IMG/VR virus record: IMGVR_UViG_3300009372_003836
Span: 1 to 56,831 of that record
From: a virus
DNA length: 56,831 bases
Reading direction: 5' to 3' (one strand)
The notes beneath the pieces are model-generated. The model saw only the letters and a program-made list of their open reading frames with translations. It was not told the DNA's origin and ran no database searches. Of the stretch, positions 1-56,831 are shown piece after piece; positions within the stretch are counted from its first letter, which is position 1, and every line of letters starts with the position of its first letter. The position numbers and the translations under genes are program-made.

Positions 1-1908
1 TCATGAGTTTCCTAATACATCTCTTAGTAGCTTATCAAGATTGATTGTGTTTTCGTTCTTTGCTGCTCTTCTGAATGTTTTGCCCTTGCGTACGATTTTC
101 GGCTTAGCCTCTTCAGGCTCGACTTCAATCTCAGATGATACTTTTGTTTCTTCGCTCTCTGGGAACGGCTCCATTCTCCAGTCTTTGCCAAGATGACCTT
201 TGACTGCTTTTGCATTCATGGGATCTTCAAGTATTTTCTTAAGATGCATATAACTGCCTTTGTCCTTGCGCCTAATTAGACCTTCAACAGCTTTTGATAG
301 TGCTTCGATGCCATTCTGCTTATTGAAGTGGAATTTTGATGACTTGGCACCAGGGAATTCCATATCAGATGCAAGATAGCGCAAGACTAGCTCTAAATAT
401 TGATCAAGCAAGCTGTCTTTTCCCTCACTCGAAGGCTTATCTTTTAGCTGTCCTAGTACTTTTTCAACTCCGCCCTCTTCTGGATTTGCCATTATTTCAT
501 CAACATCTGTATGTTTTCTAAGAAAAGATTTTATCTTTTTAGCATCTTCCGGGGGTGCTATTACGAATTCAACATATTTTTCTTCAAATGCATCCGGGCC
601 AATAGACAGGCCGAACATTAGCTTCATAAATCCTTCGTCTTTGACATTTCTGAAAACTGATGTTCCCATTGCTTTTTCAATATCGAACAAGTCTGCAGTT
701 TGTGCTGCTAAAGAGGCGTCAGTTTGTGCTGACGGTGGAATAAACGTTCCAGGCATTGCATCGATATCTCTAGAGCGCTTTTTGTGATGATGAAGCTTGG
801 TAGCAATTCTTTTTAGTTCTCGGCCGTCTTCTGACTGTTGGTATTTGTGCCAAACATTTTGTGATTCTACAGGTTCTCCGTCATTATCTTTGATCATATC
901 TTGTTCAATTGATGATAGTGTATCTTTTACACGACCTGTTATTGCTTTTTCTCTTGCCAGCAAAGCTTGAAGATTTTCCTCGCTGGGCTTTGCAGGTTTC
1001 TTGTAGAATGCATCAATTGCTATAGACTCAGGAGATGTCATGTATATATTGTGAACTTGCTCAAGCTCATTAAATGTAAGCTCTGTATCTAGATCATCTC
1101 CCTGGGCGATTGCAAGATCAATATCATCTGCCTTTCCAGGGAATAATTCTTTGGCAATTTGAATTCTTTTTGCGAGACCATCGAAAATAACACTTTGCGC
1201 GGGAGCGGATCTAGCTTTTCCGGCGGCTACAGCATCTGCTTTAATTCTTTCAACATTCTTTCGAATATCTGCCATTGTAATATTTGAAGCTAAATTACCA
1301 GATTTTCCGACAGAGGACAATGAATCAGTTGACGATTTTCTTATGCCTCCTTGAGTACCGAGATCTTCTTCGTCTTCATCTCTATCTACTTCACCATACC
1401 CGCCATCATATGATGCAGCCTTTGCAACATCTTTTCTCATTGATCCGTCGGCGCCGTGCATTGAACCAACGTTGTCGTAGAATCCTTCTGATATTAGATA
1501 GAGTAGTTTTTCTGCCGCAGTAGCCTCATGTAGTGAAAATACATTATCAGGAGTAATTTCTGCTTTTTGTCGAATTACATTATGCATATTGTCTAATGTT
1601 TTCTTTACAATTTTATATGCAGTACCAACTGATTTTTCAGGTACATCATCTAGCATTTTTTCTATTGAGATTTTTAATGCATCAGAATCTTCTGGAACAT
1701 AGCTTGGATCAGCTACAGGTGGGCCGAGTGTATGATCAAAAACTACCGGATCTGCCTCAAGTGGTGTATCTGGTTGATCTAAAGGAACTTCTGCAACAAG
1801 GGCAGGGTCTAAAGCTAGTTTTTCTTCAGCTTCTTTTTCATTTTGTGCTTCTAAAAGCAGCGTCTTTACAAAATCTCGTAAAGCTTTTTCAGTAATCTTG
1901 ACAGCCAT
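1..1908 (-). CDS. Large leader-bearing protein of unknown function
   Basis: A 635-residue protein I do not recognise. I chose the ATG at 1908 because TTGGAG lies 7 bases upstream; an in-frame TTG at 1935 has no such site. The N terminus (MAVKITEKALRDFVKTLLLE, then A) matches the short leader shared by at least eight other proteins in this window, ending in a hydrophobic-x-Glu site. The body is charged and largely helical, with an acidic stretch around residues 180-190 and a basic C-terminal patch. No enzyme motif is visible. An ATATTTAT box lies 29 bases upstream. By analogy with T4 internal proteins it may be packaged in the head; that is inference. Confidence 0.85.
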   Translation of the reverse strand: MAVKITEKALRDFVKTLLLEAQNEKEAEEKLALDPALVAEVPLDQPDTPLEADPVVFDHTLGPPVADPSYVPEDSDALKISIEKMLDDVPEKSVGTAYKIVKKTLDNMHNVIRQKAEITPDNVFSLHEATAAEKLLYLISEGFYDNVGSMHGADGSMRKDVAKAASYDGGYGEVDRDEDEEDLGTQGGIRKSSTDSLSSVGKSGNLASNITMADIRKNVERIKADAVAAGKARSAPAQSVIFDGLAKRIQIAKELFPGKADDIDLAIAQGDDLDTELTFNELEQVHNIYMTSPESIAIDAFYKKPAKPSEENLQALLAREKAITGRVKDTLSSIEQDMIKDNDGEPVESQNVWHKYQQSEDGRELKRIATKLHHHKKRSRDIDAMPGTFIPPSAQTDASLAAQTADLFDIEKAMGTSVFRNVKDEGFMKLMFGLSIGPDAFEEKYVEFVIAPPEDAKKIKSFLRKHTDVDEIMANPEEGGVEKVLGQLKDKPSSEGKDSLLDQYLELVLRYLASDMEFPGAKSSKFHFNKQNGIEALSKAVEGLIRRKDKGSYMHLKKILEDPMNAKAVKGHLGKDWRMEPFPESEETKVSSEIEVEPEEAKPKIVRKGKTFRRAAKNENTINLDKLLRDVLGNS

Positions 1909-1936
1909 TAATTTACTCCAAGGACGATAAGTCAAA

Positions 1937-1944
1937 ATAAATAT
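1937..1944 (-). promoter_or_regulatory. ATATTTAT box upstream of the 635-residue gene
   Basis: Sense-strand ATATTTAT in the gap between two genes, 29 bases before the ATG at 1908. One of eight exact intergenic copies; candidate phage late promoter element. Confidence 0.4.
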
Positions 1945-1956
1945 GGACTAGCATTG

Positions 1957-2388
1957 CTATTTTATCTGATTTAATGCCCATGCAGATGCCATTGTCAAAG
2001 CAATTCCTGACAATACACCTCCTGAGAACCACCAGCTTGATTTTGGGTTATTGGTCTTGTCTAGTCTTTCGACCAAAAAATCGATTTGTGAATCTTTGAT
2101 ATCTACTTTTATCTTGTGGATATCTTTGAGGTCTGTTATTTCATTGTCTTTTTTTGTAAGATTGCTCGCACATATAGTTTCGCTAGTTTGTTTTTGCGCA
2201 TCTACCCTGTTTTGGCATTGCTGCGCAGCAACTTCTTTGTCTACTATAAGCTTTGCAACTGCTGACGACTTTACGTGCACACCATCACACGGTGCAGGTT
2301 GACCTTGTGTTCTTGGCGTCAGGTCAGCACAATCTGCATATGATGCATGGGGTGCCACTAAAAGAATGGCGACTAAAAGTAGTCTCAC
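1957..2388 (-). CDS. Secreted, C-terminally membrane-anchored coiled-coil protein
   Basis: A 143-residue protein. The N terminus is a signal peptide (LLLVAILLVAPHASYA, cleavage likely near residue 18). The mature part has several cysteines and a helical, charged middle around residues 60-115, and ends in a hydrophobic segment (residues about 120-140) that could span a membrane. The start is GTG and its GTGA overlaps the stop of the tubulin-like gene, so the two are translationally coupled. The topology resembles small phage envelope or lysis accessory proteins (spanin-like), but no family is recognised. Confidence 0.75.
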   Translation of the reverse strand: MRLLLVAILLVAPHASYADCADLTPRTQGQPAPCDGVHVKSSAVAKLIVDKEVAAQQCQNRVDAQKQTSETICASNLTKKDNEITDLKDIHKIKVDIKDSQIDFLVERLDKTNNPKSSWWFSGGVLSGIALTMASAWALNQIK

Positions 2389-3407
2389 TTAAGACCACCC
2401 AAAGCCAAGACTGTCACCAAACCTGGGAGAGCATCTCGAACATAAATCCCAGTAAATAGTGTGTTAGTTCTTCCGCCAACATATGCAGCTGATGCCTCTA
2501 GGTGGCCGCTTATGCTTGCATCGTTTGCATGATCCTCAGTAATTACCTGGAGAAGAACACCTGTCTCAGCATGCCCAGAAGGAGTAGGGCAAGGAGAGTT
2601 ATTAATACATGACTGATAGAGTTGCACACCTAGGTTTGGGCCGGGCGCACAAATTGCAGAACCTACAATCATTCGACCAGGGGCTGCGAGGAATCGCTCT
2701 AGATCCTTGCCATCAAATACTTGGACGGGTGATGGTTCACTAGCTAGCTTGAGCAGCTGCCAAAACATCTTTGAAAATGCTTTGTTAGCAGCAGGATATA
2801 AGCCCAATACTCCGACCTTTCCTCTAAATGCATTTAATTGCTTCTCATTATCAATGATTATATGTGGGTCATTCTTTACATCAGCATGTAATGATTTTGC
2901 ATTTGCCTTAATTGTTGCATTCAGTTTCTCTTGCGCTGATGGCTGTGATACGATATAGACTACCTTGCCTGTCGCCTCTCCTGTCTCAAGGAATCTCTTG
3001 AATACCGGATCAAGTGTGTATGCAGATGATCCTGTTCCTCCGCCGGCGCCGGCGCAAACAAACAACCAGTCAACCTTGCCTAGTTTAGTCCTTAATGCAT
3101 CCTCAACAAATGCACTGTTCTCTGACAGAACCTTTCGTCCAAGCTCAATATTCTTTGCTAGCCCATCAGACCCAGGAAGAACGACCATGTGATCTGGATC
3201 AACGCCCGTCTGGAAGTCTTTAGTCGTCGTATTGAGAAGAACTGTCTTTGTGAAGCCAAGATCTAAGAATGACTTTGCAATCTTGCATCCTCCGCCGCCT
3301 ACGCCGACGAACGCACAGTTAATAGCTGACTCTGCAACATTTGCTGCAAGTGTCTCAAGGTTTGCTTGCGGCTCTTCATATGCATCAATAAAATCAAACT
3401 CACTCAT
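2385..3407 (-). CDS. Tubulin/FtsZ-like GTPase
   Basis: A 340-residue tubulin-superfamily GTPase. The nucleotide-binding landmarks are in order: a glycine-rich first loop (GVGGGGCK, residues 35-42), an N-T-T loop near residue 60 and the tubulin signature GAGGGTGSS (residues 120-128), then a strand (VVYIVSQP) and the IIIDNEKQL segment where FtsZ and tubulin have their base-contacting Asn. Family members polymerise with GTP. Phage members (PhuZ, TubZ-type) position phage DNA or a replication compartment, or move DNA. The ATG follows CGGAG by 8 bases. It is coupled to the membrane-anchored protein downstream. Its exact role here is unknown. Confidence 0.85.
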   Translation of the reverse strand: MSEFDFIDAYEEPQANLETLAANVAESAINCAFVGVGGGGCKIAKSFLDLGFTKTVLLNTTTKDFQTGVDPDHMVVLPGSDGLAKNIELGRKVLSENSAFVEDALRTKLGKVDWLFVCAGAGGGTGSSAYTLDPVFKRFLETGEATGKVVYIVSQPSAQEKLNATIKANAKSLHADVKNDPHIIIDNEKQLNAFRGKVGVLGLYPAANKAFSKMFWQLLKLASEPSPVQVFDGKDLERFLAAPGRMIVGSAICAPGPNLGVQLYQSCINNSPCPTPSGHAETGVLLQVITEDHANDASISGHLEASAAYVGGRTNTLFTGIYVRDALPGLVTVLALGGLK

Positions 3408-3423
3408 AATGTAATCTCCGTAT

Positions 3424-3828
3424 TTATAATTCTACGTTATTAGATGAAACTGATAAACCTGTGAGCTCACTCAATCTTTTTGCTAGCTCAGATGGATTAC
3501 CGTCTGTCTCACGTACTATCTTTTCTATCTCATCTCGCTTAGATTGTTCAAGCTCTTCGTTCTTTTCTTTTAGCTTGTCTTCAATCTCAGCTACCCTCTT
3601 TTTTGTCTCAGCATCGATTCTCTTATTTCTTTCATCGACTCCTTCGAGGATATCGTTGACCTTTTCATCGAGAGTCTTTTCATCTTTCCGAAGTCGCTTA
3701 AGAACCTTAAATCCTTCGTCTTTTTTGCCGGCAGTTATGATAATTGCAATGACTGCTATTAGAAAGCCTACAATGAACTGCCAGGATCTCTTAATTAGCT
3801 CCCAGAGTTTTTTAAAGAATAATATCAC
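3424..3828 (-). CDS. Membrane-anchored coiled-coil protein, lysis candidate
   Basis: A 134-residue protein with one N-terminal transmembrane helix (residues about 15-33, FIVGFLIAVIAIIITAG) followed by a highly charged coiled coil from about residue 40 to 110. Starts at GTG overlapping the TGA of the two-helix protein upstream. An N-terminal anchor plus periplasmic coiled coil is the architecture of inner-membrane spanins (Rz type), and the neighbour resembles a holin. Function is inferred from architecture only. Confidence 0.75.
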   Translation of the reverse strand: MILFFKKLWELIKRSWQFIVGFLIAVIAIIITAGKKDEGFKVLKRLRKDEKTLDEKVNDILEGVDERNKRIDAETKKRVAEIEDKLKEKNEELEQSKRDEIEKIVRETDGNPSELAKRLSELTGLSVSSNNVEL

Positions 3829-4016
3829 TGGTTACTACCCTTCCATCTAATGAATGCATCTATCACTGCTTGGGTGCCGATGTAAATCATTGAAACATAT
3901 ACCCAATGATCCCCGTCTACTTTGTCAAAAGCTAGAAGTCCTGTTGCTGTCAACCATACAGTGAACTTACGTGATACAAACTTATTGAGATATTTATCTA
4001 TGAATGCTTTTGCCAT
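3825..4016 (-). CDS. Small two-helix membrane protein, holin-like
   Basis: A 63-residue protein with two hydrophobic segments (about residues 17-30 and 36-54) separated by a short polar turn. The segments around KFTVWLTATGLLAF and YVSMIYIGTQAVIDAF resemble small phage proteins often annotated as holins. The overlap with the membrane-anchored coiled-coil gene suggests a lysis cassette, although the amidase gene lies about 4.5 kb away at 8462-9193. Holin function is a guess. Confidence 0.7.
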   Translation of the reverse strand: MAKAFIDKYLNKFVSRKFTVWLTATGLLAFDKVDGDHWVYVSMIYIGTQAVIDAFIRWKGSNQ

Positions 4017-4028
4017 TTTGTTTCTCCG

Positions 4029-4256
4029 CTAATTGATAGTATCATCATCAATTCTAACAACATTGTATCTAGAATCTATTATCGCATCTATTAGTTGCTG
4101 TTTTTCTAGCAAGATTTTAATTGCTTCTGCCATAAGTCCAAATTCCTTAGTAAGCATTAATGAATTGGTAGAAAGTTGCATGCAAAGATTTTCTAATTCA
4201 TTTATTCTTTTTTCAAGCTCTTTAATTTTTTTTGTTTTTCTAAACATTCTAGTCAT
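4029..4256 (-). CDS. Small coiled-coil protein
   Basis: About 75 residues, unrecognised. A lysine- and glutamate-rich helix (KTKKIKELEKRINELENL) predicts a coiled coil in the first half. The start is uncertain: ATG at 4256 is 5 bases beyond the upstream stop, another ATG lies at 4247, and a TTG at 4277 overlaps the upstream gene more deeply. The product is probably a small oligomer. Confidence 0.55.
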   Translation of the reverse strand: MTRMFRKTKKIKELEKRINELENLCMQLSTNSLMLTKEFGLMAEAIKILLEKQQLIDAIIDSRYNVVRIDDDTIN

Positions 4257-4530
4257 CAATTCTTTGATTATCTTCAATTACATCAAAAAGAGACTCAACA
4301 TCTGTTGATGATAATCTTTCTATTTCTTTGTCTCTTTTCTTTCTTGCAATCGTATCTAGCATTCGTAATGCAAATCCATCTTCAGCAACAACTCTTTGCG
4401 CAAAAGCTTCGATTACTTCTTGCATACTCAGCTTTTTTTTCATCAGCTCTATCCTAAACTTTGCATGTGTATCTGCAAAGAGTTTTATGTGAATAGATTT
4501 TCGACGATCAAAATCTTGATATTTGCTCAC
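4249..4530 (-). CDS. Possible ribbon-helix-helix DNA-binding protein
   Basis: A 93-residue protein starting at GTG directly after the TGA of the upstream gene. Residues 10-50 (KSIHIKLFADTHAKFRIELM, then a short helix pair) follow the strand-helix-helix pattern of ribbon-helix-helix regulators such as Arc and MetJ. This is pattern-level similarity only. The C-terminal half is charged and helical. Confidence 0.65.
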   Translation of the reverse strand: MSKYQDFDRRKSIHIKLFADTHAKFRIELMKKKLSMQEVIEAFAQRVVAEDGFALRMLDTIARKKRDKEIERLSSTDVESLFDVIEDNQRIDD

Positions 4531-5187
4531 TCAACCTCCTGCGCCACCTCCGCCGGATCCTGCACCAACTGCAGGAGGCGCAGGAAGATCAGCATCAATA
4601 ACTTTTTCAATTTCTGCTTCTGGGACTGAGAGTTGGAACTTATCCATGAGCGCACTTTCAAAATCTTCAGCAACATTTTTATTATAGTTTGTTTCAAGAT
4701 ATTGTACAGCTCTATTGATAATAGCTGCCTTTAAGTCCAAAACTTTTTCAGGTAACTCAGCTAAGCGTGCAACCTTAAGTGCAAAAGTAGTAATATCAAT
4801 TTCCGGAATCTCTTCTTCGTTTTCATCAGAAATTTCATCTTCTTCTACCTCGTCAGCTTCTTCAGCTGCTTCTTCAGTATCTGCCTTTATATCTTCTTCA
4901 GATTCTTCCTCTTCAACATTGTCTTCTTCAGTTTTATCTTCATCTGATTGTTCTAGAATAAATCTAAGAGAGCATTTTTGAACTATTTCTTGAATTGCCT
5001 CTTCTTCGTTAGGAAGAGAGAGCTTTTCATACTGTAAAAAAAGTTCATCAATTTGATCATCTATAGAATCTAAAGCTGAATCTTTATCTGACTCCTCAGA
5101 TTCTTCTGGTGTCTCTTCTTCAGCTTGTTCTAAAATCATTCCTGAAAATTGTTCTGATATTAATTTTCGCAATTCTTTTTCATTCAT
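4531..5187 (-). CDS. Acidic leader-bearing protein with Gly-rich tail
   Basis: A 218-residue protein of unknown function. The N terminus (MNEKELRKLISEQFSG) fits the shared leader, with hydrophobic-x-Glu sites LISE and MILE. Residues about 75-130 are almost entirely Glu and Asp. A helical domain follows, and the end is Pro/Ala/Gly-rich (GAGSGGGGAGG). It is in an operon with the superoxide dismutase upstream, 3 bases apart. It may be packaged in the head; this is inference from the leader. Confidence 0.8.
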   Translation of the reverse strand: MNEKELRKLISEQFSGMILEQAEEETPEESEESDKDSALDSIDDQIDELFLQYEKLSLPNEEEAIQEIVQKCSLRFILEQSDEDKTEEDNVEEEESEEDIKADTEEAAEEADEVEEDEISDENEEEIPEIDITTFALKVARLAELPEKVLDLKAAIINRAVQYLETNYNKNVAEDFESALMDKFQLSVPEAEIEKVIDADLPAPPAVGAGSGGGGAGG

Positions 5188-5190
5188 TTT

Positions 5191-5877
5191 TTAGCCTCTC
5201 ATGATCTGAGCTATTTCATCTGCTCTTTTAAATCTTTGCTCAATTACGTTCCAGTTTAGTTCTTTCATCATATTGACTGTATAGCTTGCCACGTCTTTTA
5301 AATAATCACTATAGTATGCGTGCTGCCATACATCCATTGCTATGACTGGGATTACGCCCACAGGAACATTGACAGAATGTAAGTCAATCACATAGTTCAT
5401 GTATGTATGTGTATAGACATTAAATCCGGTTATAACCCAGCCGCATCGAGAAGCTTTTGCACATGCTACAAAGTCTCTTTGCCAATCATCGAAACTTCCA
5501 AAGTCTCTTTCAAGGCGCATAAATGAAAGCGTATCCATTGTAATTTCACTTTGAAGATCGCCAATATTAGCAAAATAAAGTTCATGCAAATATGTAGCGT
5601 TTAGATTATAAGTTTCATCAATTTTTAAACTTCGAAACTTAGATGTGTTAGATGAAGCAGTATTTCTATCTGCTGCATCAAGCTCAGCGCTTATTTGATT
5701 AAAGTCTTTTGTATATTGCTCATACAGACTATAATGATTTCGTATATTTTTTCCTGATAGTGACTCAGTGGGGATGGAAAAAGGTTTGGGTTGAACAACC
5801 AAAGACTCTTCTAGCATTTTGTCATTATTAATCCCTAAAGATTCGCGTATATTTTTTGCTACATCTGATTTTTTCAT
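5191..5877 (-). CDS. Fe/Mn superoxide dismutase-like protein with virion-type leader
   Basis: A 228-residue protein related to iron/manganese superoxide dismutase, which disproportionates superoxide. The best evidence is the C-terminal DVWQHAYY (residues 182-189) followed by the family's NW...RF ending; D182 and H186 match two metal ligands. The other two ligand positions differ: where most enzymes have NHxxxW, this has NATYLHELYF, so H98 lies one helical turn after the usual His (A94 here). The first ligand may be H48. The N terminus (KNIRES, KMLEES) fits the shared leader, so it may be packaged and injected. Activity is unproven. Confidence 0.8.
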   Translation of the reverse strand: MKKSDVAKNIRESLGINNDKMLEESLVVQPKPFSIPTESLSGKNIRNHYSLYEQYTKDFNQISAELDAADRNTASSNTSKFRSLKIDETYNLNATYLHELYFANIGDLQSEITMDTLSFMRLERDFGSFDDWQRDFVACAKASRCGWVITGFNVYTHTYMNYVIDLHSVNVPVGVIPVIAMDVWQHAYYSDYLKDVASYTVNMMKELNWNVIEQRFKRADEIAQIMRG

Positions 5878-5883
5878 ATAGTT

Positions 5884-6150
5884 TTAACCTAACTTATAGC
5901 TATTCATTAATTCTTTTGTTGTGACTTTTTTTCGACCCTCAGGTCCTGAGAGGACGAAGCCATCATCTGTTTTTTTAGTAACATGATATTCTTTGCTACT
6001 TTTTTTACAACAAACTCTTAGGCCTCTATCTATTAAATCGGGAGATTTTCCGAGATTATGCTTATTACTATCACATTTATCATCTTTTAATTTTTGCTTT
6101 TCTTCTTCAATAATCTTAAGAATTCTTTCTCTTGTAAGCATAATCGACAT
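5884..6150 (-). CDS. Small basic leader-bearing protein
   Basis: An 88-residue protein, unrecognised. The N terminus (MLTRERILKIIEEEK from residue 4) resembles the shared leader with a hydrophobic-x-Glu site. A Cys-Cys pair and a Cys near residue 26 are present, and the C-terminal half looks like a small beta-rich domain (YHVTKKTDDGFVLSGPEGRK). GGAGAG lies just before the ATG, and an ATATTTAT box is 20 bases upstream. Confidence 0.7.
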   Translation of the reverse strand: MSIMLTRERILKIIEEEKQKLKDDKCDSNKHNLGKSPDLIDRGLRVCCKKSSKEYHVTKKTDDGFVLSGPEGRKKVTTKELMNSYKLG

Positions 6151-6169
6151 ATTACTCTCCTGCGTGATT

Positions 6170-6177
6170 ATAAATAT
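6170..6177 (-). promoter_or_regulatory. ATATTTAT box upstream of the 5.2-6.2 kb operon
   Basis: Sense ATATTTAT, 20 bases before the ATG at 6150 and just after the dCMP deaminase gene. Candidate late promoter for the leader-bearing genes that follow. Confidence 0.4.
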
Positions 6178-6201
6178 GATGCTTTCCAGCTTAATGCATC
6201 A

Positions 6202-6636
6202 CTAACCATAATATCTTATTTTAATTCCTGCTTCTCTGAGAATATCAAGCCCTGTGGCGTCCCTATACAAAATTCCATATATAACTTCTGATATTCCGGC
6301 GTTTACTATAAGCTTTGCACAGGCTCTGCATGGCGACAAGGATATATACATCTTTTTGACCTTCGGATTATTGTAGTCAAGCTTGATTAGTGCATTGACC
6401 TCTGCATGTATAAGCCCAGATTCACCAGGTTGATCAGATTCCGTTCTATTTGGACCCCCTTTGTAGTTACCGTTGTAACCCAGGGAAAGCAGCTGGGTGT
6501 TATCTTCTGTTACAACCACTGCCCCCACTTGATGCTTTTTATCGACTGATCTTTCCGAGATTGTTCGGGCCACTCTCATCCATACATCGTCCCATGAAGG
6601 CCTATCTCCTTTTGTCAAAACGGATTCCTTTCGCAT
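6202..6636 (-). CDS. Deoxycytidylate deaminase
   Basis: A 144-residue zinc deaminase that converts dCMP to dUMP, feeding thymidylate synthesis. The zinc site is clear: HAEVNAL (His and catalytic Glu) and SPCRACAK (PCxxC). The dCMP-deaminase hallmark GYNGNYKGGPN precedes it. It overlaps the small gene upstream. It fits the ThyX, dUTPase and thymidine kinase genes elsewhere in the window. Confidence 0.93.
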   Translation of the reverse strand: MRKESVLTKGDRPSWDDVWMRVARTISERSVDKKHQVGAVVVTEDNTQLLSLGYNGNYKGGPNRTESDQPGESGLIHAEVNALIKLDYNNPKVKKMYISLSPCRACAKLIVNAGISEVIYGILYRDATGLDILREAGIKIRYYG

Positions 6637-6842
6637 TTGTCTATGATTTCCATTACAATATTGAAATACTCATCAGGCAGATCTTTATATGAATGACCAG
6701 TTATATCTTTGATAACTTTGGGGATGTGCGCATATTCGTTTCTTCCAGTTGGATGCTTTGGATGGGGTGGCAGCTTTCCCTTAAGATTCTCAGCAGCTAC
6801 GAGAATTGATTCACGAATTGTCTTTTGATTTTTCTGATTCAC
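6615..6842 (-). CDS. Small basic protein of unknown function
   Basis: About 75 residues. I chose the GTG at 6842, preceded by an AAGAAG-like purine run, because earlier in-frame codons only shadow the DHH gene. The C-terminal half (HIPKVIKDITGHSYKDLPDE) looks like a compact helical domain. It overlaps the DHH gene by 32 bases and the dCMP deaminase gene by 22. No family recognised. Confidence 0.55.
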   Translation of the reverse strand: MNQKNQKTIRESILVAAENLKGKLPPHPKHPTGRNEYAHIPKVIKDITGHSYKDLPDEYFNIVMEIIDKCERNPF

Positions 6843-7695
6843 TTTTCTTCTTTGCTTTCCGTTTTGGCTTATCAAACAGGTCTTCGATGTTGCCTTCGTA
6901 TGTAAATCCTGCCGCGGCTTTGTGGCCGCCGCCGCCGAACTGTTTGGCAATTTCTGATGCATCGATATTATCGTGGAATGCCCTGAGGCTTACCTTGATC
7001 TTCTTGTCTTCGTGGTCGTGATACCAAATGACAGCAAGATCACAATGGGGCGACAGTGCTGATCCTACTTCTGACATCCAATGAGATGCGTTTACAACCA
7101 GTGCGTCGTTTCCGGATAGCTTTCTTGGTAGAGCCTTTGATGCAACCTTCTTGATCACTGTCTTTGAATATGCAAGAATATATGATCCTCGGCGAACTGC
7201 ATCATCAAATACCGAATCATCGAGAAAGTTGTCAAATGCCTCAAACTCAAACGGGATCATATCAAAAGCAGCTGAGAACTCTCTCGAGTGTGGCAATGCC
7301 CAAGTCCAAAGATCTCTGTCTTGAACATATTTTATAAACTTTGGGGGTTCTTTTCCAGGGTGAAAGAATTCCCATGTGATGACTGCGCCTGACTTCTCCA
7401 TATTGAAGATTGCGTCCGGGATATCATGCAGCTCAACCATCGCTGACTTGTGGTGATCGAGTATTACTAGCGACTCGGCATCTTCGATCATCTTCTTTGT
7501 TGTAGCGTTTTTAAACGAAAAGTCACATATTGCTACGTTCTTTCCTTTGACCTCTGGGATAGTTCCGCCGTGGGCGCATGGAAGATATTCAGCTCGATTG
7601 CCAAGCAGTTTCCATGCTGAATATGCGCTTGCCATTCCGTCAGTGCAATTTGCATGATAGATGACAAGGTCAACATCTCTAGGGTTGGGTATCAT
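6811..7695 (-). CDS. DHH-family phosphoesterase
   Basis: A 294-residue DHH/DHHA1 phosphoesterase. Motifs in order are HANCTDGMASA (metal-binding motif I), CDFSF, LDHHKS (the DHH motif), RDLW, and the DHHA1 glycine motif GGGGHKAAAG near the C terminus, followed by a Lys-rich tail. Relatives degrade short oligoribonucleotides or pAp, or are 5'-3' exonucleases. The size and compact layout fit the nanoRNase/pAp-phosphatase-like group better than RecJ. It overlaps the thymidine kinase gene by 4 bases. Confidence 0.88.
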   Translation of the reverse strand: MIPNPRDVDLVIYHANCTDGMASAYSAWKLLGNRAEYLPCAHGGTIPEVKGKNVAICDFSFKNATTKKMIEDAESLVILDHHKSAMVELHDIPDAIFNMEKSGAVITWEFFHPGKEPPKFIKYVQDRDLWTWALPHSREFSAAFDMIPFEFEAFDNFLDDSVFDDAVRRGSYILAYSKTVIKKVASKALPRKLSGNDALVVNASHWMSEVGSALSPHCDLAVIWYHDHEDKKIKVSLRAFHDNIDASEIAKQFGGGGHKAAAGFTYEGNIEDLFDKPKRKAKKKSESEKSKDNS

Positions 7696-8264
7696 TCAAA
7701 ATCCCTCTTGTTGATTTGTGGGTAGTGTGAGTAGCATCTCGGTTCATACATTTCTGCGCCACCAACTTCTAACTCGGGTCCACCTTGCGTTTTCTTATAG
7801 GTATAATAAGCATCCTGGCCGCAATCTTTGACTGGACATACAGCGGGGCACTTTTCGATATGTGTGGCCCATGGTAGCATCTCTTGAATCTCATCAAACG
7901 GTTTGCATGATGCTGCAAGATCAAGGGAAGACACAATAACCGTTACTCCCTTGCTGAACAACCAGAGCAAAACATCTGATATCCCTTCGATCATAAATGC
8001 TTCGTCTACAGCAACGACATCATACATCTCATCTGACTCAGCGAGATATTGATAGATACACTCAGCATTGTCAACAATTACTGCATCGATCTTGCCGCCA
8101 TTATGGGTCGTGATCTCAGAATCGTTATACCTGTTGTCGATTCTCGGTTTAAATGCAATGACATTTCTATTTTGATACTTGTATCGATCAACAGCACCCA
8201 TTAGACGGGTTGTCTTTGATCCAAACATTGGGCCAACAAATATCTTGAATTCCGGTGATTTCAA
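7692..8264 (-). CDS. tdk: Thymidine kinase (type II)
   Basis: A 190-residue thymidine salvage kinase that phosphorylates thymidine with ATP. Evidence: P-loop GPMFGSKT (residues 11-18), VDEAFM (Walker B-like with the catalytic Glu), the lasso-region SSLDLAASCKPF, and Cys pairs of the zinc site (CPAVCPVKDC and a later Cys). The start is TTG with AGGA seven bases upstream. It sits with the dCMP deaminase and DHH genes. Confidence 0.93.
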   Translation of the reverse strand: MKSPEFKIFVGPMFGSKTTRLMGAVDRYKYQNRNVIAFKPRIDNRYNDSEITTHNGGKIDAVIVDNAECIYQYLAESDEMYDVVAVDEAFMIEGISDVLLWLFSKGVTVIVSSLDLAASCKPFDEIQEMLPWATHIEKCPAVCPVKDCGQDAYYTYKKTQGGPELEVGGAEMYEPRCYSHYPQINKRDFE

Positions 8265-8273
8265 ATGATGATC

Positions 8274-8462
8274 CTAAAAGTCAAACCGCAGCTGTGTTGC
8301 CTCTTCTGAGGGTGTGAATGACTTGACGAGATAGTTTGCGAGCTCAAATGACATAATTCTTACAGCAGCATCGCTGTCTAGATTGACAGTCTTTTCTGGA
8401 AACTCGCACAAAAACTTGGCGATCTCTAGCTTGAGGATTTTCTCATTCGCAATTTCAATCAT
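8274..8462 (-). CDS. Small helical protein of unknown function
   Basis: A 62-residue protein between thymidine kinase and amidase. Mostly amphipathic helix with a Glu-rich C-terminal part; no motif recognised. The ATG overlaps the amidase stop in a TAATG arrangement, typical of coupled translation. It ends in TAG. Confidence 0.65.
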   Translation of the reverse strand: MIEIANEKILKLEIAKFLCEFPEKTVNLDSDAAVRIMSFELANYLVKSFTPSEEATQLRFDF

Positions 8463-9193
8463 TAGATTCCCTTTTCTTCTATTTCTAGTATTGCTTTGAC
8501 GTGTGCATATGCCACTTTATCTTTATACTCATTTGTCATCATTTGTTCACATTGGATTCGATTGGTGAAGAATCCGTTCTCAGTTAAGATTGCGGGCATG
8601 GTTGTCTTTTTCAATACAAAGAACTTGGCTTTCTTGACTCCTCGATCTTTCCACCCAGTTTGCTCAACAATGTGTTTTTGGAATATCACGGCCAAAGAAT
8701 GACCGGTTGGTGATCCGGGACAGCAATAAGTTTCAACCCCGGATGCTGATGACCAATTGTCACTTGCTGCGTTTGCATGCACTGAGATGTATAGTTTTGC
8801 AAGCCCTAGGTCATCAGCTGCAGTTGATGCAGCAACACGCATAGGCAATGACATATCATCGTCCGACTTTACTAAGTTGAAATATGCGACACCATGTGAA
8901 TCCAGCTGTGCTGTAATTCTTCTTACAACATCTCGGTTAAATGCATATTCAAATAGTTGGCGGTCGTCGTTCATTTTGGGCGAGCGCTTTCCGGGCGTTG
9001 TGTGGCCGTGACCGTTATCCAGGATCCACAGATATCGCTGCCTGTGTTCTTTCTTTTTCACTTCAATCTCCTTGACAGGTTCTACAACACTATCTAGGCT
9101 CTTTATCTTAAGTTTGACTGCTTCTTTCCTTGGGACCAGCGTTTGTGCGATGACCTCTAGAAAGCTAGTGATTATTGAGAATATGTGTTCCAC
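8462..9193 (-). CDS. N-acetylmuramoyl-L-alanine amidase (endolysin)
   Basis: A 243-residue Amidase_3-type zinc enzyme that cuts the bond between muramic acid and L-alanine in peptidoglycan. Zinc-site motifs: DNGHGHTTPGKRSP (first His), YISVHANAA (second His) and PAILTENGFFTN (catalytic Glu). I chose the GTG at 9193, which has GGGAG nine bases upstream; longer frames only shadow the IMP dehydrogenase gene. A hydrophobic N terminus ([18 protein letters not shown]) might be a signal-anchor. Likely the main lysis enzyme. Confidence 0.88.
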   Translation of the reverse strand: MEHIFSIITSFLEVIAQTLVPRKEAVKLKIKSLDSVVEPVKEIEVKKKEHRQRYLWILDNGHGHTTPGKRSPKMNDDRQLFEYAFNRDVVRRITAQLDSHGVAYFNLVKSDDDMSLPMRVAASTAADDLGLAKLYISVHANAASDNWSSASGVETYCCPGSPTGHSLAVIFQKHIVEQTGWKDRGVKKAKFFVLKKTTMPAILTENGFFTNRIQCEQMMTNEYKDKVAYAHVKAILEIEEKGI

Positions 9194-9776
9194 TTTCGTT
9201 TGCTCCCGATGATGTTTGTCGGATAAACTGTGAACGTCGTTGCAGCTCTGTAATTGTTCGAGCACCTGAATATGACATTCCACTCCGCAAACCTTGTGTT
9301 AGGTTACTAACTATGTCCCTCACTGAGCCTTTATGTGCCACTGTGGTTGAAATCCCCTCAAGACTACTTGCTCTTCCTCGCCAATTGAACTGTGCTTCGG
9401 GGCTGGCCATACCCCTATACGTCTTTCTCTTCTCGCCGTCGACGTAGACAATATCTCCGGGAGCTTCGTCGGTCCCTGCGAGAAGTGAACCTAGCATTAC
9501 AGCGTCAGCGCCTGCAGCAATAGCTTTTACGATATCTCCGGAGTTTTTAATGCCGCCATCGGCAATGATTGCTACGTTTCGATCTGTATGATAGCAGTCA
9601 AAGATTGTTTGCAGGCCTGGGACGCCATGGCCGGTCTGGATGCGAGTTGAGCAGATTGAATTGTGCACTACAATGCCGTCAACATTATACGAGTGATCAT
9701 CCTCAACTGTTAAGTCATGAACTTTTCCCTCATAGTGCTTCATTCTCTTCTTAAACTCAACTAATTCGAACTTCAT
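9165..9776 (-). CDS. guaB: IMP dehydrogenase C-terminal half with C-intein
   Basis: A 203-residue product. Residues 1-39 are a C-terminal split-intein fragment ([19 protein letters not shown], ending VVHN). The extein then begins SICSTR, the active-site loop with the catalytic Cys of IMP dehydrogenase. [12 protein letters not shown] and TYRGMAS follow, which favour IMP dehydrogenase over GMP reductase. After trans-splicing with the N half (10818-11660) the product would be about 342 residues with no CBS domain. IMP dehydrogenase oxidises IMP to XMP, the first step towards GTP. The intein pair closely resembles, from memory, the split intein called IMPDH-1. Confidence 0.92.
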
Positions 9777-10767
9777 TTATAAACCCTTCAATTTTTTCTA
9801 TTTCATCAATAAAATCAACGCTTCTATTTTTTGGCTCTTTTACTCGATACAAAGGATATCCACTTCTTTTTGCAATGTCATCCTTAATATCGTCTCTTGA
9901 TTTTGAATTATTATGCCAGTAATAACCATCATATTCTATCAAATATTTTCCAAAAACTATAAAATCATAAAACTTTCTCTCTATCTTAAATTGCCTACTT
10001 ATGTTTCTCCTGCCAAACTTAGCACATAACATTTCATATAATCGTCGCTCAGGGGAAGATCCGGCTCGACCCATCTTTTTCTTATGCACAGTTTTTTCAA
10101 ATTCATCTTCATCAACTATATTAAAAAAGAACAAATATTTTTTAATCGATCTTATGTCTATGTTGCCCGCGAGTCTTTTAAGATCACTCTGGTTAAACTC
10201 GAGTGTGGTCGAATACGTGTGCCACAGGCCCTCCAGCTTGCTTTCAGTCAAACCTAGACGTCGCAGTGTTCTTTCAAGAACTAAGACTTTATTTTCTTCT
10301 CTAAATTTTTTGTTTCCATCAATTATCTTCTGTTTTGTAGCATCCGAGTGTATTTTGCCGTAAAATGGATTTTTGTCTCCGGATAGCTTTCCTGATAGAG
10401 CATTTCTTATCTTCTCCCTGGTTTCTTTAGAGTGCTTCTTGCCATAAAATGAGTTATTCTTGCCAGCCTTTGCTAGCCCTTTGCATTTGTTTGAACAGTA
10501 TTTGGTGCCGCGGCCCAATATTTCTTCTTTGCATTCTTGACAGAGCTTTTTCTTATATCCATTTTTAACTCTCGTCCCTTTAGTTCTGCATTCTTTAGAG
10601 CAGTATAGCCGACTAGAACCCTGGCAAGCAAAGTCTTCTTTGCAATAATTGCACTTTTTTATATCATCAACTTTTCTATTTTTCTCATAGCAAATCGAAT
10701 CGCAAAATGTTTTTTTGCTCGATATTGATTCTCCGCACTCTCTACAATATTTTTCTTTACTACACAT
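9757..10767 (-). CDS. Homing endonuclease, Vsr-like, between the IMP dehydrogenase halves
   Basis: A 336-residue protein. I use the ATG at 10767 because AGGGAG lies 9 bases upstream; a TTG at 10800 lacks one. The N half carries four Cys-rich zinc-finger-like repeats (CxxC pairs), then NUMOD3-like segments (GKKHSKETREKI and FYGKIHSDATKQKI). The C-terminal nuclease has a Vsr-like core, FYDFIVFGKYLIEYDGYYWH, followed by YRVKEP. This matches the endonuclease family described with fractured, split-intein genes. It overlaps the C half by 20 bases and probably spreads the split-intein allele. Confidence 0.85.
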   Translation of the reverse strand: MCSKEKYCRECGESISSKKTFCDSICYEKNRKVDDIKKCNYCKEDFACQGSSRLYCSKECRTKGTRVKNGYKKKLCQECKEEILGRGTKYCSNKCKGLAKAGKNNSFYGKKHSKETREKIRNALSGKLSGDKNPFYGKIHSDATKQKIIDGNKKFREENKVLVLERTLRRLGLTESKLEGLWHTYSTTLEFNQSDLKRLAGNIDIRSIKKYLFFFNIVDEDEFEKTVHKKKMGRAGSSPERRLYEMLCAKFGRRNISRQFKIERKFYDFIVFGKYLIEYDGYYWHNNSKSRDDIKDDIAKRSGYPLYRVKEPKNRSVDFIDEIEKIEGFINEVRIS

Positions 10768-10788
10768 TGAATATGGCTCCCTATGTAT

Positions 10789-10796
10789 ATAAATAT
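10789..10796 (-). promoter_or_regulatory. ATATTTAT box upstream of homing endonuclease
   Basis: Sense ATATTTAT, 22 bases before the ATG at 10767, between the IMP dehydrogenase N-half stop and the endonuclease. Suggests the endonuclease has its own, perhaps late, promoter. Confidence 0.4.
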
Positions 10797-10817
10797 ACAA
10801 GTAGATACATTTTGATC

Positions 10818-11660
10818 CTATTCCAATGTTTTTATTAAAAGATGTTGCTGTTCGTCTAGATCATATGCTGCGATCCACTTTGCATACTCGTGAATATTGT
10901 TTTCATTGATAAGTTCGACATCTTCTCTGTTTACGACATAAAATTCATGATTTGATGTACATTCAATATCGTTAATCACAGTTATTGCTTCACTTCTATC
11001 AAAAGCTAATGTATCAATAACTGGCTTTAGATTTCCTGTATGTGTATAGACTCTATCACCGACTTTAACATTTTCAATATTCTTTAAACCGTTTTCAGTT
11101 CGAACTTTTGTACCCGGAACAAAGCAGCCTCCGCCGATGTTGCAGCGTACTGCGTTAGCCCCCCAATCAGCGAGGTCGTTAATTCCCTCGAGGGTGGCAA
11201 CATTACCTGCAATCAAGCAAAAATCCTCACCCAGAGTAGCACGAAGCTCCTCTAGCACCTCTTTTACGAGAATGTGGTGACCATGTGCCACATCAATGCA
11301 AAGAGCAGAGGCTCCAGCATTAACAAGAAGGTCTGCTCGGTGAAAATAGTCATCTGTTACTCCAATCGCTGCGGCAATAGGTGCCTCATGCTCTGATAAT
11401 TGTATTGCTTTTATTACTTGCTGTGCTTGTTCCTCTGGCGAATTATACCGGTGGATGACGCCGAGGCCACCCATAAGACCGATTGCTGCAGCCATCTCAG
11501 CTTCAGTCACCGTGTCCATGCATGATGCAATAATGGGTAGCTTGAGATTGACTCCGGAGCCGAGAGTGACTGATGTGTCACATTCTGATCGGGATTTAAT
11601 GTCTGAGTATTGGGGGACGAGTAGAACATCTTCGTAGGCAAGAGTCTCTTGGATTTTCAC
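10818..11660 (-). CDS. guaB: IMP dehydrogenase N-terminal half with N-intein
   Basis: A 280-residue product. Residues 1-178 are the first half of the TIM barrel of IMP dehydrogenase (EDVLLVPQYSDI at the N terminus, MGGLGVIHRY, then GNVATLEG and NIGGG). Residue 179 is the Cys that opens the N-intein (CFVPGTKVRTENG). The fragment runs 102 residues, includes the block-B-like CTSNHEF, and ends at a stop. The break falls just before the active-site loop. Starts at GTG after an AGGAG, with a TATAAT box 25 bases further upstream. Confidence 0.92.
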   Translation of the reverse strand: MKIQETLAYEDVLLVPQYSDIKSRSECDTSVTLGSGVNLKLPIIASCMDTVTEAEMAAAIGLMGGLGVIHRYNSPEEQAQQVIKAIQLSEHEAPIAAAIGVTDDYFHRADLLVNAGASALCIDVAHGHHILVKEVLEELRATLGEDFCLIAGNVATLEGINDLADWGANAVRCNIGGGCFVPGTKVRTENGLKNIENVKVGDRVYTHTGNLKPVIDTLAFDRSEAITVINDIECTSNHEFYVVNREDVELINENNIHEYAKWIAAYDLDEQQHLLIKTLE

Positions 11661-11684
11661 GCTTTCTCCTATACGTTATGAAAG

Positions 11685-11690
11685 ATTATA
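11685..11690 (-). promoter_or_regulatory. TATAAT box upstream of IMP dehydrogenase
   Basis: Sense TATAAT within TGTGTTATAATC, 25 bases before the GTG at 11660, in a 50-base gap. No clear -35 seen. Candidate early/middle promoter of sigma-70 type. Confidence 0.35.
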
Positions 11691-11710
11691 ACACATGTCT
11701 TTTAAATTTA

Positions 11711-12916
11711 TTACTTAATTCCCGCTAAAAGTTCCCAGCGATTTTGTGTAGATTCGTTGAGGTTTTGTTTCTCAGCCCAGGCTGCAAAAAGCTTACGATC
11801 TTCAGGATTGTCGAGGCTAACGGGAGAGTTTTCCGGCTTCTTGAATGCACTTCCCTTTATTCTTGGGCGGAGGGCGCGAGCACCGTGATAGTTTCTAAAA
11901 GTAACTGCTGCACCGACGTCGTCCGGGAAAGTAAACAGCGATGTCTTCCTTCCGTCACCTAGGGTTGCAGCATTTTTTTCATCTATATGATATAATCCCT
12001 TGCCCCGTATTTGAATAAACTTAGCCCCTTTTTCTCTATAGTACATCGCTATGTCTTCAGAGGTAATTTTTGAATTAGATACATTTTGATTTGCCTCTTT
12101 TTCTAGAAAAGGCTGAACTATTGTTTCAAACTGCTCCATAGTGACTGACTGGAGCGTAGCAGCGTCGAGGTTGATTTTGTTTTTGATGATATCAAGTTTT
12201 CGCTTTGTCTCTTCTTTGTCAAATGTTGAGTTGATCATATCTACAAGGTAATTATTTGCACTTGAGCTACGCTTCGGATAAAATTCTGATTTGTTGAAGT
12301 CATACACAAGAGCTGGTGAACCACCATCGGCATCTTGTTTTTTGAGTTCGATCATAATTCCGTTTATCTCTATGTCTGACGTCTTCATGTTGTCGTCAGC
12401 TTTAAAGTCTATGTTTTCATCCTTAAGGAATTCTGCCATTCTTGTTTCATATTCGAACCCTCCGGCCCGTTGCGATTTTCCAAATCCAGAATTCCCAAAT
12501 GAAATTAGTGGTTGCCCTTCAACACTGTATCCTGCATATGTTCCGCTAGTATTTCTTCCCTCATTCGGAGAGAGAACTTCGACTTCGACATCTCTACCTA
12601 GTATTTTTTGGAATGCTAGTTCGACGAAAGTCAGGAGCTCTTTTTCAGTTTTGGGCTCTGTAACATCCTGATCTATTGCTACCCGAATTTCGCCTCCAGA
12701 TTTTATACTTGCTTTAACATGTTTGTCTCTGACCGGGAGCCCTAATGACTTCAGCACTTGTATGAAAATAGCTGCTTTGTTTTTTGCAACTGTTGACATC
12801 TCGAACGGCGTCAAATCTTCTTTCTCTACTTCGAGCGCTTCTTCTTCTTCAGGCTCTTCTTGCTCTTGCAGAATAGATCTAATTAGCAATCGCAAGTCAT
12901 TTTCATTTAGTGTCAT
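11711..12916 (-). CDS. Leader-bearing protein with PD-(D/E)XK-like nuclease motif
   Basis: A 401-residue protein. The N terminus (MTLNENDLRLLIRSILQEQE) is the shared leader, followed by an acidic stretch. Around residues 153-192 is a pattern typical of PD-(D/E)XK nucleases: an upstream Glu (GFEYETRM), then SDIEINGIMIELKKQ with D181, E190 and K192 in place. The rest is not recognised. If the leader targets it to the capsid, it could be a nuclease injected with the DNA. Both leader role and nuclease activity are inference. An ATATTTAT box lies 24 bases upstream. Confidence 0.82.
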   Translation of the reverse strand: MTLNENDLRLLIRSILQEQEEPEEEEALEVEKEDLTPFEMSTVAKNKAAIFIQVLKSLGLPVRDKHVKASIKSGGEIRVAIDQDVTEPKTEKELLTFVELAFQKILGRDVEVEVLSPNEGRNTSGTYAGYSVEGQPLISFGNSGFGKSQRAGGFEYETRMAEFLKDENIDFKADDNMKTSDIEINGIMIELKKQDADGGSPALVYDFNKSEFYPKRSSSANNYLVDMINSTFDKEETKRKLDIIKNKINLDAATLQSVTMEQFETIVQPFLEKEANQNVSNSKITSEDIAMYYREKGAKFIQIRGKGLYHIDEKNAATLGDGRKTSLFTFPDDVGAAVTFRNYHGARALRPRIKGSAFKKPENSPVSLDNPEDRKLFAAWAEKQNLNESTQNRWELLAGIK

Positions 12917-12939
12917 AATAAAATCCCGGAAGTCATTTA

Positions 12940-12947
12940 ATAAATAT
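12940..12947 (-). promoter_or_regulatory. ATATTTAT box upstream of leader-bearing nuclease-like gene
   Basis: Sense ATATTTAT, 24 bases before the ATG at 12916, in a 32-base gap. Same element as at the other leader-gene boundaries. Confidence 0.4.
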
Positions 12948-12948
12948 C

Positions 12949-13623
12949 TTACATTGGTGTGTTAGGCAAGTTTTCTTTTGCCCAGTCGAGCCATATCTGT
13001 CTGACTTTCTCGATCTCTTGATCTTCTTTTCCGTTTGTGAACATTGCCCTATGCTTGACCAAGAAATCATCTATAGCTTGAGTTAAAGTAGATTTCATTT
13101 TTTTCCTTCTGGCATTGAAGCCGTTAACGAAGGCTGGTATTTCGTGCGGGAGTAAAAGATATTCTGCATACGGAAGTGTGCTTTTCTGATGTGAATCTTT
13201 TAGCCCTTTACTTGGATTTCTATCCTGGGTTATATGCTCTATTTCGTGTCGGATGGCATCGTGGAGTTCGATATTGATATCTGACCAGATGTTTGGTTCG
13301 TATTCTGGATTTATTGTCAAGTTTAGTTCGATAGCATCGCCTGAAGCTCCTCCGTTTAATGTGAACGGAATTCCCCACTCTGGATCTCGGAGGACATCAA
13401 GTGTGACCTCAACGTCGTCCCAGGTTTCAGGGTCATCAAACTCGTCGTCAGGATCGATTAGATTGTGGTTTTTGATTGTTATGTCAGTTATGAATGGATC
13501 TTCTGTTTCACCTGATTTGATATATTGCATCATTTCGAATGATAAGTGACGAACTTTGACGTCGTGTTTGGATTCTTTTAGGAACCCACGCCAGTTTTCC
13601 ATTATTAGTTTCATATTAGGCAT
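12949..13623 (-). CDS. Leader-bearing HExxH metalloprotease-like protein
   Basis: A 224-residue protein. Its N terminus (MKLIMENWRGFLKES from residue 4) is a leader of a slightly different type, ending in FLKE before Ser. The motif RHEIEH (H126, E127, H130) is an HExxH zinc site, and E161 in LLLPHEIPAF could be the third ligand. No signal peptide. The gene is 6 bases from the leader-bearing gene upstream. A packaged protease is possible; it could also be a structural protein with a coincidental motif. Confidence 0.8.
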   Translation of the reverse strand: MPNMKLIMENWRGFLKESKHDVKVRHLSFEMMQYIKSGETEDPFITDITIKNHNLIDPDDEFDDPETWDDVEVTLDVLRDPEWGIPFTLNGGASGDAIELNLTINPEYEPNIWSDINIELHDAIRHEIEHITQDRNPSKGLKDSHQKSTLPYAEYLLLPHEIPAFVNGFNARRKKMKSTLTQAIDDFLVKHRAMFTNGKEDQEIEKVRQIWLDWAKENLPNTPM

Positions 13624-13629
13624 CGTATC

Positions 13630-14076
13630 TTACGACTTCCATCGCCTTTTTAAAAATGATGCACTCATTGGATTAGACATAATTTCTTCAGATATTCCAA
13701 CGAAAGAATCCCAGCCGTCATCTTGAAGGTCGTCAATAGATTGATTTGATACTTTTAAATACTCATCTAAATATTTTGACAAACGGTTTAAATGTTTTTT
13801 AACTGATTTAGGTTTGTTTCCTAAAGCAGCTGAAATTAAAAGCCTCTTTATTTGAGGCCTAAACCGAAGCCAACCTTGAATTTCTGTATATGTTTTTCCT
13901 TCATCGTAAAGTGCAGCAAGACCCATAAACTGACTTATCTCGTCAGGAGATAGTTCTGACTTTAACATTTCGTCAGCTTTATCCCAAATCGTTTCGTGAT
14001 CATGTTCAGATGATTCATTGATTCTGCTTAGTTCTTCTCGAATTATTTGACGTAATTCATTTAACTTGATTTGCAT
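13630..14076 (-). CDS. Leader-bearing protein of unknown function
   Basis: About 148 residues. I use the ATG at 14076, 7 bases after GGAG; a GTG at 14082 sits too close to it. The N terminus (MQIKLNELRQIIREELSRIN) is a textbook example of the shared leader, with sites IIRE and RINE. The remainder is helical with a basic patch (KRLLISAALGNKPKSVKKHL). No family recognised. It heads a two-gene unit behind an ATATTTAT box. Confidence 0.75.
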   Translation of the reverse strand: MQIKLNELRQIIREELSRINESSEHDHETIWDKADEMLKSELSPDEISQFMGLAALYDEGKTYTEIQGWLRFRPQIKRLLISAALGNKPKSVKKHLNRLSKYLDEYLKVSNQSIDDLQDDGWDSFVGISEEIMSNPMSASFLKRRWKS

Positions 14077-14100
14077 ATACACACTCCGAGGAAGGTATTA

Positions 14101-14108
14101 ATAAATAT
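14101..14108 (-). promoter_or_regulatory. ATATTTAT box upstream of leader genes at 12.9-14.1 kb
   Basis: Sense ATATTTAT, 25 bases before the ATG at 14076. The surrounding bases form a near-palindrome (GGTATATTTATTAATACC). Confidence 0.4.
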
Positions 14109-14127
14109 ACCCTATGCGAGGAAAGAT

Positions 14128-14535
14128 TTATACCTGAGTCTGTAAAGTCTGTTTAACACCATCAGTTGCTTTTTCGACCACCTTTGAAGTTAATTCAAGT
14201 TCCTGACTGAATTTATAAACTCCTGCTTGAATTGCAAGTAGTTCGGTAGGACTGAATGACTTTCCTGAGGTTGCAAGCTTGATTATTTTGTCGAGTTTCC
14301 CTTGCCCAGATATCAAACCTGAGAATATTTTATTGAAGTTTGTATTTTCTGTTTTGTCTACTCGGAGTTTTGGTGTAGGTGTGACTTCTGTCATCTTTTG
14401 GGTGGAAGATATATTACCTATTGTAGAAGAAGACGAACCTTCACTAAGGACATCCTGGAAACTCTTAGATATATTCTGTGGTGATACTTGAGGATTAACT
14501 GCAGGTATCTGTATATTAAGACCAGGGATATCCAT
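14128..14535 (-). CDS. Type III secretion inner-rod-like protein (EscI/YscI/HrpB type)
   Basis: A 135-residue protein. The last 60 residues (SGKSFSPTELLAIQAG, then a helix ending in VKQTLQTQV) resemble, from my knowledge of the family, inner-rod proteins of type III secretion systems: a LLxxQ motif, a long amphipathic helix with conserved LTSKVV, and a C-terminal Gln. The N-terminal half is Ser/Thr-rich and looks disordered. It lies 2 bases after the 162-residue gene. A phage rod-like protein would be unexpected; an alternative is a virion protein of similar helical type. Confidence 0.6.
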   Translation of the reverse strand: MDIPGLNIQIPAVNPQVSPQNISKSFQDVLSEGSSSSTIGNISSTQKMTEVTPTPKLRVDKTENTNFNKIFSGLISGQGKLDKIIKLATSGKSFSPTELLAIQAGVYKFSQELELTSKVVEKATDGVKQTLQTQV

Positions 14536-14537
14536 TT

Positions 14538-15026
14538 TTAGCGTATATTATTTATTGCGTTCTTAGCAGTATCTGACTTTGCTTTAAGGACATTTGAGAT
14601 AGTACTATATTGACGATTCTCATTTTGCATCTTATTTTGAAGATTTAGATATTGTAGATTGAACGACATCTGCATCTCCTGCATTTGCTTAGTTTGATCC
14701 ATCAGTGATTGTGTGCTTGAGGTTCCGGCTTGACCAGCACCAATTTGGGTATTTGGTCCCGGCATCTGGCCCGGAGTATTCATTGTTCCACCTGGGGCGT
14801 AATTGCCGATGGCGCCTGCTGCTTGATTTACGGTAGCACTTACAACCGCTCCGCCTGGGACGAATGGTGCAGCAACTGCAACAGCGCCAGCTACAGCATT
14901 TGCACCGTTAGCAACTCCGCGGCCTATCTGTGACCCAAAATCATTTCTTGCAGTTTGTCGGGTATGAAGCGGTGCCGAATTAACTCGAATTGAATTTCCA
15001 CTGTTTAATCTATTGATACCGGTCAT
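14538..15026 (-). CDS. Small secretion-apparatus-like protein with hydrophobic middle
   Basis: A 162-residue protein. Residues about 30-75 are Ala/Gly/Val-rich and hydrophobic (VANGANAVAGAVAVAAPF). The C-terminal 50 residues are a Gln/Asn-rich helix ending in NAINNIR. The segment ISNVLK plus the N-x-I-x-N-I ending also occurs at the C terminus of the 274-residue protein at 16008-16832, so the two share a module. Context with the rod-like protein suggests one assembly. No confident family. Confidence 0.65.
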   Translation of the reverse strand: MTGINRLNSGNSIRVNSAPLHTRQTARNDFGSQIGRGVANGANAVAGAVAVAAPFVPGGAVVSATVNQAAGAIGNYAPGGTMNTPGQMPGPNTQIGAGQAGTSSTQSLMDQTKQMQEMQMSFNLQYLNLQNKMQNENRQYSTISNVLKAKSDTAKNAINNIR

Positions 15027-15029
15027 TTT

Positions 15030-15992
15030 TTATTCCTTATCTGATTCGTTGAATCTTTTTATTAGTTCTTCTTTTGATATCGAGCAATCTTTTCCCTTTG
15101 ATATATTTTCTCTTGCCGGGATGAATTCAAGATTGCATATATTTCCAATTATTTCTGAATCTATATCTTGTAAAAAACCTTCCCGCTTTGAAAACATGTG
15201 ATCAAGCTGGTAGTCGTCTTCACCTTTACCTCTATTTTTATTAGAGTTTTCTAGCAAGTGAATGGGTTGTTGGTTTGTGATCTTACTTACTTCTCTTTTG
15301 TAGTTTTCAAACTCTGGCAGTTGTGCAATGTAGTCGCTTCTTGATATTCCAAATTTTGTTTTATAAAATTTTTCAATTATCTCGTCAGACTGTAGTGAAA
15401 ACTCTACACCATATCTTTTCACAAGCGTTTCTTTGCATTTTTCTCTTACCCTGTTATTTGATAGCGGGTTATCTACACCAAACCTCTCCCTACATGTTTT
15501 CTTATATTTTTCTTGTATTTTTTTACTCATGTGCGGATGAGTTGCTCCGTGGTTCTTTATGCTAGTCATAACCTTCTTATCTTGAACTTCTTTTGATTTT
15601 GACGGATTATCAACACCAAGATTCTTAATATATGTTTTAACCCTCTTGTCTAAGAATTCCTGCGATTGCATCAAGTGCTTTACACCATACTTTTTTAATC
15701 TAGTGTTCTCTATTTTCTCTTTAGTTTCTTTGAGTGACGCAGGATTTTTTACTCCATACTTTTTTAAATTTGTATCTTCTATCTGTCGTCTTAAATGACC
15801 AGAATTTCTTAAAGATTCACCGAAACAAAACTTAGAACAAAAGTGATTATTTCTTTTAATCTTCTTTTTTATTGAATTTGAAGATTGAAATTCTTCACTG
15901 CATATATCACAACTAAATTTAGCAACCAGCTTCTTTCTTGGGTTTTTTTGTTTTCCATCTGCCGGAACTATGTAAAATGTTTCAACTAACAT
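15030..15992 (-). CDS. HNH homing endonuclease
   Basis: A 320-residue free-standing endonuclease. The N terminus has a Cys-rich finger (CDICSEEF, then FCSKFCFG). At least five tandem repeats of the type KKYGVKNPASLKE follow (residues about 75-200), likely DNA-contacting helices. The C terminus has an HNH-type core, YQLDHMFS, with GNICNLEFIPARENISKGK. It lies between two genes of the secretion-like cluster, separated by only 3 and 15 bases, and so looks like an insertion into an operon. Confidence 0.85.
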   Translation of the reverse strand: MLVETFYIVPADGKQKNPRKKLVAKFSCDICSEEFQSSNSIKKKIKRNNHFCSKFCFGESLRNSGHLRRQIEDTNLKKYGVKNPASLKETKEKIENTRLKKYGVKHLMQSQEFLDKRVKTYIKNLGVDNPSKSKEVQDKKVMTSIKNHGATHPHMSKKIQEKYKKTCRERFGVDNPLSNNRVREKCKETLVKRYGVEFSLQSDEIIEKFYKTKFGISRSDYIAQLPEFENYKREVSKITNQQPIHLLENSNKNRGKGEDDYQLDHMFSKREGFLQDIDSEIIGNICNLEFIPARENISKGKDCSISKEELIKRFNESDKE

Positions 15993-15996
15993 ATTG

Positions 15997-16004
15997 ATAA
16001 ATAT
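15997..16004 (-). promoter_or_regulatory. ATATTTAT box at HNH endonuclease start
   Basis: Sense ATATTTAT, only 5 bases before the ATG at 15992. If it is a promoter, the transcript would be leaderless or would start within the gene, so this copy is doubtful. Confidence 0.25.
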
Positions 16005-16007
16005 TTA

Positions 16008-16832
16008 TTATTTTATATTTCTAATGCAATTCATGCTCATTGAATGCATCGTTTTTAAAACATTAGATATTAAGTCATGTAATTGTGCCCTTTTGTTCAT
16101 CAATTGCTGAATCTTAAAGTTCATTACTGATTTTGAATGTTCCTTGTCACTACTAGCTGCTTTTTTCTTGCCGAACATTCCGCCGAATAATCCGCCGCCG
16201 AACGCAGAACCGAGTTTGGTTCCGATTGGACCGCCGATCATTCCGCCGAGCGCTCCTCCGCCGATTGAAAATGCAGATGATGCAACTGATTTGAATGCAG
16301 ATTTGATTGAACCAAAGAATCCACCCGATTTCTTTTTGGTAGATTTACCGATAGCTTCGTATTTCTTCATTTGTGCTTCAAGAGCTTTATCGCTTTCCTT
16401 CATTTGCTTGAACAAGAAAGCTGCAATTCGGTCTTCAATTGGTGCATTTGGGCCGACCAGATCGCCAAGGTCAGCTTGGCCACTCCCTTGTTGATTCATT
16501 AATGAACCTACTTTTGAACCTGCAGCTTTCATAAGATCCATGAGTTCGCCGTCCATCTTTTGGAGTGCAGTAGCCAATGTTCCACCTGAACCTGCTGCAT
16601 ATGTGTCACTATGCAATTGTCGTGATCGCGCAATTGCATCAGATGGTTTAGTTAGAAACTTTGCAGTCGGCATTCCTGAGAATAGATCTTTCCAGTTTTG
16701 AACTGCGCCTGAGATGTTAAAGGTTGCAAGATCAGTTTGGGCTCCGACAATATCGCCAATTGCATCTGGGTAACCAAGATTATCCATTGCTTTATTAACG
16801 CGTGTCCCAAGAGAATTAATTCCAACTACCAT
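16008..16832 (-). CDS. Glycine-rich hydrophobic protein, translocator-like
   Basis: A 274-residue protein. Residues about 140-165 (PIEDRIAAFLFKQMKESDKA) are helical. Residues about 168-225 form a long Gly/Ala/Phe-rich hydrophobic stretch (SIGGGALGGMIGGPIGTKLG), and a C-terminal helix ends NCIRNIK, sharing ISNVLK and the N-x-I-x-N-I ending with the 162-residue protein. The layout recalls proteins of type III secretion clusters, which insert into membranes or form needle parts. GGGAGG lies before the ATG. The function is unproven. Confidence 0.65.
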   Translation of the reverse strand: MVVGINSLGTRVNKAMDNLGYPDAIGDIVGAQTDLATFNISGAVQNWKDLFSGMPTAKFLTKPSDAIARSRQLHSDTYAAGSGGTLATALQKMDGELMDLMKAAGSKVGSLMNQQGSGQADLGDLVGPNAPIEDRIAAFLFKQMKESDKALEAQMKKYEAIGKSTKKKSGGFFGSIKSAFKSVASSAFSIGGGALGGMIGGPIGTKLGSAFGGGLFGGMFGKKKAASSDKEHSKSVMNFKIQQLMNKRAQLHDLISNVLKTMHSMSMNCIRNIK

Positions 16833-16947
16833 TTTGAAAACCTCCCATTAATTGTTTTCCTATCTATATTATCGGACATTTTTCGAGAGGGTTTCCTCTT
16901 TTTTTCATTTATTTTTAAAAACCTTGCTAGTGATTGACAGAGCTGCT
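16833..16947. other. Intergenic region before the secretion-like cluster
   Basis: A 115-base gap, one of the largest here. The sense strand has a TATAAT-like box (GATAATATAG, about 16870-16880) and GGGAGG before the ATG at 16832. On the plus strand a short hairpin (AGAGGGTTTCCTCT) is followed by a T-run, which looks like a terminator but faces the wrong way for these genes. Confidence 0.3.
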
Positions 16948-17430
16948 TTATTTATACTCAATTTTCACCTTGTATTTACAGAGGTTTAAAACTTTTTCGG
17001 GATTTTGATGAATGTATTTACCCTTATTGTGAACATAAAGGGCTGTTGAAATATGAACGTGTGGGCCGGTTGTATTCCCAGTCATTCCCACATAACCGAT
17101 TAATCCACCCGATTCAATAAGCTGACCTTCTGTGACAGAAAATTTGCTTAGGTGAGCATATCGTATAATCCTGGAAACACCTTGATCATCAACTGAAATA
17201 GTGTCGACAATCTTTGCTCCATCGTCTTGAATATGAACTGACTTTATCTTACCTGCCTGAATTGAATAGATTGGTGTCCCAACTTTTGCTGCAATATCAA
17301 CTCCGTCGTGGTGTGACACTAAGCCGTTCTTAATCATTTGCCTCGGGCCATAATGGGAAGAAATATACCCAGTGTTTAATTTTATTGGGCTATTACAAAT
17401 ATTTGCAGCTAAAATTAAACTTAATATCAT
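16948..17430 (-). CDS. M23 family peptidase (secreted)
   Basis: A 160-residue LytM-type zinc endopeptidase that cuts peptide cross-links in peptidoglycan. The first 10-12 residues are hydrophobic and may act as a signal peptide. Zinc-site motifs are H41xxxD45 (SHHDGVDIAAKVGTPI) and GPHVHIS with H124 and H126, in the usual order for the family. A role in tail entry or lysis is possible. A second M23 gene lies at 46521-47057. Confidence 0.88.
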   Translation of the reverse strand: MILSLILAANICNSPIKLNTGYISSHYGPRQMIKNGLVSHHDGVDIAAKVGTPIYSIQAGKIKSVHIQDDGAKIVDTISVDDQGVSRIIRYAHLSKFSVTEGQLIESGGLIGYVGMTGNTTGPHVHISTALYVHNKGKYIHQNPEKVLNLCKYKVKIEYK

Positions 17431-17517
17431 TTATTGCTTTCCCGAGGCCCTTAGAGCGATGATGAGTAATGCAACCATTGCAATTTTGAACCACTCGCTA
17501 GAAAAGAGATCATGCAT
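17431..17517 (-). CDS. 28-residue membrane peptide
   Basis: A very short reading frame, MHDLFSSEWFKIAMVALLII followed by ALRASGKQ and a stop. It starts with ATG overlapping the end of the 168-residue gene by 8 bases and ends right before the M23 gene. One transmembrane helix is predicted. The hydrophobic pattern and exact fit between genes argue that it is real, but there is no clear independent ribosome site. Confidence 0.45.
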   Translation of the reverse strand: MHDLFSSEWFKIAMVALLIIALRASGKQ

Positions 17518-18016
17518 CTTCTACTGATCCGTCGATTAATCCGTTATTGACTTTCATGCTCAGCATGTCATATAGTTTTGTCGGCGACATCTTGATATAG
17601 TTAAATGAATAAACATCAGACACTGTGAGCAGCGTCGCAATCCATTGACTGCAGTACCATTTTCTCTCATGTTTGATGAACCAAGGCGAAGCATATGACA
17701 TCACCATCCCGAACCAGTCGTATTTATGCCCGTATGTGCTATTGAAAAACGAAATGATCTTTATGATCTGGATCTTGTCGACCATTATGTCGATGAAATC
17801 CCAATCATCATCGGGTAGTTCTTGTCGCTTCATCCTGATTCTTGGCGGTGAATCTTCTGGTGAAATACCAATACAGTCGCCTGACGGCATCACTAATTCA
17901 CAGTGAGTATATGTTCCGCCAGTTCGCCACTTGACAATCCACGTTCGCCAGTTCATTGGCCCTTTGTAGAACGCGATCCTAATCTTTTTGTTCTTTATCC
18001 CAAGGGAAAGTTCCAA
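17510..18016 (-). CDS. Permuted NlpC/P60-like cysteine peptidase
   Basis: A 168-residue protein. The pattern is that of permuted NlpC/P60 (YiiX-type) enzymes: a basic N-terminal strand region, THCELV near residue 37 (likely catalytic His and a Glu), and a later Cys in KWYCSQW near residue 119. Such enzymes act on peptidoglycan peptides or amide bonds. The start is uncertain: TTG at 18016 is the longest in-frame choice but has a weak ribosome site. Confidence 0.7.
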   Translation of the reverse strand: MELSLGIKNKKIRIAFYKGPMNWRTWIVKWRTGGTYTHCELVMPSGDCIGISPEDSPPRIRMKRQELPDDDWDFIDIMVDKIQIIKIISFFNSTYGHKYDWFGMVMSYASPWFIKHERKWYCSQWIATLLTVSDVYSFNYIKMSPTKLYDMLSMKVNNGLIDGSVEDA

Positions 18017-18025
18017 TCTAAGTTG

Positions 18026-18337
18026 CTATGCCTTCTGTGCATGCTGGTGCTCGATCCATGCTAGCTCAATCTGCGCATACCGAGGATCAGCGGCAGATCT
18101 CTCTATGGGGTTCTCGTCGGTTTCAAGTGAATGAATAAGCTCTTCAAGAGACATTGTATCACTTGCGGTGCTCAATATCGTAGTGGCTGCATCATACTCT
18201 CGTCGCATGCTATCTGGTAGGGGTTTATAGTTTACCTTCCTTGATCTTCTTAGGAATGAAAGTGGGTCGAAAGAGTCGCCTGTATCAGCAATTGCTTCTT
18301 TAATTAAGCATCTTAGCTCAGCGAGAGTTATTTTCAT
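18026..18337 (-). CDS. Leader-bearing small protein
   Basis: A 103-residue protein, function unknown. The N terminus MKITLAELRCLIKEAI is a clear shared leader with the site LIKE before Ala. The remainder is helical, with a basic patch (RRSRKVNYK) and an acidic C-terminal half. An ATATTTAA variant box lies 25 bases upstream and overlaps the epimerase stop codon. Confidence 0.75.
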   Translation of the reverse strand: MKITLAELRCLIKEAIADTGDSFDPLSFLRRSRKVNYKPLPDSMRREYDAATTILSTASDTMSLEELIHSLETDENPIERSAADPRYAQIELAWIEHQHAQKA

Positions 18338-18361
18338 ATCATTATCCTCGTGTCGGTATGA

Positions 18362-18369
18362 TTAAATAT
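18362..18369 (-). promoter_or_regulatory. ATATTTAA variant box upstream of leader gene
   Basis: Sense ATATTTAA, 25 bases before the ATG at 18337; its TAA is also the stop codon of the epimerase gene. A one-base variant of the ATATTTAT element. Confidence 0.3.
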
Positions 18370-19291
18370 CCCACCACTCTAGCGTTTTCTGGAACCCGGG
18401 CCAAAATTTTACCAGCGGCTTGTATCCAAATACTCGTTCTGTCTCTGAGATATCTGCCTGGGTGTGCATAACGTCGCCGGGGCGGGGTGGTGCATGATTG
18501 ATATCCAGATCTCCGAATCTCTCTTTTAGTGCCTCGAGGATTTCGTTATTTGTCGTTCGATCTCCGCATGCAACATTGAATGATTCTCCTCTTAAAGACT
18601 CGGCGTGATTTGCAGCCCGAATGTTCATGTCAACTACATTGTCAACATAGCACATGTCACGTGATTGCTCGCCAGTTCCGTCAGATCGAAGGGGCGTTCC
18701 GTGCTTGATTGCATGACACCAAGCAGATATAGCTGTTGAATACGGCGAGTCACCATATTGATTTGGGCCGAAGACATTAAAGTATCTCAGACACACAGAG
18801 TCAAAATCATGAAGGTTGCCGAACATTCGAAGTAGATCTTCGATTGACGACTTGTGCCATGCATATGGCGACTTGGGATCTCGCGGGTGATCAGTCGGTG
18901 TAGGCATGATCTCGGCGCCGCCGTAGACTGACGATGACGATGAGAACACGAACCTGTCAATAGTTCCTCGACATGCTTCCATTAACTTGACTGTCTTTGC
19001 GATATTTGTCAGAGTTGTCTCTGATGGGTGCTCAACTGAGTAGCTTACTCGTGGGATTGCGGCGACATGAAACACAACATCGTAGTCGCCCCTTTCTATC
19101 TCAGCTATTGCTTGCGCTCCTGCAAAGTCATCGACAATGAGTCGGAGGCCCTTACAACCCTCAACTAACTCAAGATGCCCAGAGCTGAGGTCGTCGACAC
19201 CCGTGACACTCCAGCCTTCTTCAAGCAGCTTTCGAACCAAGTTTGAGCCGATGAATCCTGCTGCGCCTGTTACTAATGCTTTTCTACTCAT
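18362..19291 (-). CDS. NAD-dependent sugar epimerase/dehydratase
   Basis: A 309-residue short-chain dehydrogenase of the UDP-glucose-4-epimerase type. The N-terminal Rossmann motif is TGAAGFIGSNL, then DDLSSG after strand 2. The catalytic set is SSSSVYGG (Ser) and YAWHK (Tyr-x-x-x-Lys). The C-terminal substrate domain includes RYFNVFGPNQ. It probably modifies a nucleotide-linked sugar for surface or DNA glycosylation; the substrate is unknown. It overlaps the cytidylyltransferase by 4 bases. Confidence 0.9.
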   Translation of the reverse strand: MSRKALVTGAAGFIGSNLVRKLLEEGWSVTGVDDLSSGHLELVEGCKGLRLIVDDFAGAQAIAEIERGDYDVVFHVAAIPRVSYSVEHPSETTLTNIAKTVKLMEACRGTIDRFVFSSSSSVYGGAEIMPTPTDHPRDPKSPYAWHKSSIEDLLRMFGNLHDFDSVCLRYFNVFGPNQYGDSPYSTAISAWCHAIKHGTPLRSDGTGEQSRDMCYVDNVVDMNIRAANHAESLRGESFNVACGDRTTNNEILEALKERFGDLDINHAPPRPGDVMHTQADISETERVFGYKPLVKFWPGFQKTLEWWDI

Positions 19292-19734
19292 AGACGCCCC
19301 ATTAATCTTTCCATTTTGTCTAGCTCTACTCGGTAAATTCTACTTCTTAATTCTGATGTTGACCAGTCATGATCACGATTGTGCCAGTGAATCGGAATTT
19401 CAAGATCATGCCCAGTAAACTCTTTGTCTTTCCAGTCGGTTCCCAAAATTCTGACTTCTGGATTTAAATCCTTGATTAGCTCATAAAGCTCTGCTTCAGT
19501 CTCATACTTGGCAACCTCATCGACGTACTTAATAGAGCGAATCATAAGCTCTCTTTCGCGGAATGTCTGGATTGGCTTGTTTTTGTCCTTGCGGTCAATC
19601 GTTGGATCAGTTTGTAACCCGACAATCAAATAGTCACATACATTCTTGCAATCCTTGAGCATTACAACGTGCCCTGGATGCAATAGGTCGAAACTGCTGC
19701 ATGTGAATCCTACTTTGAGCTTGTTTTTTACCAC
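19288..19734 (-). CDS. Cytidylyltransferase-like protein (TagD/RfaE type)
   Basis: A 148-residue nucleotidyltransferase. The HxGH motif is HPGH (DLLHPGHVVML, near residues 18-22) and the C-terminal motif is WSTSELR. These fit glycerol-3-phosphate cytidylyltransferase or the heptose-type (RfaE domain 2) enzymes that join CTP to an alcohol phosphate. Coupled to the sugar epimerase, so the pair may make an activated sugar or polyol. Starts at GTG. Confidence 0.88.
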   Translation of the reverse strand: MVKNKLKVGFTCSSFDLLHPGHVVMLKDCKNVCDYLIVGLQTDPTIDRKDKNKPIQTFRERELMIRSIKYVDEVAKYETEAELYELIKDLNPEVRILGTDWKDKEFTGHDLEIPIHWHNRDHDWSTSELRSRIYRVELDKMERLMGRL

Positions 19735-20147
19735 GGGCTCTCATTCCAATTTTTAAACTTATCTTTTCCGCCTCGAGATTTCCAGTCTGAGTCGATTGTC
19801 AATCTTGATGATATTCCACCTCGAGGATTAAAATCTATCATTACTCTTAATCTTTCTGGCTTGTATACTTTCATGAGATCATCATAAATTACATTAATTA
19901 TTCTTTCATATGAAAAGAGCTTTTCACGGAATTGATAAAAATATAGCTTTAAAGATTTGAGTTCAACTACATGATCTTGCGGATACATAATTAAATACAC
20001 AGACGCAAAATCTGGCTTATTTTTTCCACCCATGAACGTAACTTCGGGAGCTTTGATTTTTACTTCGTATGAGTCTGGTGTTGGGTTTTTAATTGATTTG
20101 AGTATTGATGAATCCGACCAGATTTTTTTCTTTGTTTTTTGTGTCAA
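19728..20147 (-). CDS. QueF-like protein lacking the catalytic cysteine
   Basis: A 139-residue T-fold protein. ELKSLKLY (residues 62-69), PDFASVYLI and FNPRGGIS align well with NADPH-dependent 7-cyano-7-deazaguanine (preQ0) reductase QueF. The nucleophilic Cys region of QueF (LCPKTGQPDFA in Bacillus) is here MGGKNKPDFA, so the Cys is replaced by Gly, and the His of the HE pair is Tyr (SYER, residues 79-82). It may bind preQ0 or a related base, or do another reaction, rather than reduce the nitrile. Starts at TTG after GAGGA. Confidence 0.85.
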   Translation of the reverse strand: MTQKTKKKIWSDSSILKSIKNPTPDSYEVKIKAPEVTFMGGKNKPDFASVYLIMYPQDHVVELKSLKLYFYQFREKLFSYERIINVIYDDLMKVYKPERLRVMIDFNPRGGISSRLTIDSDWKSRGGKDKFKNWNESPW

Positions 20148-20368
20148 TCTTTGTCCTCTAATAGTTCTATTTTATATTCTGTAAAAGACGCAGAGTCATA
20201 TGCATATTGTGCTTGGGCTAGTGCTGCTTTTAGATCAGCTGACCAGCAATCATTATTAATACACTCAACAATCTTGTCTATATTTATGACAAGCTGTGAT
20301 CTATGTCTTCCTCGCTCTAGTTTATACCACTTGAGCTCATCAATGTTAATATGCTTTCCGTTGATCAT
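20144..20368 (-). CDS. Small acidic protein of unknown function
   Basis: A 74-residue protein, mostly helical (LKAALAQAQYAYDSASFTEY). No motif recognised. It overlaps the TTG of the QueF-like gene by 4 bases and sits between it and the kinase fusion, so it is probably part of the same operon. Confidence 0.65.
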   Translation of the reverse strand: MINGKHINIDELKWYKLERGRHRSQLVINIDKIVECINNDCWSADLKAALAQAQYAYDSASFTEYKIELLEDKD

Positions 20369-20380
20369 AGTGTGTTCTAC

Positions 20381-21289
20381 CTATATTACGTGTGCACTGT
20401 TTATGTTAAATCGGAATCGGAATCGATAGTCATCTGTGTTCAATCTGAGTATTTTGGCGGCCTCTCTGCCTAGGTAATGAATGAGCTGAATGTCAGTTGC
20501 AGTTTTTCTTTGGGTATCTGACGACCTGAATACTGAGTGCACATCCATTAATCCATCTCTGACTAGCACCTGAATAAATGATATGCAGTCGTCACCTGCG
20601 AATACGAACCTTCGGGATGTTTTGGTTTCCTTGCGCATATATGAGTTTAATCCTGCTAGTTCATCCTCAATTTTTCCTATGAGCTTACCGCGGATTTTGG
20701 CGTAATATACTTCTTCGCCGGGCGTGAACTCAATATTGTCATTGACTCCTTCGAATGTCCCGTCGTCGTAGAAGTGAAACTGCATTGTGGTGCATTCACG
20801 ATTGGGTGAGAACTTTGCAAACTCATTTACCAGCTTTCCGATCTGCCTGGGTGTTCTTGCTTCCCACTCACAAAGATTTTCAATGACTTTTGATGCTTGC
20901 TCTTCAGCAGTCCCGGAAGTGAATGCATGAACGTTTGGCAACATGCAAACCTTTTCAAACTCTTTAGCAAACCTATGGTGAAGATCGACTAATGAATCAG
21001 CATCTTGAAACTCGTCGCCGCGATCCAGAAATCTATCATGAATGACGCCGAGATCTGGCAGTAGTAACACGAGGTGATTGTTCAGGTTTGAAAGCTCTAA
21101 ACTTAGATTCTGGCGGAGATAGAAGTCATCTCGGTCATACTGGTTTGCATACACACACATTGATAACGTTGATCTGTCATCGATGTTCCATTTGAACTTT
21201 GATTTCTCATGAATTGACCTATATAATGATGACTTACCAGAAAGGTCTGGGCCTTCGATGAAGATCTTGTTTATCGGAAACTTAATCAT
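20381..21289 (-). CDS. P-loop kinase fused to a thymidylate-synthase-like domain
   Basis: A 302-residue two-part protein. Residues 1-150 are a P-loop kinase of thymidylate/deoxynucleotide kinase type, with GPDLSGKSS (13-21) and HDRFLDRGDEF (about 84-94). Residues about 190-302 recall the C-terminal part of thymidylate synthases and dNMP hydroxymethylases: FRSSD (residues 254-258, the phosphate-binding RSxD) and FNINSAHV near the end. No catalytic Cys motif is obvious. It could make or phosphorylate a modified pyrimidine nucleotide. The domain split is my reading of motifs. Confidence 0.78.
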   Translation of the reverse strand: MIKFPINKIFIEGPDLSGKSSLYRSIHEKSKFKWNIDDRSTLSMCVYANQYDRDDFYLRQNLSLELSNLNNHLVLLLPDLGVIHDRFLDRGDEFQDADSLVDLHHRFAKEFEKVCMLPNVHAFTSGTAEEQASKVIENLCEWEARTPRQIGKLVNEFAKFSPNRECTTMQFHFYDDGTFEGVNDNIEFTPGEEVYYAKIRGKLIGKIEDELAGLNSYMRKETKTSRRFVFAGDDCISFIQVLVRDGLMDVHSVFRSSDTQRKTATDIQLIHYLGREAAKILRLNTDDYRFRFRFNINSAHVI

Positions 21290-21473
21290 CTATTACCTCG
21301 TAACCATCTGGGTATATACTTATCTTTTCACCATTAACAAGAATCTTATCCAGTGGATACCCACTATTGTCAACGCCCTTATTCACTATCAATACTCCTA
21401 TTTTTCCTAGATGAGTATCATCAACTGTTGATACTTTTATAATTTTTACCAAGTCACCAACTTTAATCAACAA
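21282..21473 (-). CDS. Small beta-barrel protein, KOW/SH3-like
   Basis: A 63-residue protein with the look of an SH3-like barrel (KVGDLVKIIKVSTVDD, then GKIGVLIV and a Pro-Asp-Gly turn). Starts at TTG, 6 bases after AAGGA. Overlaps the polymerase C-half stop and the kinase start by 11 and 8 bases. Function unknown. Confidence 0.7.
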   Translation of the reverse strand: MLIKVGDLVKIIKVSTVDDTHLGKIGVLIVNKGVDNSGYPLDKILVNGEKISIYPDGYEVIDD

Positions 21474-24081
21474 GAGGTATCCTTCTCATTTTCCATGCTG
21501 CAGTAGATGCTCCCCAATTCGGATCGACGTCAACTTCCATCAACCAATAAGAGAATGAAGGGGGTTCATAATAAACCTTCTGCCCTCTTTCTTCGCCCCA
21601 ATCAAAGAACTTACCCCAAACCCTGAGCCAGCAATTTCGGTTTTGCTCATCGATCATTCTGAGACGATAGAAATCTTTTCCCTTTTTCGTCTTCTTCTTT
21701 TGAACCTCGGCGATGCAACCCCATGCCACAGCCTTTTGGCCGCCCTCAATTTCACATACTGACGGCATATCAGTCCTCGTGATTCTATCCATTACTTCAG
21801 ACGGAAATACAAGCTCGTTATTGATTGCTGACGTGATCTCTTGATATAGCCGAATCTTTTCATCTCTTGCCCAGTCTTCGATATCTTCATAATCCTTGAT
21901 TGCTTCTTTGAGATCGAAATATTGATCAAGCCTATCTAAGATTTTATCTCTTTTTACAGTGTTCTCTTCTAGGCGGGTGAAGCATCTGTCGACTTGCAGC
22001 TGTCGTCGAGGCTGATTGTGCTCGTATACCCTAAGCTCAGATGAAAGATTGTCAATATAGTTCCAATCCATGACATTTGAATCTTCAACAACTGCCTTCA
22101 TTTTTAATGCAGTGTCTTCATTCTTGTATTTTTCGAATACCTTGATAATCTTTTTGACCTCCTCATAATTTTTTTCAGCGAGGACAGGAAGCTTATCCAA
22201 CCACTTTTGTTTTCCATCATTTGCTTTTTTGATTTTATCGTAATTGTCCACAATCAAGTGATAAAGCTGTCGGTGATTTTCAATATCTCCGCTTTCAAGC
22301 TCGTCAAGTGATGAGAATGCCTCAATTTGACATAGCGCTCCGAAGGTTGTCTTATTTGCCTTTGAGAATCGCCATTCACCGCGCTTATTAAAGAACAGAT
22401 CTTTGACTGACGCATAGGGTCTATGCTTAATCAGTTCTGCCATCGCCGTCTTTCCCAAACCTTTGATGGAGGTTAGCGGCGGAATGAATGCGTTCTTTTC
22501 ATAGTTAAATTCCCACTCAATGCCCGAGTAGTTGATGTCTGACTGTTCGAACTTGAAGTCAAGAACCTTTGCCTCGCGGATTGCTTTTGACAGATTTTTC
22601 GGGCTTCCATTTTCAGATTGAAGAACAGCTGCAATCCACTCATTGGGGTGATAAGTAAAGAGCCATGCTGCGTAGTAACTGTCAATTGCGTAAGAGATAG
22701 CATGTGATTTATTAAACCCATACAGGCTGAAGAACTCGATCTTGTCGAAGAGTGCATGTGTGATTTTCGGATCTAGATCATGTAATCTCTCAGCACCTTC
22801 AACAAACTTCTTGCGCAATGCATCACGTTCTGAACCTTTTTTGCCGATTGTGTCAAGCGACTTCTTCACCAGCGTCTTACGCATTTTATCAGATTCGCCG
22901 GGCGTAAATCCTGCTAGTTCCACTGCCAAAGTCATGAACTGCTCTTGAAACGTGATGAATCCACAAGTTGCACCGAGGATCTTCTCAATCACTGGGTGGT
23001 CATACACGATATTGTCTCGGTCGTTCTTTGCTGCGACATAATCAATATGAACATTTGCCTTCAGTGGGCCCGGTCGATAAATTGCTGTGATTGCACCGAG
23101 CTCCTCAATGTTTTCAGGCTTAGCTTGCATACAGAAGTTTCGAGCTCCTTGCGCAGTAAACTGAAAGATGCCTGGGGCAAAGTTCTTTTGGTGATATACA
23201 TTCTCCCATACCCTTGGATCATCTTGCTTAATAGTACGACAATTCAAGTTTTTATCAAAGAATTCCTTGATATCCATAAACGATGGATTCTTTTGCCCGT
23301 CTTTAATGAGGATTCTTCGGATACAATTTTCCACATCTTTCATCAGTGTGAGTCCGAGGAAATCAAACTTAATGAACCCATTATCTTCGAGGTTTCTGAA
23401 GTTCATTCCCTCAGTCCACGGAGTTTGCAAGTCACCTCGAACTGAGATTAGTGGGATTGTCTTCTCAAGCTCACGTGCATCTGCAATAAGAACACCGCCT
23501 GCATGACGGCCAATTGATTTTTGCTCCATAAACAACGTGCTCACATGATCTTCTACATGCGGATATTTCGTCATGAAAGCAAGATATTTCTCTGAATACT
23601 TCATGCAATCCTCGTGGGTCAAAACGAATACCGACTTCTCAGTATTAGCATCTCGAGCATGAGGCTCTACGTCAGCTTGTAATGGTCCTGTGACGATATT
23701 TACCTCTTGAAAAGGAACATCATAGAACTTAGCAACATCCTTGACAATTGACTTTAGCTTGAGTGTATTAAAGTTGCTTACGGGAATAACAGCATCATTA
23801 CCAAACAGCTCTCGGGCGGCATCAATGAGTGCATCTCGATCTCCTGCATCCGAGTCGATATCCGGCCACGATGTCCTGTGTCTGCCGAGGAATCGACTCC
23901 AAAGTAGACCGTATGGAATCGGGTCAATCTGCGTGATTCCTAGCAAGTAATTGACTAAACTGCCGGCGCCTGAATTGTGAACTGCTTTTCCTTCAACGTT
24001 ATACGTGTGTGAATTTTCAACACATAGGTCAATTACTTTTCCATCATACGGAACAAGCTTTTTAGAGATTAATTTTGTCAT
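21463..24081 (-). CDS. dnaE: DNA polymerase III alpha, C-terminal half with C-intein
   Basis: An 872-residue product. Residues 1-36 are a C-intein (DGKVIDLCVENSHTYNVEGK, ending VHN). The extein starts SGAGSLVNYLLGI, the conserved DnaE GRGSxAGSLV motif. Two catalytic carboxylates are in WPDIDSDAGDRD (D-x-D). Family landmarks QEQFM and GFNKSHA follow, then an OB-fold-like C-terminal part. It needs trans-splicing with the N half (25071-26636) to form a replicative polymerase of the bacterial type, unusual for a T4-like phage. It overlaps the endonuclease gene by 20 bases. Confidence 0.93.
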   Translation of the reverse strand: MTKLISKKLVPYDGKVIDLCVENSHTYNVEGKAVHNSGAGSLVNYLLGITQIDPIPYGLLWSRFLGRHRTSWPDIDSDAGDRDALIDAARELFGNDAVIPVSNFNTLKLKSIVKDVAKFYDVPFQEVNIVTGPLQADVEPHARDANTEKSVFVLTHEDCMKYSEKYLAFMTKYPHVEDHVSTLFMEQKSIGRHAGGVLIADARELEKTIPLISVRGDLQTPWTEGMNFRNLEDNGFIKFDFLGLTLMKDVENCIRRILIKDGQKNPSFMDIKEFFDKNLNCRTIKQDDPRVWENVYHQKNFAPGIFQFTAQGARNFCMQAKPENIEELGAITAIYRPGPLKANVHIDYVAAKNDRDNIVYDHPVIEKILGATCGFITFQEQFMTLAVELAGFTPGESDKMRKTLVKKSLDTIGKKGSERDALRKKFVEGAERLHDLDPKITHALFDKIEFFSLYGFNKSHAISYAIDSYYAAWLFTYHPNEWIAAVLQSENGSPKNLSKAIREAKVLDFKFEQSDINYSGIEWEFNYEKNAFIPPLTSIKGLGKTAMAELIKHRPYASVKDLFFNKRGEWRFSKANKTTFGALCQIEAFSSLDELESGDIENHRQLYHLIVDNYDKIKKANDGKQKWLDKLPVLAEKNYEEVKKIIKVFEKYKNEDTALKMKAVVEDSNVMDWNYIDNLSSELRVYEHNQPRRQLQVDRCFTRLEENTVKRDKILDRLDQYFDLKEAIKDYEDIEDWARDEKIRLYQEITSAINNELVFPSEVMDRITRTDMPSVCEIEGGQKAVAWGCIAEVQKKKTKKGKDFYRLRMIDEQNRNCWLRVWGKFFDWGEERGQKVYYEPPSFSYWLMEVDVDPNWGASTAAWKMRRIPLVD

Positions 24082-25009
24082 GCACTTTCCTTGCCTTCTC
24101 GTAGAATTCTTTCGGTATGTCTTTCTTTACAACAATTCTTTGCTCATATTTTCTGTCTTTGCACCACTCTATTAAAGCAGATTGCTTTCTCTTTATCTCG
24201 TCTTCTCTTTGATACATAAATCCCTTTAAGGTCCCCTTGACTTCAACTATTAGATTTCCATCAACAATAAAATCAGGATAATAGCTTCTGTTTCCATCCC
24301 ATTTTATTCCCTCTAGATTATAACGCCCAATATTTCTTTTTACACTAACCATCCACAGAATAAAAGATAGTTCAATTAAGCTTTGATACCTCATTCCGCT
24401 GTAGCTACCATGATATTGTTGCTTTGAGTTATTCATCACCTTGTTTGCATACTCCGGATCTTTCCATTTTTCTCGAAGTGAGCTTGATACTCTTTTTGCA
24501 TACTCCGGATCTTTCCACAGTGTTAAGCCGATCTGGCGATATTTTTCTTTCATTCCGGGCTGTGCATGTCGTCGAAGTTGTGAAACTCGTTGCTTCTCTT
24601 TTGCCTCTGGTAAATTTTGCGAAACAAGCTGTGCACTTCTATTCTTTTCTCGCCACACTTTTGACGAAGTCACAATCTTAGCATAGTGATCTGGGCATAT
24701 CGGGTCGTTGCTATACGTTCGTCCTCTAAGCTTGATCGCTAACATGCTGTATTTGCAATTACACGTCTTGCATCTAAAATAAACTCGTGCCTTTCCGGGT
24801 GTCTTGTTATCAAACTCACCCCATGAATACCCAAAATTATAATCAAATTCAAGATCATATATCTGGTGCTTTATCGCCATTCTTGTCAGGCCAGTTTCTT
24901 TCTTAATGACTTCGAGCATCTCTTGACTAATAAACATCTGGTCATTGCCTGCTAGAAGTTTGTCAATATATTTTTTGTTTTCTTTTGAAAGTGTTTTTCG
25001 AGTTTTCAT
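24062..25009 (-). CDS. PD-(D/E)XK homing endonuclease between dnaE halves
   Basis: About 315 residues. I use the ATG at 25009, 7 bases after GAGAGG; a TTG at 25024 is less likely. The middle has a Cys pair and tandem helical repeats (WKDPEYAKRV and WKDPEYANKV). The C terminus has the nuclease core YYPDFIV, then LIVEVKG, a PD-(D/E)XK signature rather than the Vsr-like core of the other two split-intein endonucleases. It lies between the two dnaE halves and overlaps the C half. It likely homes the intein-bearing allele. Confidence 0.85.
   Translation of the reverse strand: MKTRKTLSKENKKYIDKLLAGNDQMFISQEMLEVIKKETGLTRMAIKHQIYDLEFDYNFGYSWGEFDNKTPGKARVYFRCKTCNCKYSMLAIKLRGRTYSNDPICPDHYAKIVTSSKVWREKNRSAQLVSQNLPEAKEKQRVSQLRRHAQPGMKEKYRQIGLTLWKDPEYAKRVSSSLREKWKDPEYANKVMNNSKQQYHGSYSGMRYQSLIELSFILWMVSVKRNIGRYNLEGIKWDGNRSYYPDFIVDGNLIVEVKGTLKGFMYQREDEIKRKQSALIEWCKDRKYEQRIVVKKDIPKEFYEKARKVHDKINL
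24444..24517. repeat. Pair of 23-base direct repeats inside an endonuclease gene
   Basis: The segment beginning TTTGCATACTCCGGATC occurs at 24444-24466 and again at 24495-24517. It encodes the repeated WKDPEYA motif of the dnaE endonuclease. Confidence 0.8.
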
Positions 25010-25063
25010 ATTTTGCCCTCTCAATATAAGTATATCGGGCCGGGTCGAATAACTAAACTATTT

Positions 25064-25071
25064 ATAAATAT
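25064..25071 (-). promoter_or_regulatory. ATATTTAT box upstream of dnaE homing endonuclease
   Basis: Sense ATATTTAT overlapping the dnaE N-half stop region, 55 bases before the ATG at 25009. Further upstream than other copies of the element, so weaker. Confidence 0.3.
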
Positions 25072-26636
25072 CAAACATCAACAATAACATCTTCGTCGCT
25101 TAAGTTTTGAGCCTCAACCCATCCTCGATTTGACGTCAAGAACTTATGATCTACTGTGCACTTAATTACGATACCATCATCAAATTCAAGCTCAACAATA
25201 TCTTCCTCGATATCATATACAAACTTCTTTATAACCTCTTGACTTTCTCCGTATGCGTCAATTACGTGATCACCGGGAGAAATTGCTTCAATTGTGTTCA
25301 TTAATCCGTCGGACATTTTTACACGTGTATCAGGTAAAAAGCAGCCGCGGCCAGGCCCAAAGAGAGTTTTCTTCTCGGCCAAGTGGAAAACATCATACAT
25401 TGTCAGGAAGTAGTTTTCAAATCCGAGGAACTTAATGTCAGCTAGCTCTTCTTTGATCCTCGCAACATACTCAGGTTTTTCGGCCATATCATGACTGATC
25501 ATTGCTGCTTTTACAAGCTTTCCAAGCTGCTGAAAGGGTGTATCTTTGGGTGCCTCAGGATAGCATGCATGTCCCTTTTGAGGCACAGCATAGTTTGGTA
25601 GCTTAGCCTTAGAGTCGACCCATACATCTTCATAACGATCCCAGACAATATCGTGTGTCCTCTCTACACTATCTCTAATAAGCTCTTCCCTGCCTTTGTA
25701 AAAGTCATAGGCATGCCAGTCGCGGTCGAACTCATCCCACACCTCTGAGGCATTTTTTGGATAAAGCTCACACTTTAGCTCGTCGAACTTCGGCAAAGGT
25801 GACGGATCATTTCCCATCCAGCCTAGCTTCTTATATAGCTCCCGGGCTTCCCATAATTCTTTGCCGGGATAGTGGGAGTCACATGTGGTGATAAGCCCGA
25901 TTCCCGTCTGATCGTGTAGTTCGAGAAGCGCACGGTTAGATAGATGCTGGGCTGGGAGCTTATTGAACTGCAGCTCATAGAAGAAGTTGTCTTGTCCTAC
26001 TGCATCGACAAACCGATCTGTTATGTTTCCGAGCACACCCATCAGATTCTTCATCTTTGACGGGTCATCTAGCAAATCAGGCTTAAGATCCATGAAATCA
26101 ACGCCCGGGAATTGCTGGAATGTTCGTCCTGCGGTAATTCCGCCAATGCATGCTGAGCTTACAGTTAGACCTTCGCTGTATTGCTTGAGAAGCTTGAAGT
26201 CAATTCGTGGGAACCGATAGAAGCCGTCGGTGTATCCTCTCTTTACTAGCGTGAAAAGATTGGCTAGGCCTGCTGCGTTTCTTGCAGTGATTACGAGGTG
26301 ATAGCGGCGCATCCATTCGGGTTTCCCCTTACCTCCGCCTTTTGACTCCTCCTCATTCTCAATGGTGTGTCCTTCAGATTTGAGATCATCTTCATTGTCA
26401 GAGCTTAGATCGGTTGTTGCAAGCTTCTCAGCTTTCTTTGCATCTCTCTCAGCCTTGACTTTTTCTTTGTGACCCAGGTAGTTTTGCTTCCAAACATCGA
26501 GATCCTCGACGAAGTAGAACTCAACACCGTATACCTGCCGATACTTGCGGCCGGCCTTCTTCATTTTGTCGAAGTGCTTGTGAGCATGTGCTAAGCCAGA
26601 GCCGTGACCGTGGTCAGTTAGTGCCCATGCATCCAT
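25071..26636 (-). CDS. dnaE: DNA polymerase III alpha, N-terminal half with N-intein
   Basis: A 521-residue product from the ATG at 26636. The PHP domain is visible (WALTDHGHGSGLAHAHKHF, then VYGVEFY), followed by the start of the palm region up to FGPGRG. The N-intein begins at Cys 432 (CFLPDTRVKMSDG), contains the block-B-like VDHKFLTSNRGW, and is 90 residues long. The PHP domain's first segment lies upstream but is cut off by a TAG (see 26697-26786), so this ATG may be a restart or the gene may be damaged. The break is at GPGRG|SGAGS, unlike the cyanobacterial DnaE split site. Confidence 0.92.
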   Translation of the reverse strand: MDAWALTDHGHGSGLAHAHKHFDKMKKAGRKYRQVYGVEFYFVEDLDVWKQNYLGHKEKVKAERDAKKAEKLATTDLSSDNEDDLKSEGHTIENEEESKGGGKGKPEWMRRYHLVITARNAAGLANLFTLVKRGYTDGFYRFPRIDFKLLKQYSEGLTVSSACIGGITAGRTFQQFPGVDFMDLKPDLLDDPSKMKNLMGVLGNITDRFVDAVGQDNFFYELQFNKLPAQHLSNRALLELHDQTGIGLITTCDSHYPGKELWEARELYKKLGWMGNDPSPLPKFDELKCELYPKNASEVWDEFDRDWHAYDFYKGREELIRDSVERTHDIVWDRYEDVWVDSKAKLPNYAVPQKGHACYPEAPKDTPFQQLGKLVKAAMISHDMAEKPEYVARIKEELADIKFLGFENYFLTMYDVFHLAEKKTLFGPGRGCFLPDTRVKMSDGLMNTIEAISPGDHVIDAYGESQEVIKKFVYDIEEDIVELEFDDGIVIKCTVDHKFLTSNRGWVEAQNLSDEDVIVDV

Positions 26637-26696
26637 TTCGTTGTCAAGAACGAAGTCAATATGCTGAGCTGGATAGCCGAGTCCGTCGTAAGTCGA

Positions 26697-26786
26697 CTAC
26701 GAGAAGCCTGAGTGCCCGTGTAAACCGACGAATCGATTGGGGCGCACAAAGCTTCCGAAGTCTCCTTTCGTATCTGAATGTGACAA
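26697..26786 (-). pseudogene. dnaE: 5' segment of dnaE interrupted by in-frame TAG
   Basis: In the same frame as the polymerase N half, a TTG at 26786 (8 bases after GGAAGG) opens a 29-codon run ending FVGLHGHSGFS, the first metal-binding motif of PHP domains, then TAG at 26697-26699. Translation beyond the TAG gives STYDGLGYPAQHIDFVLDNE, then the ATG at 26636. Removing the six bases TAGTCG would restore a normal PHP start. Either a mutation, a sequencing/assembly error or readthrough. Confidence 0.65.
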
Positions 26787-26824
26787 ATTATTTACCTTCC
26801 CACTTTATAAGTGATTTGTATTTG

Positions 26825-26830
26825 ATTATA
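26825..26830 (-). promoter_or_regulatory. TATAAT box upstream of dnaE
   Basis: Sense TATAAT (TGGTTATAATC), about 39 bases before the TTG at 26786. Candidate sigma-70-type -10 element. Confidence 0.3.
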
Positions 26831-26850
26831 ACCAGGAGATTTGTAGATTT

Positions 26851-27258
26851 TCAACACTCATACGAATTAAGCGTAACAAAGTTTCCATCCCAATTCGTAT
26901 ACTTGATCTTTGATGGATTGATGCCAATATCTCTCATTTTACCCTGGCAGTGTTCACAGGGCTTTGCCATTGTAAAGCTTCCATCTGCCAGAACTCTTGC
27001 TACCGCAATATCAGCGGATTTCATTTTCTGCGTGAACCTCAGTGCCTTTTGAAGTGCATGAACCTCAGCATGGTAGCAATAACTTACCACGCTCTCGCCA
27101 GTAGATGAACACTTGAGCTCACGCTTGGCAAATGGATGAGTGTCATAGCTGTTCCAGCCGTAGAACCTCGTCTTGCCTACTGTGACGCATGCTGAGATGT
27201 TGTAATTGTGTGCATTTTCAGAATAATTCTGAGCAATGGCTTTTAATTTATAGTACAC
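26851..27258 (-). CDS. Cytidine deaminase-like protein
   Basis: A 135-residue zinc deaminase of the cytidine deaminase superfamily. Zinc motifs are CYHAEVHAL (His/Glu) and KPCEHCQ (PCxxC). The N-terminal strand region carries VTVGKTRFYGWNSYD. It differs from the dCMP deaminase at 6202 in lacking the GYNGxxxGxxN segment. The target may be cytidine, deoxycytidine or a nucleotide. Starts at GTG; no strong ribosome site was seen. Confidence 0.85.
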   Translation of the reverse strand: MYYKLKAIAQNYSENAHNYNISACVTVGKTRFYGWNSYDTHPFAKRELKCSSTGESVVSYCYHAEVHALQKALRFTQKMKSADIAVARVLADGSFTMAKPCEHCQGKMRDIGINPSKIKYTNWDGNFVTLNSYEC

Positions 27259-27307
27259 TCGACATAACGTCGACTCCGTATTCTGACCCCTTTATTGAAT
27301 CATTTAT

Positions 27308-27313
27308 ATTATA
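27308..27313 (-). promoter_or_regulatory. TATAAT box upstream of cytidine deaminase
   Basis: Sense TATAAT (TGTATAATATAAAT) in the 72-base gap, about 50 bases before the GTG at 27258. It also contains a T4-late-like run (TATAAATG). Confidence 0.35.
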
Positions 27314-27330
27314 CAGCAGCTTGGTGCGAT

Positions 27331-27834
27331 TTACACCTTGTATTTTTTGATCCATGCCCAGCGTTTGCGATTAACGAGGTAATCCTCAATGTCTTCTGAC
27401 TCATATGCTTCTTGCTCTGCGCGGGTTCTATGATATGCCTTATTTCCTGCAGATAAATACGGCCAACCTCTGGAGTTGTTTTGTCCTTCCCAATCGTTTC
27501 TATATTTGATTAGCCCGACAAAATAGTCATACAAATAGATTGCTAGCATTCCGACTATTAATAGCTCCATCGTCTGGTGGAAGTGTATTGTCTCATGTCG
27601 TCGAGTTGTCTCAGACATTGTGCCTTTTGGGGCTCTCGCAATTACGAATGGGAATATTGAGATGGCTCCGATTGTGAGCGGAGCAATATATGAAAGTATT
27701 GCTGGGATTTTGCTGCCCTCAATAATGATGGGCTTGAGCCCGTGAAGCAGCTTTGTCTTAAGCAATCCAAGGAATAGCATTGTCATTGTTAGTGAGTATG
27801 TAACCCACATATGGGATTCTAAAAAATCGTACAT
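27331..27834 (-). CDS. Membrane protein with HExxH motif
   Basis: A 167-residue membrane protein with predicted transmembrane helices near residues 10-25, 45-65 and 88-110. RRHETIHFHQ gives H80, E81 and H84, a zinc-protease-like HExxH; E140 or E142 in RAEQEAYE could be the third ligand. The site lies between hydrophobic segments. Possibly a membrane metalloprotease; activity and target unknown. An ATATTTAT box lies 21 bases upstream. Confidence 0.75.
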   Translation of the reverse strand: MYDFLESHMWVTYSLTMTMLFLGLLKTKLLHGLKPIIIEGSKIPAILSYIAPLTIGAISIFPFVIARAPKGTMSETTRRHETIHFHQTMELLIVGMLAIYLYDYFVGLIKYRNDWEGQNNSRGWPYLSAGNKAYHRTRAEQEAYESEDIEDYLVNRKRWAWIKKYKV

Positions 27835-27854
27835 ATCTATCTCCGCCTCTGAAG

Positions 27855-27862
27855 ATAAATAT
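27855..27862 (-). promoter_or_regulatory. ATATTTAT box upstream of membrane HExxH gene
   Basis: Sense ATATTTAT in the gap before the gene, 21 bases ahead of the ATG at 27834. Confidence 0.4.
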
Positions 27863-29731
27863 CTATCCCATTGAAATTGGCATTAGATTTCCCATTTTTG
27901 ATTCTGGCATTCTGAGGATCGTGAACAGACTTCGTTTGTCTTTGGTTGACATAAAATCGGGAATTAAGCTTCTGAATGTATCAAAGTTGTTATCTGACAC
28001 TGCTTTTCTGACTTCTGTACCGCTGGCAACTCTGGGCAAGCTATTTTTGTCTTCGACTCCCGGGAACTTGATTTGCTTATTTGCATGCAATGATGATGCG
28101 CTTTTGATTACGCTTTTTTCTGGGAATGCATTGCCTGTATCTTTTTCATCTGAGTATATGTAGAAAGTATTGTTGCTTCCCGCAGATTCTGCAGACTCAA
28201 GGTGGGCGTATACAGCTGACACGGGTGATGCTAACGGGTGATGGTTCAGGCCAAACATAGAATATCCCGTAGTGATTGCAGTTACATTATCGGGCAAGCT
28301 TGGAATAATATGATCTCTCCAGTATGTCTTCAAGCTTGAGGCAAAGACGGGGAGCTCTCCTTTTCTTTGTCTGTCTGTAGGGGAAACATAGACATATACA
28401 TGATCACAAGTTGCCGATGCATGCCGAACCTGCATATGATGACCTTTGTGATAGGGCTTGGCCGACATTGGGATTAGTGCAATCTTTTGAGAAGCAGCTT
28501 TTGTTTTGTCCAGTGGGCCAGACGGCACATTCATCCTGGTTGCGCGCCCAATTAGCTGGTTGGTCATTGCAAAGGCACCGGTGAGCTTATAGATTCTGCC
28601 TGAGTTTTTCGGATATTGAAATACAATGCCTTCAAGCGATGAAGTTAATTTTGATACACTTCCCAGCTTTGGCATTTGTTTGCTTAGCAAGTCCCTGGCA
28701 GACATGTCACCGGCTGATGCTGCATGTTGTAGTGTCGTAATTGACTGCTGTAATTCTCTTTGTATTCTCTGAACTTCGATGTTGTGATTATTAACGAACT
28801 CAGAGGGAATGTCTCTTAGCAGCTCCATTGCGAAATCGTTAATGATCATCTCGATATCTGCAGTCTTCTCTTTGATTCTTTTAGCTGCAGTCAACTTTGT
28901 TGCGTATTGAGACACAATTGACTTTTGATCTTTTGGAACTAACTTCTTGATTTGAACAGCTGTCATTGCACCTTGCTTGCGCAGCATGGCATTGACTACA
29001 TGATTGATGACATTTTCATTTAGCCCTTGCTGCAAAAGATCGGGCCTGATCTTGCTTTCAACCCAGTCAGAGATTGGGCGAGTAACGTAGTAGCCGGCTA
29101 GCGTTTCTAAGCGGCTTGCAGCAGTCTCAAAATGAGTCCGATTGATTACGTTAAGAACTACATTGTTGGGCTTCCTGATTTGCCATTCTTCTCCTCGAAC
29201 TGCCACTTTAAGATGACCGATGATATCACCCAGCTTCTTTGCTACTGCAAAAGCCTCGCGGTCGTTTTCAACCTGCAATCCAGATTCACGATCAAATAGG
29301 ATTGCAGCCTCATGAAGACGGATCATTGGTGCATCGTACTTGATGATATTTTTTCCCTCGGGATAGACGATCTCCGCGTTTTGATATCTATTGCCGGTGG
29401 CGAATAAAGATTGCTTCTCTTCGCTTGACAAGACTCTGAGCACTGCTTGGATTGCCTCGAATCCTCGCATAAATGACTCTTGTGCTGGATGATCTTTCCA
29501 CATTGCAGAATATTCAGCTGTGCTTAAGCCGCCTGCCTGGATGTTTCCTTTGTTTCGAGCTAGTCGAATGTTGTCATCGGAGTCAACCGTGAAATTAATA
29601 TTTTGACCATCCATTTTTTCAAATGGCTCGATTCGAAACTCAGAAAGGTTTTGAAGAATATCAATGATATTATTAAACGAAAGATCAAGATCCTCGTGAA
29701 TATGACTCATGTGCCCGTATAGACCGCCCAT
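27863..29731 (-). CDS. Ligase-like adenylation domain fused to a nucleotidylyltransferase
   Basis: A 622-residue protein. Near the N terminus is EKMDGQNINF (K39), a KxDG motif as in RNA/DNA ligases and related covalent nucleotidyltransferases. From about residue 416, PMSAKPYHKGHHMQV contains an HxGH motif (428-431), and SGTEVRKAV (about 570) fits the second motif of cytidylyl/NMNAT-type enzymes. The middle is helical. Similar two-part proteins occur in marine phages (from memory, DUF6267-like). GGAG lies 7 bases before the ATG at 29731. The reaction is unknown. Confidence 0.8.
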   Translation of the reverse strand: MGGLYGHMSHIHEDLDLSFNNIIDILQNLSEFRIEPFEKMDGQNINFTVDSDDNIRLARNKGNIQAGGLSTAEYSAMWKDHPAQESFMRGFEAIQAVLRVLSSEEKQSLFATGNRYQNAEIVYPEGKNIIKYDAPMIRLHEAAILFDRESGLQVENDREAFAVAKKLGDIIGHLKVAVRGEEWQIRKPNNVVLNVINRTHFETAASRLETLAGYYVTRPISDWVESKIRPDLLQQGLNENVINHVVNAMLRKQGAMTAVQIKKLVPKDQKSIVSQYATKLTAAKRIKEKTADIEMIINDFAMELLRDIPSEFVNNHNIEVQRIQRELQQSITTLQHAASAGDMSARDLLSKQMPKLGSVSKLTSSLEGIVFQYPKNSGRIYKLTGAFAMTNQLIGRATRMNVPSGPLDKTKAASQKIALIPMSAKPYHKGHHMQVRHASATCDHVYVYVSPTDRQRKGELPVFASSLKTYWRDHIIPSLPDNVTAITTGYSMFGLNHHPLASPVSAVYAHLESAESAGSNNTFYIYSDEKDTGNAFPEKSVIKSASSLHANKQIKFPGVEDKNSLPRVASGTEVRKAVSDNNFDTFRSLIPDFMSTKDKRSLFTILRMPESKMGNLMPISMG

Positions 29732-29754
29732 AAAGTAGCTCCTTTTATGTCTGT

Positions 29755-29760
29755 ATTATA
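29755..29760 (-). promoter_or_regulatory. TATAAT box upstream of ligase/nucleotidylyltransferase gene
   Basis: Sense TATAAT, 24 bases before the ATG at 29731, in a 54-base gap. Confidence 0.35.
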
Positions 29761-29785
29761 TGATGCTTATTTTGGTTTGCACAAT

Positions 29786-30547
29786 TTAGAAAAGTCCAGT
29801 TCCTGATTTTAATGATTTACACATTATCCCATATATGCCCATTTGCTGCGCAAAATATTTCATTGCTACCTGTGTTTCTTTGTTATTATTTGCTTGAGAT
29901 TCATAGAAGCGTGTAATAATCTCATCAACTAAATAAACGAATGATGAACAATTTGCAATTGATCGTGACAAATCTTCATTTCCAGCAATAATCCCTGAAA
30001 TATCATACATCGGGTTAATAAAATCAGCTAATGGGATTACTGTCCATTCAGGCTCAATAAAGTCTGGGTTTGGCTCAAAAAGTGATATTAGTCTTCGAGG
30101 TATATTTCCTAAACCCTTGCCTTTGAGAATTTTATTTGCCTTATCTAGCTCGCCTTTTTTTAACGGCTTATCTATCTTAATCTTGAACACACTAATGCAT
30201 TTATCCTCATCAAACCACATAATATCAAATGATCTATCTTTAAATTTAACATCAGTAGCAGATACGATCTCAGGGCTGACTTCCTCGATGACAGGATGCT
30301 CGACTGCAATCCCTACCTTAAACATCCATGATAGTCTGCGTGCCCAAAAGATTGTGTCAAAGATATCACCGATTACATATGGGGGACACGATAAGACAGT
30401 TCTGCCCAGCTGTGGATCAGACATAACTTCAGGATTAAAGTCTTGAATTCCTCCATCATAAATATCATCATTGAATTCTGCTTGACGTCTTTGAACCCTG
30501 TGCATTGGAAACTCAATGATTTTTCCCATATCATCATCGTCTGGCAT
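29786..30547 (-). CDS. Protein of unknown function coupled to helicase
   Basis: A 253-residue protein, no motif recognised. Mixed alpha/beta, with a Lys-rich strand-helix region (FKIKIDKPLKKGELDKANKI). The ATG overlaps the helicase stop as TAATG and has GAGGAGG just upstream, so the two are translated together. The function may be tied to the helicase; this is contextual only. Confidence 0.7.
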   Translation of the reverse strand: MPDDDDMGKIIEFPMHRVQRRQAEFNDDIYDGGIQDFNPEVMSDPQLGRTVLSCPPYVIGDIFDTIFWARRLSWMFKVGIAVEHPVIEEVSPEIVSATDVKFKDRSFDIMWFDEDKCISVFKIKIDKPLKKGELDKANKILKGKGLGNIPRRLISLFEPNPDFIEPEWTVIPLADFINPMYDISGIIAGNEDLSRSIANCSSFVYLVDEIITRFYESQANNNKETQVAMKYFAQQMGIYGIMCKSLKSGTGLF

Positions 30548-32181
30548 TATGTCCTCCTCAAGCAGTTTTGGAAATCAGCAGGGAAGAACTTCTTGTTACG
30601 CTTGTAGAAGTAGCCCCACTGCGAATCTAGAATGTATGTCACAGCGTAGTCATCTTCAGATCTGATGCTTCGGCCTACTGACTGGACGATTGTTTTCGCA
30701 GTCTGCAGCGGATACCACCCGGGCCACTTATTCATTCTCTTTTTCACAACTTTGTCTCCTAGATACGGATACGGAATCTTGCAAATGATCTGGAATCTTG
30801 AACAGTCGTCTCTGAGATCTACGCCTTCTGACATTGATGGACTAAGCAAGACTGTCGGTTTGCCTGACTTGATGTGTTCTTTTAGGATCTCATCGCGATT
30901 ATCAGAATCATGCAGCAAGAATCGATCTGTCTTGATGTTTTCCTTTAGGTGCTTCGCGACTTTATAAGTGTGTGTGTGGATGATCCCAGACTCATCTGGG
31001 TGGGAGTCAAGTAGCTCTTGAATGACCTTGGCCATCTTGGGAAGTGTGTTTTCAATGTTCTTCATGTTCATTGGGCCGACGGGAAGCTCAACAATTGGTC
31101 GATTGTCAACAGGGAACGGAGACGGAATAGAGATAAACTCAACATCATTCGCAGGGATACCCAGAGATTGACAGAATGAGTCTCTGTCAAGGATCGTCGC
31201 TGACATCATTAATACCTTGTTCCCGAGACGAAACAGGTAGTCAGACGCAAACTTGGATACATCTACGGGCTTGAATGTGATGCGGCGTTTGCCTCGTCCC
31301 TTGAAGTTATCGAACTCTACAATCCAGTTGTCTTTATCATAGTGCTTGAGGAACACCTTGATCTTATCAACATGAGACTTAAGCATCTCCATTTGTGTTG
31401 CAAAGTTCATCATCTCATCAAGTTTGTCTTGGAGGCCACCGTATTTGCTCATCATTCCTTCGATGTGCTTGAGCCGGGCTTCTACTTTTTCGAAGTATAT
31501 ATCTCTAACCCATTTATATGCCTGGAATTGTGTCTCAGAGGATGTCCAGCCTGCTTTTAGCGTCTTCTTTGAGAACCACTCAGACACAGAAATCTCAATA
31601 AATCGACTGAGTTCTTGTTCGATGTTGTGTGCCTCATCTAGCACTAGCACATGTCTTGGGGTGATTCCGCCACTGTAGGTTGCCTCAGTCAAGAAGTAAG
31701 GAAAGTTGACAACTGACTCGGGTGACCCAAGGAATGCCTCTTTAGCCTTTTTGTATACACAGTTCATTGTGCATGTCTTAAAGAACTTTGTCCCTCTGTC
31801 TTCTGTTCTGAGTAGTTGACGTGATTCCGCACAAGTGTTTCCTTTGTGGAATCTACAACCATAGTTTGAAGATGATTTGATTGACTTCATTTGTCCTGCG
31901 GGTTCACCAAAATCTTTAATGTATTGTTCTTGTAGGATTTTCTGGGTGGTCACAAAATATGATGCCTTGAGAGGTTCGCCGTCATCCTCTGGGTTATACA
32001 TTAAATTAAGAACGCGCGCGGCTGTGAGGCCAATGGCTGACTTTCCTACTCCAGTCCCACACTCTAAAATTGTAAATTTTTTACTGTTCACTACAAGTGC
32101 ATTTAGAGCAAAATTAATTGCCTGGATTTGTGGGTCTCTAGGATTTTCAAACGGAAAGTATTTCTTCCAGTTGTGAGGCAT
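30547..32181 (-). CDS. DinG/XPD-like superfamily 2 helicase
   Basis: A 544-residue helicase. Walker A is ECGTGVGKSAIG (residues 40-51). The DEAH box is LVLDEAHN, with SMSEGVDLRDD and the arginine-finger motif QSVGRSIRS near the C terminus. Four Cys residues between motifs Ia and II (around residues 108-141) might bind an iron-sulfur cluster, as in DinG/XPD. The N-terminal segment KKYFPFENPRDPQIQAINFA also appears, in diverged form, upstream of a broken endonuclease (33086-33160). Start ATG at 32181, 10 bases after AAGGA. Confidence 0.9.
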   Translation of the reverse strand: MPHNWKKYFPFENPRDPQIQAINFALNALVVNSKKFTILECGTGVGKSAIGLTAARVLNLMYNPEDDGEPLKASYFVTTQKILQEQYIKDFGEPAGQMKSIKSSSNYGCRFHKGNTCAESRQLLRTEDRGTKFFKTCTMNCVYKKAKEAFLGSPESVVNFPYFLTEATYSGGITPRHVLVLDEAHNIEQELSRFIEISVSEWFSKKTLKAGWTSSETQFQAYKWVRDIYFEKVEARLKHIEGMMSKYGGLQDKLDEMMNFATQMEMLKSHVDKIKVFLKHYDKDNWIVEFDNFKGRGKRRITFKPVDVSKFASDYLFRLGNKVLMMSATILDRDSFCQSLGIPANDVEFISIPSPFPVDNRPIVELPVGPMNMKNIENTLPKMAKVIQELLDSHPDESGIIHTHTYKVAKHLKENIKTDRFLLHDSDNRDEILKEHIKSGKPTVLLSPSMSEGVDLRDDCSRFQIICKIPYPYLGDKVVKKRMNKWPGWYPLQTAKTIVQSVGRSIRSEDDYAVTYILDSQWGYFYKRNKKFFPADFQNCLRRT

Positions 32182-32197
32182 TTCTATAAATTCCTTT

Positions 32198-33024
32198 TTA
32201 TTTTCTAAAATATTTTAACGAGCCTTTGTTAAGATTTACATTTTCCATCTTTTCAGCTTCTTTAAACGAAAGCTTGTGAAAGTCATTTTCTGTAACAACT
32301 CTAAACTTTATATTCTTTTTTTCAAAGAATTCCTCTGCAGCCTTGAACTTTTCTTGATTGTCTTTGCTGTTAGTACACCAGGACATTTTGCACTCATAGA
32401 CAGTAGAGCTGGCTGGATCATAAAAGTCAGGTGTGTAAGTTCGATCGACTCCTGACGAATTCCTGTACGGGACTTTCCACACTTCACCCATTATGTTGTC
32501 TAGGTCCATCTCTTTCTCTAAATGAACCATAAATGATAGTTCAAGAATACTTCTAAACCATCTTCCTTTGTAGCGCCCGGAAACAGACTTTCCTCCTTGT
32601 TCATATACTTTTCCATATGATGGATTATTCTTTCCGGACGATCTTTTAGACAGCTTTCTTTTAATCTCTTTTGCTTTCTTGTCTCCGTGTATTTCTTCTA
32701 ATGTTTTTCCTTTTGTTTTTTATTCCATTCTACTATAGTTTTTCGGGCGCTAGCTCGCTGTTTTTCCCTTGGGTTTGCCAAAAGTCCTTTTGATATATTT
32801 GACAAAGCAATTTCTTGTCGACGATCAGCCTCATTTTTTCCATAAAGCCGGATCCATCTGTCATAATTATACTCTCTGTTTCTAATGACTTTTCGGCCGT
32901 TTTTGTATGCCAACTTGTTTGAGCATGTCTTGTTACATGTCTTCTTTTTACTAGACGGAACAACTTCAAACTCTTCATTACAAATAACACACTTTTTCTT
33001 TATTCTGCACTTTGGTCTTCCCAC
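32198..33024 (-). pseudogene. Frameshifted homing endonuclease (PD-(D/E)XK type)
   Basis: Two consecutive reading frames make one endonuclease. Frame 1 (32698-33024, 108 residues) starts MGRPKCRIKKKC with zinc-finger-like Cys pairs and ends at a TAG. Frame 2 (to 32198) reads, without a start codon, KTLEEIHGDKKAKEIKRKLS, then GKNNPSYGK and the nuclease core YTPDFYD with VYECKMSW. One extra base near 32700-32712 (an A/G-rich run) would join them as NKKQKGKTLEEIHG. It sits between the helicase and a remnant of the helicase 5' end. It is a decayed element or a sequencing error. Confidence 0.8.
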
Positions 33025-33085
33025 GACTATCCCCTGTTCTGGCTTCTATACGCAAGTATTATTAAGTGCAGAATCTATCTAGAAA

Positions 33086-33160
33086 TTAAACTGCAAATGC
33101 AATGGCATCAATTTGTGATTGTCGAGGCTCATCAAAAGGAAACGCATTTTTTAAAGACAA
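33086..33160 (-). pseudogene. Remnant of a helicase N terminus
   Basis: A 24-codon frame from TTG at 33160 (AGGGGA 6 bases upstream) reading MSLKNAFPFDEPRQSQIDAI, then AFAV and a stop. It matches the present helicase N terminus (KKYFPFENPRDPQIQAINFA) at about 13 of 21 positions. A TATAAT box lies upstream. It looks like the original 5' end, left behind when the endonuclease inserted and the helicase acquired a new start. Confidence 0.65.
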
Positions 33161-33181
33161 AGATAATCCCCTAACACAAAT

Positions 33182-33187
33182 ATTATA
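33182..33187 (-). promoter_or_regulatory. TATAAT box of the former helicase promoter
   Basis: Sense TATAAT (ACGTTATAATATT), 22 bases before the remnant TTG. Probably the original promoter of the helicase gene. Confidence 0.4.
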
Positions 33188-33214
33188 ACGTAGTAATGCT
33201 AAATTTACACAATG

Positions 33215-34183
33215 CTAATAAAACTGTGTGAGATCTAATCCTCTTTCAGACGCTTCGTCTAGATAAATCAGCGGGTCATACCCAGACTCATCTTTGCTTA
33301 TTGACTCCCACGATAATTCGATACCTGCCTTAAGATCGAATTTAGGTTTCCAACTTGTTTCATTTCTGAACTTGTCTGACGTAAGTCTATGATTTCCCAG
33401 ATAATCTGTTTCGGGATGCCAGTTAATGATATTTTCCAGATCTTTTCCTGCTGTATCTGATATCATCTTAGCAATCTCCCACGTATTATATGGATTCTCG
33501 GCGGAAACGTTGTAGTCAGTCCCCCACATACCTCTATGGATTGATAAAGCTACTGCATCACAATAATCTGTTACGTGCATGTAGTCTTTAATCTTCTTTG
33601 GGTCGAGGAACATATCAATATTTTCCCTTCCCGCTTTGACAGCATACAGAGTCTTTGATATCAGTGAGTTCATATCACCAACTCCGCCGTAAGCAAAAAG
33701 CGGGCGGATGACATTAAACTTAATCTTCGAAGACATGACAATATATTCTGATGCTAGTTTTTGGGCGCCATACAGCGTGGTTGGCATTCTCTCAGAGTTC
33801 TCGTGTATAAGCTGATGTTGATATGCACCAGTGTCATAGATTACCGTTGTGCCCATATATGATACAGCAACATCTGCTTTCTTTGCAGCCTGACAAATCA
33901 CATGAGTTCCAGAAACGTTTGTAAGCGATGCTTCGTTTGGGCTGAGCGCAACTACATCTGTTCCGACTACAGCAGCGTTATGAATGACAACATCGATATC
34001 TTCTTCTTCAAAGACCTCTGCCCAAAGATCGGAATCATTTTGATGAACGCAGGGTTCACCGGTTGAAAGACAAACCATTTTCTCGTGATTTAAAAGTGGA
34101 ACAAATGTATGCCCCAAACCTTCAATGGAGACAGGTAAGTTTCTACCGATAAACCCAGCTTCGCCTGTAATTGCAATTCTCAT
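33215..34183 (-). CDS. NAD-dependent epimerase/dehydratase
   Basis: A 322-residue short-chain dehydrogenase/reductase. Rossmann motif TGEAGFIGRNL at the N terminus, NAAVVGTDV, and the catalytic LYGAQK (Tyr-x-x-x-Lys) near residue 138. A different branch from the epimerase at 18362-19291. Substrate likely a nucleotide sugar; unknown. Confidence 0.88.
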   Translation of the reverse strand: MRIAITGEAGFIGRNLPVSIEGLGHTFVPLLNHEKMVCLSTGEPCVHQNDSDLWAEVFEEEDIDVVIHNAAVVGTDVVALSPNEASLTNVSGTHVICQAAKKADVAVSYMGTTVIYDTGAYQHQLIHENSERMPTTLYGAQKLASEYIVMSSKIKFNVIRPLFAYGGVGDMNSLISKTLYAVKAGRENIDMFLDPKKIKDYMHVTDYCDAVALSIHRGMWGTDYNVSAENPYNTWEIAKMISDTAGKDLENIINWHPETDYLGNHRLTSDKFRNETSWKPKFDLKAGIELSWESISKDESGYDPLIYLDEASERGLDLTQFY

Positions 34184-34189
34184 TATTGT

Positions 34190-34720
34190 CTACCAGAAAT
34201 ACATTAGTGAGAAATTAGGGATTGGTCTCATGCCAGCAAAACCGAACTGGTTGTTAGATCTACCTACCTGAATTGCAAGTGGAAGCTCAAGAGATATTGC
34301 AAACTGCTTCCATCTTCGTTCGAGGCCAACACCTGGACCAAACGACATCAAAAGAAATTCTTCTTTTTCGCCCTGGACTTCTGTTTCTTCACATCCGTTA
34401 TCGTCGCATACTTCTTCGAATGAAAGCCCAGTATCTCTGCGATATAGGGTTGCGATTCCTAGTGACCAATATGCTCTTCCCCAGCTTGAGGAATTAAGTG
34501 TCTTAAACTTAGTAGCTCCCAAAAAGATTGTTGAGTCTAGGTTGTCTTCAACAATTGGTAATGCTGAGATTTGCCAGCCATGCCCGCTTTCGTATTGTTT
34601 AGAGTAAGCTAGACCTACACCATAAGTTGAGCCTGCTACAAAACCGATTCGTTGTTCATCTGCTTGTGCAGTATTTGCAGTCAATAGAAGTACTGCAGCG
34701 ATTGATAGTGCTTTAATCAT
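34190..34720 (-). CDS. Outer-membrane beta-barrel-like protein
   Basis: About 176 residues from the ATG at 34720, which follows AAGGAG by 6 bases; the longer frame to 34828 has no ribosome site. Signal peptide KALSIAAVLLLTANTAQA. The mature part has alternating polar/hydrophobic strands with aromatic turns (GHGWQISALP, WGRAYWSLGI) and ends FSLMYFW with a terminal aromatic, as in outer-membrane barrels. An acidic Cys-containing loop (EEVCDDNGCEETE) suggests a disulfide. A phage protein of this type might alter the host surface. Confidence 0.8.
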   Translation of the reverse strand: MIKALSIAAVLLLTANTAQADEQRIGFVAGSTYGVGLAYSKQYESGHGWQISALPIVEDNLDSTIFLGATKFKTLNSSSWGRAYWSLGIATLYRRDTGLSFEEVCDDNGCEETEVQGEKEEFLLMSFGPGVGLERRWKQFAISLELPLAIQVGRSNNQFGFAGMRPIPNFSLMYFW

Positions 34721-34742
34721 TGTTTTCTCCTTTAAGTTAAAG

Positions 34743-34874
34743 CTAGAATTCTTCACATGCTGCCTCGTTTGGGTCGCAATCAAGTGTCTTGGCCCAGAAC
34801 GTATCAGCTGGGTGTTGTTTGTGAACACACGATATCAACAAAGACATTGCAAAGAATAAAATGATTTTTCTCAT
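34743..34874 (-). CDS. 43-residue lipoprotein
   Basis: A small frame, MRKIILFFAMSLLISC followed by VHKQHPADTF and an acidic Cys-rich tail. LLISC is a lipobox, so the protein would be lipid-modified at Cys 16. The ATG lies 2 bases after the stop of the deoxyribosyltransferase gene, in the operon. It could be an outer-membrane spanin or an exclusion lipoprotein; no family recognised. Confidence 0.7.
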   Translation of the reverse strand: MRKIILFFAMSLLISCVHKQHPADTFWAKTLDCDPNEAACEEF

Positions 34875-34876
34875 CT

Positions 34877-35314
34877 CTATTGAGTATTGCCTGAATACTG
34901 CTCGAAGACAAGCTCATTTGTGTCAGTGCATTTTTGTAAGTACTCAGTAAGACCTTCGCGGGTCGTGTTGACTGACATTCCGCCCTCACTAAGCATTACG
35001 TTAAATTTACCCTCTGGCAAACCCTCAGCAAAGAATGCTACTGGTTTATCGATTCCGTATGCGTATCCGGCTTCCCAAATCGTTCCCAGATCTTTTGCCT
35101 CAGTATTGCAAAGAACAAAGTCAGCCCACTGGATCTTCTCGCAATTGACATCAAAGATTCGTGTTCGATCTTCTTGCGTTGCATTAGGCTTGAGGACAAA
35201 AAAGTCCTTGGGGCTAAAATACTCATGGCCGGTCTCAGACAATGCAGTCTTCATAAACTCGACTTGCTCAACTTGCTTTGGGTTGAAAAACGGTGATGCG
35301 ATATAAACCTTCAT
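34877..35314 (-). CDS. Nucleoside 2-deoxyribosyltransferase-like protein
   Basis: A 145-residue protein. YIASPFFNP at the N terminus and the later DLGTIWEAGYAYG (the catalytic Glu sits in this segment) match nucleoside deoxyribosyltransferases, which swap bases on deoxyribose. The Asp that marks substrate binding is in WADFVLCNTE. Probably salvage of deoxynucleosides. Confidence 0.85.
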   Translation of the reverse strand: MKVYIASPFFNPKQVEQVEFMKTALSETGHEYFSPKDFFVLKPNATQEDRTRIFDVNCEKIQWADFVLCNTEAKDLGTIWEAGYAYGIDKPVAFFAEGLPEGKFNVMLSEGGMSVNTTREGLTEYLQKCTDTNELVFEQYSGNTQ

Positions 35315-35330
35315 TTTTGTATTGATCCTT

Positions 35331-35558
35331 TCAAAGATTCGTGAATGAAATATAATAACCCAGCAACAACCCGAAGGAAAATGCTAAGGGTATAAGTGTA
35401 AAATAAAACTGGCTTCTTCGTTGTTCATCTTGAATTGATTTAAAGAGTGACAAGATAATCATCTTTCCTGCCGCTTCTTCATCGTCTGCAGATATATCAA
35501 AGATTATCTCCTCGACTATCTCTTCTTCATCGTAGTCATCATTATCGTTTTGTGACAA
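35331..35558 (-). CDS. Acidic protein with C-terminal transmembrane helix
   Basis: A 75-residue protein. The first 30 residues are nearly all Asp/Glu, and the last 20 are a single transmembrane helix (LIPLAFSFGLLLGYYISF). Starts at TTG, 6 bases after AGGAG. Function unknown. Confidence 0.7.
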   Translation of the reverse strand: MSQNDNDDYDEEEIVEEIIFDISADDEEAAGKMIILSLFKSIQDEQRRSQFYFTLIPLAFSFGLLLGYYISFTNL

Positions 35559-35760
35559 TTAATGCTCCTAAATTATGGTAACTCTCATATTCACATCTGT
35601 ATTTTTTGTTATCAAATGCTTCTCGAACAATTTTTTCCATCGTATTACTATTTCCTGTAATGACTCGAAATGGGACATGATGTTTCTTTGCCCAACTCAT
35701 AAGAACCTTTTTTGCGTAATCATGACTCAAACCATGAAGATCAATTTCGTCAAGACTCAT
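35542..35760 (-). CDS. Smr domain protein
   Basis: A 72-residue single Smr domain (small MutS-related), a fold that can nick nucleic acid. IDLHGLSHDYAKKVLM and VITGNS, with LGALIV at the end, match the DLHG and TG(K/N)G motifs. It overlaps its neighbours on both sides. The target is unknown. Confidence 0.85.
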   Translation of the reverse strand: MSLDEIDLHGLSHDYAKKVLMSWAKKHHVPFRVITGNSNTMEKIVREAFDNKKYRCEYESYHNLGALIVTKR

Positions 35761-36029
35761 GATATTGTTTGCTTATTATGTCTATGCTTAAGCGTTCTTC
35801 CTACCCAGGCAAGATCTTTCCCATCAGCAACCACGCCTCTATAGATTATCTCATCTCTCTTTGATACCGGATGCAAAAACTGGAACCAGACACTTTCTTC
35901 ACTTTTGTCTAAAGGATGATGGTTCTGATCTTTGAGCTTATCATTTACCTCACCCGTAGACAAACCCTCATCGATTAGATCAAATATTAGCTTTCGCCTT
36001 CGATGTGTATCTTTATTGGCGAACGGCAT
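35757..36029 (-). CDS. Small basic protein of unknown function
   Basis: A 90-residue protein. The first half looks like a helix-turn-helix (RRKLIFDLIDEGLSTGEVND); the second is beta-rich. No family recognised. The ATG overlaps the divergent ThyX gene end. Confidence 0.65.
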   Translation of the reverse strand: MPFANKDTHRRRKLIFDLIDEGLSTGEVNDKLKDQNHHPLDKSEESVWFQFLHPVSKRDEIIYRGVVADGKDLAWVGRTLKHRHNKQTIS

Positions 36030-37012
36030 TATCGCCCCATCTTATCCTTGTACTCAGTCTCAATATCACGAATCTGTGATAGTAATCCATTCCAATGCTG
36101 ACGGAACTTGCTATTCTCACCTGTCTCATTTGCCGGAGGATTAGTTCCATTAACGTTGTCACGTTCTGCCTGATAGATCGTATCCTCAGGATGATATTCG
36201 ATCTTGGCATCAGTGTCTGCATCAGGCCAATAAAGATTAGTTCCGGTTCCTGATCTCATGTTTCGAACATAATGCATTGCCGGGCCTGTAAGAGTACGCG
36301 TTCCGATAGACATAGCTGCCTCAGGAATTACCCTACATACTGCCAAGGCCATTTGTGCTGCCATAATATTGTCGGCAGCCGGCTGGATCTGCTTATCACA
36401 CCGCTGACGAATGAAGCCCATTAGATCTTTTAGATTGAACCTGGCGTAATAGAAGGTCTCAACGGCGCGGGGCAAGATTGTACGTGCATCCATAATTGAA
36501 ATCTTTCGTGTGTCAATCATATCAGCATATAGCTGCTTGCTTTCTTGAACATTCTTCTGCCAGCGCTCATAAAGCTCTGGGGTGTTTTGTACAGCAGCCG
36601 GTACCAAAACCCGAGAATGTGACTGCCAGCGGTCGCCCGTGCATTGTGCTGCATAGGTTCCTGCACGATGACGAATCAAATGTGTTACAGTCTGGAGATC
36701 AATACCTGAGACGAGGAATGTGAAGCTCATAGCCTCCATTCCGGCGGGAAGAGCACGAAACTGGAGAACTTCTTCAAGCGTCTCACTTAGCTCGCGCTGG
36801 GTGGCATTCAAGGGGTTTGTTTCCTCAGGTGAATCTGCCCAGGTTGCTTTAACATATCGATATGCAACGTTTCTAATTTGTTCTGCGGTTGGATGATCAA
36901 CAAGCTCAACTTTAAGTGCGTCAAGATCGTTAACGAATTCTGTTTGTGGAGTCTCCCCAAATCGTAATGGCATTGGAAGAGTCACAGGCGTCAGGTCTAG
37001 ATTTTGTGGCAA
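36029..37012 (-). CDS. Divergent ThyX-family thymidylate synthase
   Basis: A 327-residue protein. HLIRHRAGTYAAQCTGDRW (residues about 111-129) sits where flavin-dependent thymidylate synthase ThyX has RHRxxSxNExSxRY, but only RHR and the final Arg agree. ITRQRC-like FIRQRCDKQIQPAADN and the RNMRSGTG segment support the fold. ThyX methylates dUMP using folate and FAD. The missing residues suggest altered chemistry, perhaps another pyrimidine. Compare the canonical ThyX at 43182-43898. Confidence 0.82.
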   Translation of the reverse strand: MPQNLDLTPVTLPMPLRFGETPQTEFVNDLDALKVELVDHPTAEQIRNVAYRYVKATWADSPEETNPLNATQRELSETLEEVLQFRALPAGMEAMSFTFLVSGIDLQTVTHLIRHRAGTYAAQCTGDRWQSHSRVLVPAAVQNTPELYERWQKNVQESKQLYADMIDTRKISIMDARTILPRAVETFYYARFNLKDLMGFIRQRCDKQIQPAADNIMAAQMALAVCRVIPEAAMSIGTRTLTGPAMHYVRNMRSGTGTNLYWPDADTDAKIEYHPEDTIYQAERDNVNGTNPPANETGENSKFRQHWNGLLSQIRDIETEYKDKMGR

Positions 37013-37041
37013 AGTAGCCTCCTTATGAATTATTATAAATG

Positions 37042-37047
37042 ATTATA
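37042..37047 (-). promoter_or_regulatory. TATAAT box upstream of divergent ThyX
   Basis: Sense TATAAT, 30 bases before the ATG at 37012; a second TATAAT lies at 37032-37037. GGAG precedes the start. Confidence 0.35.
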
Positions 37048-37066
37048 TGCTATCAGGAGGTAATGT

Positions 37067-37747
37067 TCAAACGTGGTTTGAATCAATTATGGCAGTCACT
37101 GCTTCCATTCCTTCGTTCTCGACCTCTTCAATATTGATCTTCATGTCGCCCTCGGGATCAACAATGTGATGGAGCACAATTTGAACATTTGACATTGCAG
37201 GATTTTTCTTTGCTAACTGCCGAACTGCTTCGATATTTTTGGGTGAATCCTCAAAAAAGTGAAGAACTCGTGGTGTAAATGACGTTACATATCCTCGAAT
37301 CTTGTCAGCCTTAGCTTGAGGATTTGATGTATTTACAGTATCGATAATCTGCAGCTTTATGCCCATTGTCTTAAGAAAGTCTCTAATAGGACCTTTCGCT
37401 GCGGGACCTCGGGCTGTAAGGATTGCAGCAGCTGTAGTGCCGCATGATGCAACGTCTCTCAAAATATTCATAAGAGGAGTAGGACGACCATCTTTAACAA
37501 TATCAAACTCACTAAAGTCGAATACCTCACCTGGCTCTTCTTTGTAAATTGCATATTCTGCGGGAGACAATTCCTTGATTGTCTTGCCTTCTTTGTTTTT
37601 AACGAGAACGCTTGAATTTGTCAAAGCAAGTGTTTCATCAAAGTCAAAGACTGCAAAAGTATCGCAATCTGGTTTTAGATCAGGATTTAAATCCATCATA
37701 GATTCCCTGATTAAGCTTCGTAACTCTTTTACTGTAATTTTGATCAT
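37067..37747 (-). CDS. Leader-bearing HAD-family phosphatase
   Basis: A 226-residue protein. The N terminus MIKITVKELRSLIRES is the shared leader (LIRE before Ser). The body is a haloacid dehalogenase phosphatase: FDFDETL (motif I), LTARG (motif II), a Lys in PQAKADKI, and HFFEDSPKN (motif IV). Related to phage polynucleotide 3'-phosphatase and nucleotidase domains. The leader suggests it may be packaged and injected; its substrate is unknown. Confidence 0.85.
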   Translation of the reverse strand: MIKITVKELRSLIRESMMDLNPDLKPDCDTFAVFDFDETLALTNSSVLVKNKEGKTIKELSPAEYAIYKEEPGEVFDFSEFDIVKDGRPTPLMNILRDVASCGTTAAAILTARGPAAKGPIRDFLKTMGIKLQIIDTVNTSNPQAKADKIRGYVTSFTPRVLHFFEDSPKNIEAVRQLAKKNPAMSNVQIVLHHIVDPEGDMKINIEEVENEGMEAVTAIIDSNHV

Positions 37748-38709
37748 ATACTAAATATTCGTGAATGAGAGAATTGTTTCACTACTTCTCTTAATTCTTC
37801 ACCTGTTTTGAACATGACAATATTGTCAACGCCTTCTAGCTCACCATTATAGGGCTGAACTGGTGCTGCAACCTTGATTCCGTGCTTTGCATATTCCATT
37901 GCATGTTTGGCTGAATCGTCAATTGCACAGACAATCTTTCCTTCATCGTAGTATGGGCTGTGAGCTGCCCAGATCATTTTTTCAGGCGAGAAGTCAACTT
38001 TGTGAAACTTGAGTCCGCTATTCTCGAGCCAGCTGTAGGTGTCATATTGACATGTCTTGTTGGCGGAAGGTCGTGCAGTTAGAATCTGAATCCAGTAACC
38101 TTGATCATATAGTTCATTTAAAGCCTCAATTGTTGATGTTGTAGCCTCGAGGTTTTTTAGGCGGCGCTGGTCAATAAAATCCTGGAATAGCTGCTCAGGA
38201 TTATACAACTCTTTTGGAATACCACTGGTAAAGTAGTATTCCGATGAGGCAGGATCAACAGTAATTCCTTCATGTGAATTGAGATAATCACTGTATCCTT
38301 TTCTGAACTCTACAATAACATCATCAGCATCAACCAGAATTACAGGTTGACCTTCCCACTTTTGAGCATTCTTGACATACTTGACTTGGAGGTAGTTCTC
38401 TTTATCGTCAAATGCTTGTGCAAAGTCCTCGGCCGAGAACCCCCATAGATTTAAGATTGCCAGAAGATAGCGGAAGATATCAACACCTTCAAATAGAATG
38501 CTGTTTTCAACAACCTGCTTCTTGTCTCGGGAGTGACTCTTGAAATTGATCTCGCTGATTAGTGACGAGATTTCACTGTGAAGTGCCAGAGAGAACTCCT
38601 GTGTGAGCTTTTCTCTTTCTCCTATGGTTAGGTCATTTCTTTTATTGAACAGTTCAGAAAATTCATTCTGGACCTCGAAGAGCCGCTGTAGGTTTAGTTT
38701 GTCTATCAT
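37744..38709 (-). CDS. dUTPase/MazG-like pyrophosphatase fused to HAD nucleotidase
   Basis: A 321-residue fusion. Residues 1-110 are all-helical with the Glu-rich pattern of dimeric dUTPase/MazG-type pyrophosphatases (LHSEISSLISE, EGVDIFRYL, FDDKENYL). Residues about 120-321 are a HAD phosphatase of the 5'(3')-deoxyribonucleotidase type: ILVDADDVIVEF (D127, D129), LTARPS and CAIDDS. The pair could convert dUTP or another dNTP to the nucleoside in two steps. The ATG sits 6 bases after a TATAAT, so the message may be leaderless. Confidence 0.82.
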   Translation of the reverse strand: MIDKLNLQRLFEVQNEFSELFNKRNDLTIGEREKLTQEFSLALHSEISSLISEINFKSHSRDKKQVVENSILFEGVDIFRYLLAILNLWGFSAEDFAQAFDDKENYLQVKYVKNAQKWEGQPVILVDADDVIVEFRKGYSDYLNSHEGITVDPASSEYYFTSGIPKELYNPEQLFQDFIDQRRLKNLEATTSTIEALNELYDQGYWIQILTARPSANKTCQYDTYSWLENSGLKFHKVDFSPEKMIWAAHSPYYDEGKIVCAIDDSAKHAMEYAKHGIKVAAPVQPYNGELEGVDNIVMFKTGEELREVVKQFSHSRIFSI

Positions 38710-38715
38710 ATAAAG

Positions 38716-38721
38716 ATTATA
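38716..38721 (-). promoter_or_regulatory. TATAAT box next to the fusion start
   Basis: Sense TATAAT, 6 bases before the ATG at 38709, with no ribosome site between. If used, transcription would start at or near the ATG (leaderless message). Confidence 0.35.
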
Positions 38722-38740
38722 TTATGTGTCTAAAAAATGT

Positions 38741-40159
38741 TTATGATGCCATTGTTAAGCCGTTGCTATTCATTAGCGTCCATGATGACCCATTCCAGAT
38801 AAACGTCAGGGCAGCTCCGATTGCATCTGCTGGAATTCCTATTCCGCCCGACCACGTTCCCTGGATATTCGTTGTTGCATCAAATTGAATGTTTATGCTA
38901 TTAGTAGTTGAATTCATAATTAATTGCAAAACTTGACCTGATACAGTTCCATTTGCTAATGTAATTGTATGCACTCCCATATCACCCGTTATGGTTGTAG
39001 CAGTCAATAAATGGCATGAGGCAGTAGGAGTAATTGTTGATGTTGTTCCGGAGCCTAAATCGTATGTCACTGACTGGTATGACAAGAACTTAGCTATATT
39101 TGCCATAGAATTTGCAGCATCAAGATTTAAAACTGTCGTTGTTGATCCGCCGTCGTTAACTTGAAAGTTAACATCAATATCTTGTTGTTTTCCTCGAATA
39201 TAAACGTCAGTTGATTTACTGAATATGTCTAGCGCAGCAGTCGATCCCCCATATTGGATCTCTACAGTATCACCCGACGATCCGATTGCTAGGTTTCCAG
39301 AAGAGTCAGTTTGAAAATCTGTATACTCAGTATTGTCTGTATGTGTTAATCGAAGCTGGGGATTTGATGCGTCAAGAATATCAAGGGCTCTATCAGGGGA
39401 GTCAGTTCCTATTCCCACCTTGCCAGAACCTGATGCTACTAAAATATTTGAACTGCTTGGTGATTGGACGCGGAGAGGGCTAGATGTATCACTGCCGCTG
39501 ATAACTAAGCCCCCGTTATTCTTCATCAGGAAGACAGCTCCTTGATCTGTGTTTCCTTCTGCTACTCCGTATAGAGTGTGTTGGGATTGTCCGACCCTGA
39601 ATCCGTAACTCGTGCTATCAACGGTGGAAATAAATGCTATGCCTCTTATATTTCCGTTTACGTCAAGCGGATATGTTGATTGTCCTGCTTTGTTAAGGGT
39701 GACATATGTTGCACCGTCTCTATCAGTTACAACAAGACCATCATTTGACTGGTTATATGGCGTTGCACGAAATAGCACATCTCCGTCTGCAGAGGAGGTT
39801 ATGTGGAGCAATGCTGCGGGTGATGAGGTCCCTACGCCTAGTCGATTATTGACGTCGTCGTAATACAGCCCTGAAGCACCCCCTGCGGATCCTCCGTTAT
39901 TATATTGAATCTGGCCGTCAGAACCCGCAGGATCTGCAGTAACTCCGGACGTGAAATTCGACTTTGTCATCTTTCTAAATGCTGACGCTGATGTATCATA
40001 AATCAAGACTAGATCGCCGTCAGCTACAGACGTTTCAGCTGTCTGACTTGTTATGATATCAGTGCTGAGTTCACCCATTTTGATTGAGCCTGATGCTATA
40101 TCAACTGACTCGACTGTCTCATCTTTGATTTGTGTTCCGCGTATTCCTGTTGTTCCCAT
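38741..40159 (-). CDS. Tail fibre protein
   Basis: A 472-residue fibrous protein. Short repeating segments (GVGTSSPAALLHI and KVGIGTDSPDRALDIL) are typical of trimeric beta-helical tail fibres. The N terminus (DIITSQTAETSVADGDLVLI) is clearly related to that of the neighbouring fibre, so both probably attach at the same site. The end is beta-rich, with no S74 chaperone domain visible. Confidence 0.88.
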   Translation of the reverse strand: MGTTGIRGTQIKDETVESVDIASGSIKMGELSTDIITSQTAETSVADGDLVLIYDTSASAFRKMTKSNFTSGVTADPAGSDGQIQYNNGGSAGGASGLYYDDVNNRLGVGTSSPAALLHITSSADGDVLFRATPYNQSNDGLVVTDRDGATYVTLNKAGQSTYPLDVNGNIRGIAFISTVDSTSYGFRVGQSQHTLYGVAEGNTDQGAVFLMKNNGGLVISGSDTSSPLRVQSPSSSNILVASGSGKVGIGTDSPDRALDILDASNPQLRLTHTDNTEYTDFQTDSSGNLAIGSSGDTVEIQYGGSTAALDIFSKSTDVYIRGKQQDIDVNFQVNDGGSTTTVLNLDAANSMANIAKFLSYQSVTYDLGSGTTSTITPTASCHLLTATTITGDMGVHTITLANGTVSGQVLQLIMNSTTNSINIQFDATTNIQGTWSGGIGIPADAIGAALTFIWNGSSWTLMNSNGLTMAS

Positions 40160-40161
40160 TA

Positions 40162-41841
40162 TTAGCTCCCGCTTTCTAAAGTTTCGATTCTTTGATTTAG
40201 TTCTTGAATTGCTTTTATTAATGTTCCTACAATTGTTTGGACATCAAACCCTGTTCCGCCGTCGGTAAGTCGACTATCAATTGCCAGCTGGTTGTCAGTG
40301 TCATCTGCAATAAATCCAATTCTTGCAACTCTGTCATTTGTGTCTTCTATGTAGTTGTATGTAACTACTCGGATATTCTTCAGCATATTAACAGCATTTT
40401 CTGACAATGCTATAATATCTCGCTTGCTGTCTGCCGTTGACACCGACGATCCTCTGTGATAGTATTTGCCATCCTGACGCACGTAGAATTGATTTGTGCC
40501 ACTGTAAGACTGCACTATGAGTGGATGAGGAGAGCCTGTTGATGATGTATTACCTGCTTTGACCCATAGTCCGCCGGCGCTGCCGTTATAGCTGTTATAA
40601 AACTGCGCAACATAACCGGCGGAGTTGCTATTTGACAAAGACAGGGGATATGACGGGGAAGTGTCCCCTATTCCAACGTATCCCGAATTTTCAATCGTCA
40701 TTCTAACGTTATCGTTTGTACCTAGCTGCAAACCATAGTTTGTTGTTGTACCAATAAGCATGTTATTATTAACGACACCCGTGTATGTAACGTTCTCCGG
40801 ATCCTTATTTGTTGCTCCGCACAACCCTATGATTGATTGAACTGCTGTATTGTCCTGGGATAATTTTATAAATGCATTATCATCTTCAGGTGTATTGTTT
40901 GTATCTGCTTCAAGATAGAGCGCGGCATCACCCGTAGAAGATATATGAAGATTATATGATGGACTTGTTTCACCTATACCGACATTACCAGAGGAATCTA
41001 TTGTCAACCTTGTGCTTGTAGCAACTGCTGTTGTTCCAATTTTAAACTTGTCAGAATCAGAGTCATCAACACCCATTGTGAACTTCTTAGTTCCACTAAG
41101 AGCAAAAGCTAATTGTGGATCACCGCTAGTAGCAGTATTGTTAATCTGAATTGTAGTGGCGCCGGTACCGTCTTCTACCTCTAACAACTCTGCAGCACTT
41201 CTATTGCCAATGCCTACATTGCCATTTGAATTTGTTACTGCTATCGAATAGTCATTCCCAGAGGATGCCACAATAAAAGAGTCGCCGCTACTAGGATATG
41301 CTAGAGTTGACCCTGCACCCTGAACGGCTATCCCAGTCCCATCCATTTTCAATCTTAGATCGAGCGTCTCATCATTGTCTGAGCAAAGAAATTGCATTTC
41401 TCCAGTTGAGTCAGATGTGCTTGAAGCAAACTTAACACCTCTTATTGCAGATCCTATTTTTGAGCCGCCGCTAACCGGTATTGTAAACTGTATCTCGGGG
41501 CCGGCGGCGCCGCCTCCTGTGACTGAGCCGGAGACCGCTAATTTCAAAAGGGTTGTTACAGCATTTGTATTGCTGGTATCTTGTATTTCGACTGGCCCTG
41601 TATCAGCTGTTATAACGCTTCCAGCATTATAAGCTACGTCTAAAGATCCGCCTAGGCCTGATGTGAAATTGGCGCGTGTCATCTTGCGTAATGCAGATGT
41701 AGTATCATCATATATTAAAATTAGATCATTGTCATCAGCGCTAGTAGAAGCAGATTGTCCTGTGACTATGTCAGGCCCAATTGATCCTGCGGATATAGAG
41801 CCTGACAATATGTCATCAGTGTGTATTTTAGTAAGCGGCAT
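40162..41841 (-). CDS. Tail fibre with S74 intramolecular chaperone
   Basis: A 559-residue tail fibre. N-terminal DIVTGQSASTSADDNDLILI, then GNVGIGNRSAAELLEV, GNVGIGETSPSYNLHI and GYVGIGDTSPSYPLSL repeats. The last 110 residues carry a peptidase S74 self-cleaving chaperone domain (ADSKRDI with the catalytic Ser upstream, VARIGFIADD, and a C-terminal coiled coil IQELNQRIETLES). This domain trimerises the fibre and is cut off. Determines host binding. Confidence 0.92.
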   Translation of the reverse strand: MPLTKIHTDDILSGSISAGSIGPDIVTGQSASTSADDNDLILIYDDTTSALRKMTRANFTSGLGGSLDVAYNAGSVITADTGPVEIQDTSNTNAVTTLLKLAVSGSVTGGGAAGPEIQFTIPVSGGSKIGSAIRGVKFASSTSDSTGEMQFLCSDNDETLDLRLKMDGTGIAVQGAGSTLAYPSSGDSFIVASSGNDYSIAVTNSNGNVGIGNRSAAELLEVEDGTGATTIQINNTATSGDPQLAFALSGTKKFTMGVDDSDSDKFKIGTTAVATSTRLTIDSSGNVGIGETSPSYNLHISSTGDAALYLEADTNNTPEDDNAFIKLSQDNTAVQSIIGLCGATNKDPENVTYTGVVNNNMLIGTTTNYGLQLGTNDNVRMTIENSGYVGIGDTSPSYPLSLSNSNSAGYVAQFYNSYNGSAGGLWVKAGNTSSTGSPHPLIVQSYSGTNQFYVRQDGKYYHRGSSVSTADSKRDIIALSENAVNMLKNIRVVTYNYIEDTNDRVARIGFIADDTDNQLAIDSRLTDGGTGFDVQTIVGTLIKAIQELNQRIETLESGS

Positions 41842-41856
41842 TATAATCTCACATTA

Positions 41857-41864
41857 TTAAATAT
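41857..41864 (-). promoter_or_regulatory. ATATTTAA variant box upstream of tail fibres
   Basis: Sense ATATTTAA, 16 bases before the ATG at 41841. Variant of the leader-gene element, here before virion genes. Confidence 0.35.
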
Positions 41865-41874
41865 CGAGATCAGA

Positions 41875-42252
41875 TCAATAATCGCCGTTTACCCTATCTA
41901 AATTCTTTCGGTTCTTGTCGCAGAACGCATCGAAGAACTCTTGCGGGTCATATCCCATTAGAATCAGAGCCTCGAGCTTATAGGTAAAGTCATCTACCAT
42001 TTCCTCTAGGAACTCGGCCCTATTGAACTCTTTAGTTTCAGTGTGTTTGTGAGGCTTCCAGTTCTTAAGGTGCGCCAGAGCTTCATACGATTCCTCTGTG
42101 CCTCGATGAATGATATCCCTGATGAACTGCTGGGCTTTTTTATCGCTTGGATCTACGGGCCATTCTGGCAGCTTTTCTTTTTTATCAGACAGATCCTTCA
42201 TAAATGCTTCTTGCAAATGGAAGATACAGTCTAATCTGTCTGTATATGTCAC
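41875..42252 (-). CDS. Dimeric dUTPase/MazG-type pyrophosphatase
   Basis: About 125 residues from the GTG at 42252 (an ATG at 42306 overlaps the upstream gene by 50 bases and has no better ribosome site). An all-alpha NTP pyrophosphatase: EESYEALAHLKNWKPH and FLEEMVDDFTYKLEALILMG hold the paired Glu/Asp metal ligands, with FCDKNRKN at the end. It likely hydrolyses dUTP or dCTP to the monophosphate. A trimeric dUTPase also exists at 53813-54277. Confidence 0.82.
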   Translation of the reverse strand: MTYTDRLDCIFHLQEAFMKDLSDKKEKLPEWPVDPSDKKAQQFIRDIIHRGTEESYEALAHLKNWKPHKHTETKEFNRAEFLEEMVDDFTYKLEALILMGYDPQEFFDAFCDKNRKNLDRVNGDY

Positions 42253-42256
42253 TGTA

Positions 42257-42487
42257 TTAGTTCTCGAGTGTAAGCTCTTGGGCTTCGTCGACCATTCGAT
42301 TGTCATTCTCTTGTGTTCGAGCTAGATACTCAGCACTAAGCTGGATTGCTCCCGTTCCTCGGGCTACATTGAGCTCAATTGCACGAATGTGATCGACAAT
42401 GTCAGTTCCGGTTAAAAGGGCGCGCTGGAGTGACCGGGCGACCTCTGCAACTACCTCATCATCAAGTCTATAAATTTTCTTTGCCAT
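42257..42487 (-). CDS. Small protein of unknown function
   Basis: A 76-residue protein, helical (VAEVARSLQRALLTGTDIVD). Looks like a small conserved phage protein, but I cannot name a family. Confidence 0.7.
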   Translation of the reverse strand: MAKKIYRLDDEVVAEVARSLQRALLTGTDIVDHIRAIELNVARGTGAIQLSAEYLARTQENDNRMVDEAQELTLEN

Positions 42488-42495
42488 GTTAGTTC

Positions 42496-42654
42496 CTATC
42501 TAATTCTTTTGTATGAGCTGTAAGCCCACTCTGCTAAAATGCCAACCATTGACACATCAGCTAATGTATGTATTGCTGTGCTTGATGTAAAAAATGATCC
42601 GATAATAAAGCATATGCCTGCAAATCGAATCATCTCTTTATTGTTCGATGTCAT
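42496..42654 (-). CDS. 52-residue membrane protein
   Basis: A short frame, MTSNNKEMIRFAGICFIIGS followed by a polar turn and a second hydrophobic helix ending in SYKRIR. Two transmembrane segments are likely. The ATG overlaps the thioredoxin stop by 1 base (TAATG). Function unknown. Confidence 0.65.
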   Translation of the reverse strand: MTSNNKEMIRFAGICFIIGSFFTSSTAIHTLADVSMVGILAEWAYSSYKRIR

Positions 42655-42962
42655 TAAATGTACCGATCAATCATTTCATTGATCTTGTCTTTGTTCGTCA
42701 TTCCAGATGTTTGCTCAAGTACTTGCCCGTCTTTCATGACAAATATTGCTGGAATTCCTCGAATCTGGAATTGTGATGCAAGAGCAGGAGACTCGTCTGT
42801 GTCAACCTCAAGAATTGCAACATCATTTCGATTTCTTGAAATCTCTGTCAGCGTGGGAGTAATCATCTTGCATGGGCCACACCAGGGTGCTCCAAACTTT
42901 ACCAAGACTAGACCATCTGACGTTCTCTCTTTAAAGTTTTTCTCTGTAAGAACTTCTACCAA
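42654..42962 (-). CDS. Thioredoxin
   Basis: A 102-residue thioredoxin. Active site WCGPCK (C28, C31) and the cis-proline in RGIPAIFV. It probably reduces the phage class II ribonucleotide reductase, whose C-terminal cysteines need re-reduction. Starts at TTG, 7 bases after AGGAG. Confidence 0.93.
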   Translation of the reverse strand: MVEVLTEKNFKERTSDGLVLVKFGAPWCGPCKMITPTLTEISRNRNDVAILEVDTDESPALASQFQIRGIPAIFVMKDGQVLEQTSGMTNKDKINEMIDRYI

Positions 42963-42963
42963 T

Positions 42964-43170
42964 TTACTTCTCCTTTAATTCAATCAATCTATTCAAATAC
43001 CACGCTGCTTTTTTAAGATCTGCAACTGGATCTTCTTTGTGCTGATATCTTGCAACATATTTTATTATATTGCCCTCATAAAAACCTAATTCCCAATCAT
43101 CAATAGCATCAATAACTTCTATTTTGCCTTGATTGTAGTGGCTTGGATGATCAACCTTTTCATTTGACAT
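42964..43170 (-). CDS. DUF3310-family small protein
   Basis: A 68-residue protein. HPSHYNQGKIEVIDAIDDWE and NIIKYVARYQHK match DUF3310, a small phage protein sometimes called a nucleotide kinase; its true role is unclear. Confidence 0.85.
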   Translation of the reverse strand: MSNEKVDHPSHYNQGKIEVIDAIDDWELGFYEGNIIKYVARYQHKEDPVADLKKAAWYLNRLIELKEK

Positions 43171-43181
43171 TAATATTCTAC

Positions 43182-43898
43182 CTATAGCTCACGGATTTGT
43201 TTATAAGCCTTGATTGTTTCTGGCCATAATTCTTCAGCGATTTTTAAACATGCATTTGCAACTTGCTGGATTTCCCATTGAGCCCCATCATGTGTTCTAA
43301 GCTCAACAAATTTTAGCAAGTTTCCGAGGTTGACAGTTCCATAGTATTCTGTATATGCATTTTGCGGGAGAACACCTCGTGCTTGTTCCCTGCAGACGCC
43401 AGCTTCCATCAGATCTTCGAATAGCTTCATGCAATATTTGTGATGCTTTTTAACAACTTCAGACGCTTTTTTGCCGTAGTGAGTTGCATCCGACCATTCA
43501 ATTTCTGGATTTACGTTATCGCTATTGCTTGATTGACGATTTGATGCGTGTTGAGTCCTAAACGATTCAGGCTCATAAAACCTAAGATCAACAGACGTGT
43601 ATCTTCTCGAGATTTCATTGTAGCTCCAGGTTCGATGTCTGTGATGCTGCGATCTGATGTAGAGCGGAACCTTGAATCTGAACGTGACTGTGTTGTGCTC
43701 AAGAACGCTTGTATGCTTGTGTTTAAGCAAATACTTGATTAGCTTTTTGTCTTTATTGTCTAGCCTTTTCTTTTGTGCCCCGAAGCTTACGCGGGCAGAG
43801 TTAGCAATCGTTAGATCAGACCCCATATGCTGAATGTAGTCGACTTTGCCAATTCCGTCACCATACAGTTCAATTGACTTATTCTTTACTTTGCCCAT
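43182..43898 (-). CDS. thyX: ThyX flavin-dependent thymidylate synthase
   Basis: A 238-residue enzyme with the perfect ThyX motif RHRTWSYNEISRRY (residues 87-100). It uses FAD, NADPH and methylene-tetrahydrofolate to make dTMP from dUMP. It works with the dUTPases and dCMP deaminase in this window. The canonical copy; the one at 36029 is diverged. Confidence 0.95.
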   Translation of the reverse strand: MGKVKNKSIELYGDGIGKVDYIQHMGSDLTIANSARVSFGAQKKRLDNKDKKLIKYLLKHKHTSVLEHNTVTFRFKVPLYIRSQHHRHRTWSYNEISRRYTSVDLRFYEPESFRTQHASNRQSSNSDNVNPEIEWSDATHYGKKASEVVKKHHKYCMKLFEDLMEAGVCREQARGVLPQNAYTEYYGTVNLGNLLKFVELRTHDGAQWEIQQVANACLKIAEELWPETIKAYKQIREL

Positions 43899-44506
43899 TC
43901 TGGGTAATTCCTTTTTATGTTGTCACGAGTTTTTACTACGTTGTCACGATAATGCTTGATGTATCTAACATTTTTGGACATTTTCCACCCGGGGCCGCCA
44001 TTGTAACATGCAAACAGATTATTTCCCTTGCATGCCTTTTTGGGAGAAAATGTTCTGAGTATTTCGATTGCATGTCGGGCATTTCTTTTGGGAACTATAT
44101 TAGCCTGGTAAAAGTGTCTAAAGTCTTTGTATCCAAGTTTCTTTCCCCACCAGTGATAGTTTACCTGGAATAGTCCGACGTCTCCGGTATCTGATATTAC
44201 ATCATTGTGAAATGAAGACTCCTTGAATGCAATCGCTAGAAGATCATGCACATCATACTTGTAAAGCTTGGCAGCATTCATCACTTCTAGTACATTATCA
44301 GTCTGGCGGCTGGAGAGTCGATCTCTGACAAATGAAACTTGATATGACTGAACTTCGAGTAGATCTGCAATTCCCGCTGTATCTCTTGGCTCAATGCGAA
44401 CTGGGCCTCGAATCATATCATATTCAGGCACTTTATATTTTTCATCTTCTGGGCATGCCCCACCTAGCATGCAGAGTATTGAACCAATTATGAGATATCG
44501 TTTCAT
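43886..44506 (-). CDS. Lipoprotein lytic transglycosylase (SLT)
   Basis: A 206-residue protein with a lipobox (MLGGAC, Cys 18), so it is probably an outer-membrane lipoprotein. The SLT domain is clear: AFKESSF (catalytic E96), GDVGLFQVN and ACYNGGPGW. It cuts glycan strands of peptidoglycan. Unusual as a phage lipoprotein; could aid lysis or resist superinfection. Overlaps ClpP by 4 bases. Confidence 0.88.
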   Translation of the reverse strand: MKRYLIIGSILCMLGGACPEDEKYKVPEYDMIRGPVRIEPRDTAGIADLLEVQSYQVSFVRDRLSSRQTDNVLEVMNAAKLYKYDVHDLLAIAFKESSFHNDVISDTGDVGLFQVNYHWWGKKLGYKDFRHFYQANIVPKRNARHAIEILRTFSPKKACKGNNLFACYNGGPGWKMSKNVRYIKHYRDNVVKTRDNIKRNYPEWAK

Positions 44507-45105
44507 TCTAGCTCCATCGTTACATCAATACTAACATTAAACGCGGGTATTCGTATATGATTACATACATTGTTCTTCTTGCACTCATCTGCATCAAGAA
44601 ACCAATCTGCATGTCCTTTTTTGTGAACAATCTTTTTAAAGTGATCATCCTTCTTCCCGCAGTTTTGCGCCATCATCTTGTAAATCTTTGTATCAAGCCT
44701 TTCAGCCTCTTTAACGTCTGCTTTAAGCTCCTCAATTTTTCCAAATCCTCCGGAGCTTACATCGTGAATCATAACTGTGGCATCGGGTGCCATATAGCGA
44801 TGTCCATCCTCTCCGAATGTGAATAAAACAGCTCCGCAAGACATAGCCTTTGATTCAACAATAGTAGCCACTGGTAGCTTTGAGTTTTTGATATCACTAA
44901 TCATTGACATAAGGCTATAAACTTGTCCACCATATGAGTCAATCACAATCGGGATGATATCTTGGCCGGAATTGTGTGCTGCTGACATATCTGATGTGAA
45001 CTTCTTGGCACCATCTGGTGTAAATTTCTCGACCCTGACGACAATTGGGTTGTACATAAGCTTTGCTTCGCTAATTCGACCGTCAATGTTAACATTCTTA
45101 ATCAA
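44503..45105 (-). CDS. ClpP/SppA-like serine protease
   Basis: A 200-residue ClpP-type peptidase. IDSYGGQVYS, then SKAMSCGAVLF where S89 sits at the ClpP nucleophile position (SMG is SCG here) and YMAPDATVMIHD with H114. Family members include cytosolic ClpP and some prohead proteases. Either a host-like protease or a maturation protease; no scaffold-like neighbour decides. Starts at TTG, 8 bases after AAGGA. Confidence 0.85.
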   Translation of the reverse strand: MIKNVNIDGRISEAKLMYNPIVVRVEKFTPDGAKKFTSDMSAAHNSGQDIIPIVIDSYGGQVYSLMSMISDIKNSKLPVATIVESKAMSCGAVLFTFGEDGHRYMAPDATVMIHDVSSGGFGKIEELKADVKEAERLDTKIYKMMAQNCGKKDDHFKKIVHKKGHADWFLDADECKKNNVCNHIRIPAFNVSIDVTMELE

Positions 45106-45138
45106 TATTGATTTCCTTCTTTTGTTATTAGATATTCT

Positions 45139-45144
45139 ATTATA
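45139..45144 (-). promoter_or_regulatory. TATAAT box upstream of ClpP-like gene
   Basis: Sense TATAAT, 34 bases before the TTG at 45105, in a 41-base gap. Confidence 0.35.
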
Positions 45145-45146
45145 AA

Positions 45147-46508
45147 TTAGATCTTTTTATAAAGATCACGCAAGTCTTTCTCAAACATTGTTTTAGTTGT
45201 TTTTTTGCCAACCTCTTCCAGCTCTTCTTTTCTAGTGTCATACAAAGCCCTTAGTTCTTCAGCTTTTTCCTTTGTCAGGCTATGAATCGGCATATCCAGC
45301 AAATAGTTGTATGATCCATTTTGATTTTTGAAATTCATCTTTTTCAAGCTTGAAATAATATCACTTTTGGGACGGTTGTTAATCTTGAGATTGCCGCCTA
45401 GTATCTCCTCAATGAACCGTTTTCTATTCTCCAGGATCCACAGCTCTTTTGTGAGCTTTGATATCAGGTGGTTCTTTCTAATTGTATAGTACTTGAGCCT
45501 GAACTTGATAAAGTATCGGATTATCTCCTCGGGTGATTCAAATACTTTTAGATCTCCGTTTTCGTCTAACGTTGTATAGTTTTCACCTACTCGCTCTCTC
45601 ATTTTGAGAACGCTTTCAAGCCTACCTCTCTTTGTTAGTTTTGCAAGCTCTGACCTTTTGAACTTTAGAATATAGTGCGGGGTTTCAGCTGAATGGTCTT
45701 CATATGATGACAATGCGCCCGTTTCAATTAATGAATCAAGATGAGCCTCGTACTTTTCGTATGTAAATGACGGCGGAAGTTCTGTAACCTCTACCTTAGT
45801 CGTATTCTTTACTTCGTACTTACCGTAAATCTCCCATGACTTTGGCGCGTCAGGTACCTGCCTGAACTCACCAGTGAAGCCATTGATCCACGGGCTGACT
45901 GGTGGGCATTTTTCTCCTGCTAACACCTTCAGACATGCCTTGATTAAATCCTTCGGGTTCCGATTCAGAATGTTGGTTGAGAATCCCACAGCGATACCTG
46001 AGCCGCCGTTTAGCAAGACAGTCGGTATGATGGGCAGGAAGTACTTTGGCTCGATCTTCTCGCCCTCTTCGTATTTGTGATCAAGGAGATCAAAGTCTTT
46101 ATAAAGCAGGTTAAAGTTTTTATTGAACCTTACACCGACGTATCTCGGGGCTCCGGCCTCTGGAGATCGAAGAGACCCAAACTGACCTATCCCCTCGAAG
46201 ATAGACATTGAGTTCTTGAAATCCTGTGTCATCGTGATGATTGTGCCATCAAGTGATCCGTGGTGGAACATTGTTGCAGACGCTGCGTAGCCCCCAAGCT
46301 GAAACACCTTCATTGGCTTTTCTTTGCCTGTCTTCCAGACTAGCTTTGCAGCATATGCAATCTTTCGCTGTGACGGCTTGAATCCGTCGATCACTGACGG
46401 GATTGCTCGATTCGTGATAGTGTAAAGCGCGTAGCTTCTGAGCTCATTATCAAAGAAGTTTTCTACTGTTCTACCAACAAAAGTACTCTTTTTATCTTTC
46501 AATAACAT
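45147..46508 (-). CDS. Type II topoisomerase subunit, GyrA/gp52-like
   Basis: A 453-residue DNA-cleavage subunit. FVGRTVENFFDNELRSYALY and DGFKPSQRK at the N terminus, then PEAGAPRYVGVRF holds the catalytic Tyr, and GIAVGFSTNI is the conserved loop. It matches the medium subunit of T4-type topoisomerase. The C-terminal part is a coiled coil. Partner is 47068-48906. Confidence 0.93.
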   Translation of the reverse strand: MLLKDKKSTFVGRTVENFFDNELRSYALYTITNRAIPSVIDGFKPSQRKIAYAAKLVWKTGKEKPMKVFQLGGYAASATMFHHGSLDGTIITMTQDFKNSMSIFEGIGQFGSLRSPEAGAPRYVGVRFNKNFNLLYKDFDLLDHKYEEGEKIEPKYFLPIIPTVLLNGGSGIAVGFSTNILNRNPKDLIKACLKVLAGEKCPPVSPWINGFTGEFRQVPDAPKSWEIYGKYEVKNTTKVEVTELPPSFTYEKYEAHLDSLIETGALSSYEDHSAETPHYILKFKRSELAKLTKRGRLESVLKMRERVGENYTTLDENGDLKVFESPEEIIRYFIKFRLKYYTIRKNHLISKLTKELWILENRKRFIEEILGGNLKINNRPKSDIISSLKKMNFKNQNGSYNYLLDMPIHSLTKEKAEELRALYDTRKEELEEVGKKTTKTMFEKDLRDLYKKI

Positions 46509-46520
46509 ATTAAGCTCTCC

Positions 46521-47057
46521 TTAGCGGGCATAATCGTGATGTCTATATTCATAGTTACAGAACTTAAAAACTTCTTCAATGTTAATATCCTTCTTTTGTC
46601 TCGTTGAATAAGAGAAATATCGAGCACTGAGATGTAAATGTGGGTAGTGATCTGTACCCGTATCCCCTACTGTTCCGATCAATTCTCCTGGGTAGATCCA
46701 GCTATCCTCTTTTACAAAGATTTTATCAAGATGGTGGTAAAGAACTTGAACCGTATCATGCTCTTTGTCACTGTGTTCAATCCGAACGTAAGATCCGTTG
46801 CGATCGCTTTTGTAAGTTTTGATTACCCTTCCGCGGAATTGATTTTTCACGTGGGTACCTTTTTTTGCTACAATATCTACGCCAAGGTGGAAACTATGAT
46901 GATCATGATTAAGCATTATCATATGACCATTTATTACTTTTCCTTTTTTAAATGTCCTTTTTCCATAACGAGAAGAAATATGAGATTTAGAAATATCAAT
47001 AGGGGCAAAACACACAGTATTGTTTGTCGACAAAAGCATAGCTAATAATAATGTCAT
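46521..47057 (-). CDS. M23 family peptidase
   Basis: A 178-residue LytM-type peptidase with an N-terminal hydrophobic leader (TLLLAMLLSTNNTVCFA). Zinc motifs: HLGVD (H57, D61) and HYPHLHLS (H140, H142). Same family as 16948-17430 but diverged. It lies between the two topoisomerase genes. Confidence 0.87.
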   Translation of the reverse strand: MTLLLAMLLSTNNTVCFAPIDISKSHISSRYGKRTFKKGKVINGHMIMLNHDHHSFHLGVDIVAKKGTHVKNQFRGRVIKTYKSDRNGSYVRIEHSDKEHDTVQVLYHHLDKIFVKEDSWIYPGELIGTVGDTGTDHYPHLHLSARYFSYSTRQKKDINIEEVFKFCNYEYRHHDYAR

Positions 47058-47067
47058 ATGATTATTT

Positions 47068-48906
47068 TTACTTATTTAAAATCTTTTGTTTTCTAACTGC
47101 AGGATCTGAGCCGAACCAATTGTCCAACGATTGCCTTAGGTTATCACCCGGAATAAGGGCAAACATTTCTGGATTTCTAATAATCTCTTCGTATTCTTCA
47201 TCTGCGAGGGATGCGAGGCCTTTTTTGTATGATATATCCCAGGATTTAATATTGTCCTCTGCGGATTTCCATTCGACAAATTCTTCATCTGTGTAGAACA
47301 ACAGCTTTTTGTCTTTTTTCTTGACAACAACAAGTGGTGTCATTACTCGGAAAAGTTTGTTGTCTTTTAGCAGGTCGGGCCAGAACCTCCCAAAGAAGTT
47401 TGTTAGCAGGCCGGCAATTGAATCTCCATCAGGATCAGCATCTGAATAGATCAAGATTTTTCCATATCTAAGATTCTCTGCATCCTCTCCAAGACGAAGG
47501 CCGGTAGCCTTAAGAAGAGATAAGACCTCTTTGTTCTTGATAATCTTGGAGGACGGCATATCTGCGATGTTTAGAAATTTACCTCTAAGCGGGAAAGACC
47601 CTTGAATCATTGGATTTCTAAACTTTCTAAAAGCTGCCAGGGCTGACTTCCCCTCGAACAAAGCTAGCGTGCAAGATTCCCTGTCTTTTCCCTTGGCGTC
47701 AATCAGATTCTGGACCTTTTCTTTGCCGAGCTTCTTGTTGAGTTTTCTGAGCTCTTTTCTCTCATCTGCATCCTTCTTTTGAATTGCCCAGTCTAAGATG
47801 TTCTGGATCATCTCTGATTCACAAACAGACTTTAGAAACTTATCCGAGAGTGTGTGCTTTGACCCGAAGTCACGTGGGTCAGTGATTAGTTTCTCTTTGG
47901 TCTGAGATGAGAATGATGAGTTAACAATATCTGCACTTACAAATACAAAGATGTGGTTCTTGATCTCTGCTGGCTTCAGATCTACTTTGTGCTTCTTCTT
48001 GAGTTTCTTTCGAACCTCTGCAATAATTTGACTCAAGACTGCGTCGACATGTGTGCCGCCATCTTTTGTCTCGACACTGTTGACGAATGATATTTGCTTT
48101 AGGCTTCCGCTAGATGACCCTACGCCAATTCGCCAACGATCAGAGGCTTCATAGACAATATCATCAATATAGAGGCGACAGTATGAATTGAAAGTTGAGT
48201 ATCTGTATTTTGTCCCATTGAATCTTACAGTCAAACAAGGATTGCAAGCTGCGAGGTCAATACACCTCTTTCTCATGATCTCAATGTGATCATCATCTAG
48301 GCCGCTCAATCCAAACTGATTGAAGTCCGCAATATACGATATCTTTGTATAGCCCTTGCTGCTTTTCGACTTGATGACTTTAGGTTCAGACCTGGCGCGC
48401 ATGTTGTTTCTGAACTCTTGAGTGTAGAGCTTCTTTTTGTCACACGTTTCGATTGCAAACTTTGAAGAAAATATGTTGGTCAGAGTTGCTCCGACGCCGT
48501 TGGTTCCGGCGACGATTCTATTCTCAGTGTCGTCAAAATTTGAGCCAGCCTTTAGGTTTGAGAAAATCATCTCTGGAATGTATTCATTGTGCTTAGAATG
48601 AAGAATTACTGGAATTCCGCCATTGTCACTAACAGTAATTTCACCAGTCTCTGCGTCAGTGATGACCTCAATTAAGTCAAGCTTTTTGTTTCGTCGGTGT
48701 TCATCTGCTGCATTTGAAATAATCTCATCAAATATCTTAATAAAGGCAGGATTGACACTTACTTCTCTTTCAGAGAAAACATCGTCCTCGTCAATGAGAT
48801 TCATGACTTCTTTGCGTGTTTTTGTCGACCCTACATACATTCCTGGACGGAGCAAGCAGTGCTCGATATCATCAAGCTTCTTATATTTTTGCTCAATTGA
48901 TTTCAT
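47068..48906 (-). CDS. Type II topoisomerase subunit, GyrB/gp39-like
   Basis: A 612-residue ATPase/TOPRIM subunit. GHKL ATPase motifs are NAADEHRRN, DNGGIPV and TNGVGAT. The TOPRIM domain has LFEGKSALAAF (Glu) and YSDADPDGDSI (DxD). It fits the large T4-type topoisomerase subunit. A TATAAT box lies 21 bases upstream. Confidence 0.94.
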   Translation of the reverse strand: MKSIEQKYKKLDDIEHCLLRPGMYVGSTKTRKEVMNLIDEDDVFSEREVSVNPAFIKIFDEIISNAADEHRRNKKLDLIEVITDAETGEITVSDNGGIPVILHSKHNEYIPEMIFSNLKAGSNFDDTENRIVAGTNGVGATLTNIFSSKFAIETCDKKKLYTQEFRNNMRARSEPKVIKSKSSKGYTKISYIADFNQFGLSGLDDDHIEIMRKRCIDLAACNPCLTVRFNGTKYRYSTFNSYCRLYIDDIVYEASDRWRIGVGSSSGSLKQISFVNSVETKDGGTHVDAVLSQIIAEVRKKLKKKHKVDLKPAEIKNHIFVFVSADIVNSSFSSQTKEKLITDPRDFGSKHTLSDKFLKSVCESEMIQNILDWAIQKKDADERKELRKLNKKLGKEKVQNLIDAKGKDRESCTLALFEGKSALAAFRKFRNPMIQGSFPLRGKFLNIADMPSSKIIKNKEVLSLLKATGLRLGEDAENLRYGKILIYSDADPDGDSIAGLLTNFFGRFWPDLLKDNKLFRVMTPLVVVKKKDKKLLFYTDEEFVEWKSAEDNIKSWDISYKKGLASLADEEYEEIIRNPEMFALIPGDNLRQSLDNWFGSDPAVRKQKILNK

Positions 48907-48926
48907 GCGTCTCCGTATTCAGCGTT

Positions 48927-48932
48927 ATTATA
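48927..48932 (-). promoter_or_regulatory. TATAAT box upstream of topoisomerase large subunit
   Basis: Sense TATAAT (ACTATAATAACG), 21 bases before the ATG at 48906. Confidence 0.35.
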
Positions 48933-48968
48933 GTTAGCGAATTATGACTTACACATGACTTCAGGAAC

Positions 48969-51440
48969 TCACCCGCATTTTGAACCTCCACAAGCCAGGC
49001 ACGTAACACACCCCTCTTGAAACACCAGGCTACCTTCTTCGTTGCAGTTGTCACACTTCTTCTCACTTGACTTCGTTCCATCTTCAATGTATTTCTTGAG
49101 AACTCGGGCAACTACACGCGAGAATGACGTAAAGTCAGTGTCCTTATCTTTTTGAAGCTGTTCAACCATAAATGATACGGGGGCGCCGTGGCGCATAGCC
49201 AGAGAGATTGTTCGAGTGAACGCTGAATGGTTGGGATTGTCGAATACCTCGACGACATCCTTGACAGCAAACTCATCGCCCTTGAACCCGAACTTGAGAT
49301 CATACACAGAATTCTTTGTTTTGCGTGGGTGCTTGATGATAACGCCTTTTTCATATACACGCGGTATCTCAATATATTTTGATAGCCCACCGAAGATCTC
49401 GTATGGCTTTCCATCCATTAGCCCAACAAGAATCGTCCATTTCTCTCCTTTGATTGAAGCTCGGTGAATTTCGCAAGGAAGCTCGTGCGGGCGCTGCGGT
49501 GCTTGATGTTGCTGGAATGTTTCATCCGATTCATTTGCTGTATCATTGGAAACAAGGACACCGGCGCGGGATCCGTCTCGATATACAGTTGCGCCCTTGA
49601 GTCCGGCTTTCCACCCACGCCAGTATACTTTGGCTACGTCTTCTCTTGTTGCTGATTCGGGTAGATTCAATGTCTTGCTGATTGAGTGATCAATCCACTT
49701 TTGTGCTACTGCTTGAACATCTACAGCATGTTCCCAGTCGATCTCATTAGCTGTAGCACCACAATATGGTGACTTTGTAATGTCTGTTTCGCCCGTGATA
49801 TCCATCCACTTCTTTAGGTTGTGGTGGTATACCGTGAAGTGTTGCCATCGATCACCGAGGTCATCTACGAAGTCAGCTTCAACATTTGGGTCGTTTGAGT
49901 TGATCTTTTTCCTTCGGGTATATTCGAGCATGAACACTGGTTCGATACCTGAGGTTGTCTGGGTGAGACATGAGACACTTCCGCACGGCGCCGTGGTGGT
50001 TAATGCAATATTTCTTCGGCCGTACTTACGATGCAATTCTCGTAACTCTGGTGAGGTATCAAATAATCGTTCGATATATTGATTTCCCTCTTCCTTCTCG
50101 AAGTTGTAGATTGGGAATTGGCCTCGCTCTTTCGCAAGGTAGCAAGACTCTGTGTATGAAGCAAGAACTAATGCACGATAGATTTCTCCAGTCATTGCAA
50201 TTCCGTCTTCTGAGTCATATTTCAAGCCAAGCATTGCAAGCGTGTCGCCCAACCCTGTTTGTCCCAAGCCTGTTCGGCGTCCAGAGAGAGCGATTTGTCG
50301 GACATTATTCCAAAGATCAAGTTCTGTCCTTTTTACTTCAATTGGTTCTGGGTCTGCTTCAATCTTTGCCAGAATTTTATCAATCTTCTCAGTTTCAATT
50401 TCAACCAAGTCATCCATCATTCTTTGGGCCTTTCGGCTCATTGTATTGAATAGCTTGAAGTTAAATCTGGCTCGTGAAGTGAATGGATCATCAACGAATG
50501 ATGTCGTATTGAGGAGGAGGAGCCGACAGCTGTCAAATGCTGACATTACAATTTCCCCGCAGGGATTTGAGCTCACTGTCTCAAATCCTTCATCTTTGTA
50601 GATTTGAGAAGGTGTTGTATTTAGAACGTTATCCCAAAAGAAGATGCCCGGTTCAGCTGTTTGATGTGCTGAGTCTACGATTGCATCCCATACAGCCTTA
50701 GCGGGCATTCTAGCTGTGAGTTCTCTGTTATTACCTGTTGAATCTACCGGCCATCGGGTTTCATAGTTTTCATCATTCTCAACAGCAGTCAAGAATTCGT
50801 CTGAGAGCCTGATTGAGATATTGGCTCCAGTTACCTTGCTTTGATCTCGCTTGATATTAATAAATGTCATGATATCTGGGTGGTGGACTGAGATTGACAT
50901 CATTAGGGCGCCGCGGCGGCCGCCTTGAGCAACTTCACGACAGGAGTTTGAAAATCGTTCCATAAAGACGCCGATGCCGTCAGTTGTCTTTGCAGCATTT
51001 GACGTATGCATTCCCTGCGGTCGAATTGTAGAGATATCAAATCCTACACCTCCTCGGCGCTTCATGATCTGAACTTGCTCTTGATCTGTCTTTAGAATCC
51101 CGCCGTATGAGTCGTGAGGTGCCTCAATGACAAAGCAGTTTCCGACCGACTGCATTTGAATATCGTTTCCGACAGCTGACATTGGTGAGCCTTGAGGGAC
51201 GATATACTTGAACCGGTCCATTGAGTCAAAAATTTCTTCTTCTGACATTGGGTTATCAAATTTCGCTTCGATTCGCGCAAATTCTTTTGCTAACCTACGA
51301 TGCATCTGATCTGGCGATGTTTCAAAAAATTCGCCATTATCTTGCAGTGCATACTTGCCAGCCCATACACCAGCAGCAAGTTCATCACCGTTAAAATATT
51401 TTAGGGCGCCTGCATAAGCATCATCATATGTAAATGTCAT
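48969..51440 (-). CDS. nrdJ: Class II ribonucleotide reductase (NrdJ)
   Basis: An 823-residue adenosylcobalamin-type ribonucleotide reductase. SVGNCFV (active-site Cys), RRGGVGFDIS, SNPCGEI (radical Cys), APCGSVSCLTQTTSG, and a C-terminal Cys-rich end (CDNCNEEG, CVTCLACGGSKC) that accepts electrons from thioredoxin. It makes dNTP precursors without oxygen and needs B12. The gene is intact here, although other phages carry split inteins in it. Confidence 0.93.
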   Translation of the reverse strand: MTFTYDDAYAGALKYFNGDELAAGVWAGKYALQDNGEFFETSPDQMHRRLAKEFARIEAKFDNPMSEEEIFDSMDRFKYIVPQGSPMSAVGNDIQMQSVGNCFVIEAPHDSYGGILKTDQEQVQIMKRRGGVGFDISTIRPQGMHTSNAAKTTDGIGVFMERFSNSCREVAQGGRRGALMMSISVHHPDIMTFINIKRDQSKVTGANISIRLSDEFLTAVENDENYETRWPVDSTGNNRELTARMPAKAVWDAIVDSAHQTAEPGIFFWDNVLNTTPSQIYKDEGFETVSSNPCGEIVMSAFDSCRLLLLNTTSFVDDPFTSRARFNFKLFNTMSRKAQRMMDDLVEIETEKIDKILAKIEADPEPIEVKRTELDLWNNVRQIALSGRRTGLGQTGLGDTLAMLGLKYDSEDGIAMTGEIYRALVLASYTESCYLAKERGQFPIYNFEKEEGNQYIERLFDTSPELRELHRKYGRRNIALTTTAPCGSVSCLTQTTSGIEPVFMLEYTRRKKINSNDPNVEADFVDDLGDRWQHFTVYHHNLKKWMDITGETDITKSPYCGATANEIDWEHAVDVQAVAQKWIDHSISKTLNLPESATREDVAKVYWRGWKAGLKGATVYRDGSRAGVLVSNDTANESDETFQQHQAPQRPHELPCEIHRASIKGEKWTILVGLMDGKPYEIFGGLSKYIEIPRVYEKGVIIKHPRKTKNSVYDLKFGFKGDEFAVKDVVEVFDNPNHSAFTRTISLAMRHGAPVSFMVEQLQKDKDTDFTSFSRVVARVLKKYIEDGTKSSEKKCDNCNEEGSLVFQEGCVTCLACGGSKCG

Positions 51441-52861
51441 TTTTCCTCGCTGATTTCTTTATCTGTAGTTTTTACATCAATTTTACTAACTTGTTTCCAT
51501 TTTTGTTGCAGCAGTTTTTTGAGATCGCCCTCATTTTGGTTCTTTGCATCAGAGAACGACATTTCACCAGCTCCTTCAATAACAGCAATCTTGCTCTTGG
51601 CAGTATCGATTGTAATCGGGAATAAGATTCCGTCTCGGCCAGCTCGATTCTTTGCAACAAATAGACGCCCTAGGCCTGTAGATTTCTCTTCTGCTTTTCT
51701 CGAGATTGACAAAACAAGGTCAGCAACCTGTGCCTTTCCGTATGACTCAGCCATGCTTTCAAGGCCAATAACGTCTGAGTTTGCTGCATCTCTATTACTT
51801 TGTGATGCAGTCCATACTGGGAGGTTCTTTTCCATTGCTAGGTTTCGAAGGTCCTCATATACCTTTTTGAGCTCGTGTCTCATTGAGTCATATTGTCGTG
51901 AGGATCGCATGATATCTGCATAGTCAACAATCAGTATGTGCGGAATAAATCCTTTGAGGCTTAATTTTTCAATATGAGATCGAAGTGTCTGGACGGTTGC
52001 TGTTCCGGTGGGATACTCTTTGATCATTAGCTTTCCGAGAGAATTTTTGTTCTCTTCATAATAGGCTATGACCTCTTCTTTTCTTTCTGGAATATCATTG
52101 CTTGGAATATCGCAGAGATTAGAGTCGTAGCGGAGGCCAGTTCGAGTCTCAGTTAATTCGAACGTATAGTGAATTACATTGAATCCTGCCTGAAGCGCTG
52201 CGCACCCAAGACTAACAAGCATATGTGATTTACCAACTCCGGTCGGGGCTGCAACTACACCGATCTCTCCTTTACCTAGGCCTCCGCCAAGGATTGATTT
52301 CTCATCGAGCTTTGGAATCCCTGTCGGAATCGGGTGGCGAGAAATTCGAACGAATCGTGCCTCCATGTCCTCAAAGAAATCATGTCCAACTGAGGGTGTT
52401 GTTCCTACTGACATTGCTGTTCGCATGAGATCCATTACTGCGTCAAACTTATCAACCTGGATTAGATCAACTGCCTCTTCAAGCGCGCCGCGAAATGCCT
52501 GCTTGCGACAGAAATCAAGTGCCTTATCCTTGACATATTCAAGGTCACCCATACTTGGATTGTGCCTGATTCTCTGGAGGTAATCAACAATCTGATCACG
52601 AAGAATGATATCGTTGCCCGTCTTTAGATCATCTCGAATAATTGAAACAAGCAAAGGCAGAGTCGGGAAATCTTTATACTTCTCGTGGTATGAAAAATAT
52701 CGATCAGCTAAGAACTTTAGATATTTAAGATCGAAGAATTCAATGTTAATGACCTCTGCCATTTGTTCTGCCCACATTCTGTCTGTGAGCAAGCTCTGAA
52801 CGATTTTTTCTTGAAAGTCTTTTCCGTAAGATGCAAACGTAATACTATGCTCGTGTGTCAC
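51437..52861 (-). CDS. DnaB-like replicative helicase (gp41-type)
   Basis: A 474-residue replicative helicase. Walker A APTGVGKSHM, Walker B ILIVDYADIM, and the motif ASQSNRDA with SISRKAEE and FVAKNRAGR near the end. It unwinds DNA ahead of the polymerase. The N-terminal helical domain fits DnaB-like proteins. Starts at GTG after AGAGG. Confidence 0.92.
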   Translation of the reverse strand: MTHEHSITFASYGKDFQEKIVQSLLTDRMWAEQMAEVINIEFFDLKYLKFLADRYFSYHEKYKDFPTLPLLVSIIRDDLKTGNDIILRDQIVDYLQRIRHNPSMGDLEYVKDKALDFCRKQAFRGALEEAVDLIQVDKFDAVMDLMRTAMSVGTTPSVGHDFFEDMEARFVRISRHPIPTGIPKLDEKSILGGGLGKGEIGVVAAPTGVGKSHMLVSLGCAALQAGFNVIHYTFELTETRTGLRYDSNLCDIPSNDIPERKEEVIAYYEENKNSLGKLMIKEYPTGTATVQTLRSHIEKLSLKGFIPHILIVDYADIMRSSRQYDSMRHELKKVYEDLRNLAMEKNLPVWTASQSNRDAANSDVIGLESMAESYGKAQVADLVLSISRKAEEKSTGLGRLFVAKNRAGRDGILFPITIDTAKSKIAVIEGAGEMSFSDAKNQNEGDLKKLLQQKWKQVSKIDVKTTDKEISEEK

Positions 52862-52875
52862 TAATAACCTCTTTT

Positions 52876-53832
52876 TTAATCTAGATAAGTAAAGCTAAGA
52901 AACAAGGATTCGACATCGAAGTTTTGAATTCCCTCATGAATCAATTTCCTCATCATGCCTATCTTATTCTTGCAGGGCACAAATGTATCTACGATATCCT
53001 CTATTTGATTCACCTGATTTGCAGCTAAATTGTTCGAATCTAAGTATGTAAGCTTCCAGTTACGTTCCAGAATATCAAAATTATCTATGATCGTTCTGTA
53101 GACCTTTATTTTCTTATCTATGTTCGCTAAAGCATGGTCAAAAATATTTTTAATATCTGCTTCTTCTTCGTTTCGTAAAAATGGAAATCTCTTGGACATC
53201 GTCTTGTATCCGGCGCCCTTGATGCCAGAGATGTTATCTGACGAATCTCCGGCGGCTGCTTTGGCGACACAATAATTTGAAGCAGTTACACCTGTTAGAG
53301 TCAGAACATCCGAAGCTTTTACAATTTCTTTTTTGCCTAGGCGAAAGATCTGTGTAGACTCATTGAGCAGTTGATAATAATCCTGATCAGACGACACGAT
53401 AATCTTGTCACTGTCTCTTAGCTTATACTTGCAGAGATATCCGATAACATCATCAGCTTCGCAGTCGCCTACATAAAGCTGGCATATGGGTGTGTTCTTT
53501 AGTATGCTAATCAGCGATGCAATCTGGTTATTTCTACTTTGAATTGTGTCTGGGATCTCTTGATCAAAGAACTTATTCATCCGCTTGGGCTTGCGTCCAT
53601 GCTTGTATTCAGGATAGATGGCGCGGCGTCTTTGACTACCGCCACCCTCCCAGACAACAAAGATCTGGGAGGGTGCGAACTTATCAATGATATTTCTCAT
53701 TGACTTAAGAAAGCCGACTACACCTCCGACATGATGTCCATACTGGCTTATTGTTGGGTTTGCAGAATAGACACGAAGAAATAAATTCATCGCATCGAAG
53801 ATTAGGACGGGTCTATCTGCCTGACGATCCAA
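52876..53832 (-). CDS. 5'-3' exonuclease/RNase H (flap endonuclease)
   Basis: About 318 residues from the TTG at 53832, 9 bases after GAGGAG (a longer frame reaches 53871). FEN-type acidic motifs: IFDAMNLFLR, GDCEADDVIG, SSDQDYYQL and AAAGDSSDNISGIKGAG (helix-hairpin-helix). It removes RNA primers, as T4 RNase H does. It overlaps dUTPase by 20 bases. Confidence 0.9.
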   Translation of the reverse strand: MDRQADRPVLIFDAMNLFLRVYSANPTISQYGHHVGGVVGFLKSMRNIIDKFAPSQIFVVWEGGGSQRRRAIYPEYKHGRKPKRMNKFFDQEIPDTIQSRNNQIASLISILKNTPICQLYVGDCEADDVIGYLCKYKLRDSDKIIVSSDQDYYQLLNESTQIFRLGKKEIVKASDVLTLTGVTASNYCVAKAAAGDSSDNISGIKGAGYKTMSKRFPFLRNEEEADIKNIFDHALANIDKKIKVYRTIIDNFDILERNWKLTYLDSNNLAANQVNQIEDIVDTFVPCKNKIGMMRKLIHEGIQNFDVESLFLSFTYLD

Positions 53833-54277
53833 AGCCCTTGTCTCCTCGATGAGATGGATGAACAGTATCAACTTCTAGGAACTGTGTTTTGTTACTACTA
53901 GTCTTCGCATGCACATCATAGATTACCAGCTGTGCTATTCGATCGCCCTTTTCAAACCGGTAATCTTTGTCACCGCCATTATAGAGCATTACAGATATCT
54001 CGCCTCGATATCCTGGGTCAATGATACCACCCACTGGAAAAACGGCGTGTCTAAATGCTAAACCTGATCTTCCTTCTACTTTTATAATAACAGACTTATG
54101 AATATCAGTCGTGAATGGTGATTCTGCTAAGACAACACCGGTAGAAACTGACGTTACTTTTCCGGCAGGAATATTTCCTGACTCGACTGATGTTAGATCC
54201 CAGCCTACATCACCTATCTTTTGAGATGGTAGCTTTGCATCGGGATGTGTTAGCTTTACTTTAACGAACATGCTCAT
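53813..54277 (-). CDS. dut: dUTPase (trimeric)
   Basis: A 154-residue trimeric dUTPase. Conserved motifs in order: DVGWDL, GRSGLA, GGIIDPGYRGE, KGDRIAQLVI and RGDKGFGSSG. It hydrolyses dUTP to dUMP, keeping uracil out of DNA and feeding ThyX. Overlaps RecA C half (ATGA). Confidence 0.95.
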   Translation of the reverse strand: MSMFVKVKLTHPDAKLPSQKIGDVGWDLTSVESGNIPAGKVTSVSTGVVLAESPFTTDIHKSVIIKVEGRSGLAFRHAVFPVGGIIDPGYRGEISVMLYNGGDKDYRFEKGDRIAQLVIYDVHAKTSSNKTQFLEVDTVHPSHRGDKGFGSSGR

Positions 54278-55149
54278 TTTAACTCTGCCTCCGCGAGGTC
54301 CATTGCTACTGCTCGGACCTCTTCATAAGAATCTGCATTAATATCTAGATTGCCGGAAAAATTCTTAATAAGAGTCTTCTCTAGCATCGTCTCAATATAA
54401 GGCAAATACTCATCACTGTTTAACAAATCTTCCATTCCACTTTTGGTGAACTTCTTTTCTACTATAAGTTCACCGGTTTTTGAATCAATAACTGATAGTG
54501 TCTTCCAAGCTCCTGCACCTTCGACAGAGTATGTCTTTCCTTCGAACTCTACGTCGTCAGACGATCTAAGAAGATCTGTGATTTGCTCATGCTCTTTGAC
54601 ACCGACACCAAAGTGAATCTCAAAATGACAAGTTCTGAATGGGTGCGCCACTTTGTTCTTGATTGTCTTCGCCGAGACATTAATCCCTATGATATCGCCC
54701 TCTTTGTTCTTGATTTGAGAGCCGGCGCCGAGTTTAATTCGAACTGAGGAGTGAAATGGTATTGCGGCGCCGCCGGGAGTCGTATTGTGATTTACCTGGC
54801 CATTTGCTATGTAATTTTCTGTCTCTTCAACAGATGTATCTACGACACACATTGGCTCTTCAATAATCATAGATTCTGGGTGCTCAGACAGAGGTATGTA
54901 CTCATTACCGAACAAAACTCTGTGATTGCTAGTTCCTCTTAGCTCATCAATCCTGCAGTAGGAGTCGACTTGATCTTTCACGATAAACGAATTCATTGGC
55001 CGAAAACCAGCAGTTCCATCATTTAGCAGAGTTTCAATCTCTATGCCCAGGCTAGATATGTCTAGGTTTGTCGGTGTTTTCATATCATTTAGATTTAAAA
55101 ACTTTTCAGCGAATTCGAAAAACGTCAATTCTTCTTCTACAATAGGCAT
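54274..55149 (-). CDS. RecA-like recombinase C-terminal half with long C-intein
   Basis: A 291-residue product. Residues 1-122 are the greater part of an intein, including RGTSNHRVLF (block B) and the C-terminal VDTSVEETENYIANGQVNHN. The extein then starts TTPGGAAIPFHSSVRIKLG, a conserved RecA loop and strand. Because the N-intein is only 20 residues, this intein is split near its start. Trans-splicing with 56193-56831 would rebuild RecA. Starts at ATG after GAGAGGG. Confidence 0.92.
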   Translation of the reverse strand: MPIVEEELTFFEFAEKFLNLNDMKTPTNLDISSLGIEIETLLNDGTAGFRPMNSFIVKDQVDSYCRIDELRGTSNHRVLFGNEYIPLSEHPESMIIEEPMCVVDTSVEETENYIANGQVNHNTTPGGAAIPFHSSVRIKLGAGSQIKNKEGDIIGINVSAKTIKNKVAHPFRTCHFEIHFGVGVKEHEQITDLLRSSDDVEFEGKTYSVEGAGAWKTLSVIDSKTGELIVEKKFTKSGMEDLLNSDEYLPYIETMLEKTLIKNFSGNLDINADSYEEVRAVAMDLAEAELK

Positions 55150-56147
55150 AAAACCCTCTCTTTTAATATTGTTTCTATATCAGAACTATTGATTTCATTT
55201 TCCCACAAAATTACAATATGTTCAAATTTTTCACTTAACAAACCTAGTCTATTTTTATCAAACGCTCTCTGAGCTTTTGCAGTTTTTGCAGCATATAAGA
55301 CGAAATCATCTTCGTACTTCGATGGGTTGGCATGCCAAAAGTCGCCGAAACATTCAATTACTATACTACTATTTACTATAAAATCTGGCTGGACAAATGA
55401 ATTTTCAAACTCAATTACTGGTTCATATTCCCAGTTTATATTTTTTTCGTCTAACAAGTTAGCAATTTTAAATTCTATTGAATTCATTTTCTTGCCTTTA
55501 TAAGAAAGCTTTTTTGACCAATTTGATCTCATTTTATTTCTTTTCTCATTAGATGCGTTTTCCCACATCTTTTTAGCAGCTTTACTTATTTTTTCAATTC
55601 TTTCAGGATTTTGCATTGCTTCATCATATTTTTTCTTGTTAGCAGGATCTTCAAGGTGCTTTTTAAATGATGCAATTCTTCTTTTTTTTACTTTGGGTGA
55701 CTGTGTTGCTTTTATATACTTTTCACGATTATTTTTCCACAACTCTTTATGAATCTTTGAATGCAATTCCCTGTCATAGCTATCTGACATGTTTTTCCTG
55801 GCAGCTTCAGACGACATAGCGATGGAATGGTTTTTGACAAACTTTTTTCTCGTCCTGAGTTTCCACAGATTTGATATCTCATATTCCTTCAATGAAATAA
55901 CGTTGTTTTCAAATAGGAAGTCAATTAAATAGTTTTTATTTGCTAGCTTCTTTCTAAATTTCCAAACATTGTTAGCCAGATTTTTATCATCAATATGATG
56001 AATATAATAACCCAGCTCTACTCCACTAAATGGATAACCAGATTCTCTCATTGCTGGCTTTTCTTTTTTAAACTTAGCCTTTAAAGATATTTTAGTTATT
56101 GGTTTATTATCTTTTATTTTAAAATCAAAATCAAAATAATCTATCAT
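55137..56147 (-). CDS. Homing endonuclease, Vsr-like, between recA halves
   Basis: A 336-residue protein. Lys-rich helical repeats (LEDPANKKKYDEAMQNPERI) follow an N-terminal domain. The nuclease core PDFIVNSSIVIECFGDFWHA and the later ILWENEIN match the Vsr-like (EDxHD) fold. It lies in the gap of the fractured recA and overlaps the C half by 13 bases. It likely homes the split-intein allele. Confidence 0.85.
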   Translation of the reverse strand: MIDYFDFDFKIKDNKPITKISLKAKFKKEKPAMRESGYPFSGVELGYYIHHIDDKNLANNVWKFRKKLANKNYLIDFLFENNVISLKEYEISNLWKLRTRKKFVKNHSIAMSSEAARKNMSDSYDRELHSKIHKELWKNNREKYIKATQSPKVKKRRIASFKKHLEDPANKKKYDEAMQNPERIEKISKAAKKMWENASNEKRNKMRSNWSKKLSYKGKKMNSIEFKIANLLDEKNINWEYEPVIEFENSFVQPDFIVNSSIVIECFGDFWHANPSKYEDDFVLYAAKTAKAQRAFDKNRLGLLSEKFEHIVILWENEINSSDIETILKERVLCLL

Positions 56148-56192
56148 AATATTCCACCTATAGTTTTAACGAGGTTTTAGTTCCATATATAA

Positions 56193-56831
56193 CTATAGGC
56201 CGAAATTAGAGTTATCATACCTGACTTTGATTTTAGTCGTAAACGGGTCGACGCACATGGGATCCCCGTACATAACACCAATCTTTGTTCGTGTCTGATT
56301 TAGACAGATGAACAGTGTATTCGTGCTACCAAAGACCTGGGTGATCTTTCTCATGCCCTTTGAGATCGTTCTTGCTTGAAGACCGATAGAGTTTTGATCA
56401 TAATCGCCTGTTAGCTCTGCCCTGGGAGAAGATGCTGCCACAGAATCCCAAATAATCGTAATAGGAATATCTTTATTGAGGCCGCGGGCTTTCATGATCG
56501 TTGACTCTGCGACTTCAAACACTTCCTCAGTGCAGGCAGTCTCGATAAACACAAACCGCTTTGATACATCAACACCGAGGAGTGCCAGATTCTCTACTGA
56601 TGTACCGTTCTCTGTGTCAATATAGACAACGATGCCACCCATTGATTGCGTGTTTCGCGCAATCTGCAAAGCGATATGTGACTTACCGATTGATGGTGGC
56701 CCAAAGATCTCGACAATTCTGCCACAGGGTAGCCCGCCGTTTTTTCGATTAGATACCAGTAGATCGAGCTGCCTAATCCCAGTGCCGCCCCCCGCTTTCA
56801 GGGGGGTCGGTGACTCATCTACACTGAGATT
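56193..56831 (-). CDS. RecA-like recombinase N-terminal half with short N-intein (5' end outside window)
   Basis: At least 212 residues; the true start lies beyond the window edge. Walker A GPPSIGKSHIA, YIDTENG, IIWDSVAASSP and FICLNQTRTKIGVMYGDPM are RecA hallmarks. At residue M, a Cys opens the N-intein (CVDPFTTKIKVRYDNSNFGL), only 20 residues before TAG. The break is at GDPM|TTPGG, the DNA-binding loop region. In-frame translation of the window edge shows TGIRQLDLLVSNRKNGGLPC, so it is not a truncated gene. Confidence 0.92.
   Translation of the reverse strand, partial: NLSVDESPTPLKAGGGTGIRQLDLLVSNRKNGGLPCGRIVEIFGPPSIGKSHIALQIARNTQSMGGIVVYIDTENGTSVENLALLGVDVSKRFVFIETACTEEVFEVAESTIMKARGLNKDIPITIIWDSVAASSPRAELTGDYDQNSIGLQARTISKGMRKITQVFGSTNTLFICLNQTRTKIGVMYGDPMCVDPFTTKIKVRYDNSNFGL

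Follow-up and report, generated by a model that had tools for sequence, protein, structure and literature searches.

The stretch of DNA analysed here (the window; 56,831 nucleotides, positions 1 to 56,831 of IMG/VR virus record IMGVR_UViG_3300009372_003836) raises the question why a set of otherwise unrelated proteins should begin with similar short leaders carrying a hydrophobic-x-Glu (h-x-E) motif. The original prediction named nine such proteins and proposed that they are packaged in the phage head, trimmed by the prohead protease and injected as a toolkit of host-modifying enzymes. We have followed up these claims by comparing the window with a syntenic 235-kb contig (G001), environmental relatives and reference phage genomes.

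Leader-bearing genes of the window

All nine leader ORFs have been found in the window, each with h-x-E in its N-terminus. With a PSSM built from 13 seeds (five window leaders and eight G001 leaders), nine of the 72 window genes reached ≥8 bits, among them one false call, versus 0.16 expected by chance as judged from internal windows; at ≥12 bits five of the 72 N-termini and none of 462 internal windows were matched. A looser expression was less clear-cut, with 7/72 genes in the window (0.89 expected) and 17/260 in G001 (3.5 expected). Leaders are enriched at N-termini whether internal windows or internal Met serve as the control. Five of them (5187, 12916, 14076, 18337 and 37747) have the core h-R-x-h-h-x-[E/S] in common; their scores of 29-33 bits are partly by construction because these leaders helped to seed the PSSM. 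The scores of 1908 (10.0 bits), 6150 (8.9) and 5877 (8.0) are borderline from the window alone, and 13623 lies below the cut-off and is supported by its own family alignment. A motif-free comparison grouped 37747, 18337, 14076 and 1908, the control giving nothing, and recovered one leader family in both the window and G001, where the largest group comprised 13 genes, all leader-bearing (control, 2). The nine originally predicted leaders are therefore real as h-x-E-bearing N-termini of varying strength; their description as amphipathic did not hold, the hydrophobic moment exceeding that of shuffles (p<0.05) in only two of the nine.

Three further candidates were rejected: 21282 (TTG start, PSSM match at 8 bits) and the epimerase 18362 (regex match) as false, and 14535 (...FQDVLSEGSS) because the ortholog, which reads FQDVLQQTSS, lacks its Glu.

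All nine genes lie on the minus strand; a slash marks the proposed cut. The leader of 1908 (residues 1-20, MAVKITEKALRDFVKTLLLE/A; 1849..1908) opens a 635-aa ORF (1-1908) that runs off the window. Its cut motif is L-L-E/A, and 15 of 21 leader positions are kept in the ortholog (G001 189681-191495) versus a fraction of 0.36-0.37 beyond; by eye, the protein resembles a prohead core or scaffold protein. The acidic 218-aa protein 5187 (4531-5187; leader residues 1-20, MNEKELRKLISEQFSGMILE/Q; 5128..5187; 29.2 bits) also looks by eye like a core protein; its ortholog reads ...FAAIISE/Q, and a second h-x-E follows at +8. The leader of 5877 (residues 1-24, cut motif L-E-E/S; 5806..5877) precedes an Fe/Mn superoxide dismutase (SOD)-like protein (5191-5877). 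The possible leader of 6150 (6100..6150), on an 88-aa protein (5884-6150), is the weakest of the nine; the ortholog reads MSNPLTHEKVLAIIAEERQK, with no evident small-residue cut site.

The 401-aa protein 12916 (11711-12916; leader residues 1-18, MTLNENDLRLLIRSILQE/Q; 12863..12916; 30.7 bits) has a counterpart in G001 (180110) with a near-identical leader, which is also found there on an unrelated neighbour (179423). Its body appears nuclease-like by eye; a check for a PD-(D/E)xK fold gave no Pfam match below 0.1 and a two-sequence model of pLDDT 41, which was set aside as too poor, and its relatives in IMG/VR come down to one locus, 100% identical. Protein 13623 (12949-13623; leader residues 1-17, MPNMKLIMENWRGFLKE/S; 13573..13623) is a putative metallopeptidase with a HEIEH motif. 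The 148-aa protein 14076 (13630-14076; leader residues 1-21, MQIKLNELRQIIREELSRINE/S; 14014..14076; 31.5 bits) has an ortholog reading MKITASKLRQIIREEVSRIREE and a second h-x-E at +7. No second h-x-E is present in the leader of the 103-aa protein 18337 (18026-18337; residues 1-14, MKITLAELRCLIKE/A; 18296..18337; 33.1 bits), which has no blastp match in G001, nor in that of the HAD-like protein 37747 (37067-37747; residues 1-15, MIKITVKELRSLIRE/S; 37703..37747; 30.5 bits), whose ortholog reads MRITVGQLRTLIKEA. Residues 89-178 of 37747 match PHROG 415 polynucleotide kinase (E=1.7e-4); as to a HAD-superfamily phosphatase, a DFDET motif is visible, and the Pfam match is below the cut-off. In the comparison of window and G001, leader conservation clearly exceeds that of the remaining protein in 1908 and 12916 alone, and falls below that of the body in SOD and 37747.

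Predicted cut site, prohead protease and conserved carrier families

The environmental carriers (233 among the matches listed) give the consensus MKITxxQLRxIIKEExxxxLxE for the window family. In the 219 leaders used for the count, a second h-x-E follows the first Glu at +7 or +8 in 106 matches, hence in at most 106 leaders (30 matches at +7 and 76 at +8; shuffles give about 8 per position). Leu is the first residue in 97 of the 133 second h-x-E motifs located at +5 to +10. The leaders had been taken to end at the first h-x-E; the later motif is the likelier place of cutting for 1908, 5187, 5877, 12916 and 14076.

G001 encodes a T4-type S77 (gp21-type) prohead protease and a gp23-type capsid protein; the window is a fragment and has no PF03420 or PF07068 match. 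The propeptide of the G001 capsid protein ends in L-R-E at the T4 cut column, and the leaders carry a matching motif. The gp23 cut column reads L-R-E/Q or L-R-E/A in four leader genomes; in the capsid protein of LR756502 this column lacks h-x-E. Among 21 leader contigs, picked from the listed leader loci mostly for length, S77 was above the cut-off in 16, including all 11 of ≥170 kb, and absent from five, each ≤147 kb. A leader ORF (≥9 bits) adjoins the protease in 16/16 such loci and in G001, and none does so in nine loci from T4, KVP40, XacN1, Lak-B1 and four megaphages; the S77 matches of the four megaphages searched were below the cut-off (20-25 bits). KVP40 and XacN1 possess S77 and have no leader family by motif-free comparison or leader counts; the presence of S77 does not imply many leaders.

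The product of 5877 belongs to the SOD family (Sod_Fe_C 65.4 bits, cut-off 20.9). Its 64 loci yielded 53 distinct proteins, and in the 52-row alignment, from which the short L455 was excluded, [LIV]-x-E-[A/S] occurs in 52/52 relatives, at varying distances and after a variable linker; a stricter regex found the site in 51/53 and misplaced it in L427. The positions which we take from the family to be metal ligands are likewise kept (H48 52/52, H98 51/52, D182 52/52, H186 51/52). A distant relative, the SOD-like gp223 of PA5oct, starts MNDSIKKYISIAE/AAS, and its database record notes ESI-MS/MS. The main text of the MIJ3 paper identifies four structural proteins and does not contain the word 'superoxide' (PMC6892783).

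The metallopeptidase search gave 98 relatives with 80 loci returned and 56 distinct ORFs listed, of which 27 were chosen; 21 were aligned with the window protein. HEIEH is invariant in the 22 sequences and E17 is present in at least 90% of them, and two leaderless members start just after the Glu position. Some relatives are large fusions. In the predicted model of 13623 leader residues 1-18 have pLDDT<50, and a fold search against PDB gave no match with E≤0.001.

Distribution of leaders among genomes

The environmental set comprised at least 120 stretches, with 80 listed loci analysed and carriers counted there without an internal control; among the matches listed, the 233 carriers fall into 189 body families. 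Four relatives have 13, 21, 29 and 27 leaders. The 642-kb LR756502 has 112 carriers and the 735-kb LR756501 has 51, with leader sequences different from those of the window family; the expressions for these two genomes were written after their N-termini had been viewed, and the control is therefore the internal-Met rate and not a blind test. The leader thus appears, on sequence grounds, to be a detachable module. Few of the bodies are recognised by Pfam (10 families among the 90 environmental proteins scanned, out of 112 carriers of ≥110 aa and 233 in all; 96 of 141 listed references were scanned for the megaphages), and those recognised span different folds, including YkuD, AAA_33 and zeta-toxin-like. 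PADLOC gave a single marginal match among the same 90.

In the motif-free comparison N-terminal pairs outnumbered control pairs in all genomes (e.g. 42 genes versus 9 in KVP40 and 67 versus 20 in XacN1), and leader genomes are set apart only by group size and degree. The largest group shown for T4 is endonuclease-like and not the leader.

Destination of the leader proteins

We consider it probable, at roughly 85%, that the leaders are lineage-specific capsid-targeting sequences that bring protein bodies to the head and are cut by the prohead protease. During assembly of the prohead core, each carrier would be docked on the core through its N-terminal leader. The S77 protease would then cut behind an h-x-E (in many cases L-x-E) around residues 14-24, as the motif, gene context and homology suggest, and free the body inside the head. 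Some carriers may be core proteins themselves, so that the originally proposed toolkit of host-modifying enzymes would cover only part of the set; SOD, the nuclease-like protein, the metallopeptidase, the HAD-like protein and small orphans may stay in the mature head, and many of these may later leave it together with the DNA and enter the host. Targeting to the prohead and trimming by a T4-type protease are the strongly supported steps of this predicted pathway, packaging in the head a well supported one, and injection is what we infer from them. Head targeting and trimming, as originally predicted, are upheld by comparison (S77, the L-R-E capsid motif, SOD 52/52, gene context), with the cut position revised.

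The most serious alternative, which we regard as unlikely, keeps the capsid-targeting tag and holds that most carriers are core or scaffold proteins destroyed or expelled at maturation rather than host cargo. It overlaps the preferred explanation and rejects only its last step. T4 core proteins are described as cut by the same protease in the part of PMC5694885 available, and the approximately 140-aa protease neighbour, the acidic 5187 and the 635-aa 1908 look core-like by eye. However, the SOD, HEIEH peptidase, HAD, YkuD, AAA_33 and zeta-toxin-like bodies are enzyme-like rather than scaffold-like, and a core by itself would hardly seem to need the 13 to 112 carriers counted per genome.

It is considerably less probable that the leader addresses another place (a phage compartment, the membrane or the tail) and that the Glu motif is incidental. 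Intracellular protein sorting occurs in some jumbo phages, according to the accessible part of PMC13282480, and the window has a tubulin-like gene (PHROG PhuZ, E=5.5e-4), but the invariant [LIV]-x-E-[A/S] of SODs, the fixed spacing of h-x-E, the matching capsid propeptide and the protease and core gene context all argue for the head. Still more improbable is that the conservation lies in the nucleic acid at the start codon (DNA or RNA, for instance a translation signal), the peptide having no role. Leaders of one genome do share more codons than codon usage predicts (0.57-0.65 versus 0.43-0.49), but recent duplication fits this as well, third codon positions are the least conserved (0.56-0.64 versus 0.73-0.82 at the first and second), and the SOD h-x-E is kept behind a linker of variable length. 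The least credible reading is descent of all carriers from a single duplicated gene, with the common start as ordinary homology between diverged paralogs: paralog families exist (with 7 and 6 members in LR756502, out of 112 carriers, and 11 and 7 in LR756501, out of 51), but the bodies have different Pfam folds and blastp at 1e-3, which would miss remoter kinship, places the 13 carriers of G001 in 13 families, the 29 of G009 in 28 and the 112 of LR756502 in 97.

With capsid targeting as the preferred reading, one leader family per lineage would act as a transferable address tag, which genes acquire by gaining the module. We lean, with some reserve, towards a more general proposal: huge phages with T4-type heads may each use a short peptide address of their own lineage, unlike those of others, on approximately 5-12% of genes (13-112 proteins across the genomes analysed). 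The tagged genes would often stand in tandem arrays, as they do at 47940-56953 and 284505-286543 of G009, and their products, a large and rapidly changing repertoire, would be packaged, cut and delivered together with the phage DNA. If so, the most repeated N-terminus of each genome would directly reveal its cargo. Many huge-phage genes lack an assigned function, and head contents have been described for a few models only; with a readable address tag, small proteins of this kind could be listed by the hundred as testable candidates for head cargo, and the places to seek anti-defence proteins would be marked. It would also be worth trying the short natural tags as a means of bringing proteins into other T4-type heads.

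Several known systems invite comparison. Polyvalent proteins of phages and plasmids are likewise predicted to be injected, with zincin-like metallopeptidases as their commonest domain, in what is available of PMC5512222; the window carriers differ in being mostly short and in having a common address tag. In phiKZ and SPN3US a prohead protease trims many head proteins and ejection proteins occur, but several SPN3US propeptides exceed 100 residues, unlike the one short shared leader found here (PMC5694885, the part available). For phiKZ we found no PF03420 match and no shared-leader group larger than two.

The nearest likeness is to T4, where IPI-III and Alt, cut by gp21, also carry a short N-terminal h-x-E leader on unrelated bodies; PMC9026906 and PMC12373910, in their accessible parts, describe the leader that T4 internal proteins have in common. 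PMC12373910 also reports at least ten Ips among T4 relatives, and that Ip1, Ip2 and Ip3 of T4, which belong to a set found by signal sequence, inhibit different restriction enzymes, one each. The features of the T4 arrangement recur here as a shared leader on unrelated proteins, an L/I-x-E site (weak for 6150), the S77 protease and gp23-type capsid protein of the relative G001 (S77 also in the 16/21 contigs) and a matching capsid propeptide motif, LR756502 excepted. The T4 record shows the leader MKTYQEFIAEA; the window-family leader has, by eye, no clear sequence likeness to MKTYQEFIAE, and the leaders of LR756502 and LR756501 resemble it more. Further differences are the 13 to 29 carriers per genome in the window family versus three IPs in T4, and the predicted enzymes, such as SOD, among the carriers. 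The principle is already known from T4; the leader families, the scale and the cargo look new.

Enrichment of a shared leader on unrelated proteins

A leader, i.e. a short N-terminal stretch with a hydrophobic-x-Glu motif (h-x-E), recurs on unrelated proteins of the window far beyond chance. Seven of 72 window genes fit a strict regular expression for the core of the leader, against 0.1 predicted from protein interiors; six of the matches are leaders and the seventh, in an epimerase, was rejected as the one non-leader. In a search with a profile (PSSM) seeded with the leaders of the window and of its 235-kb relative G001, at least 8 bits were reached by 9/72 window genes (0.16 expected) and 16/260 G001 genes (0.39 expected). 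Since the seeds overlap the tested genes, the search was redone motif-free: all N-termini of one genome were compared pairwise, pairs with related bodies (the remainder of the protein) were discarded, and segments from protein interiors provided the control. The largest group in G001 comprised 13 genes, all 13 with leaders (control's largest, 2), and the largest in the window was formed by four leader genes (control, 0). Small groups and pairs exceeded the control in every genome, so that only the large groups are telling. In T4, used as a mixed control, the internal protein (IP) leader MKTYQEFIAEA was recovered as a shared N-terminus, and the biggest group shown was endonuclease-like.

The original prediction assigned capsid-targeting-like leaders to at least nine window proteins, nine of them listed. 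The case is strong for five of these nine (genes starting at 5187, 12916, 14076, 18337 and 37747) and weak for 6150. The 1908 leader is a variant whose conservation in the ortholog (15/21 positions vs identity of 0.36-0.37 downstream) upholds it, and the leaders of 5877 (a superoxide dismutase, SOD) and 13623 (a putative metallopeptidase), different in sequence from the others, are backed by their protein families. The same contrast as for 1908 was seen for 12916 (identity 0.75 in the leader vs 0.22-0.28 after it) and was not clear in the other five ortholog pairs compared. Two neighbours in G001, 179423 and 180110, one of them the 12916 ortholog, share a near-identical leader on unrelated bodies.

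All 72 genes called in the 56.8-kb IMG/VR virus record lie on the minus strand (72/72). The nearest relatives of its topoisomerase come from a 642-kb and a 635-kb uncultured phage (~50% identity), and syntenic G001 (235,681 bases) gives blastp matches for 50/72 window genes in largely the same order. Three window genes (9165-11660, 21463-26636 and 54274-56669), which on visual inspection resemble those for IMP dehydrogenase, DNA polymerase III alpha and RecA, are each divided in two; the ends look like inteins, and an endonuclease-like ORF of its own lies between the two parts. Both parts of each match a single unsplit G001 ORF, an arrangement which we take to resemble the 'fractured gene' split inteins. 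The tubulin/FtsZ-like protein at 2385-3407 (86% identity in G001) scores slightly below the cut-off of 33 with Pfam Tubulin (30.4 bits) and matches PHROG PhuZ with E=5.5e-4.

Protease context and the predicted cut

G001 encodes a T4-type prohead protease (S77, PF03420; 87.8 bits, cut-off 27) and a gp23-type capsid protein, both absent from the window. Between the two genes lie one leader protein and one scaffold-like protein, and a portal gene precedes the protease (scaffold and portal recognized by eye). S77 scored above the cut-off in 16/21 chosen leader contigs, including 11/11 of those of at least 170 kb, and was not found above it in the remaining 5/21, each of at most 147 kb. A leader ORF (at least 9 bits) was present within a 3.4-kb stretch around the protease at 16/16 S77 loci and in G001, mostly as a ~140-aa protein starting like LKxLVKECLVEIL(A/S)E↓G (the arrow marks the predicted cut), whereas 0/9 comparison protease loci (T4, KVP40, XacN1, Lak-B1, four megaphages) had one of this family. 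The 65-residue gp23 propeptide of T4 (length as given in the relevant passage of PMC5694885) terminates with F-L-T-E in the T4 record; at the aligned cut column G001 has L-L-R-E↓Q, the leader-bearing relatives G006 and G009 have V-L-R-E↓A, and a third, G010, has L-L-R-E↓A.

A DNA pattern encoding MKITxxxLRxII, one residue, then E(D/E) matched at least 120 stretches in IMG/VR; the 80 loci listed hold 233 distinct leader proteins, and blastp sorts their bodies into 189 families, including 161 with a single member. The leader, originally described as ending in an h-x-E, need not end at the first one, as a later h-x-E recurs: at +8 from the first Glu of the core in 76/219 leaders and at +7 in 30/219 (about 8 per position after shuffling), and in the window at +8 in 5187, +7 in 14076 and +4 in 1908 and 12916. 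Its first residue is Leu in 97/133 cases (positions +5 to +10), giving the L-x-E expected for a T4-type protease. The predicted cut motif is clearer still in the SOD family than in the environmental leaders: all 52 aligned relatives have the Glu, with L/I/V two residues before it, a variable linker ahead of the site, and A (29) or S (23) as the next residue. At least 90% of the 22 metallopeptidase-family sequences retain the Glu, two leaderless members begin directly after its position, and the AlphaFold model of 13623 has pLDDT below 50 for residues 1-18.

Carried bodies and distribution among phages

The enzyme-like bodies of the window are SOD-like, putative metallopeptidase (HEIEH) and HAD-like, the nuclease-like one being recognized by eye only; the carriers also include small orphan proteins. 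Putative metal-ligand positions of the Fe/Mn SOD-like protein are conserved in 51-52/52 relatives, and a distant one, gp223 of the cultured phage PA5oct, starts MNDSIKKYISIAE↓AAS and has a database note of ESI-MS/MS in its record. Pfam domains among 90 carriers of the window's leader family from elsewhere were AAA_33 (4), zeta toxin (2), YkuD (1), HAD_SAK_1 (1) and tRNA-ligase CPD (1). In two leader proteins (L293:3984-4706 and L327:5040-5963) another leader lies in the middle of the sequence, as would result from an in-frame fusion of adjacent leader genes. A 907-aa protein of Flavobacterium phage immuto (L461:2691-5414), annotated as nicotinamide mononucleotide adenylyltransferase, contains an HEMIHH segment and an HEIEH segment; ahead of the part with HEIEH stands VMAE-GRYD, the leader/body junction of stand-alone relatives.

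At 12 bits or more the leader family was found in 13/260 genes of G001, 21/225 of G006, 29/362 of G009 and 27/370 of G010 (expected 0.15-0.8), the last three being a non-random sample picked via the leader pattern; T4 had 2/255 (0.43 expected), and KVP40, XacN1, phiKZ and two megaphages had 0. KVP40 and XacN1 possess the prohead protease without the leader family. Leader genes are clustered, 19/21, 26/29 and 22/27 of them having a leader neighbour in G006, G009 and G010, respectively. G009 (L472-L486) also has a second recurrent hexamer, MKVGDL, in 10 proteins.

The leaders of two larger phages, LR756502 (642 kb) and LR756501 (735 kb), differ from the window family and are more T4-like in kind. 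With expressions composed after inspection of those genomes, MK(H/Y)LKxYKIFE↓S and similar leaders were found on 112/927 genes of LR756502 (0.9 expected; 97 body families) and MIKKYxxFINE↓A and similar ones on 51/959 genes of LR756501 (1.6 expected; 35 body families). In the motif-free comparison a single gene had as many as 45 partners in LR756502 (control, 3) and 21 in LR756501 (control, 6). S77 matches of both phages were under the cut-off, and the aligned LR756502 capsid protein has no h-x-E at the T4 gp23 cut column. Another motif of LR756501.1 (L188-L224), DPYGEE, which almost always extends to DPYGEExW, is found 109 times in 94/959 predicted proteins (0.01 expected from composition), near N-termini, near C-termini and mid-protein, and 0 times in ten other sequences checked; it has the look of a motif for docking or sorting across the proteome.

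Among 84,980 prokaryote genomes the leader DNA pattern matched only 6 stretches, on 4 contigs. Loci from two of these contain leader-gene arrays and 2/4 of the matched genomes also encode S77, so the matches appear to lie on phage contigs that were placed in bacterial bins. The leader-array contigs, of 306 kb (L503, NHDW01000006.1, with a hybrid leader MKHLRxYIRxIL) and 101 kb (L504/L506, PBIO01000025.1), filed under a Methylococcaceae and a Halobacteriovorax MAG, look like mis-binned phage.

Proposed mechanism and comparison with T4

The sequences establish a shared leader, unrelated bodies, a predicted cut motif, and a protease with its gene context. Packaging, trimming and injection, as originally proposed, would require that the leader binds the prohead core, that the S77 protease cuts it, and that the bodies are retained in the head and ejected into the host; T4 is the model for each of these inferred steps, which together make the most likely mechanism. 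In T4, the ten N-terminal residues of IPIII sufficed for incorporation, and the internal proteins, once injected, block restriction enzymes (passages of PMC9026906 and PMC12373910). A jumbo-phage survey (PMC7824862) and a review (PMC13282480) deal with prohead proteases or with packaged proteins; their pertinent passages mention no shared leader. In the open-access literature, capsid targeting in jumbo or marine phages yielded only work on T4 and SPN3US, its metagenomic context yielded none, and megaphage prohead protease or N-terminal leaders of huge-phage head internal proteins gave nothing relevant by title or abstract. The kind of system is already known; the leader families, the unusual predicted cargo and the number of carriers, which per genome is four to almost forty times the three IPs of T4, look new.

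What the first reader, a model, noticed from the sequence alone, without database searches (positions are those of the whole stretch)
54274..56831. RecA split intein divided almost at its N terminus (20 + 122 residues) with an endonuclease between the halves
Seen: the N part ends 20 residues after the splice Cys; the C part has 122 intein residues, including block B (GTSNH), normally on the N side. The two together read as one intein and the exteins join as GDPM|TTPGG, which matches RecA. Most natural split inteins break near residue 90-100; only a few are known to break near residue 25. A RecA-hosted one with such a short N piece is unusual and useful for protein chemistry.
Basis: partly seen in the sequence, partly recalled or inferred. 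Interest (0 to 1): 0.88.

Follow-up and report, generated by a model that had tools for sequence, protein, structure and literature searches.

The report
Phage RecA gene with early-split intein
A phage's DNA-repair gene (recA) is encoded as two separate proteins that very probably stitch themselves together through a self-splicing intein cut unusually close to its start, with a DNA-cutting "homing" gene between the halves; the kind is known, but its relatives show the intein switching between whole and split forms.

Summary
Confirmed. On the minus strand the recA/uvsX gene is fractured into three genes: a RecA N half ending GDPM|CVDPFTTKIKVRYDNSNFGL* (20 intein residues), a 336-aa endonuclease, and a C half of 122 intein residues ending VNHN followed by TTPGG and the rest of RecA. 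Splice residues are complete (C1, TxxH, VVD, HN, Thr+1). The joined exteins align without a gap to E. coli RecA, and most related phages have the site uninterrupted. The split lies in the first beta-hairpin of the intein fold (S1), as in VidaL (16 aa) and PolB16 (15 aa). The endonuclease is of the EDxHD/Vsr family. It is not a one-off: 45 viral loci carry this intein in recA. Five distinct members are contiguous; the rest are split in the same hairpin, with an intact endonuclease, a decayed one, or none. In one pair (L094 split, L097 contiguous) the intein DNA is 97-100% identical while the flanks are mostly 63-87%: recent homing with a split/whole switch. Several relatives also carry a group I intron 15 nt downstream, and two kinds have recA in three apparently trans-spliced pieces. 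Splicing is inferred, not shown. New member of a known kind, useful for asking how inteins become split.

The parts
56256..56831 (-). RecA/UvsX N-extein (runs off the contig end; complete in L005:3202-3894)
   Evidence: PF00154 E 6e-37
56193..56255 (-). Intein N part, 20 aa CVDPFTTKIKVRYDNSNFGL plus stop codon
   Evidence: homologous to contiguous inteins L095, L097, L099
55137..56147 (-). Free-standing EDxHD (Vsr-like) endonuclease, 336 aa
   Evidence: phrog_945; PDB 3r3p E 8.8e-7 and Vsr; invariant E225, D255, H272, D297; fold match Vsr
54784..55149 (-). Intein C part, 122 aa, MPIVEEELTFFEF...YIANGQVNHN
   Evidence: TIGR01443 above cut-off; 45 homologous viral loci
54922..54936 (-). Block B motif GTSNH inside the C part
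54274..54783 (-). RecA/UvsX C-extein TTPGGAAIPFHSS..., 169 aa plus stop
   Evidence: PF00154 E 5.7e-13; gapless join to E. coli RecA
55153..55162 (-). Likely ribosome-binding site of the C half (AGAGAGG-type), lying inside the endonuclease's last codons
   Evidence: read from sequence; the same layout is kept in the decayed endonuclease of L092

Best explanation
A phage recA/uvsX gene interrupted by a class 1 intein that is naturally split in the turn of its first beta-hairpin (S1), with a free-standing EDxHD homing endonuclease gene in the gap. RecA-N with its 20-aa intein tail and the 122-aa intein joined to RecA-C are translated separately, associate, and trans-splice (Cys1 acyl shift, transfer to Thr+1, Asn cyclisation) to give one 400-aa RecA. 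The intein sits in DNA-binding loop L2 (E. coli E207|T208 equivalent, from general knowledge), so RecA activity should depend on splicing. The endonuclease probably cuts intein-free recA alleles of co-infecting phages, so that recombination copies the split intein and endonuclease together. Shown here: gene anatomy, splice residues, fold position of the split (on a contiguous homologue), empty sites, selection on both halves, endonuclease family, recent horizontal movement of a sister intein. Inferred: splicing, cutting, dependence of RecA on splicing.
For: Anatomy. Splice residues. TIGR01443 above cut-off. Joined exteins equal RecA. 72 of the 80 closest phage recA loci are uninterrupted at the site. 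Contiguous homologues read through the break, e.g. L095 CVDPFTTRVKIRYEHITEEITLFEFAERF. L095 model (pLDDT 89.9) is a HINT fold whose best PDB matches are inteins (E down to 4.5e-6), with the split in the turn between strands 16-21 and 24-29. Selection on both halves. Endonuclease matches 3r3p and Vsr. L094/L097 intein DNA 97-100% identical against mostly 63-87% in the flanks. Same arrangement in three other contigs.
Against: No splicing or cleavage was measured. The joined window intein has no sequence match in the PDB and Pfam Intein_splicing stays below its cut-off (best E 0.0008 in the family). The fold was predicted for a contiguous homologue, not for the two window halves. The endonuclease model as a whole is modest (pTM 0.41) and its recognition site is unknown.
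Confidence: 0.9

Rival explanations
1. Dead element: the intein was split by the endonuclease gene and no longer splices; the phage uses a host or second recombinase.
For: No activity data; the record is incomplete at the recA end.
Against: All catalytic residues kept; purifying selection on both halves and on both exteins' frames; the split is kept in many separate lineages; no second RecA in the record.
Confidence: 0.05
2. RNA-level joining: the gap is a group I (or other) intron that carries the endonuclease ORF, so the intein would be contiguous after RNA splicing.
For: Relatives do carry group I introns with related endonucleases 15 nt downstream.
Against: No Rfam match to E<=5 in 54700-56400 nor an intron match in L094's gap; the N part ends in a stop after non-conserved residues and the C part has its own ATG and ribosome-binding site; other lineages are split with halves overlapping by 11-14 nt, leaving no room for an intron.
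Confidence: 0.02
3. The two RecA halves work as a non-covalent two-subunit protein and splicing is not needed.
For: Some phage enzymes are encoded as separate subunits.
Against: The intein residues, including Cys1, HN and Thr+1, are strictly kept and selected; the break falls inside a DNA-binding loop; empty sites in relatives are precise.
Confidence: 0.02
4. Assembly or sequencing artefact.
For: The window's last 50 bases contain four doubtful mismatches.
Against: Three other contigs carry the same arrangement at 99.5-99.9%, and an independent homologue L053 has it at 69% intein identity.
Confidence: 0.01

Closest known systems
Naturally split S1-type inteins: VidaL (IntN 16 aa) and PolB16 OarG (15 aa), PMC13014065, PMC10189870
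   Same: Class 1 intein on two polypeptides, split right after the first long beta-strand, IntN short enough for chemical synthesis; VidaL is cysteine-dependent like this one.
   Different: IntN 20 aa with a 122-aa IntC (PolB16: 15 + 168, Ser1/Ser+1); host is RecA; a full endonuclease gene lies in the gap; no sequence comparison with VidaL was possible.
AceL-TerL (25 aa), TerL CAT (30 aa) and GOS-TerL split inteins
   Same: Natural split inteins with a short N part.
   Different: AceL-TerL and GOS-TerL are split after the first helix (S2, PMC13014065), not in the first hairpin; host is terminase.
Fractured genes with EDxHD homing endonucleases (Dassa et al. 2009, cited in PMC13014065; text not held, content from my own knowledge)
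   Same: Split intein halves flanking a separate Vsr-like endonuclease gene in a phage DNA-metabolism gene; this phage also has an IMPDH and a DnaE example.
   Different: Those split at the canonical endonuclease site (about 100 + 35-40 aa); here the endonuclease gene sits at S1.
Mycobacterium RecA inteins
   Same: RecA host and HINT fold (3ifj, 2imz among the fold matches).
   Different: Contiguous inteins; no significant sequence match to the window intein.

Membership tests
Class 1 inteins (HINT) | Nucleophile at residue 1, block B TxxH, block F Asp, C-terminal HN, Cys/Ser/Thr at +1 | tested here: met
   C1, TSNH, VVD, NHN, Thr+1 in the window; TxxH or SxxH, Asp and HN in all 25 family sequences
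Class 1 inteins (HINT) | HINT fold | tested here: met
   Shown on the contiguous homologue L095 (pLDDT 89.9; top PDB matches inteins); the window halves themselves were not folded together
Class 1 inteins (HINT) | Ligation of the exteins | not testable with these tools
   Needs expression; only the gapless RecA junction was shown
Atypically split (S1) inteins | Two separate ORFs, IntN about 15-37 aa, split in the first hairpin turn | tested here: met
   20 + 122 aa in separate genes; split maps to the turn after strand 16-21 of the L095 model
VidaL intein | Sequence homology to VidaL | not tested
   VidaL sequence not found in the held papers read or searched
Fractured gene with EDxHD endonuclease | Separate endonuclease gene between intein halves, with the E-D-x-H-D motif and Vsr-like fold | tested here: met
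   E225, D255, H272, D297 invariant in 9 sequences; 3r3p E 8.8e-7; Vsr 1cw0 top fold match, E 0.004
Fractured gene with EDxHD endonuclease | Cuts the intein-free allele and homes | not testable with these tools
   Indirect only: L094/L097 intein near-identical inside diverged recA genes
Group I intron (RF00028) | Covariance-model match in the gap | tested here: not met
   No match to E<=5 in window 54700-56400

The most novel reading that the evidence does not exclude
The first beta-hairpin (S1) is a second recurrent landing site for homing endonuclease genes in inteins. At one recA site, phage inteins cycle between contiguous, split with endonuclease, split with a decayed endonuclease, and split without one, with the endonuclease's tail keeping the translation start of the C half. 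The same route leads on to recA in three trans-spliced pieces with a 7-residue middle extein (L120-L124).
Probability: 0.6. Interest if true: 0.68.

Novelty: new member of a known kind. Interest (0 to 1): 0.55.

Why it matters
Natural inteins with a very short N part are few and are valued for attaching synthetic peptides to proteins; this family supplies further natural sequences with IntN of 15-36 aa, all cysteine-started, plus matching contiguous versions. Sister pairs such as L094 (split) and L097 (whole), with almost identical intein DNA, make the open question of how split inteins arise and revert directly testable. The recA site is also a hotspot where split inteins and group I introns with related endonucleases sit 15 nt apart.

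Tried and rejected
tblastn of the C half against isolated phages gave essentially only the RecA part; an apparent intein-long match in Vibrio phage KF4 was rejected because that RecA is only 367 aa. Sequence search of the joined intein against the PDB gave nothing; a profile hit to 8fbf (E 0.23) is chance. A scan of bacterial and archaeal genomes gave only 23-25-residue matches in Diapherotrites MAGs, not followed up. The pattern-based endonuclease scan missed the L094 homologue, so its count of four loci is a lower bound. Rfam at gathering scores gave nothing for L031, L036, L053, L055 searched together; permissive scans of short stretches found group I introns in L055 (40.9 bits, below the 50-bit cut-off) and L053 (84.7 bits). 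Literature searches for a UvsX or RecA early-split intein found no paper in the held library. The fractured-genes paper of 2009 is not held.

Full report
WHAT IS THERE. The window is a virus record of 56,831 bases. On the minus strand a recA/uvsX gene is cut into three genes. The N ORF (56193-56831, open at the contig end; complete in L005:3202-3957, 251 aa) is RecA to ...KIGVMYGDPM, then CVDPFTTKIKVRYDNSNFGL and a stop. Next comes a 336-aa ORF (55137-56147). It overlaps by 13 nt the C ORF (54274-55149), which reads MPIVEEELTFFEFAEKF...YIANGQVNHN, then TTPGGAAIPFHSS and the rest of RecA.

IS IT REAL. The same three-gene stretch is in three other contigs at 99.5-99.9% identity. The two halves are the only RecA matches in the record and the only matches to the joined intein. 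Joined, the exteins give a 400-aa RecA that aligns to E. coli RecA without a gap across the junction (GDPM|TTPGG against GNPE|TTTGG). Of the 80 closest phage recA loci, 72 have the site uninterrupted, mostly as GDPT|TTPGG. TIGR01443, the intein C-terminal region, is above its cut-off. Against L053 the C half has pN 0.20 with pS 0.86, and the short N half pN 0.17 with saturated pS: both halves are under selection as protein.

THE INTEIN FAMILY. An alignment of five C halves (A1) found 45 viral loci; a second profile added almost nothing. The loci read all lie in recA, at the GDP|T(T/S)PGG-type site. Five distinct members are contiguous (L095, L097, L098, L099, L116); L095, for example, reads CVDPFTTRVKIRYEHITEEITLFEFAERF straight through the break. 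The others are split, with N parts of 15 (L092), 17 (L053), 18 (L104), 20 (window), 22 (L094), 24 (L130) and 28-36 residues. A tree of the C halves needs at least five changes between whole and split, four of them forced by well-supported branches. Block B ([TS]xxH), the block F Asp and HN are present in all 25 tree sequences, C1 wherever the N part was read, and +1 is Thr or Ser.

WHERE THE SPLIT FALLS. A structure predicted for the contiguous L095 intein with 15 family rows has mean pLDDT 89.9 and pTM 0.84. Its best PDB matches are inteins (TFIIB, RadA, Aes123 PolB1, Ssp DnaB, Mtu RecA). In that model the first strand (residues 16-21, RVKIRY) and the next (24-29) form a hairpin, and the window breaks in its turn. 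This is the S1 position, where VidaL and PolB16 are split; AceL-TerL and GOS-TerL are split later, at S2 (PMC13014065). The same paper gives 15-37 aa as the natural range of short N parts.

THE ENDONUCLEASE. A profile of nine relatives matches PDB 3r3p ('Mobile intron protein', E 8.8e-7; I-Bth0305I to my knowledge) and Vsr (1cw0, E 3e-4). Residues E225, D255, H272 and D297 are invariant, as the EDxHD name requires. Vsr is the best fold match (E 0.004), though the whole model is only moderate (pTM 0.41). L053 and L094 carry homologous genes at the same place (43-48% identity). In L092 only the parts matching residues 7-51 and 283-336 of that endonuclease remain, and the kept tail still holds the C half's likely ribosome-binding site. 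Most other split members have no endonuclease and overlapping or nearly abutting halves.

MOBILITY. L094 (split, endonuclease) and L097 (whole) have inteins 97-100% identical in DNA on both sides of the break, while the flanking recA DNA is mostly 63-87% identical. Homology stops at the endonuclease boundaries, where L097 has only a short linker of about 27 nt. The simplest reading is recent homing of the intein between two phages, with loss or gain of the endonuclease and a switch of form. The direction is not settled.

A HOTSPOT. Several split relatives have a group I intron 15 nt further on, directly after TTPGG: L053 84.7 bits, L126 79.5, L115 55.0, L111 54.0, and L055 at 40.9 bits, below the 50-bit gathering score but E 9.6e-9. 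Some of these introns carry endonucleases of the same superfamily. The window has no intron: nothing to E<=5 in 54700-56400.

HOW IT WORKS. Shown: anatomy, complete splice residues, fold site of the split (by homologue), empty sites, selection, endonuclease family, movement of a sister element. Inferred from the established chemistry of class 1 inteins: the halves associate and trans-splice through Cys1, Thr+1 and the C-terminal Asn, giving one RecA. The break falls in loop L2 (general knowledge), so unspliced halves should not work as RecA. Inferred for the endonuclease: cutting of the empty allele in co-infecting phages. Neither splicing nor cutting was tested.

KNOWN OR NEW. Each component is known: S1-split inteins, EDxHD fractured genes, RecA-hosted inteins. 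From memory, VidaL UvsX-2 is an early-split intein in a RecA-family gene; no held paper gave its sequence, so closeness to it is open. I therefore file the window as a new member of a known kind. The less expected result is the family around it: whole/split sister pairs, an endonuclease caught in decay, and recA genes with two early-split inteins.

Noticed in passing
L120:570-4881 (same in L121-L124): recA apparently in three polypeptides joined by two early-split inteins...NQIRIKIG|CVHPDTIVNVRKKQVLQT*, an endonuclease, a middle piece ...LSHN|TMYGDPT|CVDLDTEIEVEF...* with only 7 extein residues, then ...VNHN|TTPGG, an interruption carrying an endonuclease ORF (likely an intron; not above the Rfam gathering score) and MSIPFHSS.
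   Followed up: partly
L111:3500-6236: recA with a split intein at the Walker A motif (GLEQ|13-aa N part ... LNHN|SGKS), a second split intein at GDPW|TTSGG, and a group I intron; L106 has GLEQSGKS uninterrupted.
   Followed up: partly
window 9165-11660: IMP dehydrogenase fractured by a canonical split intein (N 10818-11660, endonuclease 9757-10800, C 9165-9776), joining [13 protein letters not shown].
   Followed up: partly
window 21463-26636: DNA polymerase III alpha (DnaE) fractured by a canonical split intein (N 25071-26636, endonuclease 24062-25024, C 21463-24081), joining GPGRG|SGAGSLVNYLLG; so this one phage carries three split inteins.
   Followed up: partly
L053:3307-3599, L126:3639-4054, L115:5331-6400, L111:5342-5758, L055:5118-6188: Group I introns directly after TTPGG/TTSGG-type codons, 15 nt from the intein site in recA.
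   Followed up: partly
L092:4655-5000: Endonuclease relic with about 230 codons deleted between the two intein halves; the remaining tail still carries the likely ribosome-binding site and a GTG start of the C half.
   Followed up: partly
window 15030-15992: Another homing endonuclease gene (phrog_3339, phrog_12131) between two ORFs of unknown function; no intein halves seen around it.
   Followed up: no
window 56780-56831: The contig end reads SPTPLKAGGGTG where L005 has SPTHVKAWVGTG; four mismatches lie in a hairpin-like stretch, probably sequencing or assembly error at the contig end.
   Followed up: partly
L130:4635-5966: A split member whose C half carries about 120 extra residues before the intein part (444-aa open frame), function unknown.
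   Followed up: no
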